Positions 1 to 64,000 of a stretch of 64,000 bases of DNA are shown here, one piece after another (position 1 is the stretch's first letter; each line of letters begins with the position of its first letter). A model generated the notes under the pieces. That model searched no databases. It was not told where the DNA came from and saw only the letters and a list, made by a program, of their open reading frames with translations. The DNA is taken from positions 21,004,315 to 21,068,314 of the forward strand of contig OZ038454.1 in the NCBI GenBank assembly GCA_964036195.1. The letters run 5' to 3'. Position numbers and translations under genes: made by a program. Source of the DNA: Sphaerolaimus hirsutus. Lineage: Eukaryota; Nematoda; Chromadorea; Monhysterida; Sphaerolaimidae.

Positions 1-1957
1 AGAATTGGACTTTGCTGACCTGTCTAAAAGACACCTGGCACTGGAAAAAGAGCACATTGGTGTGGTGCAGAAACACAGTTATTGCGGGCAAGTAACACAG
101 ACGTTACAACAAAAACAAGAGGAACTAGATAATGTGAGTACTTTTTAGTAAACATACAAAGAATATTTTCTAAATAAGAAAATAGAACACAAAGAGAATT
201 ACCCTCAAAGGTCAAAGAGGTCCACAACTGGGATCCCTGGGTTCATGAAGCCTCGCGTGACATGCGTCGAGGACGGAGACTGAATGTCACTGCCGAAAGT
301 TTCACAGTGGAAAACCAACATGAATGTAACTTAGATTAATTAAAAAAATTTTTGTAACAAATTCTCCATGAATTAATCAAATTACAACCAAATTCCAAAT
401 CATGAAGGCAATGAAATGTGCCGTTTGCGACCACTGGATTGTGGAGAACTGGTAAAAGCCTCCAATGTAGACCACATTGGATTTGCAACCAAATTGGCAC
501 AATCAAACATGACATTGCCATCACCGGACACCATCCGCTTCAAAATCCGAAACACTGAAATGCACGGGAAATTAAAATTCAAGAAAAAGAGCCATACAGA
601 AATCAAACCAGGTTAATTAAAAAGTAATATACCCCGGTTTATTTAATTAAAATGTAAAAAAGAACAGAAACCCGGAAAATTTTTAACCAAAGACGTTGGC
701 CAAAAGAATATCCAATATCCAATATCCGCTTTTTCCATTTTATCATTTTAATCGAAAATTGCAGTACACAATGTGAGCCAAGGACAAGGAATTGGTGACT
801 ATTTGGTCAGCAGGGCCCAAATGGACCCCCATCAAATTTCCAAACATTTGACCGATAGAAACAATGATTACGGTGGTGGGAAAACCAGGGGACACCGGGG
901 CACATTTCGGGGAAAGAGGTTCCAATCCCACAGGCCATACAGAAACAGGGCTAAGTCCCGCTCAACGCACTGGACCGATGCGAATAATTCAGCGGATGAA
1001 GATGACTCTGAGGTTTGCTGAAATGTAAATTCATGTAAACCATCGTTTTACCATAAAAACTATGCTTTCAGCATAAAACACGGCATTTTACCATAAAATA
1101 TGCTCAGACGCCAATCCATGTAAAACATCGTTTTACCATAAAAACTACGTTTTCACCATAAAACACATCGTTTTACCATAAAATTTATAGTTCCACCATA
1201 AAACCTATTGTTTCGCTATAAATCAGCATGCTTGCTTGAGTAAATACTGAATCTAAATGATCTTCGAATATTTATAGCCCTACTCGGTAATGGGACCGCC
1301 AAGGCGACAGCCAATTGCATGCTCAACCCCGGCATTGTCAGAAATCATGCCTGGAAATGAAAATCACTCAGCCTTCGAAGCTGCTGTACAAGTGGCTGCA
1401 GCGAAATTGGCAAAAACAATGCATGCAACTGCAAATACAACTGGTGTTTCCATGACACAACATTTGGGAAATCTCAATTTGGATAAATCACAAATAACGC
1501 CAGTGCCAATGGAAAAACAGTCAGGTGTCACCTTCTACACCGCAAATTGCTCAACCGCAACCGCTTTGGGTCCTAATGAAGAATTCGGTGCAAGCGATGA
1601 AACTATGCATAATGTGTCCACAATGTTGTTGCGCGTGCCCGATACACCTTTGGCCCCATTAACATGTCAGTAGTATATTTTTTGCATTGAACCGTTAAAC
1701 TAAAATATAGTTATGCTAAATGCTAAAACGCTACAGTGCAAAGCGATTGAGTATTACCCAGACTATCTCCCTCCCATTTTCCCTACATCTTTTCCTCTAC
1801 TGTCACGCCATCTAAACATATCCATCACTTTTTAGCATCCACACCGTTCACCGCGGCCAGCTCGTCAACATCTCCGACTACATCAACATCGCCCACAACC
1901 ACTACACCCCAGGAAGATAACCCCTTGTTGTTCACTCAGAGAGAGCCCGCAGAATAG
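1..1957 (+). CDS. 3' exons of an unrecognised coiled-coil and RG-rich protein gene (partial)
   Basis: I do not recognise this gene. The proposed exons are: up to 133 (donor GTGAGT), about 408-611, 765-1012, 1278-1665 and 1836-1957 (stop TAG at 1955). Phases are consistent from the second exon on: 611 leaves one base completed by TA at 765, 1012 to 1278 is phase 0, and 1665 leaves T completed by CA at 1836. The first segment is Lys/Glu/Gln-rich and coiled-coil-like (ending QQKQEELDN). The 765-1012 exon is Arg/Gly/His-rich with an acidic end (SADEDDSE), which resembles RNA-binding tails. The last exon is Ser/Thr/Pro-rich and ends QREPAE. The acceptor near 407 has a poor pyrimidine tract, and the join from 133 to 408 is out of phase. 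At least one small exon between them is therefore missing from this model; an open frame at about 211-333 is a candidate. The donor at 1666 (GTCAGT) is weak, and reading through it would stop at 1673. Confidence 0.5.
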
Positions 1958-2233
1958 GTTGAAAAGTGATTGTCAAAACTTCTTGGATAGGAAGGTGTTA
2001 ATATGATGAATGGATTAGTTTGATATGTGATATTATATGACATATCCTATGTGATAGTATTTAATGCTTCTCCACCCTCGTAAAAAGGGACTTACTTGAA
2101 CACTATAAAGTGCATAAAAGTCAACACTTCGACAGCAGCATTGTAAACAGTCATATTAACAACTGAAACGTCTGTCTGTGCTTTCGCTGTTGACAGTTTT
2201 AATAAGTAGCAAACTTAACTTACTAATTCTATA
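1958..2233. other. Downstream flank of the first gene, no gene seen
   Basis: This is AT-rich sequence after the stop at 1957. I see no canonical AATAAA close to the stop, no convincing exon and no element ends. Confidence 0.4.
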
Positions 2234-2856
2234 TACCGTATTACCTCGAAATACCCCCAGGGGGTTTATTATTACGCCAGCAAAATTTGAGGAGGGGATA
2301 ATTCGAGGGGGGGTTTATTCAAGGGGGGTCTACTATTTCGCCAGAACTTTTCGGAAATTCCCCACACGCAGACGTAGAAAAATCAAACAATTACATAGAT
2401 GTATATGTGTTTATAGGCATATATAACTGTATATACCGTATTACCTCGAAATACCCCCAGGGGGTTTTAATTTCGCCAGCAAAATTTTAGGGGGGATAAT
2501 TCGAGGGGGGGGGGTTATTCGAGGGGGGTCTATTATTTCGCCAGAAATTTTCAGAAATTCCCCATACGCAGACGTAGAAAAATCGAACAATTACGTAGAT
2601 GTATAAGTGTTTATAGGCATATATAACTGTATATACACATAAGCCCTTCCCTAACGTCACTTAATCATCACTTTTAACGTCTGTTCTGCATTGTACAGAT
2701 CACAAACTACGGTATTTGTCATGTACGTTCTCTTTACACTCAATTTTAGGGGGGGTATTTCGAGGGGGGGTTTATTATTTCCTCAGCCGAATTTTAGGGG
2801 GGTATTTCGAGGGGGGGGGTTAATTCAAGGGGGGGTTAATTCGAGGTAATACGGTA
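2234..2856. mobile_element. CCGTATT-type MITE with an internal 200-bp tandem duplication
   Basis: The element starts TACCGTATTACCTCGAAATA and ends with the reverse complement (TCGAGGTAATACGGTA). The interior has G-rich blocks of the kind TTCGAGGGGGG. The left 200 bp (2234-2433) is repeated at 2434-2633 with few differences, including its own CCGTATT end. The flanking motif CCCTTCCCTAACGTCACTT occurs at about 2645 and again at about 2866, so part of the element and its flank has been duplicated. No coding capacity is visible. The family duplicates TA on insertion, as shown by the 5141-5581 copy. Confidence 0.75.
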
Positions 2857-2885
2857 CGCAAAAACCCTTCCCTAACGTCACTTCC

Positions 2886-5705
2886 CAAACTTTGAACATC
2901 AATATCTCGGTCATTTGTGAACCGATTTTAGTCATTAAAATGTTAAAATGATCACAAATGTTCGGAGAGTTCATTTTTGAGGTCAAATTGGAGATACACA
3001 TTTGTTTATATATCGATTTAGCCCGATTTCGAAATGCAAAATTTCCGCAAAAGTTTGCTTTTTGAACATGCTATCCTATTCTCCTGATCGAGAGAAACTC
3101 AATGAAACAAAAATGAGATCGATATCCCGTTCCGATCAAAAGTTATGGCGCTTCAAACTTTTCCCTCCCATCCACATAAATAACCACATGCATGCAACTT
3201 CAAAACTCCATATCTCGGCCATTTCTGTGCCTATTTGCACCAATGAACACTTAAAATGATCAGAATGACATGGAGATATCGTTTTTATTCACAGTCTATT
3301 TGCATGCATTTTCATTATGACAATTTAATTCAAGAGTTCACATTAATTTCTTGTATGGGAAATCTGCTGAAATAAACACCTTCCCGATCAAGTCCGGCCC
3401 CCCATTTTTTATTTTACTTCTGACGACCTATCTCCTGTTCTAGGACGCGTCAGAAGCTGAAACTTGGGGTAGATATTGGCGCAACCCCCCTCTACTTCGC
3501 ATGAATTGAAGGGGTCGCGGCGACCCCCTACAGGGTGGGTCGCCGAGTGCAAAAAAAATTTGCAGCTTTTTTAGTGTCCCACACAGGTCCGGCCCCCACT
3601 GATTGCTTTCACTGCGGGTGCCGTACCTCCACCTGTGGGAGGGGTATAAATCTAACATTTTGGGGATGTGTTGCCAACACCCCTCCCCTACTATACACTG
3701 GCCAGGCGGTCTTTGGCAACTCACCACAGTGTGGGGTGTAAAGTTAAAAAAATTTTTAAAATGTTACTGTCCCACACAAGTACAGCATCCAATTGAATTT
3801 CAAAAAATGGACACTTTTGTGTTGTTTTAACACTAATTTGGTTGACAATGTGAAATAAACATGAAATATCCTCTCAAAAATACTTTATCCAACCTAAAAC
3901 TGCCCACCACATGAACCCCTCCCCCCAAGTGGGTGACAAAAAAATTTCTTTTTACAACTTTTTCATCAGACACTTGAACTGCTGGTTTACAATGATTTAT
4001 AGAGGAGGGTTCAATGTTTCAAATTGTGTAAAAAACCTTACCTCAAAAATGCCTTCATAAGAAAATTTGCTGGGGGTAAATTTAAAATTGTGAATTTTGC
4101 CTATTTTTGTTCCTGCAATGATGTCATTTTTACAATTTGAAATTCACCCCCAGCAAATTTTCTTATGAAGGCATTTTTGAGGTAAGATTTTTTACACAAC
4201 TTGAGACGTTTAACCCTCCCCTATAAATTATTGTAAACCAGCCATTCAAGTGTCTAATAAAAAAGTTGTAAAAAGTGATTTTTTTGTCACCCACTTGGGG
4301 GAAGGGGTTCATGTGGTGGCCAGTTTTAGGTTGGATAAGAAATTTTTTAGAGGATATTTCATGCTTATTTCACATTGTCAACCACATTAGTGTTAAAACA
4401 ACACAAAAGTGTCCATTTTTTGGAATTGGATGCTGGACTTGTGTGGGACAGTAACATTTTAATAAATTTTAAACTTTGCACCCCACACTGTGGTGAGTTG
4501 CCAAAAACCGCCTGGCCAGTGTATAGTAGGGGAGGGGTGTTGGCAACACATCCCCAAAATTTTAGATTTATACCCCTCCCACAGCTGGAGATACGGGACC
4601 CGCAGTGTAGGAAATCAACTGGGGGCCGGACCTGTGCGGGACAGTGAAAACGCTGCAAATTTTTTTCACGTATATGGCGACCCCCTCTATAGTGAGTCGC
4701 CGCTGCCCCAGTTATTCATGCGGGGTAGTGGGGGGTTGCGCCTATATACCACCCAAGTTTTAGTATTCCACCCCTCCCGCAACCGGAGATATGGCCTGCG
4801 AAGTGAAAAAAAAGTAGGCGGCCGGACTTGATCGGGAAGGTGTTTATATGGATAATCTGGTACTAAAAACGATATCTCCATGTCATTCTGATCATTTTAA
4901 GTGTTCATTGGTGCAAATAGGCAGAGAAATGGCCGAGATATGGAGTTTTGAAGTTGCATGCATGTGGTTATTTATGTGGATGGGAGGGAAAAGTTTGAAG
5001 CGCCATAACTTTTGATCGGAAAGAGATGTCGATCTCATTTTTGTTTCATTGAGTTTTTCTCGATCAGGAGAATAGGATAGCATGTTCAAAAAGCAAACTT
5101 TTGCGGAAATTCTGCATTTCGAAATCGGGCTTAATCGATATACCGTATTACCTCGAATTATCCCCCCCTTGAATTAACCCCCCCCCTCGAATTAACCCCC
5201 CCTCAAAATCGGCTGGGGAAATAATAAACCCCCCCCTCGAAATACCCCCCCCCCCTTCGGAATGATATACGTCATGTACATAATAAATACGCCATGTATG
5301 CAATATACATGATGTATATTACTGTTTATTTGTATTGCAGCTACACATGGACATGTTTGTGTAGCTAATCTACGTTTTTATGTCCAAATATATCTTGTTT
5401 GGACACATTTATTACCTGTTTTGGGCATGCAAATGCCTACTATTTACTACGATCCTTACGAAATATCCTGACGAAATAATAAGACCCCCCCTCGAATAAA
5501 CCCCCCCTCGAATTAACCCCCCCTCAAATTTTGCTGGCGAAATAATAAACCCCCATGGGGGTATTTCGAGGTAATACGGTATAAACAAATGTGTATCTCC
5601 GATTTGACCTCAGAAATGAACTCTCCGAACATTTGTGATCATTTTAACATTTTAATGACTAAAATCGGTTCACAAATGACCGAGATATTGATGTTCAAAG
5701 TTTGC
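2886..5705. repeat. Large foldback element with arms of about 1.2 kb and more
   Basis: Positions 2886 to about 4098 pair as reverse complement with about 4117 to 5705 around a short centre near 4105. Each arm holds the same modules in mirror order: a motif of the kind ATATCTCGGCCATTT, a CCCTCCC-rich tract and a GGTCGCGGCGACCC-like segment. There is no long open frame with a recognisable domain. The right arm is interrupted by a CCGTATT MITE at 5141-5581. Target duplications at the outer ends were not found. It is probably a foldback transposon or an inverted segmental copy. Confidence 0.7.
5141..5581. mobile_element. CCGTATT MITE nested in the foldback, TA target duplication proven
   Basis: The element runs from CCGTATTACCTCGAATTATC to its inverted end GAGGTAATACGG, with TA on each side. 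The opposite foldback arm (about 3008-3020) has the unoccupied sequence, which reads CGATATATAAAC in this orientation. Here it is split as CGATA-TA, element, TA-TAAAC. This shows a TA duplication, as in Tc1/mariner-type elements. The interior is C-rich with repeated CCCCCCTCGAAT-like units and no open frame. Confidence 0.85.
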
Positions 5706-6533
5706 ATGTTCTCGGCGACACCCAAAAAAACGCAAATGACAGTGTTTTTATAGACCCCCCCTATCTCCGGTCTGGGGTTCGTAGAAAAATTTCGTCGAAA
5801 TCTGAGAGAGCCCCGACCTGAAACCATAATATATCCAAATTTCAACATTTTTCGCCAAGCGGTTCCCTAGTTATTAACACGTGCCAGGGGTAGGACCCCC
5901 CCCCCCTCAAAATGCTAACCCCAAAAACTTCTATGGCTAAAAGGCGACAAGTCCATCCTCCGCTTCCTTTTTTTATTGGAAAAAAACGCAAGAAATGTGA
6001 TAAGTCCACTATGGAAACCGATTTCTAAAGGGCGACAAGTCCATAATTTTCCCATAAGGCAGCCTCGGCTTCCCCGGGAACAAAAATGTTCTCGCGTGCA
6101 AGAAGGCGACAAGTCCGTTTCCCACCCCGAAACAGTTTTGCTCTGACCGAATGGAATTTTATGGACACCCCATTTTTCACATATACGTTGAGATTAGGGG
6201 CTGAGAATTTGACACTTTATTGTCAACATATGGAACTTAATGAAAACCATGAGAAAGCCAAATTGGACATGCACCACGGGCCTGGAATTGGATCGGAAAC
6301 TTAAAATGCGATTTACTCAAAATCACATTTTGTGGACTTGTCGACTTTTAGAATTAGACGCCTCATTTATTTTTATTTGCCTAAACTCCCATGTGAATGC
6401 TAGACATTTTCTATATCAAAGGAATATTTATTTAGTACTTCACCTGTGGACATGCAACCCCGGAGCTGCAGTCTGTAGGTGCTGTAAAGAAATAAGCCTA
6501 GCGTGTTTCAACAACAAATAGACTACCGTATTT
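5706..6533. repeat. Degenerate repeat related to the GACAAGTCC element
   Basis: The stretch contains several GGCGACAAGTCC and GGACTTGTCGAC motifs. Positions 6176-6370 match, in reverse complement, the left part of the element at 21661-22290. It looks like an eroded or partial copy of that element. No gene is seen. Confidence 0.5.
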
Positions 6534-7064
6534 CCTCTATATACCCCCCTCAAGATGGGCATTATGAATTAATAACCCCCCCCCCCCGAAATACCCCCCC
6601 CCCCCAATTGAGTGTAAAGAGGATGACAAAAGCTGCGGTTGATGACCCGTGCAATGCATAACACACGTTGATTGTGTTACGTTAGAATTTTACCATCTAA
6701 AAAAACATACTTATATAAGGCTGTAGACTAGGGTGTCAAAAAAATTTTTTACGGAAAACGGAAAACGGAAAGGTAAAACATTTTCAGCTGCTGGAAAACA
6801 GAAAACGGAAAGGTAAAAAATTTTCCTGCGGAAAGGCGGAAACGGAAAACGGAAACGGAAATTTGACACCCTACTGTAGACTCTTATACATGGTGGTTTT
6901 TGTTGCATTTTTCTACGTCAGCGTACGTTATTAGTACAGGGAGTTAAAAAATTTCTGGCGAAATAAAAAACCCTCGAATTACCCCCCCCCTCCCTCGAAA
7001 TACCCCCTCAAAATTCTTACTCTGAAAAAATTACCCCCTGGGGGTATTTCGAGGAAATACGGTA
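6534..7064. mobile_element. CCGTATT MITE carrying a nested hAT-like MITE
   Basis: It begins TACCGTATTTCCTCTATATA and ends GGGTATTTCGAGGAAATACGGTA, read in two parts. The interior holds C-runs and CCTCGAAATACCCC-type units. The element at 6729-6873 is inserted in its middle. Confidence 0.8.
6729..6873. mobile_element. hAT-like MITE, ends TAGGGTGTCAAA, 8-bp TSD CTGTAGAC
   Basis: The terminal repeats are TAGGGTGTCAAA and TTTGACACCCTA. The direct repeat CTGTAGAC lies at 6721-6728 and 6874-6881. The interior is made of GGAAAACGGAAA units, also found at about 39400-39590 and 40040-40335 in the spacer. Confidence 0.85.
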
Positions 7065-8142
7065 GCTGGAAAAACGCTTTGTTGGACACACGTCGACCCT
7101 CACATGGCCGCCGCGGTTTATCAAAAAAATTAATAGGCGAAGCTCAGGGCTTTTAAAAATTGAAAAGGGCCGTTGGCTTTTAAAAATCCATAGCTCGTAT
7201 TGTATTTCATGGCCTTGTACAAAAAAAATAGAAATCAAATATATACATGGCATCGGGTTAAAGGTGGGTTCACGGCATAACGACAAATAAAAGTTGAAAT
7301 GAGACATTCAGTCTCGTGCTCGACAAATTACAAATACACAAGAGTCAAGAACGTTTAGAGATATCAACCAGAGTTGTTATAACTTGTACGTAAATACGAA
7401 ACTTTTGCAAAAGTACGCATACTGCTAAATACTTTGATTTTTCCCTATGCTTATGAAATAGCCAAGTAAAATACTTTTTTCTCACCCAGTACCTGGGTGA
7501 AATTGCATAAAAGTATTTGTTCGTAATGCAAGCATAAAATCAAGCATTTTCCAGGTATATTATGGGATGTGGGTATGAAGTTAGGTAGAAATTTCAAAGT
7601 TCAACCAAAGATATTTTTTCTCAGTGTAAACAATGCAAAACTGCATAGTTGTTAAAACGTATTTACGTTTACTCAAAAAGTACGTACACTTGAGTACAGA
7701 GTAAATAGGTATGTTTACATATACTTTGAAAAAAGTACCTGTACTCGCTTTTACGTATACTTTTTGAAAGTACTCGAGTACAGAAAACGTATTTCAGATA
7801 GGCTTTGTTATAGGCATTTTCAAGACATAGATGTAGAAAAAGGGAGAAAAAGAAGAAAATAGGGAAAAAAGTCCAGTCCTAGTGCTATTAACCTGTAAAT
7901 TTATGGATTGATATCTCTAAGCAGTCTTGTGTATAAAAATATATTTGCAATTTGTTGAGACTGAATTTCTTGTTTCACCTTTTATTTATCGTTATGCCGT
8001 AAATCCACTTTAACGCAGGCCTCCAAGTGATCATGGCGCCATCTGTACAGCGATGGAATTTCGGTAGGAAAAATTGCGCCAAGTGCCAAGGGCGCCATGG
8101 CTAGTTAAAAAATAACGCCAGGCGCTGAGTGCACATTGTGAC
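7065..8142. repeat. Repeat-derived stretch without genes
   Basis: A partial CAGAGTTGTTA-type element starts near 7370, with GTACTTTTTGAAAGTAC-type subterminal repeats up to about 7800, but no matching right end was found. A GGCGCC-rich patch lies at about 8030-8110. No exon-like segment is visible. Confidence 0.45.
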
Positions 8143-8279
8143 CAGGGTTGGCAAAATTTCAGAAATAAAATAAAATTAAAATAAAATGGAAAATTGAAGA
8201 GTACAATCAAAATTTAATACAGCTTTTATACAATTTTACTACAATTTTAGTAAAAAGAATTTTACCCAAACCAACCCTG
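8143..8279. mobile_element. hAT-like MITE, ends CAGGGTTGG, TSD ATTGTGAC
   Basis: The 137-bp element has ends CAGGGTTGG and CCAACCCTG. The perfect 8-bp direct repeat ATTGTGAC lies at 8135-8142 and 8280-8287. The interior is AT-rich (AAATAAAAT units) and non-coding. Confidence 0.9.
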
Positions 8280-8531
8280 ATTGTGACCAAGGAGGCCAGT
8301 GATGGTTGGCGCCATTTATGACAATGGCATCAGCGTTTTAGGTACCATTTTGATGTTGTGGAAAAATTTTAAGGAAAACGGCGCCATGGCGTCTTTCAAA
8401 AAATGGCGCCAGGCACCAATGATGCAGCAGAAAAAGAGCGTCAAATGCCAATGGCACTTTTTGACGCCCCTGATGGCGCCATTCCATGACTACTGTTACT
8501 GTATATTTAGATATTTTACGTACCTATGGCC

Positions 8532-8724
8532 CTGCGCACACTAGTTTTCACACGAAATTTGAAAACGCATAAATGCGCCAACGACGTGTTTGAGTTTTCC
8601 ACAATGAGTTATTTTTTATCTCCGTCAACTGTACGTTGACGGTCACCTCATTGTAGAAAACTCAAATGCGATCTAAGATGATTGGTGAGTTTTCGAAATT
8701 TCGTGTGAAAACTAGTGTGCGCAG
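8532..8724. mobile_element. Foldback MITE with CTGCGCACACTAG ends
   Basis: Long terminal inverted repeats start CTGCGCACACTAGTTTTCAC and end with the reverse complement. A second inverted pair near the centre (GAGTTTTCCACAATGAG and its partner) makes almost the whole element self-complementary. Confidence 0.75.
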
Positions 8725-8758
8725 GCACTATGTATCTATACGAACGAATACGTGTGTG

Positions 8759-9008
8759 TATACTCCGGTTACTTTACACCTTGCACGCGTGGTTCCCGCT
8801 GGAAGTGTGCCAACGATGGTTGACGCGTCCGAGTTTCATAAAAAGATGACAAAATTGATTGTTGTTATTATGTTATTCATTAACATATTCACATCGATGA
8901 ATTTTTTTCATATTTTCACGGAAATCGCATGATGTAATAATCATTGGCACGCTTCCAACACGAGACATAAATCAGTGCGAGGGTAGAGTATCACGTACGC
9001 CGAGTATA
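8759..9008 (-). mobile_element. 250-bp TATACTC-ended repeat, copy 1
   Basis: The ends are TATACTCC and GAGTATA. Motifs GGAAGCGTGCCAA and TTGGCACGCTTCC lie inside as an inverted pair. The same unit occurs at 13542-13790 and 14663-14907 in the other orientation. It is non-coding. Confidence 0.7.
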
Positions 9009-9380
9009 GCATTTACTGAATGATTGAACATTGTTCATTTAAACCGAGTCGGATAAGATTTAAGTCACATCATTTATCATACTTTTCTTGACTCAGCAAT
9101 GATAAACCAAGCCATATTTACCTAAGTACATCGGTATCTTATTTTTCCAGATTAAACGAAGATAAAGCTAACAATGTATCCAGATACCTGAAACATTCGA
9201 TTTTATTTTATCAAAAATTTTTTGAAGATACAGCGTTCCCAAATCCCGTCTCTAACGTAATCTATCTTCATATTTTTAATTATTTGATATTCGGATATGG
9301 CTCTCGTAAAAGAAAGGGATAGAATGTTGGTGAGGAGAGGCAGCGACTGTCAGGCTTTGATACAGGTGAATAAATACATA
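9009..9380. other. AT-rich stretch, nothing recognised
   Basis: I see no exon, no element ends and no RNA gene in this interval. Confidence 0.4.
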
Positions 9381-9488
9381 TACCGTATTTCTTCCAATAA
9401 AAGGATAATACCTATTTGAGATAAAAAAAATTCCTGATAAAATGGCGAAAAAATAGAAGGGCGGCGTTCTGTTAGAAGAAATACGGTA
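9381..9488. mobile_element. Short CCGTATT MITE variant
   Basis: This 108-bp palindromic element starts TACCGTATTTCTTCCAATAA and ends AGAAGAAATACGGTA. The core contains TCTATTTTTTCG and GGCGTTCT-like motifs, which also occur in the foldback at 36048-36267. Confidence 0.65.
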
Positions 9489-9572
9489 GTTAAAGCTACA
9501 ATTTACATATTTCATATGGCGAGAACTCGGCCGTAAAGTAAACCCGGCCGTAAAGTAAATCCGGCCGTAATG

Positions 9573-9875
9573 CATAGTTGTACAAACGTATTTACGTTTA
9601 CTCGATAAATACGTATACTCGAGTGCTGCGTAAATACGTTTACGTTTCCTCCCGAAAAATACCGGTACTCACTTACTCGCGTACTTTTTGAAAGTACGCG
9701 AGTACAGAAAACGTGATTGAGAACATTTTTTGAGTGTTTACGTTTACTCACCTTTTACACAGCGTTAAAGTAGAAAAATTTTACTTTACGTTTTCTGTAC
9801 TCAGGTGTGACTAAAAATAAAATACTTTATGTTTACGTTTACTTTGAAAAAAGTTCAGTACTTTTAACAACTCTG
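9573..9875. mobile_element. hAT-like MITE of the CAGAGTTG family, TSD CCGTAATG
   Basis: The ends are CATAGTTGTAC and CAACTCTG, and CCGTAATG is repeated at 9565-9572 and 9876-9883. The interior consists of GTAAATACGTTTACTC and AAAGTACTCGAGTAC-type units. It shares these with the elements at 10783-11399 and 42236-43061 and with the transposase relic near 38179. Confidence 0.9.
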
Positions 9876-10159
9876 CCGTAATGATGCCCGGCCTAAAGTA
9901 GCACCCTCTACTTTACGGCCGGACCATCCCCATTTCATATAGTTATCTCTTTTCTCATAAAAAATTCTTGTTGAGGTGTGCTATGATTTAAGTGAAAAAT
10001 CACAAAAATAATTCCCTTCACATTCAACTATTGATGGAGATTAGAAATGATTCATTCTGGGAAACTCAAAAGTGTACAAAAAGGATTTATCAGTTCACGA
10101 ATATGCGACCGTCAGTCAACTGATGTTTAGGCTCAATATGCATTTATTTCCACACGCAG

Positions 10160-13129
10160 GACGTCAGCCGCCTAGATGCCATCTACAAAGACATTTCCCA
10201 TTTGGGCACCGGCCGTTTCTCCAATGTAGCTTTGGTCACACACAAGGAATCTGGCCAGCGGGTCGCATTAAAAATGTTCCCAAAAGACGAAGTCAAATAT
10301 GTGGACTTTATTCGAGAGTACAACTACAGCTACTTTTTGAGCCCTCACCACAATGTGGTGAACACTTTCGACGGTCTTTACGCCACGCCGCAGAATTATT
10401 ACTTTGTGCAAGAGTTTTGTCTCACTGCCAGTTTGAGGGAGGCTGTTTATCAGTTTGGAGGTTTGTTTGCGTGTGCATGTTTCTGACCACTTCAATGGTT
10501 AAAACGGTATCCCGAACCTCTCTCGACGTATTTCTTAGAATAATTCCCCTGGGGAATTATTTTTTCATCAGACATCAGATTTTTTCATCAGACATCAGAT
10601 TTTTACATCAGACATCAGATTTTTTCATCAGACATCAGACAAACTTTTCAAGAGGATTTATTCGAGGGTGGAATTATTATTTCGCCAACATTTTCAAGCA
10701 TGTTTCTATCTTTCTTTTTCACGAGATATGCTGTATTAACAACAAAGCATGCCTTTTTTGTTCAAATTAGGTAGGTATACACCAGAGTTGTACAAATACT
10801 GGTATTTTTGGAAAACGTAAACGTAAACGTAAATACCTTTTCAAATTTTGGAGTATAAATACTAAAACGTAAGGTATTTTTAAAATACCTGGGAATACGT
10901 AAAATAAAACGTAAACGTAAAAATTAATATTAAGTGCTACCACTATCATATAATATAAAATGGCAAGTAAAAACCTAAGTAACAGTAAATTTATAAGTGG
11001 CAAGTGAAATGGCAAGTTAAAGGAGACATGGCAGGTCACGAGAAGACACTAAAAACGTTTTTGACTTTTGACTTGATTTCACTTCTCACTCATAAATTTA
11101 CATTCCTCTCAAGTTTTAACTTCTCACTTACAATTTATAAATTGTATCAGTTCTCCACTTGCGGAATTGGCACCCTCTTATCATTTAAGCATGATGAACT
11201 CATCATAATACACTACATTTGTCAAATAATACAGTTCCGTTAACTTATTTTTTACGTTTTCTCTGGTACCCGGGTAATTGTGCCAGGAAAACGTAACAAA
11301 ACGTAACAGTATTTTTGGAAAGCGTAAACGTAAACGTAAGTATAAATACCCGAATAACCGGGTATTTCGGGTAAACGTAAATACATTTTTGCAACTCTGG
11401 TATACACAACAAATTTATCACATGCATAAAGGCAGGAATTATTCGAGGGGGATTAGTTTTTCCTCGCTCGTCTAACAGGGGGAATTATTCAAGAGGGGGA
11501 ATTATTCAAGGGGTATTATTCAAGCAAACACGGTAACCCAGCTTTATCAGTTGCCAGTACTCCACTCTTTACTATGCCAGGGGCCAGTCACAGCCCACAA
11601 GTCCCATGTTTCAAACTGCATTTCAACAAAATCGAAATACAGGCATCCCTGAAGAGGCGGCGAAAAAAGTGCTCACAGCAATAGTAGCAGCTTTATCGTT
11701 CATGCACCAAGAAGGTCTGGTGCACAGGAACCTTCGAGCCAAAAATATACTCATTTTTGACCCGCCAAATTTTGATCGAGTCAAAGTTACCGACATGGCG
11801 CTGACTAGGAAGAAGGGTACTCATGTGAAGCATATCGATGATGCGAATGAGTACCACGCACCGGAGTTGGTGGAAGTGTGTTTTGGGGGAGGGTGAAGGA
11901 TTCTGGGAAGTTTGTGAATCGGTGTGAAGTTGTTGTTGTTGTTTTTGTGAAAAAGATAACACATCCATGATATTTGAGAATGGAGTTTTATTATGTAAGC
12001 TGGTAAGTGATGAAACGGCCGTTATTACTGAGCCACCCTTGTGACAGTCCCGGACCCTGTACCCGGACCAAGTGTCAAATTTCATGCAGAATATCAAATA
12101 AAATACCGACTTTAAAAAAATATTTATACTGAGCTTTCGACATTTTGCATGACATTTGACAAATGTGTGTTACATTTGCATGACATTTCACATATTTATT
12201 ACTTTACACTTTACCTGGCGCGTCGTCCCCTTGAATATGTCCCCAACAATGATGTTTAACGGGGGGGGGGGGGTTGGGGGCTTATTCGAGAATATGTGAA
12301 GCGGAATTTTATTTCTTTGCATTGCGCATGAAGGTAGATTACACATCCTTTCTACTGTTTTGAAACACACATACACACATTTATCTGTAGGTAAATACCT
12401 ATTATTTCTCTCCCAGGTGATAGTCAAGGAAACGGTGTCCGTGGAATCTCCAGTCGACGTGTGGGCAGTTGGCATCATAATGTATTTCGCCTTAATCGGA
12501 AAATATCCCTGGCAAAAAGCCTCCCCCGATTGCAAGCCTTACTTCGAATGGGAGCAATATATGAAAAAGAAAAATCCCAATATGCCCGCAAAGTGGGGCC
12601 GATTCACTGATAAGGGTTTGAAGATATTCAGAAAGTCGCTAAAGCCCAGAGATGAGGATCGATGCGAAATCGCCCAATTGAAAAAGTATATTGTACATGA
12701 TAAGTGGCTTAAAGTGGAGATAAATAAGGTGAGTAATGATGGGATAATGATGGCAAGCAAAAATTTCATAAATTGGAAAATGTTCCACTGTAAAAAAACA
12801 CTTGAAAAATTTCTGAAAGAATTTGAAAAGTATTCTCGAATTGTTGTTGTATTTTTTCAAATTTTTTTTTGAAATGCATGTAAAAACAAGCACAGCATAA
12901 AATGGTGAAACAAACAAAAATGCGGCAACAGCTTTTGGAAGCTCACAAACATCATCACGTATTAAAAATTACCCATAAAAATCGAATATTCAATAGTCTC
13001 GGGTAAAAAATCATGGAAAAATAATTTGAGGAATAAACACTTGAAAATTTACACATGCAGTTTTTTTCCCAGGAGCAGAAAATGCGAGCCGCAGGCCATC
13101 GCTCCCGCAGCCCAGCGGAAAAGAAGTGA
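10160..13129 (+). CDS. SBK-like Ser/Thr kinase with degenerate catalytic motifs (5' exon missing)
   Basis: The four exons are 10160-10460, 11643-11875, 12417-12728 and 13073-13129 (stop TGA at 13127). All phases match, giving 300 residues without the N-terminus. The fold resembles SH3-binding-domain kinases (SBK). The glycine-rich loop GTGRFSNV is at visible residues 16-23, the ATP lysine of VALK at 38 and the alpha-C glutamate at 53. The SBK-like motifs APELVE, DVWAVGIIMY and GKYPWQKAS follow. The catalytic loop reads HRNLRAKN, with Asn130 replacing the HRD aspartate; the loop Asn135 is kept. DFG reads DMA, with Asp151 kept. In most kinases loss of the HRD aspartate abolishes transfer, so this is probably a pseudokinase or a weak kinase. 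The exon sequence is intact, which argues for a maintained gene. The first exon, coding for the start methionine, was not identified upstream of 10160. The intron at 10461-11642 carries two nested transposons. Confidence 0.85.
10526..11535. mobile_element. CCGTATT MITE in a kinase intron, interrupted by a hAT-like MITE
   Basis: A degenerate left end (CGTATTTCTTAGAATAATTC) and the right end TATTCAAGCAAACACGGTA delimit the element. The interior has four ATCAGACATCAGATTTTT-like tandem units near 10560-10640 and G-rich TTATTCGAGGG units. The insertion at 10783-11399 splits it. Confidence 0.65.
10783..11399. mobile_element. hAT-like element of the CAGAGTTG family, TSD GTATACAC
   Basis: The ends are CAGAGTTGTACAAATAC and TTTTTGCAACTCTG. 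The direct repeat GTATACAC lies at 10775-10782 and 11400-11407. The 617-bp interior contains GTAAACGTAAACGTAA units. Its middle part (AAGTGGCAAGTGAAATGG to CACTTGCGGAATTGGCACC) resembles the element at 60727-61288, probably a further nested insertion. Confidence 0.9.
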
Positions 13130-13340
13130 ACTTTGCCTTGTTTTCCACTTTTTATTCCATAATGTGATTATTGTGAACATGCAAGCAAACTTGTATTTAT
13201 GATGTGAATATAATATTAATAAATTAATGATAAAAATTATTAAAATATTAAGTCAATCTTTTAAATGGGAATCATTAAAAAAAAGTTTCAAGTGCCACAT
13301 CCAAGCGCCATAAAACTGTTGTTGTTTTTTGGTGTGGGGG
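13130..13340 (+). terminator. 3' UTR of the kinase gene with polyadenylation signal
   Basis: An AATAAA hexamer lies at 13218-13223, about 90 bases after the kinase stop, in AT-rich sequence. It is the best candidate for the kinase mRNA 3' end. Confidence 0.55.
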
Positions 13341-13341
13341 C

Positions 13342-13515
13342 AGTGATGGAAAAAGCGCCAGGACTTTGGCGCCAAGCGCCATGGCGCTTTTCCGAACCAC
13401 AGCGCCAAGCGCCAATGGCGCCACAGCAAAATAGTGCCAGGCGCCAAAAGCGCCATGGCGCTTTTTCATTTGGCGCTAGCGCAAGGCGCCAGCGACGTGG
13501 CGCTTTTACATCACT
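13342..13515. mobile_element. GGCGCC-rich MITE with AGTGATGGAAAA ends
   Basis: The ends are AGTGATGGAAAAAGCGCC and GGCGCTTTTACATCACT. The core is a run of overlapping palindromes (GCGCCATGGCGC, TTGGCGCTAGCGC). Related copies form both ends of the 60373-62720 insertion, and patches occur at 8300-8480, 45110-45190 and 45330-45400. No matching target duplication was found here. Confidence 0.65.
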
Positions 13516-13541
13516 AGTCTGGTGTCCCCACTAAATATAAA

Positions 13542-13790
13542 TATACTCGGCGGACATGATACTCTGCCCTCGCAGTCATTTATGTCTCACGTTGGAAGCG
13601 TGCCAATGATGATAAAGCAGGCGATTTTTGTATAAAAAAATGAAAAAGATCATTGTTGTGAATAAGTTAACGTATAGCGTTATAACAGAGGTGACTTTTT
13701 CAACTTTCTGTGAAAATCGCATGCGTAAGAAATCGTTGGCACGCTTCCAAGGGGAACTACGCGTGCAGGGTGTAAAGTAACTGGAGTATA
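13542..13790 (+). mobile_element. 250-bp TATACTC-ended repeat, copy 2
   Basis: It starts TATACTCGGCGGACATGATA and ends GTAACTGGAGTATA. It contains the inverted pair GTTGGAAGCGTGCCAA and TTGGCACGCTTCCAA. It is homologous to 14663-14907 and, reversed, to 8759-9008. Confidence 0.7.
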
Positions 13791-13921
13791 CCTAAAATAC
13801 CTATTTATATTTAGATATCTGTCTGTGACCTCCCGCTCCTGCCAGTATTTACTGTAGAAATAATTTTTCTGCTTTTTATGGCAGTTACAAAAATGTATTT
13901 TTTATTAACTTTTGTCTATAG

Positions 13922-14035
13922 TCATGTCCAGATTGTGTGATAAATTTGGATGGCGTATTTCTGGAAGAAATTTGTGAAACAGAAAAGGAAATCATGAAGT
14001 GCCTGAAATCATTTTTGAATCACTTTGTATTTTAA
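13922..14035 (+). CDS. Possible terminal exon of 37 codons (unassigned)
   Basis: After the acceptor TTTTGTCTATAG an open frame runs 37 codons to TAA at 14033, starting SCPDCVINLDG and ending KSFLNHFVF. The composition is coding-like: CxxC, then an acidic, then a hydrophobic part. It starts in phase 0, so it could in principle replace the short exon at 13073-13129 as an alternative last exon of the kinase. It lies downstream of the likely kinase polyadenylation signal. It could also be an exon of an unseen gene, or chance. Confidence 0.3.
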   Translation, partial: SCPDCVINLDGVFLEEICETEKEIMKCLKSFLNHFVF

Positions 14036-14662
14036 TAATGATGGCATCACAACGGAGTGCTTCATTCAGAAAAAGCGTTGAAAGCAGATTTTAGGGATTT
14101 TAAAAATTTTGTTGAAAAGTTGTCCACAAGTGTCCAAAGTTGTCAATGTCCACAAGCTGCTTAAGCGATGATTGTTTACATGGCCATCTGAGAAAAAAAA
14201 ACAGTTTGAACCAGGGCCACAAATCTTGTTCTGCGTGCGTTCCAGGCGTCTCCAGGACTTTGACCCTAAATCCTTGAATAAGACGCCAGGGGAGTTACTG
14301 TTTCCTCAGACGTTTTTGAGGGGGAGTTATTCAAGGGGGGAGTTAGCCGGGGGGGGGGGGGTTATTTTTTCCTCGTAAAACTCGGACTTAATTCATTGTA
14401 TGGATGCACTCTGTAAACTCATGTAATGCAAAAATGGCTATTTTTCACTGTTTTTTTTCGCTTGACACATTTTCAAGTGATTTTCAGATATGAGTGAAGT
14501 GAAAAAAGTTCACTAATGTCATTGCGCAACTTTTTTCCACTTCATTCATATCTGAAAATCACTTGAAAAAGTGTCAAGTGAAAAAACCGGCAAATGTGCG
14601 TATCAGGCCTGCCCCATTCAAGTAACTGTCCAACAACAATAAAAAGATGTGTATACACTGCA
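14036..14662. repeat. Repeat fragments, no gene
   Basis: A partial CCGTATT-type segment (AGACGCCAGGGGAGTTACTG onward, G-runs to about 14370) is followed by an imperfect inverted repeat at about 14460-14585 (CACTTTTTCAAGTGATTTTCAG and its complement, read in parts). Confidence 0.45.
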
Positions 14663-14907
14663 TATACTCGGCGGACATGATACTCTGCCATCGCACTCAT
14701 TTATGTCTTACGTTGGAATTGTGCCAATGATGATAAAAGCATGTGATTTTTGTGTAAAAAAGAAGATGATTGTTGTTAACGAGTTAACGTATAGCGTGAT
14801 AACAGCGATGACTTTTTCAACTTTTTGTGAAAACCGCATGCATAAAAAATCGTTGGCACGCTTCCAGCGGGAACCACGCGTGCAGGGTGTAAAGTAACTG
14901 GAGTATA
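14663..14907 (+). mobile_element. 250-bp TATACTC-ended repeat, copy 3
   Basis: It has the same ends and internal inverted pair as 13542-13790, differing at scattered positions. Only 872 bp separate the two. Confidence 0.7.
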
Positions 14908-14920
14908 CACACAATGTATC

Positions 14921-15324
14921 TACCGTATATCCTCGAATAAGTCCCCCTCTCGATTTAGTCCCCCCTCTTGTGAATGTGAGGAAAAAACAACTCCCCCCAC
15001 TTTGATGGGTAGAAACGTTTCATAACATTTCGCATTTACAAAAAACGTTCTATGTATTTAATGTGTAAATATATGTAATATCTTGCAGCTAGAGTTCGCA
15101 AACATTGTTTTCATTGCTTGACTTGTTAATTTTGTATTCCTACTAATCATTTATGTTACCAAATTTACCCCATATGAGCAGTAAATTTATCATACATTTT
15201 ACTGGAAATACTGACGAAAAATAACTCCCCCCTAGAAAAACTCCCACCTCTCGAATAACTCCCCCCTCAGAAACTTCTGACGAAAAAATAACTCCCCGGG
15301 GGACTTATTCGAGGATATACGGTA
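14921..15324. mobile_element. CCGTATA-ended MITE
   Basis: It starts TACCGTATATCCTCGAATAA and ends GAGGATATACGGTA. The interior has CTCGAATAACTCCCCCC units on one side and GGGGGACTTATTC on the other. Confidence 0.75.
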
Positions 15325-16206
15325 TTCTGCTGTCGCTGCTCTAGGCTAATATTCTTTTGTATTGTATCGTTTCGTTTTCATCCAGAGGGGCCGTTATTCA
15401 AGAGGGGGAGTTATTCGAGGGGGAGTTACTTTTTCCTCATATCGCAAACAGGGGGGGGGGGGTTATTCAAGGGGGTGGTTAGTCATGGGGGCTTACTCGA
15501 GGATTTGCGGTAGATAGCATGGCATAGATATCTGAACTTTTTTTTTGGGGGGGAGGGGGGTCTTTGGGGGCCCGACATATAAGTAGGCTCTTTAAAGATG
15601 CAGAAGTAAATAAGACTCGAGATCGAGTCACAGCCACCAAATTTTTCCGGTCGAGTCGACGAAGTCAGTGAAAAAAGAGTCTCGGTTTGGGTAAGAATAT
15701 CGAGTTACCTTTTGGCATGATGCTTGCAGAAATGTCAGATATTTTACTGGTTTCTTTATTGTCGAGTCGAGTTCGAGCCCTATGCAGGAGGCAAAAAGGG
15801 AGAAAATCGTTTAAAATACCTTTTTATGGACAGATTAGAATTGTCAAAATGTGTTAAAAATAGCCATAATAGGTATAAAACTATGTAAAGTCACTGGAGT
15901 AAAATAACTTCCGTATGTGTGGAATCGGGCTCAACTATTCCAAATGGAAGTTTACACTCCCGCCGATTTCTATTGTTTACCATTTATAATTTATCTCCAT
16001 TTATAATTTCACGAAACACACAAAATAAGGTCGTTCAACATATTCATTTTTTGCATTTTTTTACAAAGTTACACAAACAAAATTCCCACACTCAATAATC
16101 TCGAAGAATTTGTTGTGTAAAAAATGTGGCAGTGTGCTGATTAAATAGAGAAAAAAATTAATAAAAAAATGGAAAAATTAATAAAATGGACATAGCGCCC
16201 GATGGG
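15325..16206. other. Intergenic stretch before the inverted duplication, no gene seen
   Basis: A further partial CCGTATT-type piece (G-runs at 15384-15512) is followed by AT-rich sequence with no exon or element ends. The left arm of the duplication is visible from 16207 and could begin earlier. Confidence 0.4.
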
Positions 16207-16495
16207 GCACCAGCAGAAAGAATGCAGAGATTACTGAAGCATACTGTACAAACTTCTGACTGAAGGATACAGAGAAATATCACCAATAGACGGACGCAAA
16301 AAAGTATGAGTAGGTAGTCGAAATGAAAATGTGGAATATGTGGGTAACATTTATCTCGTCCGAATGTATGCCAAGTTGGGGGGATGTCTAAAACCTAGAA
16401 ATTCTATGTGCTTCAATTCATTGTCATACATTCGGACGGGTGCACGCAGAGTTCGGACGAACGATTTGGAATACCGGGCGCTTATCGAACTCATT

Positions 16496-16760
16496 GGCGC
16501 ACAGCACACTGAAATTTTGAGTTCAGCGTTCGAACGTTTTTGCACGCTGAACTACAAACGCTGAAATCAAAATCTAAAGAACGCAACGTTTTTGAAGCGT
16601 AAAAATTTCGGAATTTGCAATATTTCGCGCAATTCACATGCGAGTAGAATTTTTTACGCTTCAAAAATGTTGTCTTCTTTAGTTATTGATTTCAGCGTTT
16701 GTAGTTCAGCGTGCAAAAACGTTCGAACGCTGAACTCAAAATTTCAGTGTGCGGTGCGCC
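16496..16760. mobile_element. Foldback MITE with GGCGCACAGCAC ends, left arm only
   Basis: It is almost fully self-complementary. It starts GGCGCACAGCACACTGAAAT, contains GTTCGAACG and TTTTTGAAGCGTAAAA on both sides of a short loop, and ends GTGTGCGGTGCGCC. The right arm lacks it near 63740. A relative lies at 27140-27403. Confidence 0.85.
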
Positions 16761-17210
16761 AATGAAATTTCGTAGAAAAATTGTCGATGCCTGAGATAAA
16801 TTACTTTTTGATCTCGTATCGACAAAAACATTGGAATTTAGCGAATATAGGTAATATCCATGTGTAAAAGTTATCGTTCGAACTCCAGATGCACGTTGAG
16901 TCGATAAAAGTGGTGCTCAGTTGGCACCGCAGCTCATTCTGCACGTGCAAAATAATAGCCGTTTAAAATGAGATTTCAGCATCAACGATCGAAAATAAGT
17001 GATAAAGGTAAGTGGCATTGGCCCCACGCAAACTAATTTAGTTGTCAAACGAAATTTTCAAAATCTTGTTTGACTTATAAATACTGTTCGGAAATAGTAG
17101 CATGGGAGCCAATGACAAAATAACAAAAAACCTCGATTAACGGGAAATTCTCATTACGATATCGGAATATAAAAAGATCACATGAGCGGACAAACAATTC
17201 GAATACAGTA

Positions 17211-17480
17211 AATTCTTGAATAAACTCCCCGGGTAAAATAGCCTTCATCGTATTGAATTTTCGTCAGTCAATATTGAGAGAACCAATTTTTTCATCAGCA
17301 TTTTGTAAAATCAACACATTTATTGAAAGTCTCAGCGACAGGTCTGAATACCCCTTGATTTGAAACACGGTGGCGTATTTTTTACTTTGCGTAAGCCACA
17401 TTATGACCTGGGAATTTCTCCAGCCGCCGCTTACACAGAGGAAATTATTTGAGGGGTGCTTATTCAAGAAAATACAGTAC
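17211..17480. mobile_element. Eroded CCGTATT-type MITE present in both arms
   Basis: Degenerate ends (CAGTAAATTCTTGAATAAAC and TTATTCAAGAAAATACAGTA) face each other. The right arm has the partner at about 62812-62990 (TACCGTATTTTCTTGAATAA). This insertion therefore predates the duplication, unlike most others here. Confidence 0.55.
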
Positions 17481-18091
17481 ACTAGATTTTCTCACAATCT
17501 CACGATTTTCTCTGAAACGACATTACTTTTTCAATTATTAAATATATGAGGTCCTACCAATAAGTCCCAGTTTCAACTGAACTAATTCTGTACAGCCTGG
17601 AGTAAGATTATTCGATTGACTGGGATAAAGTGACGAAAACTACAAAAACCAATACAATTTCAACACTTAATCGACTAATAATAGCGGAGGAACAACATTT
17701 TCTGGCAAAGTGCCAACATTATTGCGCCAGACGGAAATTAGTGGTTCAGTGGAGGGCTGCTGGCATTTAAAGATAATTTTTTTAAACCACGTGCGCCACG
17801 TTCTAAGTGCCGATGCCACAAGTTGCCAAGTGACAGTAAAAGTAGTGGTGAAAAAGTGGTAAGTGGTAACGACAAGTGTACGCTATACTTTAGTAAAATG
17901 TACCGTTCACCTAAAAGTTCACTTCTCACAACACCCCCTTTATCGTCACTTTGCAACATCAAAAAAACGACACGTAAAGCGCCCGACACGCGAGTCAGCA
18001 CTTAAAACCGCGCTGAAATGTGCCCACTTTGAGCGCTCACTCGCTTGTCGGGCGCCCTACGAGCCCTGCGCCCTACTCGAGCCGCAGTTGG

Positions 18092-21000
18092 TCATTGCAT
18101 CTGCACGGCGACGGGCTGCGCGACGGCACAGTTGAAAGAGAGGGCGCGGCTGACCGCCCCCGCCGCCCTGACGCGCCCCCTGCCGCCCGACTGTGCCGCT
18201 GTGCCGCCCGACTGCGCGGCGGCAGCTTGGAAGAGGGAGCGGCGGCTGGCGGACGCGCTGGGGTCGTTGCAGCTGCGCAGCCGGCTGCTCGACCGCGACC
18301 GGTACTTGGCCAGCTCACTTGGATGGTCGTGCATCTTCACGTAGCTCCGCGGTGTGCACAGCTCCTGCGGGGGGGGGGGGCGGTTGTGAAAATGTTTTTA
18401 AAGTGACTTTTTTGGTGGCCGGTTTCTTTTTTTAAACGCCAAGGACATTTTCCGCCACGTCGAATGACAAGAAAAAGTGCTAAACGATAAGTGAAACGTA
18501 TATATTTGGAAATGAAAATACTGGTCACTTGACGATTTATCACTTCACTTGTCACTCTACCGTAGGCCACTGCATCAAATCTTGCATTCGCATTTGGCAA
18601 AACAGATACCAAAACAATGCATAGAGCTTTATGTATACTCAGCTCTACGCTGACAATTTTTCGTATTCTGACGGTCCATGGTTTCACAAATTCCACACCA
18701 TGTGATCCTATACAATACCATGTGTAGTAAACGAACGAACGCATTGGCACCCCACACGCTAGTTGACATCGACACCAAATGTCAACTGGTTCCCATCCCA
18801 ATCCAAAGCTTGCTGACGAAGAGACGAACGACGTTCAAATGCAAAAGTGTTGAATCATGTTACAAATGAAGCTGTAGTGTTGCGAAAAAATTGCGGTACA
18901 AAGACGGCATGAAGTATATGTGTATACAATAATGTGTAACGTTACTCTTGAGCAAGCTTTGAATTGGGATAGGAGCCAGTTGACATTTGGTGTCGATGTC
19001 AACTAGCGTGTGGAGCGCCATTGCGACGAGAGATAATATCTCGTTTTATACGGTACACGACACTGAGGAGAAACAGTGAACCGCAAGGCCACCGAAATGC
19101 ACACTTAAATATATTTACACCCACAAAATACAGCAACAAAAGTGGTTCAACAGATGAGAAAGTAGCCACACGAGATCAGCAATTGTAGATGCACATTACA
19201 ATATAATAAATGTCACATATTTAGGATATTCCCAAAGCATTCATCAAACTAACAGGGAACGAATTATAGAACTCTCTGTATCCCCCGCTCAAAATGTAAA
19301 TCTCCGGGTAGGCCAATTTGGGGTAGCGCCGCTCGTTCGCAGCTCTGTCCAACTTTCGCAGCGCCCGATTCCTGCAAAAATTGAGCTTTGTAAATAATGG
19401 CGTGAGTGAACTTGCAAAAAAAACAACTGCGCAAAATTCAAAATTTAACTGAGAAAAAAACAAACTAAATGGGGGTTTCCAAGGTTGAGGGGGTCACCCC
19501 AGACTTTCGAGACTTGTGTTTATAACATTCCTCTATAACTGCATTTAATCCGGCTGCAACCCCCCCCCCCAAGAAAAAAAAAGGAAACCTGCCCGAACGG
19601 ACATGTTTGGTCCGCGCATCTGGGAGAACTCGCAGTAGAACACGAACACGTGGGCGGAGTCGAGCTGCGTGAGCATGTGCGGCTGCGCGAAGTGGCGCTG
19701 CAGCGTCGCCTGCTCGTGCACGTTGGCGGCGCCGCGCACGTGCCCCCCCGCGAACTCGTACGGGTAGCGGCAGTCGACCAGCTGCAGTCGCGCCGCCGGC
19801 CGGCCCAGCGCAGCCGCAGCCCCCTCGGGGTGCGTCAACACCGCCGCCAGCTGAGTGCGGTTTCGGTTGTTGGTAGAACGGCGCTAAGCACACCAGTTGA
19901 CACCTGTCAACTGGTTTCTGTGTTTATTCGGCTTTTAGTTGAAATTAGATGAATCTTATCATTTTACGAATACAGCAACATCAAAAAAACATTGACCAAC
20001 CGTCTGTGCGGAAATATTCTTCAAATCCTGGCAATGCGAGTCGGCCGCCTGCCGCGCCATGATCGGCAGCGAGTGTTTCTGCGGCGGGGACAACATTCAT
20101 TGAACACCAAATAGAATCTCAAAACCCGGTGCAGAAAAAAGCAAACAAAGTGAACACTCACCCTGGAGAAGTCTCCGACCACGTCGAGGTCGTCGAACAC
20201 GTGCGCGTGGTGGTCGACCAGCCGCGGCATGGAGATCTCCGTCTCGGAGAAGGCCCTGCTCAACTTGACTGCGGCGCCCTGCCGCGGCACGTCCAGCTGC
20301 TGCCGCCCGTCCAGCTCGCTTCTCTGCCGCTTCGCCGGGCTGTTTCTGCTGGCGGCGGCGGGCGCGGGCCAGTTCTCGTCGGGCGGCGGCTGCGGCGACG
20401 GCTGCTTGAGGCGCTTGCGGCTGCCGCCCAGCGTCGCGCGGCACAGCGACTTGTCCAGCGGCGCGAGCGGCCGCGCGAACAGACTCATGTCCGACGGCGC
20501 CTTGTGCAGCGGCGCCAGTCCAGCCACGCCCAGCTTCCGCTGCGACACGGTACACACGTTACAACAGACAATAAAAAAGTATTTGGAATCATCTCCTATT
20601 TAAAACGGTTTTTCAAAACATTAAAAAACACTTAAAAACGGTTTTTCAAAACATTTTAAAAAACAGTTAAAAAAGCTCTGGTCGAGCCAGTCATCCCTAG
20701 TTTCGGGTCAGTGATATTCTCACGAAATTGACCCACCTTTGCGATGAAGCCAGTGGCGGCGGCGTCGGGCATCTCGTTGGTGAGGTTCCTGAGCGGGGCG
20801 CGCGGCCTGGCCTTGGGCGTGGCGCTGCCCTCGTCGGACGCAGTGCGGCAGATGGGGCGGCCGGCGGCGCCGCGCTGCGACCTGCGGACCACTGCGCGCG
20901 GCCGCGGCGCCGGCCCAGCCAAATTCTCGTCGCTCTGCAGCTGCACCGACTGCAGGTGCAGCTGCGCGAAGTTCGGCGGCGCGGCCACGTCCTGTTGGAG

Positions 21001-24000
21001 GATATGTCAGCTATAAGCGACGGGATGGGAAACGCATCGTGGGTGCATGGCACGCAACTGGTAACAACTTCAATGTGAAGCCTCAAGTGAAGCCACAGCA
21101 ACTTCAGTGTGGACTATGTTTGTGACTTGGTTCTAGACGAGAAAGCTACCGTACACAGTAAGCTACCGTAGATATCACTATTTACCGGTGGTAATTACGG
21201 GTACGGTGCCCAAAATCACTGGAAACAAGCAGGAAGAGCTCACGGGCATGGGCTGATCGCTGGCAAAGGCAGTGACGAGGTCGCCATTGTCGCTGAAGGC
21301 CCGTCTGGGCCGGGGCGCCGTGCCGCGTCCCAATTGCGCGGTGTGGTGGGCCTCGGCGCGGCTGGGCGGCCGGTCGTTGGAGCCCTCGAAGCCGCTGTCC
21401 TTGCTGCGGCTGCAGTCGGCCGCCGGCGGCGAACTCAACGCGCACTCGAACACTGACGAGTCGCTAGACACCGAACACCCGCCTGAGAGCAGAGGGATCT
21501 TCAGTTTTTGGTTATGCGCTCACGTATACATTGAGTACTTCTACCGTACCCCACCCCATGTGGATAAAACAAATATTTTTCTCTCTTCAGATTACATTGT
21601 TGAAACTTAATTTATCTAAATACAGTAACGTATGTATCGCTCTCAAGTTTACATATAATTGAGACCTCTACTTCTAAAAGTCAACAAGTCCACAAAATGT
21701 GATTTTGAGTAAATCGTATTTTAAGTTTCCGATCCAATTCCAGGTGCATGTCCAATTTGGCTCTCTCATGCTTTCCATTAAGTTCCATATGTTGACAATA
21801 AAGTGTCAAATTTTCAGCCCCTGCTCTCAACCTTTATGTGAAAAATGGGATGTCCATAAATTTCCATTCGGTAAGAGCAAAACTGTTTTTGGGTGGGAAA
21901 TGGACTTGTCGACTTCTTGCACTAACAAACATTTTTGTTCCTGGCCTGGATGATTCTCCTTTATGGGCAATTTATGGACTAGTCGACTTTTAGAAGTAGC
22001 TGTCACGGACATATCACATTTCTTGCTATTTTTTCCCATAAAAAATGATGAAGAGGATGGACTTGTCGACTTCTTGCCTTAAACTAAGTGGACTTGTCGA
22101 CTTCTTGCCCAAAATTTTTGCATGTTTCCCCAAAAATGTCAAATTTGGCACATTGCCATATGGGCATGTGAGGTCAAAAAATTTATGGAAAATAATAAGA
22201 AATGTGCGGAAGTAGCCCCAGATGACGTTTTCGGGCCTAACTCGAAATTTTCATATTTTGGACTTGTCGACTTTTAGAAGTAGACGCCTCAATTTTTTCA
22301 TTGCGTGTTTTCTTTTTTTGTTTTGCGTTGCATCATTTTTTCTTCTGAAATGCATAGACTTTATTATTTATTTGATTTATTTGAATATATGGAATCATAC
22401 TTGAAAATAAGCATGACAAATAACCATTAGTTCATTTGTGCGTACGTTGTTTACCCTTGTTCTTTGAGTACCTATACATACAATATTTAGAAGCACAACT
22501 GTAAATAAAGTTTCATGCATCAAATGGCATGACCGCCATTGGGATTATCTGCCAAAAGCGGCCGCAGTAAACAAAGAGAAACTTGTGAATATTGACTCAG
22601 GGCATTATCACCCCCCCCCCCACGAAATGAAACTTTCCAAGCTCGCCCATACCTACACCTAAAATCTACATCGCACATGCATAAAATACGACTCAAATCA
22701 TGCTTTGTTGTGCACTGGAGAAGGCTGATTATGACGGCACAAAGTCACCCACGTTGCACAATAATCCAATGTAAGGACACTAGAAACAATGGGGCATCTC
22801 CACTCGATTGGACATGTGATCCATGCACGAATGCATGCGCACGCCAAATTGGAGTTAGGTATATATTCCCGTTGTTCCGCAATCGACGATGTTCAAGTGC
22901 ATCCATGAGTTCATTATCATGCGTTTTCAAGTGCACAGATCACTGCCTCAGAAGAAAGCACTTGGTATACCAATGACTAGAGACCACATTTCATTGGTCA
23001 AAAACGATTTCTCGGGCTGCCCGACTTATTGTCTGGCATTACCGTATTTCTCCGTGTAAACCGTCCCCCCGTGCACAACGCCCAGGGCGTTATACAGCTG
23101 TATAGCGCCCCCGGGGCGCTATGCTTGGTTCCAAAAACATTAGCTAAGTGGAAATATTTTTAGGACAAATCAAGCTGAAAGGTCCACTTGGTTTGAACTA
23201 TTTGAACGTTGTGCCTTGCGGCACGCATTGTTATTCTGCAGAATGCACGTTTTTCCATTGAATTCGGTGCACACGAGGAGGGAACAGAAAGTATGTAAAT
23301 ATTTAAGCAAACATTTTCCTTGCATAACGCCCCCCCTCGCAATGATTTAACGCCCGGGCGTTATACAAGTTTTTAAAAAAGGTTACCGGGAAGTGCCTCG
23401 GTTTTGTATAACGCCCGGGCGGTTTACACGGAGAAATACGGTATAGCTCCCCAGTTGATTAGGTCAAGAATGTCAAACAAAGCGTATGAATTTCGAATAA
23501 GATCGAGGTCGATTATTTTAGAACTTTATAGAACCTTTGTTTTTGTAAAACAGGTCACATTTAGACACCATTTTGCCCAATTCCAAGTGAGGTGAATTCG
23601 ATTTTCCCAAAAACATTCCCAATCGGGCTTTTTAAATTTGGTGCTCGGAACCCCCACGCCAACCCAATGACCAAATAACAGGGTTGAAACGCAATACAAT
23701 ACAAAATTGCATTACATTTATCCGGAAACAAAGATTGAGCACAGGTGCAAATAATTTTTGATGGCAAGGAATTAATGAGACCCACGGGCCGTAAATAATC
23801 CCAGAGTTCCCAGAATTAAGCCTATTAAACAAATAAGAGAGGATTTTCCAAGGAAAAATCGCCCGCGGCAGTCGATGTGAAAATGGCAACAAAACGTCTC
23901 CAGTAATTCGTTTATAATATTCATATCCTGTTTCCAGGGGGAATCGTTGAAGCCCCCAAATCACGTTTGCATCCAATTTTACATGTGCACTCGACTTAAC

Positions 24001-27000
24001 GGCCTCATAAATGCATATAAAATACAAACAATAAAACTACGTTGCAGTCAAACAATAAACCAATTTCCATCAGCCACGGGAGAAGGTCACTGCAGTACAC
24101 GGGAAAAATTGTTTAGGGTGCGCCCGGAAAAAATTGGGGCAATTGCATAAGACTCCCAAAAAACGGGAACAGTAGCCTTTGGCGGCGAAACATCAAAGCA
24201 CAGCAATAATTGTTGCGCAGAGCAGAGTGGCCGACATTAAAGTATATAGATACAGACTCGGGAAACGTTTCTAAACCGTACCCCCGAATACACCCCCACC
24301 CCACCCCCCAGAAAAAACGACCACATGTTGGCTCCCTTTGGGTTAATTGATGCCCCTCTGATTGCATTCAATTTTCAAGATTACCGTGTGACGATGAAAA
24401 AAGAGTGCCGTTGCACCTGTAATTTCCGTCCAGTTTTGCACGCTAATTGTCGCAATGGACAAATGGTGTGCATTTTTGAATCTGTTTTTATACGGCGGCG
24501 CCCCGCGGCGACCACAAATGTGCTCGGAGACACCAAAAGTGTGCAAGCAAACACGGAAGCGACACAAACACTACTTGATTATCACGTCATTTCCCCAGTT
24601 TCCGTTCTCACGCGGCGGGAGACCGAAATATGAATTGTTTGTGGCCACTTCACGCCGTCAACTCAAACTCAAAAAACTAATTTTGTGAGTGACAAACAGC
24701 CATCGAAAAAAAACCTTGTGACGGTAAATAAAAGCGAGGGCCCAGGATTTTCGAGGATCGAATGGTCTTGAATTTTCATGTGGAAACATATATTTATGTG
24801 GTAATAATAAATCCATATCCCGATCGATGTATTAAATACACCCTAATTAAGTAACCAACAACCCCCATTCTGACAACAACAACAAAAAAGCCCCCAACGG
24901 ACCGTCGAAGTGAGTGCCTGGGTCTGGGCTGTAGATGGGCGGGAAGCCGGGCGCCTGGCTCACCCGGGAGCCCCTGGCGCCGGTGCGCAGCTGCAGCCCC
25001 ACGCCGCAGCCAGTACCGGCCACCAGCCGCTGCTCCGAGACGCGCCGCTGCAACGACCAGCTGCTGCACGACAACGAGCTGCACGACGAGCTCGTCGACG
25101 CAGACTCCGCGCTGCCGCTGCACGACGCAAAGCTGCGGGGGGGGGGGGGGGTGCAGATGGAGTATGTTGACTGTGAAAAGTTTTTACTTTAAGGAGGTGT
25201 TTACACTCAATGACAATATGTGTGCATGATTGTGAAATGTGTGGGGTTTGTTGTATTTCTTAGGTTGAGGTTTGATCAGGGGTCTCCAGGATTTTGGCCC
25301 TCGCGGGGGCTGGATAGATAGCAAATGGCTCCTCCGGAGGGATAGATAGCTGGAAAATTTTTCTGGGGGGGGGCTGGGGGGGGGCTGGGGGGGGGCTTGG
25401 GGGGGGGCTGGCGGGGGCACAATATATAGGCTTTTTCAAGGTTAAGAAGGCAGAAAGGGGGAAAAATTCGCTAATAATCAGTTAAAAGTAGCCAAAAGTA
25501 GGTATAAAATGGCTAAAAATAGGTATATAACCATGTATATAGCCGGAAAGCACGATTTTGAAGGTGAAAAACTATAAAGAGGTGCGAACATTAGTGATTT
25601 TGAGCGAAAATTGGGGCAAAATTTCTCAAAAACCACTCCAGATAGATAGATAGCTGAGCGATTTGGGGGGGGGGGTCTTTTGGGGTAGTAGCCAAAAATT
25701 TTGCCTCGGGATAGATAGATAGCTGAGCGACCTCCGGGATAGATAGATAGCTGGCCGATTTGGGGGGGGGGGCAGCCCCCCCCCAGCCCCCCCCCCCCCT
25801 AGGAGACCCCTGGGTTTGATCAAATCATGATTGATCGAGCCTATCAGATGTTTCATTCCCAGCCCGGAAATGTTTGAAAAATCAAATGTTTTGTCATCAC
25901 ATGGTCATTGAGTGTAAACACCGCCTAACAGTTAGTATGTATAATGTATTCTATCAGTCAAAAAAAAATTTCCGTCACGAATTTTTGTAATCAGCTGCGT
26001 TCGTAATTGTAATTGTAAAAAAAAATTGTAATCACGTGCGTGCGGTGAACAGCGGCACATGCCGCAAGTCTCCACGAAACAACATTTTTTTGTCTTCCCA
26101 ATTTTATGTTCGCTTTTTTTACGTCTCGACGTTCTCACGTGTCTGTAACATTCAATTTTGTTCAAGGTTGTGATATTCTGCACACTGTGCATTTAACATA
26201 TCCATACACAACATAACATACGTTACACATACATACAGAGTATTTGACCATTTTTGAGCAGTTGTTTGCCATCATGAAAACCTTTAATAATATCGTGTAA
26301 CGTACATTTCATTCTTACTTATTTGCATCACAATTCTGAGTAGATGGGAAATGGAAATGAAGTATGGAAAATGAACAATCTGCAGAAAGAATATCACTCA
26401 TCTCATGAAACAATTAAATTGATATTGACATGCATACATCAAGGGCGTGTGACAGTTGAATGAATGCATGTGACATGGCAATCAAAACTAATCCCATTCA
26501 TAAAATGTCCATTTCTGATTGTATCGGAAAATTGGTCCATGGGAAATTCGGGCGTGCAAATAAAACAATAAAAATATATTATTTTGGAAGCATGATGCAG
26601 CTTGCAGTCAGCTCAAACGGAATTAATAAAGCATATTTCATCCCTCCCTAAAAACAGCGCTCCAAATTTCATTTGGTCCATTGCCAAAATGTGACAAACA
26701 AACCATAATCGATACGCACACACTCGTAAAATTCCCATAAGACGTGAATAAATAATTGTTTTTGCCTGCAAACAGCACTCAACTGTTGCAATGCAGCCAA
26801 GCCACACATTCATAAATAAGCAGGGCTAATTATTTGACCAGAAAAAGCCATGGCACAACCTGGTGCAGCAATAAAGCCATTGCTTGGTAACCCCACCCCA
26901 AACCGCCCAGCTATCTATCAATCCCTGGGCCAAATTTTTTTGGCTACTTCCCCTGAACACCCCCCCCCACAAATTGCCTAGCTATTTTGCTATCTAGCTA

Positions 27001-30000
27001 TCTGGAGCGCTTTTTAGCAATTTTACCCTAATTTTTACCCAAAATCATTAATTTTCATATTTCTTATGGATTTCCACCTTCAAAATCACTAGGTCATGTG
27101 TTTTTTTGCCAATTTTCACCATGCCGGGTATAATAAAATGGCGCACCGCACACTGAAATTTTGCGTTCAGCGTTCGAACGTTTTTGCACGCTGAACTACA
27201 GACGCTGAAATCAATATCTAAAGAACACAACGTTTTTGAAGCGTAAAATTTTTGATAGCATGCTAATTGTGCGAAATACTGCTATTAACGAAATTTTTAC
27301 GCTTCAAAAACGTTGTGTTCTCTAGATTTTGATTTCAGCGTTTGTAGTTCAGCGTGCAAAAACGTTCGAACGCTGAACGCAAAATTTCAGTGTGCGGTGC
27401 GGCAATGTGTTCCGGGTCAACATGCGGGATGGGTTTACATGCGGAATAGTGCAGGCCCAATAATTCCCACGCAAACAGACGCCGTGTACACTGCACACAT
27501 GCATCTACCTGTGCGCTGTGCTGCGACGCATCTGCGCGGCGGCTTCTGAAGCGGCGGCAGGTCGGCCCGGGTCACGCCGCCCCGCTGCGCTCATGCCGCC
27601 GCCGCTGCACTTTAGCTCTCACTCTCACAAAGTTGAGCTGAGATGAGCTGCGTTGTACAGCAGACGCCCAACCGCGGACAGGTGATGCCGATTAGTGACC
27701 ACAGAGCCGCGTGAATTCAAACTGTGGTACACACATTACAACGAAGCTTTCTCGACGGGGACACGTGAAGCACTTGGTTTGCGGCGCGCCATGGCCCAGT
27801 TCAGATGAGGTGAAGCGGCGTGAAGCGGCGCGGCCAGGTGCAGCCCATGTGCCGCGGGGTCAGCGCACTTCGGTGCCATCCCAATGCACCACCATGGATA
27901 AATGCATAGAAAGGTGTCTGGCAGATGGCCAACGAAGACTTCTACGTATCAGATGGACGACACCCTTCATTCAAGATACTTCCCGTAGAGTATCACATTG
28001 CAGCACAGATGCAACTGTAACTATATAGTCCATCGGACATTCAAATTCTACGCAGCGTTCCGTGGGCACGCCACACTCGAGTACAAAAATAAATACAAAT
28101 GCAAACCATTACACGTTCCCTAGGAAGGAAGGCAAAAAGCGAACGTTGATCATTCGCCCCAAATGACCTCAAAAACGAGGCGAGGCGACGCGTCCATTGC
28201 GCAAGCGGCAGGCACTCCCAACGCTGCAACTAGGGATGGCCAAAGCTGATTTAAACCGGTTTTTAAAAAACAGCAACATTTAAAACAATGCAAGTACGGT
28301 AAATACCGTTTTTCTTAAACCACTGTCAAAAATTCTTATACTTATTCACCATGTAAATTTTTTTCACACCAACATGCATTACTTATACAAATTGCAGTAG
28401 TAAATAATATACAACCAATTTGCTCCCACATCACATCATGGGAAACATCAGTAGATATCCTTCTCTTATATCCTTACTTTAGCACTATTCCATGCACAAA
28501 TCACTTGAAGTCACAAACATTTGACAAAAGGCAATATACATAACAAGTCAACAAATTTTTTTTGGCAGCATCACCAATTATAATGCAATCCCATGGCTTC
28601 ACAGCCATTGTATGACTATATGAAGGGTGTGCTTCTAAAAGTACCGATCTACAAAAAATCGATTTTGAGATAATTGCGATTGAAAGTTTGGAGCATGCAA
28701 TACCCATACATGGGTATTGGGTATGGGAATTTTGGGTAAGGGTATTTCGGCCATATTGTTGGGTATCCACATGCATGGGTATAATCATTGATCATACACA
28801 TCACACTAGCTATATAAAATTTAGGGAATTGTATTTTTGTAGTACAGTACATTTTAAAGGAACAAATTGGTAATAGCGTGTAGATCGGTATTTTTTAAAG
28901 CACAAAATCAGAAAGCTGTAGATCGGTACTTTTACCCATAATAAAAAAGCACAAAATAAGTTTTTGCGCAACCGGACGCCGATCTGACATCGGTACTTTT
29001 AGAAGCACAAAAAATAATGTGCAGATCAGTACATTTAAAAGAACAATTTTCAAAAAAGTGTAGATCGGTACTTTTTAAGACACAAAAGCTGAAAAAGCTT
29101 GTAGATCAGTACCTTTAAAATTTCAAAAACTGTATTTTGCGATTTTTTTGCTTTTTTCGACCCCACATATCTCAAAATTGAATTTCGCACCCCCCACATA
29201 TTAAATATATTTTTGAAGCACATTTTTATGGGGACCCCGAAAACGGTAAAATTTGAAAAATTTGTAGATCAGTACTTTTAGAAGCACACCCTTCATATGT
29301 AACATCACAAAGTTTTAACACTTGTCTGATTTACCTGTATATGTTGATACACAACCATATCTGAGAGCTTTAAGATAAATATTTTATTTGAAAACAAAAA
29401 CTTTTTAAAAACCATTTTTAAATGTGGTCATTAAAAAATCCATCCCTAGCTGAAACGCTATTGAATGGGTGCATAGTCCGGCCGCTTTATCGCGTAGCAC
29501 ATCGTATGCACATATAAAGGCTAATTCGAAACGGGGGGTTCGATATGACGTCACCTGTCCCCGGGCGCCCCCTCATCCTGGGGGGGGGGGGGGTACGCGG
29601 AGACGTGCAGGCAGCTGACGCAACTGCGCAGTGGGGAAATGGGCCATAAAGCGCAGCCCCGATGCAGAGATGGTCCCCGTGATAGATGGCCCCCTCTCTA
29701 TTCGCCCCCCCCCCCCGCTGACCCGCAGAGCACTTGGCACGTTTGAATGAATGTGTGCTGCCCCGCTTTGAATGTATTCATTTCTGCGTTCATTCATTCA
29801 TGTTGTGCCGCGTGAGTGGATCGTAAGCCTCGTGAATTTCAAATTGCCATGAAAGGTAAATAAGTGTCAGTCAGGTGAAGGGAAAATGTGAATGACAATG
29901 ATATCCGCTGACAAGCGTGAAGATCCGAAAGTGTAAAGTGAATATGACACAGTTGACCCGGTGGCTGTCACTTACATTTCCAAATGCCTCAATTCAAGCG

Positions 30001-32431
30001 AGGCGGGGGAAAAACGGTGCGACGGCACGCGCGCTTCCATTTCAAACACTCAAACGGGCGCGGCGGCACTTCCTTTGCGCGGCGGCACGTCGCCATGCCC
30101 ATTCACATTCGCTCATCCGAGCGGCTGGCGTCAGGGTCAGCGCCGCGCCGCTCCGCCCACTGGGACAATTTGTCGCGTCGACGGCACGGCCGCAGGAAAC
30201 GCTCGTTTGTCCACTTTTACATTGACCTTAGCGGCAGCCCGCAGCACCGGGTGCTAATTTTATGAGCGGCCACATTTCACATGGATGACTGAATTTATGA
30301 CGACTGAATTTCGTGAATTGCACGCATTTGACATTTGAGACTAGGTAGTTGTATAGCTACCACGATGGAGTGATATATCGTATGGAATATCGCGATCAAT
30401 TTTATTCATAAAAATGAGATACCATAATAAAACGCCGATAATTTTGAAAAAACATCGAATATCGATATCCAAAAATTTCGCATCGTATTTACTAGAAGGA
30501 CCACCATAAAAAAGCCACATTGCATCGCAGCCAAGATTCGATCGAAGGGAATGCTGCAACGGAAGGTCAGCGGGGCAGATTCAAAATTGGATCAGTACCT
30601 GGCCATGGATCGGGCACCTGGGGACGGCGGCGGCGGCACTGATTGGCACGGATCCATGCAGCCGCCGGGGTACATGCATCTGTTCCATGCATTCGTGCCA
30701 GCCCCCGCCCAGACAAATTAAACAATGCAGCTGGAATGCCGCAGCCAAACGCACTGGGGCAGTGCAACGCCACGCCGCCGTGCGTCCGTCCGTTAAAAAA
30801 ACAGCCGCGCGGCTGCCGCCCCAAAGCGAGTGGGTTCCGCTTATCACAACTGCGAATCAGCGGGCAAACGTGCCGGCCGACTGGCGCCAGCCACAACTCG
30901 CCGCCGCTGGAAACTGACGCGCCGTTCGCAGCGCCACAATCTACGTTCCGCGGCGGCGGCACATGAATGATGCGTTTGCCAAGCGTGGGCCGCATTTGAA
31001 AATGGCGCCGCGCGGCTTCGCGTTAGCTGCGGCGCTGCGTGACGCAGACACAGCCAGTGTTTCAAGCAGCAATAAGCGGTCGAGCGTTGCCCAATGTGTA
31101 GCAGCTCTACAGTACATTACGAGAGCAGGCTTATAGCTGGGCTTGTAGAGTACAGAAAAAGCCCCCTCACATACAATACAAATACATTCATGCGGACATA
31201 CGACGGAATTGACGCAAGCGGCCGCAATGACATAAATACATAGCTGCGACTGAAGGAAGCGGCCGTTCAAATGACCCAATTCAAACAGAGCGGCGCCTTG
31301 GAAACACACACGCATTAAAAATTAAGTCGAGCAGAGCGGCATTATCAATTTATCACCGTTCGCACGTGTCCCCGCGGCGCTGAGCAAACAGTTAATGTGC
31401 TGCTAATGTGAATTTCGACGCAGTTTACAAATGTGTATGCAGCTTTTGAACACCCTTCGAGTAACGTAAAAGGCCTACGCAAACAGCTGCACGTTCCGAA
31501 CGACAAAATAGACTGTAAACAAAACGCCTGTTAAAAAAATTAATGCAAAAAAGCGACGCGTGAAGTGAATTCCGGCCGTCAGAATTATGAGAAGAGAACA
31601 AACAAAACAAAAAAAGCCTTACTACTTCCAGCGAAGACAAAACTACTCAAACACCAACCAGTGTGCGAAATCGACGGGCGCGTCTGGTTGCCGCCCCCGC
31701 TGCAGCCCGGCGGCCGCGTCGAAGACGTGCGTGTACTCGACGCCGTTGGGCGAGTCGGTCGTGTCGCCACAGGCGGCCGCGAACTGCAGCGGCGGCGTGG
31801 CCGGCGACACTTTCACGTCTGCGCGGATTTGGGACGGAGTTGTGGGGAGTTGACAAAGTGGGCGGGAAATTAAGGGACTAAATGTGGCCAACACGAGAGA
31901 AAATAGGGAACAAATACAGTAGAACGAATATCACTAAGTATAATTACTACCAATTACGAACCAAGTAAATTACTATTCACTTGAACAGCTCAATTGAACA
32001 AAAGCCGGTTCTGGCCCCAGATTCCAATAGACGCCCACACCTAAAACACACCAATGCGTACGCTGGCGCTGGAGACTGCGAAGGTGCCGGGCGAGGGCGA
32101 TTCGTTGGCGAGGCCGAGCAGCCCGGCGCTGGACACGCTCGACGTGGTGTCCAGGGAGAGGCGGCGGCGCGGCGTGCCGTCGGGCAGCGCACATGGACTC
32201 AGCGCCCCCTCCCACCGGCTGCACTCGCCGCTGCCGGACAGACTGCGGGGGGGGGGGGGGTGTATTCGAGGGTGCCGTTGTGTGGCTGTGGGGAAGTGTG
32301 GCGCCGAGGACTCACTGCTGGTGGCCCAGTTCTGCGGCGAGCTGCGACACGGGCGACATGGCGGCGCCCAGGTCCATGGCTGCCGCCCGCCGCCGCCGCT
32401 GCAGTTTCTCTGTGCCGCCGCTAGAACACAT
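18092..32431 (-). CDS. cdc25: Cdc25 dual-specificity phosphatase, left copy (11 exons, 761 aa)
   Basis: Cdc25 removes inhibitory phosphates from Cdk1/Cdk2 to trigger cell-cycle transitions. The exons on the minus strand are 32431-32316, 32242-32052, 31818-31659, 25132-24903, 21482-21244, 20991-20737, 20539-20162, 20078-20001, 19850-19603, 19371-19254 and 18364-18092. Every phase joins and every intron is GT-AG. The Met at 32431 is chosen because a TGA lies upstream in frame. The N-terminal half has SPVSQL, Ser-rich stretches, DSGFEG and RRAFSD. The rhodanese-like C-terminal domain has [20 protein letters not shown], the active site CEFSQMR (CX5R intact), [16 protein letters not shown] and CSPRGY-like CTPRSYV. 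The last exon extends into an Ala/Gln/Gly-rich tail. The gene is one codon shorter than the right copy (exon 2) and differs at roughly a dozen residues, none of them in exons 8-10. Intron 3 (25133-31658) and intron 4 carry several transposons absent from the other arm. Confidence 0.95.
18747..19019. mobile_element. MITE in intron 10 of left cdc25, ends CACACGCTAGTTGAC
   Basis: Inverted ends (GCACCCCACACGCTAGTTGAC-like, and GTCAACTAGCGTGTGGAGCG) flank a non-coding core. ATTG, or CATTG, is repeated on both sides. The right arm has the empty site near 59262 (AACCAACGCGTTGCGAAG in this orientation). Confidence 0.8.
21661..22290. mobile_element. 630-bp element with TCTACTTCTAAAAGTC ends, intron 4 of left cdc25
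   Basis: The ends GAGACCTCTACTTCTAAAAG and CTTTTAGAAGTAGACGCCTC are inverted repeats, followed by GGACTTGTCGAC motifs. AATT lies on both sides. The right arm reads straight through the site near 56215, so the insertion is arm-specific. A partial relative is at 6176-6370. Confidence 0.8.
23040..23443. mobile_element. CCGTATT MITE with an ACGCCCGGGCG core, intron 4 of left cdc25
   Basis: It starts TACCGTATTTCTCCGTGTAA and ends TTTACACGGAGAAATACGGTA, read in parts. The repeated inner unit is TATAACGCCCGGGCG rather than the usual CCCCCTCGAA. The right arm is unoccupied near 55484. Confidence 0.8.
24305..24650. promoter_or_regulatory. Highly conserved intron 4 block (left arm)
   Basis: About 340 bp match 54283-54600 (reversed) with only a handful of substitutions, while neighbouring intron sequence differs more. 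An open frame lies antisense to cdc25 in both arms (about 100 codons on the left, longer on the right). Two of the four substitutions I traced in it change residues, so I do not call it a gene. A cis-regulatory element, a recent conversion tract or an unrecognised antisense exon are all possible. Confidence 0.4.
25193..25925. mobile_element. MITE with GGTGTTTACACTCAATGAC ends, next to exon 4 of left cdc25
   Basis: The inverted ends are GGAGGTGTTTACACTCAATG and CATTGAGTGTAAACACCGCC. It lies 60 bp upstream of the exon 4 acceptor. The right arm lacks it; there, sequence equivalent to 25192 joins sequence equivalent to about 25930. The hAT-like element at 25277-25812 is nested inside. Confidence 0.75.
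25277..25812. mobile_element. hAT-like element, ends CAGGGGTCTCC, TSD GGTTTGAT (left arm)
   Basis: The ends CAGGGGTCTCC and GGAGACCCCTG are flanked by GGTTTGAT at 25269-25276 and 25813-25820. The interior has GGATAGATAGATAGCTG units and long G-runs. It is the same family as 53084-53589 in the right arm, but at a different target. Confidence 0.9.
26881..27135. repeat. Partial GATAGATAG-type element
   Basis: It holds CAGCTATCTATC, TTTTTTTGGCTACTTCCCC and a TTCACCTTCAAAATCA segment, all typical of the interior of the 25277-25812 family. Both ends are missing. Confidence 0.6.
27140..27403. mobile_element. Foldback MITE with GGCGCACCGCAC ends
   Basis: It is almost perfectly self-complementary around about 27272 and homologous to 16496-16760. 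It carries GCGTTCGAACG and TTTTTGAAGCGTAAAA on both sides. It is present in the left arm only. Confidence 0.85.
28231..29448. mobile_element. TAGGGATGGCC-ended hAT-like element, intron 3 of left cdc25
   Basis: The ends are TAGGGATGGCC and CCATCCCTA. The flanks are GCTGCAAC (28223-28230) and GCTGAAAC (29449-29456), matching at seven of eight positions. The right arm is unoccupied near 51270. It is the same family as 45529-46220, and another element is nested within it. Confidence 0.8.
28623..29293. mobile_element. Nested element with AAGGGTGTGCTTCTAAAAGT ends
   Basis: The inverted ends are AAGGGTGTGCTTCTAAAAGT and ACTTTTAGAAGCACACCCTT. The interior repeats GTAGATCGGTACTTTT several times. The related element at 45529-46220 shows the unoccupied sequence near 46050. 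The target duplication is unclear. Confidence 0.75.
29460..31658. other. Left intron 3: GC-rich conserved blocks, no supported exon
   Basis: This part of intron 3 matches 49243-51240 with several long near-identical GC-rich blocks (for example about 30000-30250 and 30560-31060). Open frames appear on both strands, but none shows a family I recognise. The high GC and CpG content could reflect regulatory DNA or conversion between arms. Confidence 0.4.
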
Positions 32432-34139
32432 GCCGCGCGCATCGACGCAGCGGTGATAAGCCGTTCACTTGGCTGCTTGAGCGGCTCGCACGGTTAAAAA
32501 TGTGATTTTATAGAAGAAATTGATTGTAACGAGTAAATGCTTCGAATGGGGAAATATTGCACTGGTCCCTGCGAACGCGAAAAAGGCATTTTAATGAGAA
32601 TCTCTTTCAATCTGAAAATGACTATCAAAGACTCCAATCCCACGGGGGTCAAATACGGCTTCAGAACCCGATTGCGATTAAAATGGGCATCGAAATTTAA
32701 ATGGGAATAAAAATATGCGCATCGCAATGAGACAATGTTGGAGCGGCGTAATGAATGGGTCATTGAAAACCGGGCGCCCATGGAATCCACCCATAGATCC
32801 AGAGATCCCCGATGGGAACGTGCATCTACTACAGACCCACGCAGAGCGGAGCGCCGCAATGGAATGCATGAATGAAGGATGCACGCAACGCAGCGGGGGG
32901 ATCATTCATGGAATGGGATGCCTAGTGATGGTTGGGAAAGGATGTGTGCACGTATTTGTGTGGGGTTGCATGTTGGTGTCACATTTTCGATTGTTTTTTC
33001 AAAATGATGTTTTTAAAAAGCATGTAGTATCTATTCTTTGATCTTGAATCTCTGTATATGCTCACTCTAAGAACGGTTTTTCAAAAACGAGTTTCTTTAT
33101 TTAAAACAAACATTTCCAGCCCTAATCAACGAAAATCTCCACATTGGCTGCAATGCTCGATGTGAGCTTAGACATCAAATATATATAACGCCAGTTTCAT
33201 AAAAATGAGACAAACGCACCGACAAACTGCAAACTCATGAACATAATTTTACTCAAAATGTCGGGTTTGAAATGATGTTTCGAAATCGACACGCCTGCGC
33301 GGCGGCGTGAAATACGACCAATCCCATATGGCACGCGGAAAACTTTCGCTGGGCTATAATTTTGAAAGGTGCAAGGTTATTTACGACTTCTCACTTTTCC
33401 ACTGCCACTTTTTAAGATTTTTTATCAGCATGCATGAAGGCTCTTTTGATACCATGTTATCGAATAAAATGTCGCCTATTTGAGTACAAATTTTTTATAC
33501 TAAACTAGGATGCAAGTCAAGTGCATGTGAACGAAAAGAGGAATGTGCCGCGGCTGAAATTTGAAATTTAAAAATGCGGAAGGGTGAATCTTCGATAGAA
33601 TCTCCAATCGCTTGGAGCTGTCGCAGCGTAAATACCTTTCCAATCTGAACATTCATGCAAAATCGCAAATGCACATGCAAAACGGGACCCAAGGTGTAAT
33701 GGAGAAAGGGAAAAACCATGAGCGAAAACTTTCCATTCCATGATCTCTGTCCCATCTCGAAATATAAAGATTTTATCGCCGCGCGTGACAAGTTATTACC
33801 CCAAGGTCATCGATTTACACACCCAAGTGGCAAACTTTAAATGCCCAAATCGGGCAATTTCGGGTAACCCGATTGCTGTCATGTATTGATCATGAAGTGA
33901 AAGCTGCCCGATTTAATGCAGTTAAAATTATATTTACAACTTAAATTCAAAATCAATATTGATTCTGAAAGTTGCCGAAAATTTGATTCGCTGCGTGCAA
34001 ATCAAATAACTTAATAAATCGGGACTTATGATTTTTCTGTACAAAAATCGGGTCAGCGAAACCCGAAAGACGCCGCCCAGCATCAAATTCTCACTTCTCC
34101 AGATTCGAAATGTGCGCACGCAAACCGCAAAGAGGCAAA

Positions 34140-34314
34140 CAAAAGTCGAGACTGCAAAAGTTGCACCTGACGTTGGCCAATTCGAAAAGCCGGTGCGAAT
34201 GAAAGCAAAAGAGCAGCGGCAGGTGGGACGCGGCCGCTTTTCAAAGGCCGCCGCTCGCACGCGGATCAACCAAAGTCCACTTTGCCGCCTTGACGGCACA
34301 ATCTACCACTTTGG
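34140..34314. promoter_or_regulatory. Conserved upstream block of left cdc25
   Basis: About 175 bp match 46860-47045 (reversed) with only about four differences, while flanking sequence is much more diverged. It lies about 1.8 kb upstream of the start codon. A frame antisense to cdc25 stays open in both arms (KVAPDVGQFEKPV and onward), and so does the sense frame. Promoter, 5' exon and unannotated coding exon all remain possible. Confidence 0.4.
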
Positions 34315-34557
34315 TCCCACACACGCTAGTTGACGCCAAAATTAGCGTCAACTCAGAGTCAACTGGTCAAAAATTCAATTGACTCTGAGCCATTTACAAT
34401 ATGTATCCAAAAAATCCCCTTCTTTCATTCTACATCAATCGACTTCTCAATATTTCTTAATCAACACAGATAACAAATTAAAAATAGTTATACTTAAAAC
34501 AGTTGACTCTGAGTTGACTCAATCAACTTCTAAAAAGTAGCGTCAACCACCGTGTGC
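34315..34557. mobile_element. MITE with CACACGCTAGTTGACGC ends, left arm only
   Basis: The ends are CACACACGCTAGTTGACGC and a GCGTCAACCACCGTGTG-like complement, with inner AGTTGACTCTGAGTTGAC repeats. The right arm reads through near 46860. Its ends are close to those of 18747-19019. Confidence 0.7.
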
Positions 34558-34658
34558 CGCCAGGGGCACTCGAAAAGTAATTAAGAAATAAAATATTCGG
34601 CGTGCAATTAGTTAGTTCGCTAGTAAGACGGCCGCAGTTCAATCTCGCGAATGCAACG

Positions 34659-34671
34659 TTTTTCCCGCCAA
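34659..34671 (-). promoter_or_regulatory. E2F-like site TTTTTCCCGCCAA upstream of left cdc25
   Basis: The sequence fits the E2F consensus TTTSSCGC and is in the region upstream of cdc25. E2F is a known activator of cell-cycle genes. The equivalent right-arm sequence near 46752 reads TTTTTCGCCAAGG and no longer fits. Confidence 0.35.
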
Positions 34672-35335
34672 GCCGACGATTTTTTCACAGCGCACAAAAA
34701 CGCATAAAAATAATTCAAATCACTTCCAAAAAACTCACCCGACACTACAAATAGAACCGAAACGCACACAATCAATTCAAAAAAATCCCGACCTAAAGAA
34801 AACCTGGCGTAGCTTCGTAAACGCCGCGGTGCAGCCAGCCAAATGCGGCGGGGGTCAAACGGGAAAGTGGGCGGAGCCAAGCGGCGCCGCCTGCGTCCCG
34901 TTTAAGTTGGGACAGTCTGCTACGGGTTACTGCGGCGGCTGGGTCAATCATTGTGGATTTGCGTGGCGCTGGCTTTTTGCACGGATCTGGCGGTCTGGGG
35001 CCGATTTCAGATATTGTCAAGTTGGGTTGGATAAATGGTTTTTATGTTTTACTCGGCGGACAGCACACTTAGTATGGAAACCCACCATAACCCATCTGAA
35101 TAATGAACCAAGAATTATACAGTTTTTCATCATATTTCTTTTTCACTCTGGAATAATTAATTACGAAATTTATCATGAGATTTTATTCATTAAATTATGG
35201 TAGGATTCTGCGCATTCTTTGCGATCCGCGGAGTATACCTGGTTTTAAAAAGTGTTTTTCGTTGCGTTGAAAAAAATTGTAGTGTAATATAATTGCTAAA
35301 AATACTTAGTATTTTAAGTGCTATACAAATTTTGA

Positions 35336-35790
35336 GTGTGGTCATTCTAACATATTGTGGAATCACACATATTGTGGAATCTCACATGCCGCATGGTGAC
35401 CTTAACATAATGTGGAATCACACATGCCCAAAGGTGAATTTCACATGCCCGAAGGTGAATTTCACATGTCCAAAGGTGAATCTCACATGCCCAGCGTGAA
35501 ATACAGAGTTAAATTGATCACAAAGGTAACTACTGTATTTCATTGAAATACCCCCAGGGGTTTATATTTTCAGAGTGAGAATTTTGATGGGGGTTAAACA
35601 GGGGAGGGTATTTCAAGGCAGATTGACAGACAGATGATAAGGATCAATCACTGATAATTATGTCAAGCTTTTCTCATGCTGGGCATGTGAGATTCACGCT
35701 GGGCATGTGAGATTCACCTTTGGACATGTGAAATCCACCTTCTGGGATGTGAAATTCACTTTTGGGCATGTGAGATTCCACAATATGTTT
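35336..35790. repeat. Foldback made of TTCACATGCCCAAAGGTGAA tandem units
   Basis: Roughly 20-bp units (TTCACATGCCCAAAGGTGAA and variants) are tandem on the left side and reappear inverted on the right (TGGGCATGTGAGATTCAC). The inside carries a degraded CCGTATT-type piece (TGTATTTCATTGAAATACCC). It is absent from the right arm. Confidence 0.75.
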
Positions 35791-36047
35791 AAGTAGAATC
35801 ACCCCAAATTTTGTCTTCAGTTTTTCTATCCAACGGTTTTGACAACTTGATTCTAAAAAAACTCATGGCGTCCCTATGATCACCAGACAAGACAAGTGTC
35901 CAAATGAAAGAAGTGTCAAATTACGCATCAAGTGTCAGACAACACTTGATGTATTTTTCGACCTCGACTTTTAATCTTCACTTCCCTTGTTTCTTGACAC
36001 TCGTACTGTCGCTTGAACGAGTGCAAAAACATCGAATTTATGTGACT

Positions 36048-36267
36048 GCCGCTCCACACACAGCGATTTTTAAAACAACTTTTTTGGCAAAGTATGAATA
36101 CCATATTTATTCTAAAAGAAGAGCGCCGTTCTATTTTTTCGTCAACCTCCAATAGAACGGAAGGTAAACAAGTTCACGAAAAAAATAGAACGGCTTACTT
36201 CTATTAGAAGAAATACTTTGCCAAAAACGTTCGAACTTATTTTTCAAATCGCTGTGTGTGGAGCGCC
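36048..36267. mobile_element. Foldback MITE with CCACACACAGCGATTT ends, left arm only
   Basis: The ends GCCGCTCCACACACAGCGAT and ATCGCTGTGTGTGGAGCGCC are inverted. The core has TTCTATTTTTTCG and its partner. The right arm continues directly (TAACTGCCATTGGGCC) near 44400. Confidence 0.75.
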
Positions 36268-36479
36268 AAATCGCCTATATTAGCCAAAAACTACCTGCAT
36301 AAAAATGACCATGAATGTGGGCCAGATCACTGGGATTTTATGCGCTGGTTCGATAAAATCGAATTCGTTCACTAGTTTGCTTTACGAATCCGAAATTAAA
36401 AATTAAAAATCCACCGAAATCTTGTCATAAAAACCAACACAATCAGGGATAAAGAATGTGAACATTGAAAAAGCGACTG

Positions 36480-36690
36480 ACTAACCAACATAATTCATTT
36501 GCCAACAAATACTCAGGAGTGATAAGTGTTCGCAGATACCCAAATATATACATCCATCGGCTATCATTGGATTAGAAGGTGTGATATGATAAGAGCCGCA
36601 GAAAATCGACACGTTTCACATGCGCAACACGTCGCACGCACTTGATTAATTATAGTAAGAACGGTTTAATGAGATTTCGGAGAAAAAGGT
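36480..36690. promoter_or_regulatory. Near-identical non-coding block, left arm
   Basis: It is the mirror of about 44020-44215 with essentially no differences over more than 150 bp, far from any exon. It includes TGATAAG (GATA-like), TTAATTA (homeodomain-like) and an ATCCAATGAT motif. Its position between the two divergent genes suggests a shared enhancer, but function is inferred only from conservation. Confidence 0.45.
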
Positions 36691-36755
36691 ACCAGTCCAC
36701 TTTTCCCCTGGCTATCTAGTGGAATAATTGCGCAGCTCGTTTAAGGTTCCATTGA

Positions 36756-36770
36756 TTGGCACGCTGCCAA
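36756..36770. promoter_or_regulatory. NFI-type palindrome TTGGC-N5-GCCAA, left arm
   Basis: TTGGCACGCTGCCAA is a perfect NFI consensus half-site pair. It is conserved in the right arm at 43947-43961 within a region that otherwise shows substitutions. Confidence 0.4.
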
Positions 36771-37254
36771 TTAAATAGGATAGCATTATCAGTTCGCATA
36801 GACTTTCCAATTCAATTAACGGGCTGCGCGGAAACCAGAAAAGTGTCTGCCAAATTGAAATCGAAATCAAACAATAATCATCCGCCAAGGTTCACGATTT
36901 CCATTTATTATTTTGGAAATTTCCGAAACGAGCGAGCCATTCAAATATTTTGGGAAATGTCCATTTATGAAATTGCCAGCAGAGATAAGCGATTCTATCA
37001 ATAAATATAACTCGTATAAATTTGCGATTTACCTTGAAATGCGATTTATATCTTTGAATAAATCGGTTTTTTTAACCTGCGTAACTTGATTTCAAATCTG
37101 AGAAATGATGAAATTACTAGGATAAATATACACTGGTCACTTATCTTTTTCTTTATGTTTATCACACTTAGCGTTCTAAAAATCTCTGGGAGATTTGTAT
37201 TTAAAAAATATCAGAAAATAAAATAAAATAGCACATTTAATTGTATTAACCATG

Positions 37255-37785
37255 AATCCTCGAATAATATCCCCTCATTCAAGTAACTCCCCCTCGAATA
37301 ACTCCCTCCTGTTAGCTGTATGAGGAAAAAATAACTCCCCCTCGATTAACTCCCCCTTGAATAACTCCCCCTCGATTAAATCCCCCACGAATAACTCCCC
37401 CTCGATTAACTCCCCCTTGAATAACTCCCCCTTGATTGACTCCCCCTCGAATAACTCCCACTGTTAGCTGGCTGAGGAAAAAATAACTCCTCCTCGATTA
37501 ACTTTATGGGTGGGAATGACACACATGTATAAACACACTGTAAATGTATGTGTACATTAAAAAGAATGTATTCTTTTGCATCTGATGTACACCAGAATTG
37601 ATTCCATTGCATTAAATATGGATTCATGCATGAATTTAATTAGATTCACAAAATGGATTGATCATGCAATTTACTTAATATTCTGACAAAAAATAACTCC
37701 TCCCCTCAAATAAGTCCCCCCTCAAAAAATTCTGATGAAAAATAACTCCCCCAGGGACTTATTCAAGGATTTACAATATATATTT
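37255..37785. mobile_element. CCGTATT-family derivative with CTCGAATAACTCCCC arrays
   Basis: Multiple CCCTCGAATAACTCCC and CCCTCGATTAACTCCC units are in tandem. The ends are eroded (AATCCTCGAATAATATC and CTTATTCAAGGATTTACAATA). It is non-coding. Confidence 0.6.
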
Positions 37786-38178
37786 TCTGAGATTTTTCAG
37801 AGAGATTTAATTATATTTTGTTATTTCTGTGGGAAGAAATATCTCTGAAATAAGCTTTTTGAGAAATTTTGCCCCAATTTTCATACTTTTTGCACATTTT
37901 CACCTTCAAATCTACTACAAGCCATGCTTTTCCCCCTTATTATATACCATTTTTGGCTATTTTTTCCATTCTATGTGTTGAAAAAGCTTACATAATAGCC
38001 TATCTTAAATACATCTTCTGTACTTGAGTAGTTTGGAAAAGTATATGTAAAAGCAAGTACAGGTACTTTTTTCAGAGAAAATGTGAACATATTTAGGTAC
38101 TCAGTAATATGAGTATACATATTGTTTGAGGAAACATAAATACATTTTATCAATTTTGGAAAAAAGAGAAAAGTAAGA

Positions 38179-38560
38179 TGGCTGAAATTGAAAATTCAGT
38201 GAATTCTGAGGTTTCAGAGGATGATGTCATTGTTTGGGAAGTTCTGCAGCCAGAACAATCAAGCAGCGCACCATTAACATCATCAACTGCTGAGTCCTTC
38301 ACAATCAGCAGTTTATGATCTTTTTACGAAAGTTGGCTGAAACAAATACCTGACATTTTACACTGAATATACTCAGTATACCTTCAAGTGCTGCTAGTGC
38401 TGAGCAACTTTTCAGTTGGACTTCAGTTGTGGCAATAGGTGTATGAATTTGAGTGAGAAAACTTTGCAGCACGGTAGTTTTTGAAGATGATGTTGAAGTA
38501 ACATTTGTGACATTTGATCATTGCACATGACTCTATTTGAAAATTTTATTGTTGTGTTTG
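38179..38560 (+). pseudogene. Internally deleted hAT transposase relic
   Basis: An ATG at 38179 opens a 46-codon frame (MAEIENSVNSEVSEDD at the start) ending in TGA. About 25 codons later the sequence reads IPSSAASAEQLFSWTS, followed in another frame by NLSEKTLQHGSF. This is the signature of the hAT C-terminal dimerisation region (P-x-S-S-x-x-x-E-R-x-F-S, then N-R-L-x-x-x-x). The zinc finger and catalytic core are missing, and stops and a frame change are present. Upstream sequence (38010-38160) carries the same GTACTTGAGTA-type subterminal units as the CAGAGTTG-family MITEs, so it may be a deletion derivative of their parent element. AATAAA follows at about 38576. Confidence 0.6.
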
Positions 38561-38899
38561 TTGTTTTTAATTTCAAATAAAACAGTTGAAGCAACACATA
38601 AGAGCTTATTGGATACATATTTACCATGTGTTGTCCAAACACCTTGAATATCAAATAAAATTAAAATTCCAGCTGGTATATTTTTTGAGATTTTTTAAAG
38701 TATAATATAAGAGATTATCTCAGAGATTTAATTATATTTTCCAAATGACATGAGTGATTTACCTAATTATATTTTATTTTTAAAGAGATTTTCTGAGATT
38801 ATTTTTGATTATATTATCTGAAAATCGGCCACTTTTGGAACGCTAATCACACTGGTACTTCAGTGAACAGATACACTTGTAAGAGAAACATTTACATAG

Positions 38900-39345
38900 C
38901 TATAGTCGTTAAAACATATTTACATTTACTCAATAAATATTTACGTATACTCGAGTACTGAGTACGTTTGGTTTACGTGACCACCTGAATAGTATTGGCA
39001 CTTAGTTACTTGCGTACTTTAAAAAGTACGCGACTACAGAAAACGTAATTGTGAAGAAATAACCCGCTCAAACGAATCAAAATGGCTCCAAGAATAGCAG
39101 CAGAAATGGAATGGTAGGGAACGCGACGACTCTCGTTTTACTAATTTCTACGTCTTCCTGGACAAAAAAATAGTGAAAAATCTTTGCTTTTACGTTTTCC
39201 CTGAGTAAAAATACCGGTATTTACGTTTATTCACCTTTTATGCAGCGTAAAAGTATTTTTACTTTACGTTTTCTCTACTCAGAGGTGAGTAAAAATAAAA
39301 TACTTTACGTTTACTTTGAAAAAAGTTCAGTACTCTAAACAACTC
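38900..39345. mobile_element. CAGAGTTG-family hAT MITE, eroded left end
   Basis: The right end AAACAACTCTG (to about 39345) and the GTTAAAACATATTTACATTT start near 38915 bracket GTAC-rich units. An inner segment of about 100 bp is unrelated. No clean target duplication was found. Confidence 0.6.
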
Positions 39346-39399
39346 TGCGTTAACTGACTTTTCATCTCCTGTATTTCTGACTCTCTCGCGAAATTTCAC

Positions 39400-39590
39400 T
39401 CAGCGGTAAACGGAAAAGGAAAACGGAAAACGGAAAGGAAAAAAAATATCGGCCGGAAAACGGAAAAATGAAATGCCGGAAAACGGAACGTGAAATTTTC
39501 ACGGAAATGGAAAAAATAAAGCGAAATTTTCATGGAAACGGAAAAAGAGCGAAATTTGCATGGAAATGGAAAAATTTGCAGAAGAAACAC
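39400..39590. repeat. GGAAAACGGAAA repeat patch
   Basis: Tandem GGAAAACGGAAA and GAAATTTTCACGGAAA units are related to the interior of the 6729-6873 element. A second patch lies at 40040-40335 and ends with AAATTTGACACC, the partial terminal repeat of that family. Confidence 0.6.
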
Positions 39591-41000
39591 CTGCATGCAG
39601 GTTTGCCTGTTTGGCTTTGATTGTGGTAGCTGTACATTCTGCAACTATGGATCATGCCAGTAACTTCACTTGTAGTTCAAGCTTAACTGAACCGACAAAA
39701 ATCATCAAAAGGTAGCAAAAGTACACTACAACAACAATAAGAATTTAGCAAAAGTGAAACTTTGATGTAACTGAACAGAAAAAGTATACTCAGCAGACTG
39801 CAAAGCATGTATTTGGCATGCAGTTTCACATAAAGAGAAAAATATTTCAAAATGAGAATACAGTAGTATGTACACACAACATATGTTCATTTCCTGAAAT
39901 GTTTTTTCTTTTTTTGGGACATCTTTGATTCTTTAAACAATGACAATGGAGCATTTTCTTCAGAAAAATAGCATGCAGTCTGCTGAGTATATAAGAGAGA
40001 CACAAGAACCTGGTAATTATATACACCATAATGGAAAAATGCCAGAAAACTGAAAATCTAGCCAGAAAACAGAAAGATTGCCTGGAAAAACAGAAACGGA
40101 AAGGTAAAAAATTTTCAGTCGGAAAAGGAAAAATGGGCTGGAAAAACGGAAACGGAAACATAAAAAATTTTCAGCTGCCAGAAAACGGAAAACGGAAAGG
40201 TAAAAAAATTTTGGCTGCCAGAAAACGGAAAGGTAAAAATTTTTTCAGCTGCCGGAAAACGGAAAACGGAAAGGTAAAAAATTTCCCTCGGAAAAGCGGA
40301 AACGGAAAACGGAAACGGAAATTTGACACCTTACCTATCCCCTGTTTGAACTAGCGGGGAAGCATACTTCAATATTGGGTGGGCGCGCCAGTGCTATCCT
40401 TCGCTGCTGAGGGAGGGTGCAAGCGACCCTCCCATAATATGGTCAGACACACCGAAGTGCGGAATTCGAAAAATTGGAAACTCAAAAACTTCGGAACGCC
40501 ATTAGCTATAAGAAAAAGGATAACACATTAGGAAGCCCATATCCGAACGTATCGTGAGCACAGTTGGCAAAATCTCAGAGAAAAAAAAACTTAAAAAAAT
40601 GGAAATTTGAAGAATAAAAAAAAAAAAAATTTCGAAATAAAAATAAATATTTTATAAAAATTCAAATTTTTGTAAAATTGTAAAAAAATTCATATTTTTT
40701 TGTAAAAAAAGAATTTATCTTGTGTTTAAGTTTCTACTTATCTATCTGTGGAACTGGTGCCTGGTTGTTGCTTTCATTGTTGTGATTGAAAAATGAGTAC
40801 AGAAAACGAAAAGTACAATTTTTACTTTTACTCCTGAGTAAACATGAGTAGGTAAATTACTTTTGTTGCATTTTTCTACGTCTGCGTACGTTATCAGAAC
40901 TGGGAGTTCAAAAAATTTCTGGCGCAATAATAAACCCCACCCCCTCGAAATACCCCCTCTCAAAATTCTTACTCTGAAAAAATAACCCCCCCCCCCTGGG

Positions 41001-41958
41001 TAGGGTTCAAACGGGATTGACTTTTTGGGATCGGGATCGGGATTGGCTTTTTGAGATTTCGGGATCGGGATCGGGATTGGCTTTTTGAGATTTCGGGTTC
41101 GGGATCGGGATTGGCGTTTTTACGGGATCTGGATTTAGGCCTAAAAAATTGGTTTTCAGGGTTTTTTCCTGACATTTCACAAAATGACCAAAAACAATGG
41201 ATGCCAGAAACGTTGGATTAAATTGGCATTCAAAACAATGCTATAGATTCTATTAGGCATTGCGCAATGGGCTGCCTGGCATTGTCATTCACACCACCGT
41301 CTACCATATACCGTATTTCCTCGAAATACCCCCCTCAAAATGGGCACTATGAATTTGTGGTCCAGGAAATTCATAACAGACGTTCAAAACACTTACTGTG
41401 TTACATAAGAACATTGTTTGTACCATCTCCATCCTTATATAAGGCTGTAAAAACTTATAGGTGGTGGTTATTGTTGCATTTTTCACGTTTTCCTCTCAAA
41501 ATTTTCACTCTGAAAAAATAACCCCCGGGGGTAATTCGAGGAAATACGGTATGCATGTATTTATGTGTATTTACCTTAAACTATGGTAATGGGAGCTGTA
41601 TCGAGTCATTTGTAGATGGTGTCCATGCCCATGGAACAGAGATATTGAGGGAGGTCAGGAAATGCGCGTTTGCGCGCAAACTTTTTGCAAACTGCATACA
41701 AAATGGTCCTTAAAAAGTGCCATTTCTGTCACCTTTTGTGGCTGTGAATTTTTCCAGGATCGGGATCGGGATCGGGATTGGGGCATTTTTTCGGGATCGG
41801 GATTGGGATTTTCAAAGTCACGGGATCGGGATCAGGATCGGGATTGGCTTTTTCAAATTTCGGGATCGGGATCGGGATTGAGGTTTCGGGATCGGGACCA
41901 CAAAATCCCGAAATTTCTCAGGATTCGGGATCGGGGTCGGGATCCCGTTTGAACCCTA
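41001..41958. mobile_element. hAT-like element with TAGGGTTCAAACGGG ends and GGGATC arrays, TSD CCCCTGGG
   Basis: The ends are TAGGGTTCAAACGGGATTG and a CCCGTTTGAACCCTA complement. CCCCTGGG is repeated at 40993-41000 and 41959-41966. The interior has tandem GGGATCGGGATC on both flanks. A CCGTATT MITE is nested at 41309-41551. Confidence 0.9.
41309..41551. mobile_element. CCGTATT MITE, third nesting level
   Basis: It starts TACCGTATTTCCTCGAAATA and ends AATTCGAGGAAATACGGTA. It lies inside the TAGGGTTC element, which itself lies inside another CCGTATT element. Confidence 0.85.
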
Positions 41959-42235
41959 CCCCTGGGGTATTTCGAGGAAATATGGTATTCGTTTTTGAAA
42001 AACTCAAAATACAGTGTTTTTATTTTGAGAACTTACCCATCGTTGCTTTTTTGAGGATTTATGGTATTTTCCTATTTTTGGTTTTTTATTACTTTTTTTA
42101 TTGTCTATACACTGAAAAAGGCAATAAAAAGCGTATACGAAATACGTTTTCTGTACTCGAGTACTTAAAAAAAGTACTAAAGAGTATGTAAGGTGGGTAC
42201 TTTCTTTCAGAGGAAACGTAAACGTGTTTACGCAG

Positions 42236-43061
42236 CATAGTTGTTAAAATGTATTTACTTTTACTCGATAAATACGTATACTCGAGTACAGAGTAAATAC
42301 GTTTACGTTTCCTCCTAAAAAAGTTCCGGTACTCGCTTTTACGTATACTTTTTGAAAGTACTCGAATACAGAAAATGTCTTTTGGATCATCTTTTATATA
42401 GATTTTTAAAAGCATAGAAAGGAAAAAGGTAAAAAATATGCTAAAAATATGGTAAACTAGCTGAAAATGGGTATAAAACCAAATACCGTATTTGCTTGAA
42501 TAATCCCCCTGGGGGATTATTATTTCGTCAGACTTTTTTGAGGGGGGAACTAATCGAGGGGGGGGAATTATTCGAGGGGGGGAATTATTATTGCGTCAAC
42601 AATTTCAACCATGTTTCTATCAACTCATTTGATGAAATATGCTTTATTCACACAAAAACGTGCCGTTTTTGTTCAAATTGGGCACAATAAATTGTGAAAA
42701 TCTCTTAAGGGGGGGATTATTCGAGGGGAGGAATTATTATTTCCTCACCCGTCTTACAGGGGGGGATTATTCGAGGGGGGGATTATTCAAGGGGGGTACT
42801 ATTCAAGCAAATACGGTATATTGTCAACAATTGCATAAAATAGGCAAAAACTTTAGTGATTTTGAGAGAAAGTTTTGGCGACATTTCTCAAAAGTACTCA
42901 CGTTTACGTTTTCTGAGGGGAAAAGTACGTTTACTCACGTTTACTCATAAGTAAAAGTAAAAAAATTTACTTTACGTTTTCTGTACTCAAGGGGTGAGTA
43001 AAAATAAATACTTTACGTTTACGTATACTTTGAAAAAAGTTCGTTACTTTTAACAACTCTG
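42236..43061. mobile_element. CAGAGTTG-family hAT MITE, TSD TTACGCAG, with nested CCGTATT element
   Basis: The ends are CATAGTTGTTAAAA and TTTTAACAACTCTG. TTACGCAG is at 42228-42235 and 43062-43069. Flanking sequence on both sides (GTACTCGAGTACTT and TTTTAACAATTATG) is itself of this family, so one member has inserted into another. Confidence 0.9.
42484..42818. mobile_element. CCGTATTTGC-ended MITE nested in the hAT element
   Basis: It starts TACCGTATTTGCTTGAATAA and ends TATTCAAGCAAATACGGTA. The interior has TTCGAGGGGGGGAATTATT-like units. It is the same subfamily as 10526-11535. Confidence 0.85.
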
Positions 43062-43946
43062 TTACGCAGTAGTCGTATTTAAGCAGTATTTATTCTCCAC
43101 GTATTTTTCGATTAAATGTACCTAAATACGTTTTAACAATTATGCGAGGGGGGTCCGTTTTAACAACTATTATTTCCCCAGCACATTCCGAACTGGGGAT
43201 ATTTCGATGAGGATGAATTCAAGGAGGGATAATTCGGGGAAAAATAATTCCCCCTTTGAATAGTTCTGCCTCAAAGAATGTTTACTGAGGTATTTACCAG
43301 TGCGATAAACATTTACAGGTTTACATTAAAAAGAAGGAGATACCCCGCATGATAAGTTGGCAGCCGGCCGAAAACGGCCGCCCAAAAATTATTTCGAAAT
43401 CGCTATAAATAAAATAGGCCAAAATAGGTTTACAACCATGATTATAGACCAAAATAGCGATTATGAATGTGAAAATTGGCAAAATGAAGCTATTTTTAAC
43501 AATTTTGAGCACTTTGAGCGCTTTCACTCTCATTCGTATGATACGCCACAAAAATCTTGGACGGAGGACAACTGTTCATACGTGGCCCGCTCCGAAAAAA
43601 GATAAGTGTATCTTTATCCCAGTAATTTTGTCTTTTCTCCGAGTTAACATGAACTTACGCAGGTGAAATAACCGATTTATTCGAAGATAAAAATACGATT
43701 TCAAGGTAAATGGCAATTTTATCCGAGACATAATTGTTGTATCACTAATCTCTTCTGGCAATTTCAGAATTGGACATTTTCCGGAATATTTTCGGTCGTT
43801 CTGAAATTTAAAAAAATAATTGGAAATCAGTAGGCAGGTGATTGTTGTGAAGGCAATTCGATTTGGCGGACATTTTTCTTTGTTTTCGCGCAGCCCTTAA
43901 ATTGTATTCGAAATTCGATGTGGTTTCATAAAGTTATCCTGTTTAA

Positions 43947-43961
43947 TTGGCAGCGTGCCAA
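43947..43961. promoter_or_regulatory. NFI-type palindrome, right arm
   Basis: TTGGCAGCGTGCCAA is the counterpart of 36756-36770 with both half-sites intact. Confidence 0.4.
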
Positions 43962-44019
43962 TCACATTTTCCTCAGCCAGAAGAAAATCGGGTTGGTATT
44001 TTCCCCCAAATCTTCATTA

Positions 44020-44215
44020 AACCGTTCTTACCGTAATTAATCAAGTGCGTGCGAAGTGTTGCGCATGTGAAACGTGTCGATTTTCTGCGGCTCTTATCAT
44101 ATCACACCTTCTAATCCAATGATAGCCGATGGATGTATATATTTGGGTATCTGCGAACACTTATCACTCCTGAGTATTTGTTGGCAAATGAATTATGTTG
44201 GTTAGTCTATCGCTT
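44020..44215. promoter_or_regulatory. Near-identical non-coding block, right arm
   Basis: It is the counterpart of 36480-36690 and contains CTTATCA and TAATTAA in mirror orientation. It lies upstream of the right cdc25 copy. Confidence 0.45.
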
Positions 44216-44632
44216 TTTCAATGTTCACATTCTTTACCTACTTCTAAGTGCTTCTTTTTGACAAGATTTCGATGGATTTTTGGATCGCTAAGGCAAATTA
44301 GATTTTATCGAACCAGCGCTAAAATCCCGGTGCTGTCGCGCACTTTCATTCTAAATTTCGATACGCACATGTATTTTTTTGGCATACCGACTTAGGCCCA
44401 ATGGCAGTTACATACAATATTTTACATGACATTTTTACAGTTACGTTTTTGCACTCGTTCAAACGACAAGTTCAATGTCAAGAAACAAGGAAAGTGAAGA
44501 ATTAAATGTCAAGGTCGAATGATACATCAAGTTTTGCCTGACACTTGATGCGTAACTTGACACTTCTTTCATTTGGACACTTGTCTTGTCTGGTGATAAT
44601 AGGGATGCCATGAGTTTTTTTAATTTAATGGT

Positions 44633-45514
44633 CAAGGACGTACGCAGGGGGGGGCGGGGGGGGCGGCCGCCCCCCCCCCCCCCCCGTTCCCGGGCCGGTC
44701 ATAAAAATTTGCCAGGAATGGCACTTTTGTAAAGCGATTTGGTAGGTACAATTGGAAAAATTTTGCGCGCAAGCGCGCAAACCTCACCCCGTTGTTTCAT
44801 GTATCATTTCAGGTGTCCAAACAGCATTATAAAAGTGCCCAATGTGTTCATTGTAGCTATATATAGGTCAGGGCCGTATCCAGGGGGGGGGGCGGGGGGG
44901 GCTGCAGCCCCCCCCCCTCCCGGGGCGAAACCAGAAAGTGACCAGAAAATGCGACTTTTTCAACGTCAGCGTAAAAAATTTTGCGCGCAAGCGCGCATTC
45001 TTCACCAGATATAAGGTATTATCATCAGATTTGCTCCATGTGGCCGCAAATCATTAAAAATGTTGTGCTTTTCGCTGTTTTGTATGTATATTTACATACA
45101 TATACAGCGTTCCATGGCGCTGACGCCAACGCCAATGGCGCCATGGCGTGGCGTCTACTAATGGCGCCAGCGCCATGGCGCCATTCCGCCACTATGTAGC
45201 TAAAATTTTAGGGGGGGGGGCTGAGCCCCCCCCCCTCGCCGGGCTCCGTAAACAAGCAGCCCCCCCCGCTCAAAAATCCTGGATACGTCCCTGATATAGG
45301 TCTTAATAGATACCTATATAGTATACGTTGGCGCCAGCGCCAACGCCAATACTGCCATGGCGCTGGCGCCTACAAATGGCGCCAGCGCCATGGCTCCATT
45401 CCTTTAGTATAGGGCCAAATTTTAGGGGGGGGGGGGCGCCGCCCCCCCCCCCCCGTTCGCCGGGCTCCGTATACAATCCGCCCCCCCCGTTCAAAAATCC
45501 TGCGTACGTCCCTG
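44633..45514. mobile_element. hAT-like element with GGACGTACGCAGG ends, TSD TTAATGGT, right arm only
   Basis: The ends are CAAGGACGTACGCAGG and CCTGCGTACGTCCCTG. TTAATGGT lies at 44625-44632 and 45515-45522. Long G and C homopolymers and a GGCGCCAGCGCC patch are inside, together with a second hAT-like element. Confidence 0.9.
44869..45293. mobile_element. Nested hAT-like element, ends CAGGGCCGTATCCAGG, TSD ATATAGGT
   Basis: ATATAGGT is repeated at 44861-44868 and 45294-45301. The right end CCTGGATACGTCCCTG shows it belongs to the same superfamily as its host element. Confidence 0.9.
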
Positions 45515-45528
45515 TTAATGGTCGAAAC

Positions 45529-46220
45529 CAGGGATGGCCAAGGGTTTTTTTCAAAGGTTTTTTTTTAAATAAAAAACGTTTTATTTTAAAAATACCCCGA
45601 CCATCTAAAACGTTTTTTAAAAAAACCTTGACCAAATTTTTTTTGTACTAAGCAGTAGGTATTTTGCAATTTTTTTGAGCGCAAGCACGCAATTTCACAG
45701 GCACACTACTTTTTGTGGTTGTTTTCATTGGTTTTGTGGCATTTTTAGCGTAAAAGCTTCCAATGGTTCATCCTATTGTGCCATAATAAGCCGTGATATG
45801 TTAGTGTAGTATATAATATCCTGTCAATGTGCCTCCATATACTCGTACCGTGTGAAAAATCACTTCTAATGAATTAGCCTTCTATTGTAACCTAATTTAA
45901 ACACTATTCCAAGGCCAACTTCACTTGAAGTCACAAACGTTCGACAAAAGCCGATATATGTAATAAGTTGACATAAAACGGATATTTTTGACAGAAATAA
46001 CCACGTATAATGATATCCCATGGCTCCACAGCCATTTTATGGCTAAATATAACACCACAAAGTACTGTCACCTGTCTGATATACCTGTATATGTTGACTC
46101 ATAACCATATCTGGGAGATTTTGAAGAAAAAAACGGTTTTATTTTTAATAAAACCATGTTTTTGGAAAAAACGGTTTAAAAAACCCTGTCATTAAAAAAA
46201 ACCTTTTTCAGCCATCCCTA
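45529..46220. mobile_element. CAGGGATGGCC-ended hAT-like element, right arm only
   Basis: The ends are CAGGGATGGCCAA and GCCATCCCTA. The flanks GTCGAAAC and GTCAAAAC agree at seven of eight bases. The interior has poly-A/T-rich AAAACGGTTTTT units. It is a relative of 28231-29448. Confidence 0.8.
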
Positions 46221-46859
46221 GTCAAAACCATTGGAGTGAAAAACTGGACAAGATTTGTAGCACTTAAAATATTATTTATATATTAAGACCGGAAGCAATT
46301 TTAGTACACTATAATTTAAAAAAAAACTTTTTAAAACCAGGTAGCATAAAAACCGTTTTTCCAACCCCACTCGAAAATGTCTTGAATCGGCCGCAGACCG
46401 CCATCCGTGCAAAAAGCCAGCGCCACGCAAATCCACAATGATTGCACCCAGTCGTCACAGTAACCCGTAGCAGACTGTCCCAACTTAAACGGGACGCAGG
46501 CGGCGCCGCTTGGCTCCGCCCACTTTCCCGTTTGACCCCCGCCGCACTTGGCTGGCTTTACGCTTGTCTCTTGCTGTAATTTCGAAGCCGCGCTAGGTTT
46601 CGTTTGGTCGGGTTTCTTTGGATTGAATGTGTACTGATGTGTATTGAGTGTGAGTTTTCGGTCATTTTGTAGAGTGTTTGGAGTCTAGTGAGTGTTTTGG
46701 AAGTAATTGGAAATTATTATCTGCGTTTTTGTGCGATGCGACAAAATCCTTGGCGAAAAACAATATTCGTGCGGTGAATAGAGCTGCGACCGTCACACTC
46801 CCTCACATCCAATTACACGGCTAGTTTTTAAGTTCCTAATTACTTTTCGAGTGCAACTG

Positions 46860-47045
46860 GCGGCACAAAGTGGTAGATTGTGCCGTCAAAGCGGCAAAGT
46901 GGACTTTGGTTGATCCGCGTGCGAGCGGCGGCCTTTGAAAAGCGGCCGCGTCCCACCTGCCGCTGCTCTTTTGCTTTCATTCGCACCGGCTTTTCGAATT
47001 GGCCGACGTCAGGTGCAACTTTTTCTGTCTCGACTTTTGTTTGCG
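46860..47045. promoter_or_regulatory. Conserved upstream block of right cdc25
   Basis: It is the counterpart of 34140-34314, about 98 percent identical by eye, about 1.5 kb upstream of the start codon. A nearby GC-rich segment (46480-46560, with GGCTCCGCCCAC) is also shared with 34840-34940 and looks promoter-like. Confidence 0.4.
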
Positions 47046-48488
47046 GTTTGCGTGCGCACATTTCGAACTTCAAAAAGCGCGACATTTGTTGGCTGTCGGG
47101 TTTTTAACCTGGGGCGGGTTTCAGTGACACAATTTTTGTCGATTTACATTATTTTCTACACTACAGACCATATTTTAGGCAACTTTCAATATTGATTTGG
47201 ATTTCGGGCTGTAAATAAAATTTTAGCAGCATTTAGTCTGGCAGCGTTCAATTCCAAATGAATAACAGCAATCGGGTTACCCGAAATTGCCCGATTTGGG
47301 CATTTCAAATTTACCACCCGAGTTGGGAGATCGGTGACCTTGGGGTAATAACTTGACACGCACGGCGATAAAATCTTTATATTTCGAGATGGGACAGAGA
47401 TCATGGAGTGGAAAGTTTTCGCTCATGGTTTTTCCCTTTCTCCATTACACCGTGGGTCCCGTTTTGCATGTGCATTTGCGATTTTGCATGAATATTGAGA
47501 TTGGAAAAATGCCAGCGATTGGAGATTCTATCGAAGATTCACCATTCCACATTTTGAATTTGAAATTTAAGCCGCGGTACCCCATTCCCCTTTTCGTTCA
47601 CATGCAGTCGACTTGCATCACATTTTTTTATAACTTTGCTTCCGTTGAATTATGCGACATTCCCGTTCAACACCGCAAAAAGCGATCATGCATGCTGATG
47701 AAATCATGCATTCTGATAAAAACCTTGCACCTTTCAAAATTACAGCCCACAAAAAGATTCCCGCGTGCCATATTTTTATGTAGAATGACTTTTTAGAATC
47801 TCGTTTTTCCAAAAGTGTTTTTAAAGTGAAAAAGTAAACTGATATACCAAGATAAAACAAATTTTGAAAGAATGTATACTACATGTCTTTAAAAACAATT
47901 ATTTTGAAAAAGAAACAATCGAAAATGTGACACCAAAGTGCACCCCACCAAATGTACATGCATGCATCCTTTCTCCACGAAGGCGTCCATCCCTTTTCCA
48001 TGAATGATCCCCCCGCTGCGTTGCGTGCATCCTTCATTCATGCATTCCATTGCGGCGCTCCGCTGTCTGCGCGCGTCCGTAGTAGATGCACGTTCCCATC
48101 GGGGATCTCTGGATATGGATAGATTCCATGGGCGCCCGGTTTTCAATGACCCATTCATTACGCGGCTGCAACATTGTCTCATTGCGATGCGCATATTTTT
48201 ATTCCCATTTAAATTTCGATGCCCATTTTAATCGCAATCGGGTTCTGAAGCCGTATTTGACCCCCGTGGAATTGAAGTGTTTGATAGTAGTATTTTTCGA
48301 AATCAAAGGGATTCGGATTTAAATTTCTTTTTAACGTTCGCAGGGACAAGTGCAATATTTCCCCATTCGAAGCATTTACTCGTTACAATCAATTTCTGCT
48401 ATTTTAATGACATTTTTGAAACGTGCGAGCCGCTAAAGCACCCAAACTTTTCTGTTTTATCACCGACTGCGCGTCCGATGCGCGCGGC

Positions 48489-51400
48489 ATGTCTTCTAGC
48501 GGCGGCACAGAGAAACTGCAGCGGCGGCGGCGGGCGGCAGCCATGGACCTGGGTGCCGCCATGTCGCCCGTATCGCAGCTCGCCGCAGAACTGGGCCACC
48601 AGCAGTGAGTCCTCGGCACCACTTCCCCACAGCAACACAACGGCACCCTCGAATACACCACCCCCCCCCCCCCCGCAGTCTGTCCGGCAGCGGCGAGTGC
48701 AGCCGGTGGGAGGGGGCGCCGCTGAGTCCATGTGCGCTGCCCGACGGCACGCCGCGCCGCCGCCTCTCCCTGGACACCACGTCGAGCGTGTCCAGCGCCG
48801 GGCTGCTCGGCCTCGCCAACGACTCGCCCTCGCCCGGCACTTTCGCAGTCTCCAGCGCCAGCGTACGCATTGGTGTGTTTAAGGTGTTGACGTCTATTGG
48901 AATCTGGGGTCAGAACCGGCTTTTGTTCAATTGGGCTTTTCAAGTTTAGGGTTATTATACATAGAGGGTGATTTGCTTTCAAGTAATTTGTTCAACTATT
49001 TGTTCCCTATTTTCTCACGTATTGGCCATATTTTGTCCGTTTATTCTCCGTCCACATGCTGAACACCCCCCCCCCCCCGCAGACGTGAAAGTGTCGCCGG
49101 CCACGCCGCCGCTGCAGTTCGACTGTGCCGCGGGCGACACGACCGACTCGCCCAACGGCGTCGAGTACACGCACGTCTTCGACGCGGCCGCCGGGCTGCA
49201 GCGAGGGCGGCAACCAGACGCGCCAGTCGATTTCGCACACTGGTCGGTGTTGGTGTACTGGAGTAGTTTTTGTTTTAGCTGGAAGTGTAAGGCCTTTGTT
49301 TGTTTAGTTTTTTCTTCGTCTGGTATTTCTAACGGCCGGAATGCACTTCACGCGTCGCTTTTTTCATTATTAATTTTTTTAACAGGCGTTTCGTTTACAG
49401 TCTATTTTGTCGTTCGGAACGTGCAGCTGTTTGCTTAGGCATTTTACGTTACTCGAAGGGTGTTCAAAAGCTGCATACACATTTGTAAACTGCGTCGAAA
49501 TTCACATTAGCAGCACATTAACTGTTTGCTCAGCGCCGCGGGGACACGTGCGAACGGTGATAAATTGATAATGCCGCTCTGCTCGACTTAATTTTTAATG
49601 CGTGTGTGTTTCCAAGGCGCCGCTCTGTTTGAACTGGGTCATTTGAACGGCCGCTTCCTTCAGCCGCTGGTACGCAGCCATGTAAATCTGTGTGGGGGGG
49701 CTTAATCTGTACTCTACAAGCCCAGATATGTATTTATGTATGTGTATTTAATAAGCCTATATCTGGTCATGTAACGTAGAGCTGCGGCACATTGGGCAAT
49801 GCTTGAACGCCTATTGCAGCTTGCAACCTCCCCCCCCCCCACCCCTGTGTCTATGCCACGCAGCGCCGCAGCTAACGCGAAGCCGCGCGGCGCCATTTTC
49901 AAATGCGGCCCACGCTTGGCAAACGCATCATTCATGTGCCGCCGCCGCGGAACGTAGATTGTGGCGCTGCGAACGGCGCGTCAGTTTCCAGCGGCGTGAA
50001 GTCGAGTGGGCTGGCGCCAGTCGGCCGGCACGTTTGCCTGCTGATTCGCAGTTGTGATAAGCGGAACCCACTCGTTTTGGGCCGGCAGCCGTACGGCTGT
50101 TTTTTAAACGGACGGACGCACGGCAGCGTGGCGTTGCACTGCGTTTGGCTGCGGAATTCCAGCTGCATTGTTTAATTTGTCTGGGCGGGGGCTGGCACGA
50201 ATGCATGGAACAGATGCATGTACCCCGGCGGCGGCATGGATCCGTGCCAATCAGTGCCGCCGCCGCCGTCCCCAGGTGCCCGATCCATGGCCAGGTACTG
50301 ATCCAATTTTGAATTTGCCCCGCTGACCTTCCGTTGCAGCATTCCCTTCGATCGAATAAGATCGGCGTCTTGGCTATATATTCTGTACGATATCGCTGCA
50401 ACTGCAACCTTGGTGCAAAATGTGGTAGCTGCACAGCTCCCTGGGCGCATGCGTCCAATGCGTGTGAAATTCACGAAATTCAGTCGTCATAAATTATGCC
50501 ATGAAATTAGCACCCGGCGCCGCGAGCTGCCGCTAAGGTCAATGTAAAAGTGGACAAACGGGCCTTTCCTGCGGCCGTGCCGTTGACGCGTCAATTTGTC
50601 CCAGTGGGCGGAGCGGCGCGGCGCTGACCCTGACGCCAGCCGCTCGGATGAGCGAATGTGCAATGGGCATGGCGACGTGCCGCCGCGCAAACGAAGTGCC
50701 GCCGCGCCCGTTTGAGTGTTTGAAATGGAAGCGCGCGTGCCGTCGCGGCGTTTTTCCCCTGCCTCGCTTGAATGGAGGCATTTGGAAATGTAAGTGACAG
50801 CCACCGGGTCAACTGTGTCATATTCACTTTGCACTTTCCGATTTTCACGCTTGCGAGCGGATGTCATTGTCATTAACATTTTCTCTTCACCCGACTGACA
50901 CTTATACTTCCATGATAATTTGAAATTCACGTGGGTTCGTGGCACACCTATACGGATGCATTCGTGCATACTAAATATATTCTGCGAGCACACATTCATT
51001 CAAACGGCCCAAGTGCTCTGCGGGTCAGCGGGGGGGGGCGCCGGGGGCCATCTATCACGGGGACCATCTCTGCATCGGGGCTGCGCTTTATGGCCCATTT
51101 CCCCACTGCGCAGTTGCGTCAGCTGCCTGCACGTCTCCGCGTACCTAAGGCACCCCCCCCATCCGACGACGGGAAATGGGGGGCCAGGTGACGCCATATA
51201 GGCCCCCCCGTTTCGGATTACGCCTTGGATGGGTCTACAGTAATGCGTCCGGTCTACGTACCCATTCATTTGCGTTTGAGTGCCGTGCCGCTTGCGCAAG
51301 ACGCGGTGGGCGCGCCGCCGCCCCGTTTTTTTGAGGTCATTTGGGGCGAGTGATCAACGTTCGCTCTTTTGCCTTCCTTCCCGGGGAACGTGTAATGATT

Positions 51401-54400
51401 TGCGTTTGTATTTGCATTTATTTATGCGTGCACGAGTGTGGCGTGCCGACAGAGTGCTGCGTAGAATTTTAATGTCCGATGGAGAATATAGTTACAGTTG
51501 CATCTGTGCTGCAATGTGATACTCTACGGGAAGTATCTTGAATGAAGGGTGTCGTCCATCTGATATTTACAAGTCTTCAATGGTCGAGAGTTGGCCATCT
51601 GCCAGACATCTTTATATGCGTTTATCCATGCGTGGTGCCATTGGGATGGCTGTAACGACCACCGAAGTGCGCGCTGACCCCCGCGGCACATTCGTCTGCA
51701 CCTGGCCGCGCCGCTTCACCTCATCTGAACTGGGCTACAATTTGAATTCATCCGGCTCTGGGGTCACTAATTAGCATCACCTGGCCGCATTCGGCTGTTA
51801 TACAATGCACTTCAACTCGGCATTGTCCCACGGCTAAGCCGCAGCGGCGGCGGCATGAGCGCAGCGGGGCGGCGTGACCCGGGCCGACCTGCCGCCGCTT
51901 CACAAGCCGCCGCGCCGCACAGATGCGTCCCAGCACTTTGCTCAGGTATGCATGCACGCGCGTTTGCACAGTGTCTGTTTGCGTGGGAATTATTAGCCCT
52001 TGGCCCGGTTTACACGGGGCCGCAAGCGGGGGGGGGGGGTTGTGTGTGTTTGCATGTGAACTCTGTGCCGGGCCACCGTTCTGCAGTGCGGCTATACAAA
52101 AGCCCGGTCTAATGGACTGCACTGACCCAATTCGAACTTGGATCGGCTCTCCCAATGCATTCTTTTGTTGGTTCTCTGCATTCGACAGCAATGGCTTTAT
52201 TGCTGCACCAGGTTGTGCCACGGCACCGGGTTGTGGCTTTTTCTGGTCAAATAATTAGCCCTGCTTATTTATGAATGTGTGGCTTGGCTGCATTGCAACA
52301 GTTGAGTGCTGTTTGCAGGCAAAAACAATTATTTATTCACGTCTTATGGGAATTTTACGAGTGTGTGCGTATCGATTATGGTTTGTTTGTCACGTTTTGG
52401 CAACAGGCCAAACGAAATTTGGAGGGTTGTTGTTAGGGAGGGATGAAATATGCTTAATGAATTCTGTTTAAGCTGAAAACAACCTGAATGTTTCATTTGC
52501 ACGCCAGAATTTCCCATTGACGAATTTCCCATTGACGAATTTCCCATTGACATTTTATGAATGGGATTAGTTTTGATTGTCTGTCACATGCATTCATTCA
52601 ACTGTCACACGCACTTGATGTCTGCATGTCAATGTCAATCTAATTGTTGCGTGAGATGAGAGATATTATTTTTGCGAATGTTCATAGTCCATCCATACTT
52701 CATTTCCATTTTCCATACACTCAAAATTGTGATGGTACTGTATTTTCTGGTTTTCTATTGATTAAATTTTCTGATTTCCCCCTAAATTTTTCAATGTTTT
52801 CTGACGGATGAAGGTACAATCTTAAAAAATGAGGAGAAAATTTCATGTATTTATAACAGTAGGCGAACAGTAGATGGATATGTTACATGTTCAGTGTGCA
52901 GAATATTCGCAACCTTGAATAAAATTGAATGTTACAACACGTGGGAACCTTGAGTCATAAAAACGCGAATATAAAATCGGGAACACAAAAAGATGTTGTT
53001 TAACGGAGACTTGCGGCATGTGCCATGTGTACCACGGTTGCAGCTGATGTCGAAAAATCGTGATGGAAAAATTCATTTTTGACCAGGGGTCTCCTAGGGG
53101 GGGGGCTGGGGGGGGGGGCTGCCCCCCCCAAATCGGCCAGCTATCTATCTATCCCGGAGGCCGCTCAGCTATCTATCTATCCCGAGGCAAAATTTTTGGC
53201 TACTACCCCTAAAGACCCCCCCCAAATCGCTCAGCTATCTATCTATCTGGAGTGGTTTTTGAGAAATTTTGCCCCAATTTTTGCTCAAAATCACCAATTT
53301 TCGCACCTTTTTATAGTTTTTCACCTTCAAAATCATGCTTTCCGGCTATATACAGGGTTATATACCTATTTTTAGCCATTTTATACCTACTTTTGGCCAC
53401 TTTTAACTGATTCTTAGCGATTTTTCCCCCTTTCTGCCTTCTTAACCTTGAAAAAGCCTATATATTGTGCCCCCGCCAGCCCCCCCCCCAAGCCCCCCCC
53501 CAGAAAATTTTTTCAGCTATCTATCCCTCCGGAGGAGCGATTTGCTATCTATCCAGCCCCCGCGAGGGCCAAAATCCTGGAGACCCCTGTTTTTGACTGA
53601 AAGAATACATAATATATGATAAAATAAAAGTTTGTCACAGTCAACATACTCCAACTGCATTCACCCCTCCCCGCAGCTTTGCGTCGTGCAGCGGCAGCGC
53701 GGAGTCTGCGTCGACGAGCTCGTCGTGCAGCTCGTTGTCGTGCAGCAGCTGGTCGTTGCAGCGGCGCGTCTCGGAGCAGCGGCTGGGGGCCGGCTCCGGC
53801 TGCGGCGTGGGGCTGCAGCTGCGCACCGGCGCCAGGGGCTCCCGGGTGAGCCAGGCGCCCGGCTTCCCGCCCATCTACAGCCCAGACCCAGGCACTCACT
53901 TCGACGGTCCGTTGGGGGGGGGGGGGGTATTTTGGGAGTGTTGTTGTTTGGATTTGGGTGATTGGTCACGTACTCACGTGTTTATTTTGTTGCGTATAAA
54001 TTGGAAAGTGGTTTTTTTTTGTTAGTGCAAAAACGAGTGTATTTTGTGTATTTCGATCAAAATTTTGTTGTCGATGAAGTGGCACGAAAGCGAGCACATC
54101 ACAATGCGTGAAAATGTTCTGTTGTGCATTTATCATTTTTCACACTTTTTCAAATGAAAATTCCAGACCATTCACATTCCCTCGTCTACACGGCATCAAA
54201 ACTTTCAATGTCTGTTTGTCACTCAAAAATAAGTGTATATTGAGTTTGAGTTGACGGCGTCAAGTGGATACAAACAATTCATATTTCGGTCTCCCGCCGC
54301 GTGAGAACGGAAACTGGGGAAATGACGTGATAATCAGGTAGTGTTTGTGTCGCTTCCGTGTTTGCTTGCACACTTTTTGTGTCTCCGAGCACATTTGTGG

Positions 54401-57400
54401 TCGCCGCGGGGCGCCGCCGTATAAAAACATATTCAAAAATGCACACCATTTGTCCATTGCGACAATTAGCGTGCAAAACGGGACGGAAATTACAGGTGCA
54501 ACGGCACTCTTTTTTCATCGTCACACGGTAATCTTGAAAATTGAATGCAATCAGAGGGGCATCAATTAACCCAAAGGGAGCCAACATGTGGTCGTTTCTT
54601 CTGGGGGGTGGGGGTGGGGGTGTATTCGGGGGTACAGTGAAGAAACGTTTCCCGAGTCTGTATCTATATACTTTAATGTCGGCCACTCTGCTCTGCGCAA
54701 CAATTATTGCTGTGCTTTGATGTTTCGCCGCCAAAGGCTACTGTTCCCGTTTTTTGGGAGTCTTATGCAATTGCCCCAATTTTTTCCGGGCGCACCCTAA
54801 ACAATTTTTTCCCGTGTACTGCAGTGACCTTCTCCCGTGGCTGATGGAAAAATGGGTTTATTGTTTGATTGCAATGTAGATTTATTGTTTGTATTTTATA
54901 TGCATTTATGAGGCCGTAAAGTCGAGTGCACATGTAAAATTGGATGCGAACGTGATTTGGGGGCTTCAACGATTCCCCCTGGAAACAGGATATGAATATT
55001 ATAAAAGCATTTATTGGGGACGTTTTGTTGCCATTTTCACGTCGACTGCCGCCGGCGGTTTTTCCTGAAAATCCTCTTTTATTAATTTAATAGGCTTAAT
55101 TTTGGGCAACTTTGGGATTATTTACGGCCCGTGGGTCTCATTAATGCATTGCCATCAAAAATTCCTTGCACCTGGCTGTGTTCGATCTTTGTTTCTGGAT
55201 TCAAGGTAATGCAATTTTGTCTTGTATTGCGTTTCAGCCCTGTTATTTGCTCATTGGCGTGGGCGTGGGGTGTTCCGGGCACCAAATTTTATAAGCCCGA
55301 TTAAGTGTATTTTTGGGAAAATTGACTTCACCTCATCTGAAATTGGGCAAAAACGGTGTTTAAATGTGAATCCTTTTACAAAAACAACGTTTCTAAAATA
55401 ATTCTCGCCGACCTCGAACCAATTTGAAATTGATACGCTTGGCATTTTTGACATAATAAACTGGGCAGCATATCTTTTCAGTCAATAAGTTGGGCAGCCC
55501 GAGAAATCGGGTCTGACTAATTTAGTGTGGTCCCTGGCCATTGGCCATTGGGAAATATAAAGTGCCCTCTTGTGAAGCAGTGATCCGTGCACTTGAAAAC
55601 GCATGATAATGAACTCATGGATGCACTTGAACATCGTCGATTGCGGAACAACGAGAATTTATGACTCAAATTTGGCGTGCGCATGCATTCGTGCATGGAT
55701 CACATGTCCAATTGAGTGGAGATGTTTCTAGTGTCCTTACATTGGATTATTGTGCAATCGTGGGTGACTTTGTGCCGTCATAATCAGCCTTCTCCAGTGC
55801 ACAACAAAGCATGATTTGAGTCGTCTTTTATGCATGTGCGATGTAGATTTGGGTGTAGGTATGCGAGCTTGGAAAGTTTCATTTCGTGGGGGGGGGGTGA
55901 TAATGCTCTGTATCAATATTCACAAGTTTCTCTTTGTTTACTGCGGCCGCTTTTGGCAGATAATCCCAATGGCGGTCATGCCATTTGATGCATGAAACTT
56001 TATTTACAGTTGTGCTTATAAATATTGTATGTATAGGTACTCAAAGAACAAGGGTAAACATCATAGGCACAAATGAACTAATGGTTATTTGTCATGCTTA
56101 TTTTCAAGTATGATTCCATATATTTAAATAAAGCAAATAAATGTCTGTGCATTTCAGAAGAGTAAGCAACGCAACGCAAAACAAAAAATGAAAAAAATGA
56201 AAGAGTGAAAATGAATTGTTTGTAAACTTGAGAGTGATACAAACGTTACTGTATTTAGATAAATTTAGATTGAACAATGTAATCTGATGAGAGAAAAATA
56301 TGTCTTCTATTCAGATGGGGTGGGGTATGGTAGAAGTACTCAATGTATATTTACGTGTACGCATAACCAAAAACTCAACATCCATCTGCTCTCAGCTGGC
56401 TGTTCTGTGTCGAGCGACTCGTCAGTGTTCGAGTGCGCGTTGAGTTCGCCGCCGGCGGCCGACTGCAGCCGCAGCAAGGACAGCGGCTTCGAGGGCTCCA
56501 ACGACCGGCCGCCCAGCCGCGCCGAGGCCCACCACACCGCGCAATTGGGACGCGGCACGGCGCCCCGGCCCAGACGGGCCTTCAGCGACAATGGCGACCT
56601 CGTCACTGCCTTTGCCAGCGATCAGCCCATGCCGGTGAGGTTTTCGTGGCTGGTTACAGTAATTCTGCAGTTAACATTGGCTAAATTGTGGCGCCCTACC
56701 GAGAATTACCGAAAAATTAAGAAAATGCAACTTACCTGTACCGGTAAATCGTAAACGATAAATCGTAGCAGCTTACCGTACTAGGTACCATCCCTCTCGT
56801 GTCGCTTATAACTGACATTCCCCCCTCCAACAGGACGTTGCGGCGCCGCCGAACTTCGCGCAGCTGCACCTGCAGTCGGTGCGGCAGCAGAGCGACGAGA
56901 ACTTGGCTGGGCCGGCGCCGCGGCCGCGCGCAGTCGTCCGCAGGTCGCAGCGCGGCGCCGCCGGCCGCCCCATGTGCCGCACCGCGTCCGACGAGGGCAG
57001 CGCCACGCCCAAGGCCAGGCCGCGCGCCCCGCTCAGGAACCTCACCAACGAGATGCCCGACGCCGCCGCCACTGGCTTCATCGCCAAGGTGAGTCACTTC
57101 TGCGTGGAGTATGAGAGGCTCGAAACTAGGGTTGACCGAAGCTTTTTTTCTTTAAACCTTGAGGGTTTTTTTTGGAAAAATGTCTTGAGAAACCGTTTTA
57201 AAAAGGAGATGATCACAAAAAATTATGTCTGTTTGAGTAAACGGGTGTGGCGTGTCGCAGCGGAAGCTGGGCGTGGCTGGACTGGCGCCGCTGCACAAGG
57301 CGCCGTCGGACATGAGTCTGTTCGCGCGGCCGCTCGCGCCGCTGGACAAGTCGCTGTGCCGCGCGACGCTGGGCGGCAACCGCAAGCGCCTCAAGCAGCC

Positions 57401-59919
57401 GTCGCCGCAGCCGCCGCCCGACGAGAACTGGCCCGCGCCCGCCGCCGCCAGCAGAAACAGCCCGGCGAAGCGGCAGAGAAGCGAGCTGGACGGGCGGCAG
57501 CAGCTGGACGTGCCGCGGCAGGGCGCCGCAGTCAAGTTGAGCAGGGCCTTCTCGGAGACGGAGATCTCCATGCCGCGGCTGGTCGACCACCACGCGCACG
57601 TCTTCGACGACCTCGACGTGGTCGGAGACTTCTCCAGGGTGAGTGTTCATTTTGTTTGCTTTTTTCTGCACCGGGTTTTGAAATTCTATTTGGTGTTCAA
57701 TGAATGTTGTCCCCGCCGCAGAAACACTCGCTGCCGATCATGGCGCGGCAGGCGGCCGACTCGCATTGCCAGGATTTGAAGAATATTTCCGCGCAGACGG
57801 TTGGTCAATGTTTTTTTGATGTTGCTGTATTCGTAAAATGATAAGATTCAACTAATTTCAACTTAAAGCCGAATAAACACAGAAACCAGTTGACAGGTGT
57901 CAACTGGTGTGCTTAGCGCCGTTCTACCAACAACCCAAACCGCACTCAGCTGGCGGCGGTGTTGACTCACCCCGAGGGGGCTGCGGCTGCGCTGGGCCGG
58001 CCGGCGGCGCGACTGCAGCTGGTCGACTGCCGCTACCCGTACGAGTTCGCGGGGGGGCACGTGCGCGGCGCCGCCAACGTGCACGAGCAGGCGACGCTGC
58101 AGCGCCACTTCGCGCAGCCGCACATGCTCACGCAGCTCGACTCCGCCCACGTGTTCGTGTTCTACTGCGAGTTCTCCCAGATGCGCGGACCAAACATGTC
58201 CGTTGCAGCGGTTTTCTTGTTTTGCGGGTTTGGGGGGGGGGGTAAATCGGAGTAGGGGTGTAAAAAGCTGTTCTTGAATAAGCTTATTCCGCGAGCGGAT
58301 ATTTTTTTCTTAAGACAAAAATGGAGGAAAAATAGCAAGTATAGTGAGTATTGTAGCAAAAAAATTTCCCTCTACATGTATCTCGAAAGTCTGGGGTGAC
58401 CCCCTAACCCTTGGAGACCCCTATTTCCATACTTTTTCCACACAGTTCAATTTCTTTGGAACACACTTCTACGCCGTTTTCTTTTACAAAGCTCAATTTT
58501 TGCAGGAATCGGGCGCTGCGAAAGTTGGACAGAGCTGCGAACGAGCGGCGCTACCCCAAATTGGCCTACCCGGAGATTTACATTTTGAGCGGGGGATACA
58601 GAGAGTTCTATAATTCGTTCCCCGTTAGTTTGATGGACTTGGTTAATATTTGATGAATGCTTTGAGAATATCCCAAATACCGTATTACCTCGAATTAACC
58701 CCCCTCGAATTACCCCCCCCTCAAAATGGGCTGGGGAAATAATAACCCCCCTCGAAATACCCCCTTCAGAATGATGTAAATCATGTATCCAATGTACATG
58801 ATGTATTTATTACTGCAAATGTGCATTGCAGCAACACTTGTACGCTCATTTGTGTACAGATGTACGTCTATAGCCCCAATATAACCTATGTTCTCACGTT
58901 TATTACCATTTTTGTGTATGAAAAAGCGTATTCTTTACTATGAATTTCATGAAAATTTCTGACGAAATAATCCCCCCTCGAATAAGCCCCCCCCGAATTA
59001 ACCCCCCTGGCTGGCGAAATTGCTGGCGAAATAATAAACCCCCATGGGGGTATTTCGAGGTCATACGGTACGTGACAGTTATTATATTGTAATGTGCATC
59101 TACAATTGCTGATCTCCTGTGGCTACTTTCTCATCTGCTGAACCACTTTTGTTGCTGTATTTTGTGGGTGTAAAAATATTTAAGTGTGCATTTCGGTGGC
59201 CTTGCGGTAGTCTTGACGTTGTTGTGTACCGTATAAAACGAGATATTACTCTCTTCGCAACGCGTTGGTTCGTTCACTACACATAGTATTGTATAGGATC
59301 ACATGGTTTGGAATTGTGAAACCATGAACTTGAACTTTTTCGTCGGAATACGACACATTTTTCAGCGTAGAGCTTAGTATAGATAAAGCTTTGTTTTGGA
59401 TCTGTTTTTCCAAATGCGAATGCAAGATTTGATGCAGTGGCCTACGGTAGAGTGACAAGTGAAGTGATACATCGTCAAGTGACCAGTATTTTCATTTCCA
59501 AATACGTTTACGTTTCACTTATCGTTTACCACTTTTTTTGTCACTTGTCGACGTGACGGAAAATGTCCTTGGCGTTTAAAAAAAGAAACCAACCACCAAA
59601 AAAGTCACTTTAAAAACATTTTCACAACCGCCCCCCCCCCTCGCAGGAGCTGTGCTCTCCGCGGGGCTACGTGAAGATGCACGACCATCCAAGTGAGCTG
59701 GCCAAGTACCGGTCGCGGTCGAGCAGCCGGCTGCGCAGCTGCAACGACCCCAGCGCGTCCGCCAGCCGCCGCTCCCTCTTCCAAGCTGCCGCCGCGCAGT
59801 CGGGCGGCACAGCGGCGCAGTCGGGCGGCAGGGGGCGCGTCAGGGCGGCGGGGGCGGTCAGCCGCGCCCTCTCTTTCAACTGTGCCGTCGCGCAGCCCGT
59901 CGCCGTGCAGATGCAATGA
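48489..59919 (+). CDS. cdc25: Cdc25 dual-specificity phosphatase, right copy (11 exons, 762 aa)
   Basis: The exons are 48489-48604, 48679-48872, 49083-49242, 53677-53906, 56396-56634, 56834-57088, 57261-57638, 57722-57799, 57950-58197, 58506-58623 and 59647-59919. They sum to 2289 nt in one open frame, and all introns are GT-AG. Residues 26-31 are SPVSQL, 261-268 KDSGFEGS (a possible beta-TrCP-type phosphodegron) and 294-297 RAFS (a basophilic kinase site). Basic stretches RKRLK and AKRQR lie in exon 7. The catalytic domain starts around GDFSR (about 524), with DCRYPYE at 576-582 and active-site Cys623 and Arg629 in [17 protein letters not shown] and GGYREFY follow in exon 10. The residue before the catalytic Cys is Tyr, where most Cdc25 proteins have His, and the residue before Arg is Met, where Glu is usual. 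The exons are strongly GC-rich against AT-rich introns. Other identities are very unlikely given the CX5R context and domain order. Confidence 0.96.
49243..53083. other. Right intron 3 (5' part), conserved blocks but no supported exon
   Basis: GC-rich blocks matching left intron 3 (for example 49860-50340, 50490-50800 and 51040-51160) alternate with diverged AT-rich sequence. None of the open frames shows a recognisable family or consistent splice borders. Confidence 0.4.
53084..53589. mobile_element. hAT-like element, ends CAGGGGTCTCC, TSD TTTTTGAC (right arm)
   Basis: TTTTTGAC flanks it at 53076-53083 and 53590-53597. It ends 87 bp before exon 4. The left arm shows the empty target near 25963-25970 (GTCAAAAA in that orientation), so this insertion is independent of the left-arm copy. 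Confidence 0.9.
54283..54600. promoter_or_regulatory. Highly conserved intron 4 block (right arm)
   Basis: It is the counterpart of 24305-24650, with about seven differences over 340 bp. Confidence 0.4.
58678..59070. mobile_element. CCGTATT MITE in intron 10 of right cdc25, TA target
   Basis: It starts TACCGTATTACCTCGAATTA and ends GAGGTCATACGGTA. The left arm has the empty site near 19217 (GTCACATATTTAGGATATTC), with a single TA at the junction. Confidence 0.85.
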
Positions 59920-60328
59920 CCAACGCGGCTCGTAGGGCGCAGGGCTCGTAGGGCGCCCGACAAGCGACTGAGGGCTCGAATTGGGCACATTTCAGCACGA
60001 TTGAAAGGGGTTAAAGGGTTACTCGCGCGTCGGGCGCTTTACGTTCTAATTGAATTTGTGGCCGTGCTGTGTTGTCGGTTTTGGATGTTGAAAAGTGACA
60101 ATTAAGGGAGTAGTGTGAAACGTGAACTTTTAGGTAAAAACGGTAGATTTTTACGACAGTATAGTTTTCACATATCGTTTGACCTACCACTTTTTCTCCA
60201 CTCAAACTTTTACTGTCACTTGGCAACTTGACAGATCGGCACCTAGCACGCGGCGCCCGTGTTTTTATAAATGCCAGCAGCCGTCCACTGAACTACTCAT
60301 TTTCGTCATTTACTCCAGGCTGTACAGA

Positions 60329-60334
60329 AATAAA
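60329..60334 (+). terminator. Polyadenylation signal downstream of right cdc25
   Basis: AATAAA lies about 410 bases after the stop. The left arm equivalent reads AATTAG, so the left copy would need another signal; an AATAAA on its strand occurs near 17312. Confidence 0.35.
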
Positions 60335-60726
60335 TAGTTGAAATCAGTTGAACACGTGAGATTTGGTAGGACTAGTGATGGAAAAGCGCCATGGCGCTGG
60401 CGCCTGGCGCTAGCGCCACAGCAAAAAGCGCCATGGCGCTTTTGGCGCTTGGCGCTAAAACGCTCTGGCGCCATTGGCGCTTGGCGCCGGGATCTGGGAA
60501 AGCGCCATGGCGCTTTTGGCGCTTGGCGCCATTTTCTGGTGACGCTATTGGCGCCTGGCGCTGGCATTTTAAATGGCGCCAAGAAAGCGCCAACCATGAT
60601 GATAAAAATTGTTAAAATACAGTGAAAATCCACAATCCAGTTGATCGATTTTGAGAACAACTGAATAAATATTGATAAATATAGGTAAGGGTGTTAGGGG
60701 ACATTAATATTTATTAAATATTGATC

Positions 60727-61288
60727 AGGGGCCAGTTCCGCAAGTAGACAAGTTAAGAGTTAAAAGTTAAGAGTTGAGTTAAAGGTTAAAAGTTTAGTCA
60801 AAAGTTGAGTTAAATGTTAAGAGTTGAGTTAAAGGTTAAAAGTTGAGTCAAAAGTTGAGTTAAAAGACAAATGGGTCATTCGTTGCAGAAGTGCGATACG
60901 CTGATCTTCAATCATATTTTGTCCCTGCACGGTCATTCTGAAACAACGTTCCACGATTTTTTTTTAAGCGATAATTTTTTTGGATACGTTATTTTCAAAT
61001 GTTGTGCATACAACATTGGCAGCATGCCAGCGAACAGCCGTATCAATACCAATTTCACATTTTCATTTCTTTACCATCATTTTCCACTTGTCTCTTAACT
61101 CTCAACTCTTAACTCAACTCTTAACTCAACTTTTAACCTTTAACTCAACTCTTAACATTTAACTCAACTTTTAACTCGACTCTTAAATTTTAACTTTTCT
61201 CTTAAACTTTAACTTTACTCTTAACTTGCCATTTGTCATTTTACTCAACTCTTAACTTTTAACTTGTCCACTTGCGGAACCGGCACCA
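60727..61288. mobile_element. Nested element made of GTTAAAAGTTGAGTTAA units
   Basis: Inverted ends (GGCCAGTTCCGCAAGTAGAC and ACTTGCGGAACCGGCACC) flank long runs of AGAGTTAAAAGTTGAGTTAA-like units. These are repeated as the complement (TTAACTCAACTCTTAAC) on the other side. The target duplication is unclear. Confidence 0.7.
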
Positions 61289-61313
61289 GGTAACATTTGG
61301 TGACAAATGTATA

Positions 61314-61557
61314 TACCGTATTTCCTTGAATTATCCCCCCCTTGAATTAACCCCATCGAAATACCTACCGTCTTCAATAATGTACATCATGACTGCAATG
61401 TATTTACATGATGTATCATTTGCTGCTAATTTCCCTAGCAAATACATATAAAGTAGTTTGTATATGTATATATGCATATACCGTATTTCCTCGAAATATC
61501 CTCCCTTGAATTAATTAATAATAAACCCACATGGGGGTAATTCGAGGTAATACAGTA
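61314..61557. mobile_element. CCGTATT MITE, eroded
   Basis: It starts TACCGTATTTCCTTGAATTA and ends TTCGAGGTAATACAGTA. A second CCGTATTTCCTCGAAATATC end lies inside at about 61479. Confidence 0.65.
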
Positions 61558-64000
61558 AATACATTTTCACAATAAATTGCTCTGTGTAGCACATTAAAAA
61601 TACCATAAATTACCTAAATAAGTCCTCTCCCTAGAATAACTCCAACTGTTAGCCAAATGAGAATAAAAAAAACATCCCTTAAATAACTTCGCTTTTTTGC
61701 TGTGTGGGGAACAAAGAAGTCCCCATTGAAAGCTCCCCAGTCACATTGCTTGGCTGAAGGCACCAGATTTAACTGGGCAGACAGATTTCTGCCATCCGCG
61801 CCCGGCACCTGACACACCCGTTATGCACGGCAGGCGAAATATTGTATCACGAGATTCAATTGCGCCCTGCATGCCAGGCGCCTGACACGCCCGACGCGCC
61901 TGCCAGGCACACCCTCACAAGTGTCTGACTTGCCTGAAAATTGCAAAATGAGATTTAATTGTGAGGGCATGCCTGGCAAAATTTAACAGAACATGAAAAA
62001 TGTGCCCTGCATCCTCAGAGGTGCAGGGCAGGTAACTTCTCATGTTTTCAGTTTGACTTTTTCCATAGTGTATCTAAATATATTTTTTGTATCCAAATCT
62101 TATTTTTCATGTATTCAAATCTTATGTTTTTGGTATCCAAATCTTATGTTTTGTATCCAAAACTTATGTTTGTGTATCCAAATATTATGTTTGTGCCTGT
62201 CCTACCAGGCACCTGACAGCTGCCGCCCGGCACGCAATTAAATCTCGCTCTGCCTGGTGGTCGGGCGGTGGCTGTCAGGCGCCTGGCGCGGGCATGCCTG
62301 CCCAATCAAATCTCGAATTGCATGACACGCCCGTCATGTCCTCCCTCTCAGGGATAATCTGCCCAATTAAAGCTGGGACCAGGGCATTTGATTAATGTAA
62401 ACATCGTAGTGGTTGATTGAACTTCAATGGCAGAAGTTAAATTGACCACTACGACATCAGCGGTGCGTCGCAGTTATGAATCGATTATTCTACAAACGAA
62501 TTGCAGAAAAAATTTTTGGCGCTGGCGCTATTGGCGCTTGGCGCCATTACCCTCTGGCGCCATTGGCGCTTGGCGCTAAGGTTCAGAAAAGCGCCATGGC
62601 GCTTTTGGCGCTTGGCGCTATTTTGCTCTGGCGCCATTGGGGCTTGGCGCTGGGGGTTCGAAAAGCGCCATGGCGCTTTTGGCGCTTGGCGCCAAAAGTT
62701 TGGCGCTTTTTCCATCACTAGGTAGGACCTCGTATTTCTTAAAAACCGATAAAAGTACCTATACAGGGACGATTTTCCCATTTGTCGTTACAGCTGTGAG
62801 AGAATCAAGTGTACCGTATTTTCTTGAATAAACAATACCTCGAGTAATTCCCTCTGTAGAGTTTTTAACGATTTAATCACGTTTACCTTACTCAATGTGT
62901 TGGTTTGACAAAAATTGTGATGAAAAAAATTAGTCTCAAAATTGAGAAAAAAAACCTGCTCGGGTGGTTTATTCAAGAATATCATGTATTTATGTAAATA
63001 TTTAGTCCCCTCATGTGATCTTTTTGGTATTTCGATATCGTAATGATTATTAGTTTTTCTTATGTTGTCGTTGATTTCAATGCAACGATTTTTCCTGACG
63101 CGATAGTTTAAGTCAACTCGGGATACAATTTCACTTCTTGTCAAGTGACAAGGCAAGTGCCAAGAAATCACATTTCACAGAAATTGCGCGATTAATATTT
63201 ACGTGACAGTTGTCACTTTTCACGACATTTGACTTGTCACATGCCAGTTTTTGAACCAGCGCCAATACTGGTTAGAAATGTCACTTTTTTCATCAGTGAC
63301 GGAATCATGTACGCACACTAGTTGACAAACAAAATTTTCAAAACTGAAAAAGATGTTTTTCACATATTTGAGGAACGTCGAGTCCGTCCACTGTGGAGAT
63401 ATAAAATGATCCATTGTGGTAAACTCAAACGTGTTTAAAACAGTTAGTCAGTTTTGAGAATGTCTGTTGTCAACTACTTTTCGCGTGTTCGTGGGGCCAA
63501 TGCTACTTACCAATAATTACATTGATGCTGAAATCTCATTTACTCGGCTATTTTTTTGCATATGCAGAATGAGCTGCGGTGCCAACTGAGCACCAATTTT
63601 ATCGACTCACGTGCATTTTGAGTTCGGACGATGAATTTCTAACATGTAAATATATCATATTCGCCAATTTCCAATGTTTTTGTCGATACAAAATCAAAAT
63701 GTAATTTCGACAAATGTCGAATTTTTCTATGAAATTTCTGTGCCCGACACCCGACTTTCGTCCGAATTCTGCGTGCACCCGTTCGAATGTATCACACGGA
63801 GGGAATTCAAATTTAGAAGAATGTGCTGCGGACATGGGATACATTCGGACGAGATAAATGTTACCCACATATTCCACATTTTCATTTCGACTACCTACTC
63901 ATACTCTTTGCGTCCGTCTATTGGTGATATTTCTCTGTATCCTTCAGTCAGAAGTTTGTACAGTATGCTTCAGTAATCTCTGCATTCTTTCTGCTGGTGC

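Follow-up and report, generated by a model that had tools for sequence, protein, structure and literature searches.

An inverted duplication with two complete cdc25 genes and mosaic divergence between its arms

Cdc25 triggers cell division in a dose-sensitive way. The presence of two complete cdc25 genes in inverted orientation within a single 64,000-nucleotide stretch of DNA (hereafter, the window) raises the question of whether the pair is genuine and, if so, how its members arose and what keeps them alike.

Extent and age of the inverted duplication

Comparison of the window with itself linked two arms through 25 collinear inverted BLAST pieces, which, once chained, contained 1,222 mismatches in 13,926 ungapped columns (8.8%). 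Flanks of 50 kb on the left and 70 kb on the right were added to the window, giving a joined stretch of 184 kb that belongs to a 30-Mb contig and includes 0 Ns. The homology between the arms ends at positions 16000 and 64176, with unrelated sequence beyond both ends. The inverted duplication with large arms, as originally predicted, is real and bounded. Its homologous arms lie in inverted orientation on a single chromosome, separated by a delimited spacer:

16000..37134, minus strand, arm 1 (~21.1 kb; BLAST chain plus flanks)
37135..43604, spacer between the arms (6.47 kb)
43605..64000, plus strand, arm 2 (runs on to 64176 in the right flank; ~20.6 kb)

With the flanks included, the arms agree with the earlier minimum lengths of 20.9 and 20.4 kb; the spacer is present but slightly shorter than the 6.6 kb given earlier, and several of its stretches are similar to dispersed repeats at other loci of this genome. 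Homology at the outer end is patchy: positions 60344-62794 of arm 2 have no counterpart in arm 1, and beyond ~60.3 kb in arm 2 the two arms can scarcely be aligned, making the global arm alignment unreliable there.

Seven arm-specific insertions were compared, including the following:

58680..59068, terminal-inverted-repeat insertion in arm 2 only, with TA on both sides and an empty site in arm 1
~34314-34549, arm 1 insertion with an uninterrupted partner site
23037-23445, arm 1 insertion with inverted ends and an imperfect partner site
~28217-29450, arm 1 insertion with inverted ends and an imperfect partner site
16487-16761, element with replaced, not empty, partner sequence
27139-27412, element with replaced, not empty, partner sequence

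An uninterrupted partner site was found in 2/7 cases, fewer than was implied by the claim that arm-specific transposons face clean empty sites in the partner arm. Nevertheless, these separate insertions bear out the view that the arms have existed as separate loci for some time. They also bear on the possibility that two haplotypes, or a chimeric read, were joined head to head during assembly; false palindromes are mentioned as a known product of erroneous scaffolding (PMC7953838). Such an artefact appears highly improbable, because the unrelated outer flanks lie on the same contig with no intervening Ns, a 1001-bp probe matches the two arms only, and the non-coding divergence of 12.6% (1332/10567 mismatches), together with the separate insertions, is far above that of one molecule read twice. 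A haplotype join was set aside as the main interpretation once both outer ends were seen to run into unrelated sequence.

Two complete and similar cdc25 genes

As predicted, each arm carries a full cdc25 gene of 11 exons with phases that match between the arms; in each copy, 10/10 introns are GT-AG and the frame is open from ATG to TGA, resulting in predicted proteins of 762 and 761 aa from the two arms. The gene models of the copies in arm 2 (A2, plus strand) and arm 1 (A1, minus strand) are as follows:

48489..48604, plus, A2 exon 1 (start is the first of two in-frame ATGs)
48679..48872, plus, A2 exon 2
49083..49242, plus, A2 exon 3
53677..53906, plus, A2 exon 4
56396..56634, plus, A2 exon 5
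56834..57088, plus, A2 exon 6
57261..57638, plus, A2 exon 7
57722..57799, plus, A2 exon 8
57950..58197, plus, A2 exon 9 (contains active-site motif FYCEFSQMR)
58506..58623, plus, A2 exon 10
59647..59919, plus, A2 exon 11 (includes stop codon)
32316..32431, minus, A1 exon 1
32052..32242, minus, A1 exon 2 (one codon less than A2 exon 2)
31659..31818, minus, A1 exon 3
24903..25132, minus, A1 exon 4
21244..21482, minus, A1 exon 5
20737..20991, minus, A1 exon 6
20162..20539, minus, A1 exon 7
20001..20078, minus, A1 exon 8
19603..19850, minus, A1 exon 9 (active-site motif as in A2 exon 9)
19254..19371, minus, A1 exon 10
18092..18364, minus, A1 exon 11 (includes stop codon)

A minus-strand reading of the exon at ~53.68-53.91 kb was rejected, as the plus-strand frame has a fitting acceptor, donor and phase.

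A phmmer search against the PDB returned CDC25A as the best match (2.7e-27) and also CDC25C (4e-27), the best 12 of 16 rows being CDC25 chains; the Pfam match was Rhodanese (2.8e-14). The active-site loop C-X5-R is present as YCEFSQMR in both arms and in 7/7 copies of an array located elsewhere on the contig (see below). The residue preceding the catalytic Cys is Tyr in 9/9 copies and His in the aligned human CDC25A and CDC25C chains. Because the Tyr is common to both cdc25 groups, it does not represent decay of one copy and, with the Cys, the Arg and the whole-domain match all present, the proteins are still classed as Cdc25 despite the Tyr-for-His change. Both arm copies are thus putative Cdc25 phosphatases by homology, presumably with enzyme activity.

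Across 761 aligned codons, the two proteins differ by 14 substitutions and, in addition, by one codon indel (dN 0.010, dS 0.048, dN/dS 0.21), with 12/14 amino-acid changes falling in E1-E7 and 148/148 residues identical in E8-E10. Synonymous differences amount to 27/582 versus 1332/10567 mismatches in non-coding DNA, so that the description of the copies as divergent fits the non-coding DNA but not the proteins. The divergence is strongly mosaic. Non-coding mismatches are overdispersed 6.5 times, and the arms share 22 identical runs of at least 90 bp, 10 of which are wholly non-coding. Introns 7 and 8 together differ at 5/233 sites versus 108/412 for introns 2, 5 and 6, with introns 3, 4 and 10 being intermediate (8-10%). 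Two stretches are particularly similar, the first of them flanked by the sharply diverged introns 6 and 9:

57251..58204, plus strand, E7-E9 with introns 7 and 8 (10/937 positions differ from arm 1; candidate conversion tract)
49442..49633, plus strand, non-coding run of 192 bp in intron 3, identical between the arms (candidate conversion tract or conserved element)

We consider it probable that this pattern reflects inverted duplication followed by purifying selection and interlocus gene conversion, in one of two cdc25 groups on the chromosome. A ~21-kb segment with one complete cdc25 gene and its upstream and intron DNA would have been duplicated in inverted orientation, leaving the copies head to head and transcribed outward from the 6.5-kb spacer. 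Purifying selection would keep both as working Cdc25 phosphatases, and conversion between the loci would keep the exons and some non-coding patches alike, while the remaining arm DNA drifted and gained its separate transposon insertions. Caenorhabditis conversion tracts are described as clustering at 50-200 nt and lying mostly in exons, with an inverted hsp16 pair among the cases (PMC3966223).

High-identity patches that end near exon edges are, however, also expected where exons and regulatory DNA are simply under selection. Accordingly, the pair could be older and have evolved with no conversion, its exons, whose codons are strongly GC-biased, and its regulatory blocks being constrained as other DNA drifted. 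Indeed, the low-divergence patches track exon borders and extend just ~10-20 bp of splice signal beyond them, the identical runs that lie entirely in non-coding DNA could represent regulatory elements, and with a GC3 of 0.89 in the arm copies, synonymous sites may be constrained even without conversion. Yet introns 7 and 8 match between the arms as closely as the adjoining exons do, and synonymous divergence, at 20/310 in E1-E6, is lower in E7-E11 (7/272; p 0.03). Together with the pattern of intron sharing in the array described below, which constraint alone does not yield, these observations make selection alone an unlikely explanation and suggest gene conversion as the cause of the mosaic.

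That the arms divide labour between tissues or sexes is a tentative possibility. Upstream DNA (pieces at 43605-48300) shows ~75-87% identity between the arms and thus differs more than the exons, and the C. elegans cdc-25 genes are reported to differ in role (PMC5144981). However, E8-E10 are identical and most amino-acid changes are confined to E1-E7; since the proteins are hardly divergent, the coding sequence gives no argument for divided enzyme roles. The copies may act in germline or embryonic Cdk1 activation, providing dosage or redundancy rather than a new enzyme function.

A seven-copy cdc25 array on the same contig

Seven further cdc25 loci lie in a row, all on one strand, between 9.607 and 9.752 Mb on this contig, outside the window and beyond the reach of the first reading. 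Sets of E9, E10 and E11 are found in the seven array copies plus the two arms, bringing the contig to nine cdc25 loci with the catalytic exon and one fragment. Array copies share ~60% identity with the inverted pair in the catalytic exon. Among themselves, they show synonymous differences of 0.024-0.076 (21 pairs), and their intron stretches are 1.4% to 39% different, with intron types shared in conflicting patterns. Seven linked same-strand copies with conflicting intron sharing are the features of a concertedly evolving tandem array. Pair and array are alike in having nearly identical exons and several introns that are 20-39% different; when one array copy was compared with the pair for conserved elements, only exons and dispersed repeats matched. 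The array is the other cdc25 group of the chromosome, and the sequence comparisons point to a cdc25 family amplified in this lineage, with gene conversion between its loci.

A broader proposal, which we regard as quite improbable, is that all nine loci form a chromosome-specific amplicon, homogenised by conversion in pair and array and supplying a Cdc25 dose that is exceptionally high or specific to sex or germline; location on a sex chromosome, or a need for very rapid early divisions, would be examples. Should the chromosome be sex-linked, the amplification itself becomes the question. In any case, nine loci on one contig are unusually many for a key cell-division switch, raising the question of what led to the amplification of a core cell-cycle activator. 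Moreover, with two arrangements showing one exon-homogenised pattern, conversion in inverted versus direct repeats could be compared within one gene family.

Comparison with known systems

The TTAGGC telomere repeat, of nematode type, was present in 1/7 contig-end stretches. The genome contains 20 matches to the MSP-domain family; the best of these, locus L036, is presumably a VAP-like protein, and therefore only L037 was used as evidence of worm-type MSP, its two significant PDB matches being WR4 and an MSP-domain-like protein, both of which we take to be C. elegans proteins. An SL1 search gave no match among the 50/98,806 candidates scored, nor did the controls. From the telomere repeat and L037, the genome is probably that of a nematode.

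The Drosophila paralogs string and twine are old and diverged, unlike the two arms, which differ at 14/761 aligned residues. The analogy originally drawn with this pair is probably the wrong one, since the telomere repeat is nematode-type and C. elegans, with four cdc-25 genes of partly different roles, is the nearer comparison (PMC5144981). Among the compared insects other than the pea aphid, only drosophilids are reported to have duplicated Cdc25; string/twine and the pea aphid duplicates represent lineage-specific cdc25 duplication, as seen here (PMC2826372). Likewise, cdc-25.1 to cdc-25.4 of C. elegans constitute a multi-member nematode family (PMC5144981), but one of four genes rather than nine loci on one contig, two of them inverted and seven in an array, and the proteins within each group here are near-identical. 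The animal genomes covered by the literature consulted have few cdc25 copies, with four in C. elegans (PMC5144981), and a nine-copy cdc25 family did not come up in our searches of one open-access library. Finally, inverted, closely spaced and intact gene copies with conversion-like patches are also described in primate Y palindromes (PMC7953838) and in the C. elegans hsp16 inverted pair (PMC3966223), although the arms studied here, with 8.8% mismatch, are far less alike overall than those gene-bearing palindromes.

The inverted duplication and its surroundings

Self-comparison of the window (G000:C6:21004315-21068314), which lies on a 30.05-Mb contig (C6) of a 348.5-Mb assembly comprising 762 contigs, revealed a long inverted repeat, with an arm-to-arm BLAST chain of 25 pieces and 1,222 mismatches in 13,926 ungapped columns. 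With 50 kb of left and 70 kb of right flank added, the arm homology was found to stop at 16000 and 64176, and the whole 184 kb contained no N. We are therefore dealing with an inverted duplication that has definite outer limits, with arms of ~21 kb (arm 1, minus; arm 2, plus) and a 6.47-kb spacer, rather than with a contig folding back to its end. Among the self-comparison pieces of at least 700 bp in the 184 kb, nine correspond to the arm pair and one to a direct dispersed repeat. Seven insertion sites were compared across the two arms; the partner sequence was uninterrupted at two of them (listed below) and less clean at the rest. Some of the insertions show that the two arms have stood as separate loci for a time.

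58680-59068, arm 2: insertion with uninterrupted partner site, TA at both sides
about 34314-34549, arm 1: insertion with uninterrupted partner site

A stretch of ~2.45 kb in arm 2 (60344-62794), containing arrays of AAGTTAA-like and TGGCGCC-rich units, lacks a counterpart in arm 1. Dispersed units such as AATAACTCCCCCCTCGA occur at 15151-16000, 37330-37459 and many other places, and recur in other fetched loci. A separate hairpin-like inverted repeat occupies 3009-5142; within it, 3372-4847 is 85% identical to its own reverse complement, and 3009-3287 recurs in inverted orientation at 4864-5142 with 97% identity. Outside the arms lies a protein kinase gene with at least three exons (10175-12713, plus strand; Pfam Pkinase, 2.2e-40), single in the 184 kb and, by our own reading, probably SBK1-like.

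The genome also displays nematode features, and a nematode is its probable source. One of its proteins carries an MSP domain and matches two PDB entries at 2e-12, WR4 and an MSP-domain-like protein, both from C. elegans. A search for SL1, in which 50 of 98,806 candidates were scored, gave no match, nor did its controls. TTAGGC, described as the telomere repeat in most nematodes (PMC9071541), packs one of the seven contig-end stretches fetched (C3).

The cdc25 pair and mosaic divergence of the arms

Each arm carries one cdc25 gene (A1 in arm 1, A2 in arm 2). Both genes point outward from the spacer, and 16.1 kb separates their start codons. Gene models built from conserved splice sites and phase predict 11 exons (E1-E11) per copy, 762 (A2) and 761 (A1) codons without internal stops, and GT-AG boundaries for all ten introns in each. 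In its catalytic region, the protein resembles human CDC25 chains (best match, 2.7e-27) and matches Pfam Rhodanese (2.8e-14). The active-site loop (within E9, at 57950-58197 and 19603-19850) reads FYCEFSQMR, compared with FHCEFSSER in human CDC25A and CDC25C, retaining Cys and Arg with Tyr in place of His; this Tyr, within FYCEFSQMR, is common to all nine cdc25 loci, namely the two arms and seven array copies elsewhere on C6.

Of 761 aligned residues, 14 are changed between the two proteins, which are also set apart by one codon indel; E1-E7 hold 12 of the changes and E11 the other two, and E8-E10 are identical (148/148). For the pair, dS is 0.048 and dN 0.010, a ratio of 0.21 (Nei-Gojobori). 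In 18 well-aligned blocks of non-coding sequence, with exons and a further 15 bp excluded, 1,332 of 10,567 positions mismatch, more than in the BLAST chain because the block alignment has fewer gaps. Across introns, the divergence is mosaic.

Differences between A1 and A2 at alignable intron sites
Intron 1: 2/48
Intron 2: 44/189
Intron 3: 361/3540
Intron 4: 154/2007
Intron 5: 28/84
Intron 6: 36/139
Intron 7: 2/83
Intron 8: 3/150
Intron 9: 32/94
Intron 10: 44/533

Introns 7 and 8 contrast with introns 2, 5 and 6 (Fisher p 9e-18), a grouping picked post hoc with the data already seen, and non-coding mismatch counts per 50 columns are 6.5 times overdispersed. The intact arms (exon-stripped columns would fuse runs across removed exons) share 22 runs of perfect identity that are 90 bp or longer; 10 of these are exon-free, the longest exon-free one being 192 bp. 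When the non-coding columns were shuffled 500 times, the maximum run length reached was 102. Non-coding stretches of 140-192 bp that are identical amid the otherwise diverged arms, at 44056-44207, 49442-49633, 49857-49996, 52234-52393 and 54641-54804, are candidate regulatory elements or conversion tracts.

A second cdc25 group on the same contig

Searching with a 180-aa catalytic query identified seven further cdc25 copies at 9.607-9.752 Mb of C6, all on the minus strand and 58-61% identical to the pair in exon 9.

G000:C6:9607354-9752079, minus: array of second cdc25 type (loci L025-L031, L034, L035)
L033 (G000:C6:27512001-27520000), about 3466-3908: fragment of second cdc25 type, E7 and E8

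An array-derived query recovered E9, E10 and E11 exactly seven times each in the array, plus the two arms, counts that are lower bounds, and gave no match on other contigs, with scores obtained for all 25 first-look candidates. Six of the seven array copies have open E7-E11; for the remaining one, L029, the ~4.5 kb upstream of E9 yielded neither E7 nor E8. Exon 9 of L030 is open, with one substitution in the searched pattern, and the copy formed by L025 and L034 has candidate upstream exons whose motifs resemble those in E1, E3 and E5-E6 of the pair. At 27.5 Mb, the 8 kb of sequence fetched around the fragment yielded only E7 and E8, and no catalytic exon.

Synonymous differences among array exons range from 0.024 to 0.076 (21 pairs, some of them compared without exons that differed in length or escaped the pattern), whereas intron stretches, measured anchor to anchor with short exon ends included, differ by 1.4-39%. 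The intron relationships between copies are mutually conflicting: L027 differs from L026 by 1.4% in E8-E9 and by 22% in E9-E10, where L029 is 2.4% from L025 and 33% from L026, yet the exons compared between L029 and L026 show zero nonsynonymous differences.

Selection, probable gene conversion and known systems

Such conflicts point to conversion or unequal crossing over as the putative source of the reticulate intron sharing in the array, and the inverted pair repeats the contrast between similar exons and dissimilar introns. In Caenorhabditis, conversion tracts are mostly 50-200 nt, conversion is mainly exonic because introns diverge, and it is known for inverted and direct pairs alike, as described by Katju and Bergthorsson (PMC3966223). 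Taken together, the array reticulation, the same contrast in the pair and this precedent (PMC3966223) favour gene conversion as the probable cause of the pattern, part of which selection on GC-rich exons (GC3, 0.89) could yield.

Gene-bearing palindromes are described as rare yet present in nematodes, in Mesorhabditis, Diploscapter and Meloidogyne (PMC7953838), and the palindrome here is therefore a structure of known kind. No cdc25 family of nine was found in the literature searched (one open-access library, mostly from listings). Cdc25 is reported as duplicated in the pea aphid (PMC2826372), and C. elegans is described as having four cdc-25 genes that act in the germline, oocyte, intestine and male mating (PMC5144981), compared with nine loci on one contig here. 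The notable part is the copy number of cdc25 and its concentration on a single contig.
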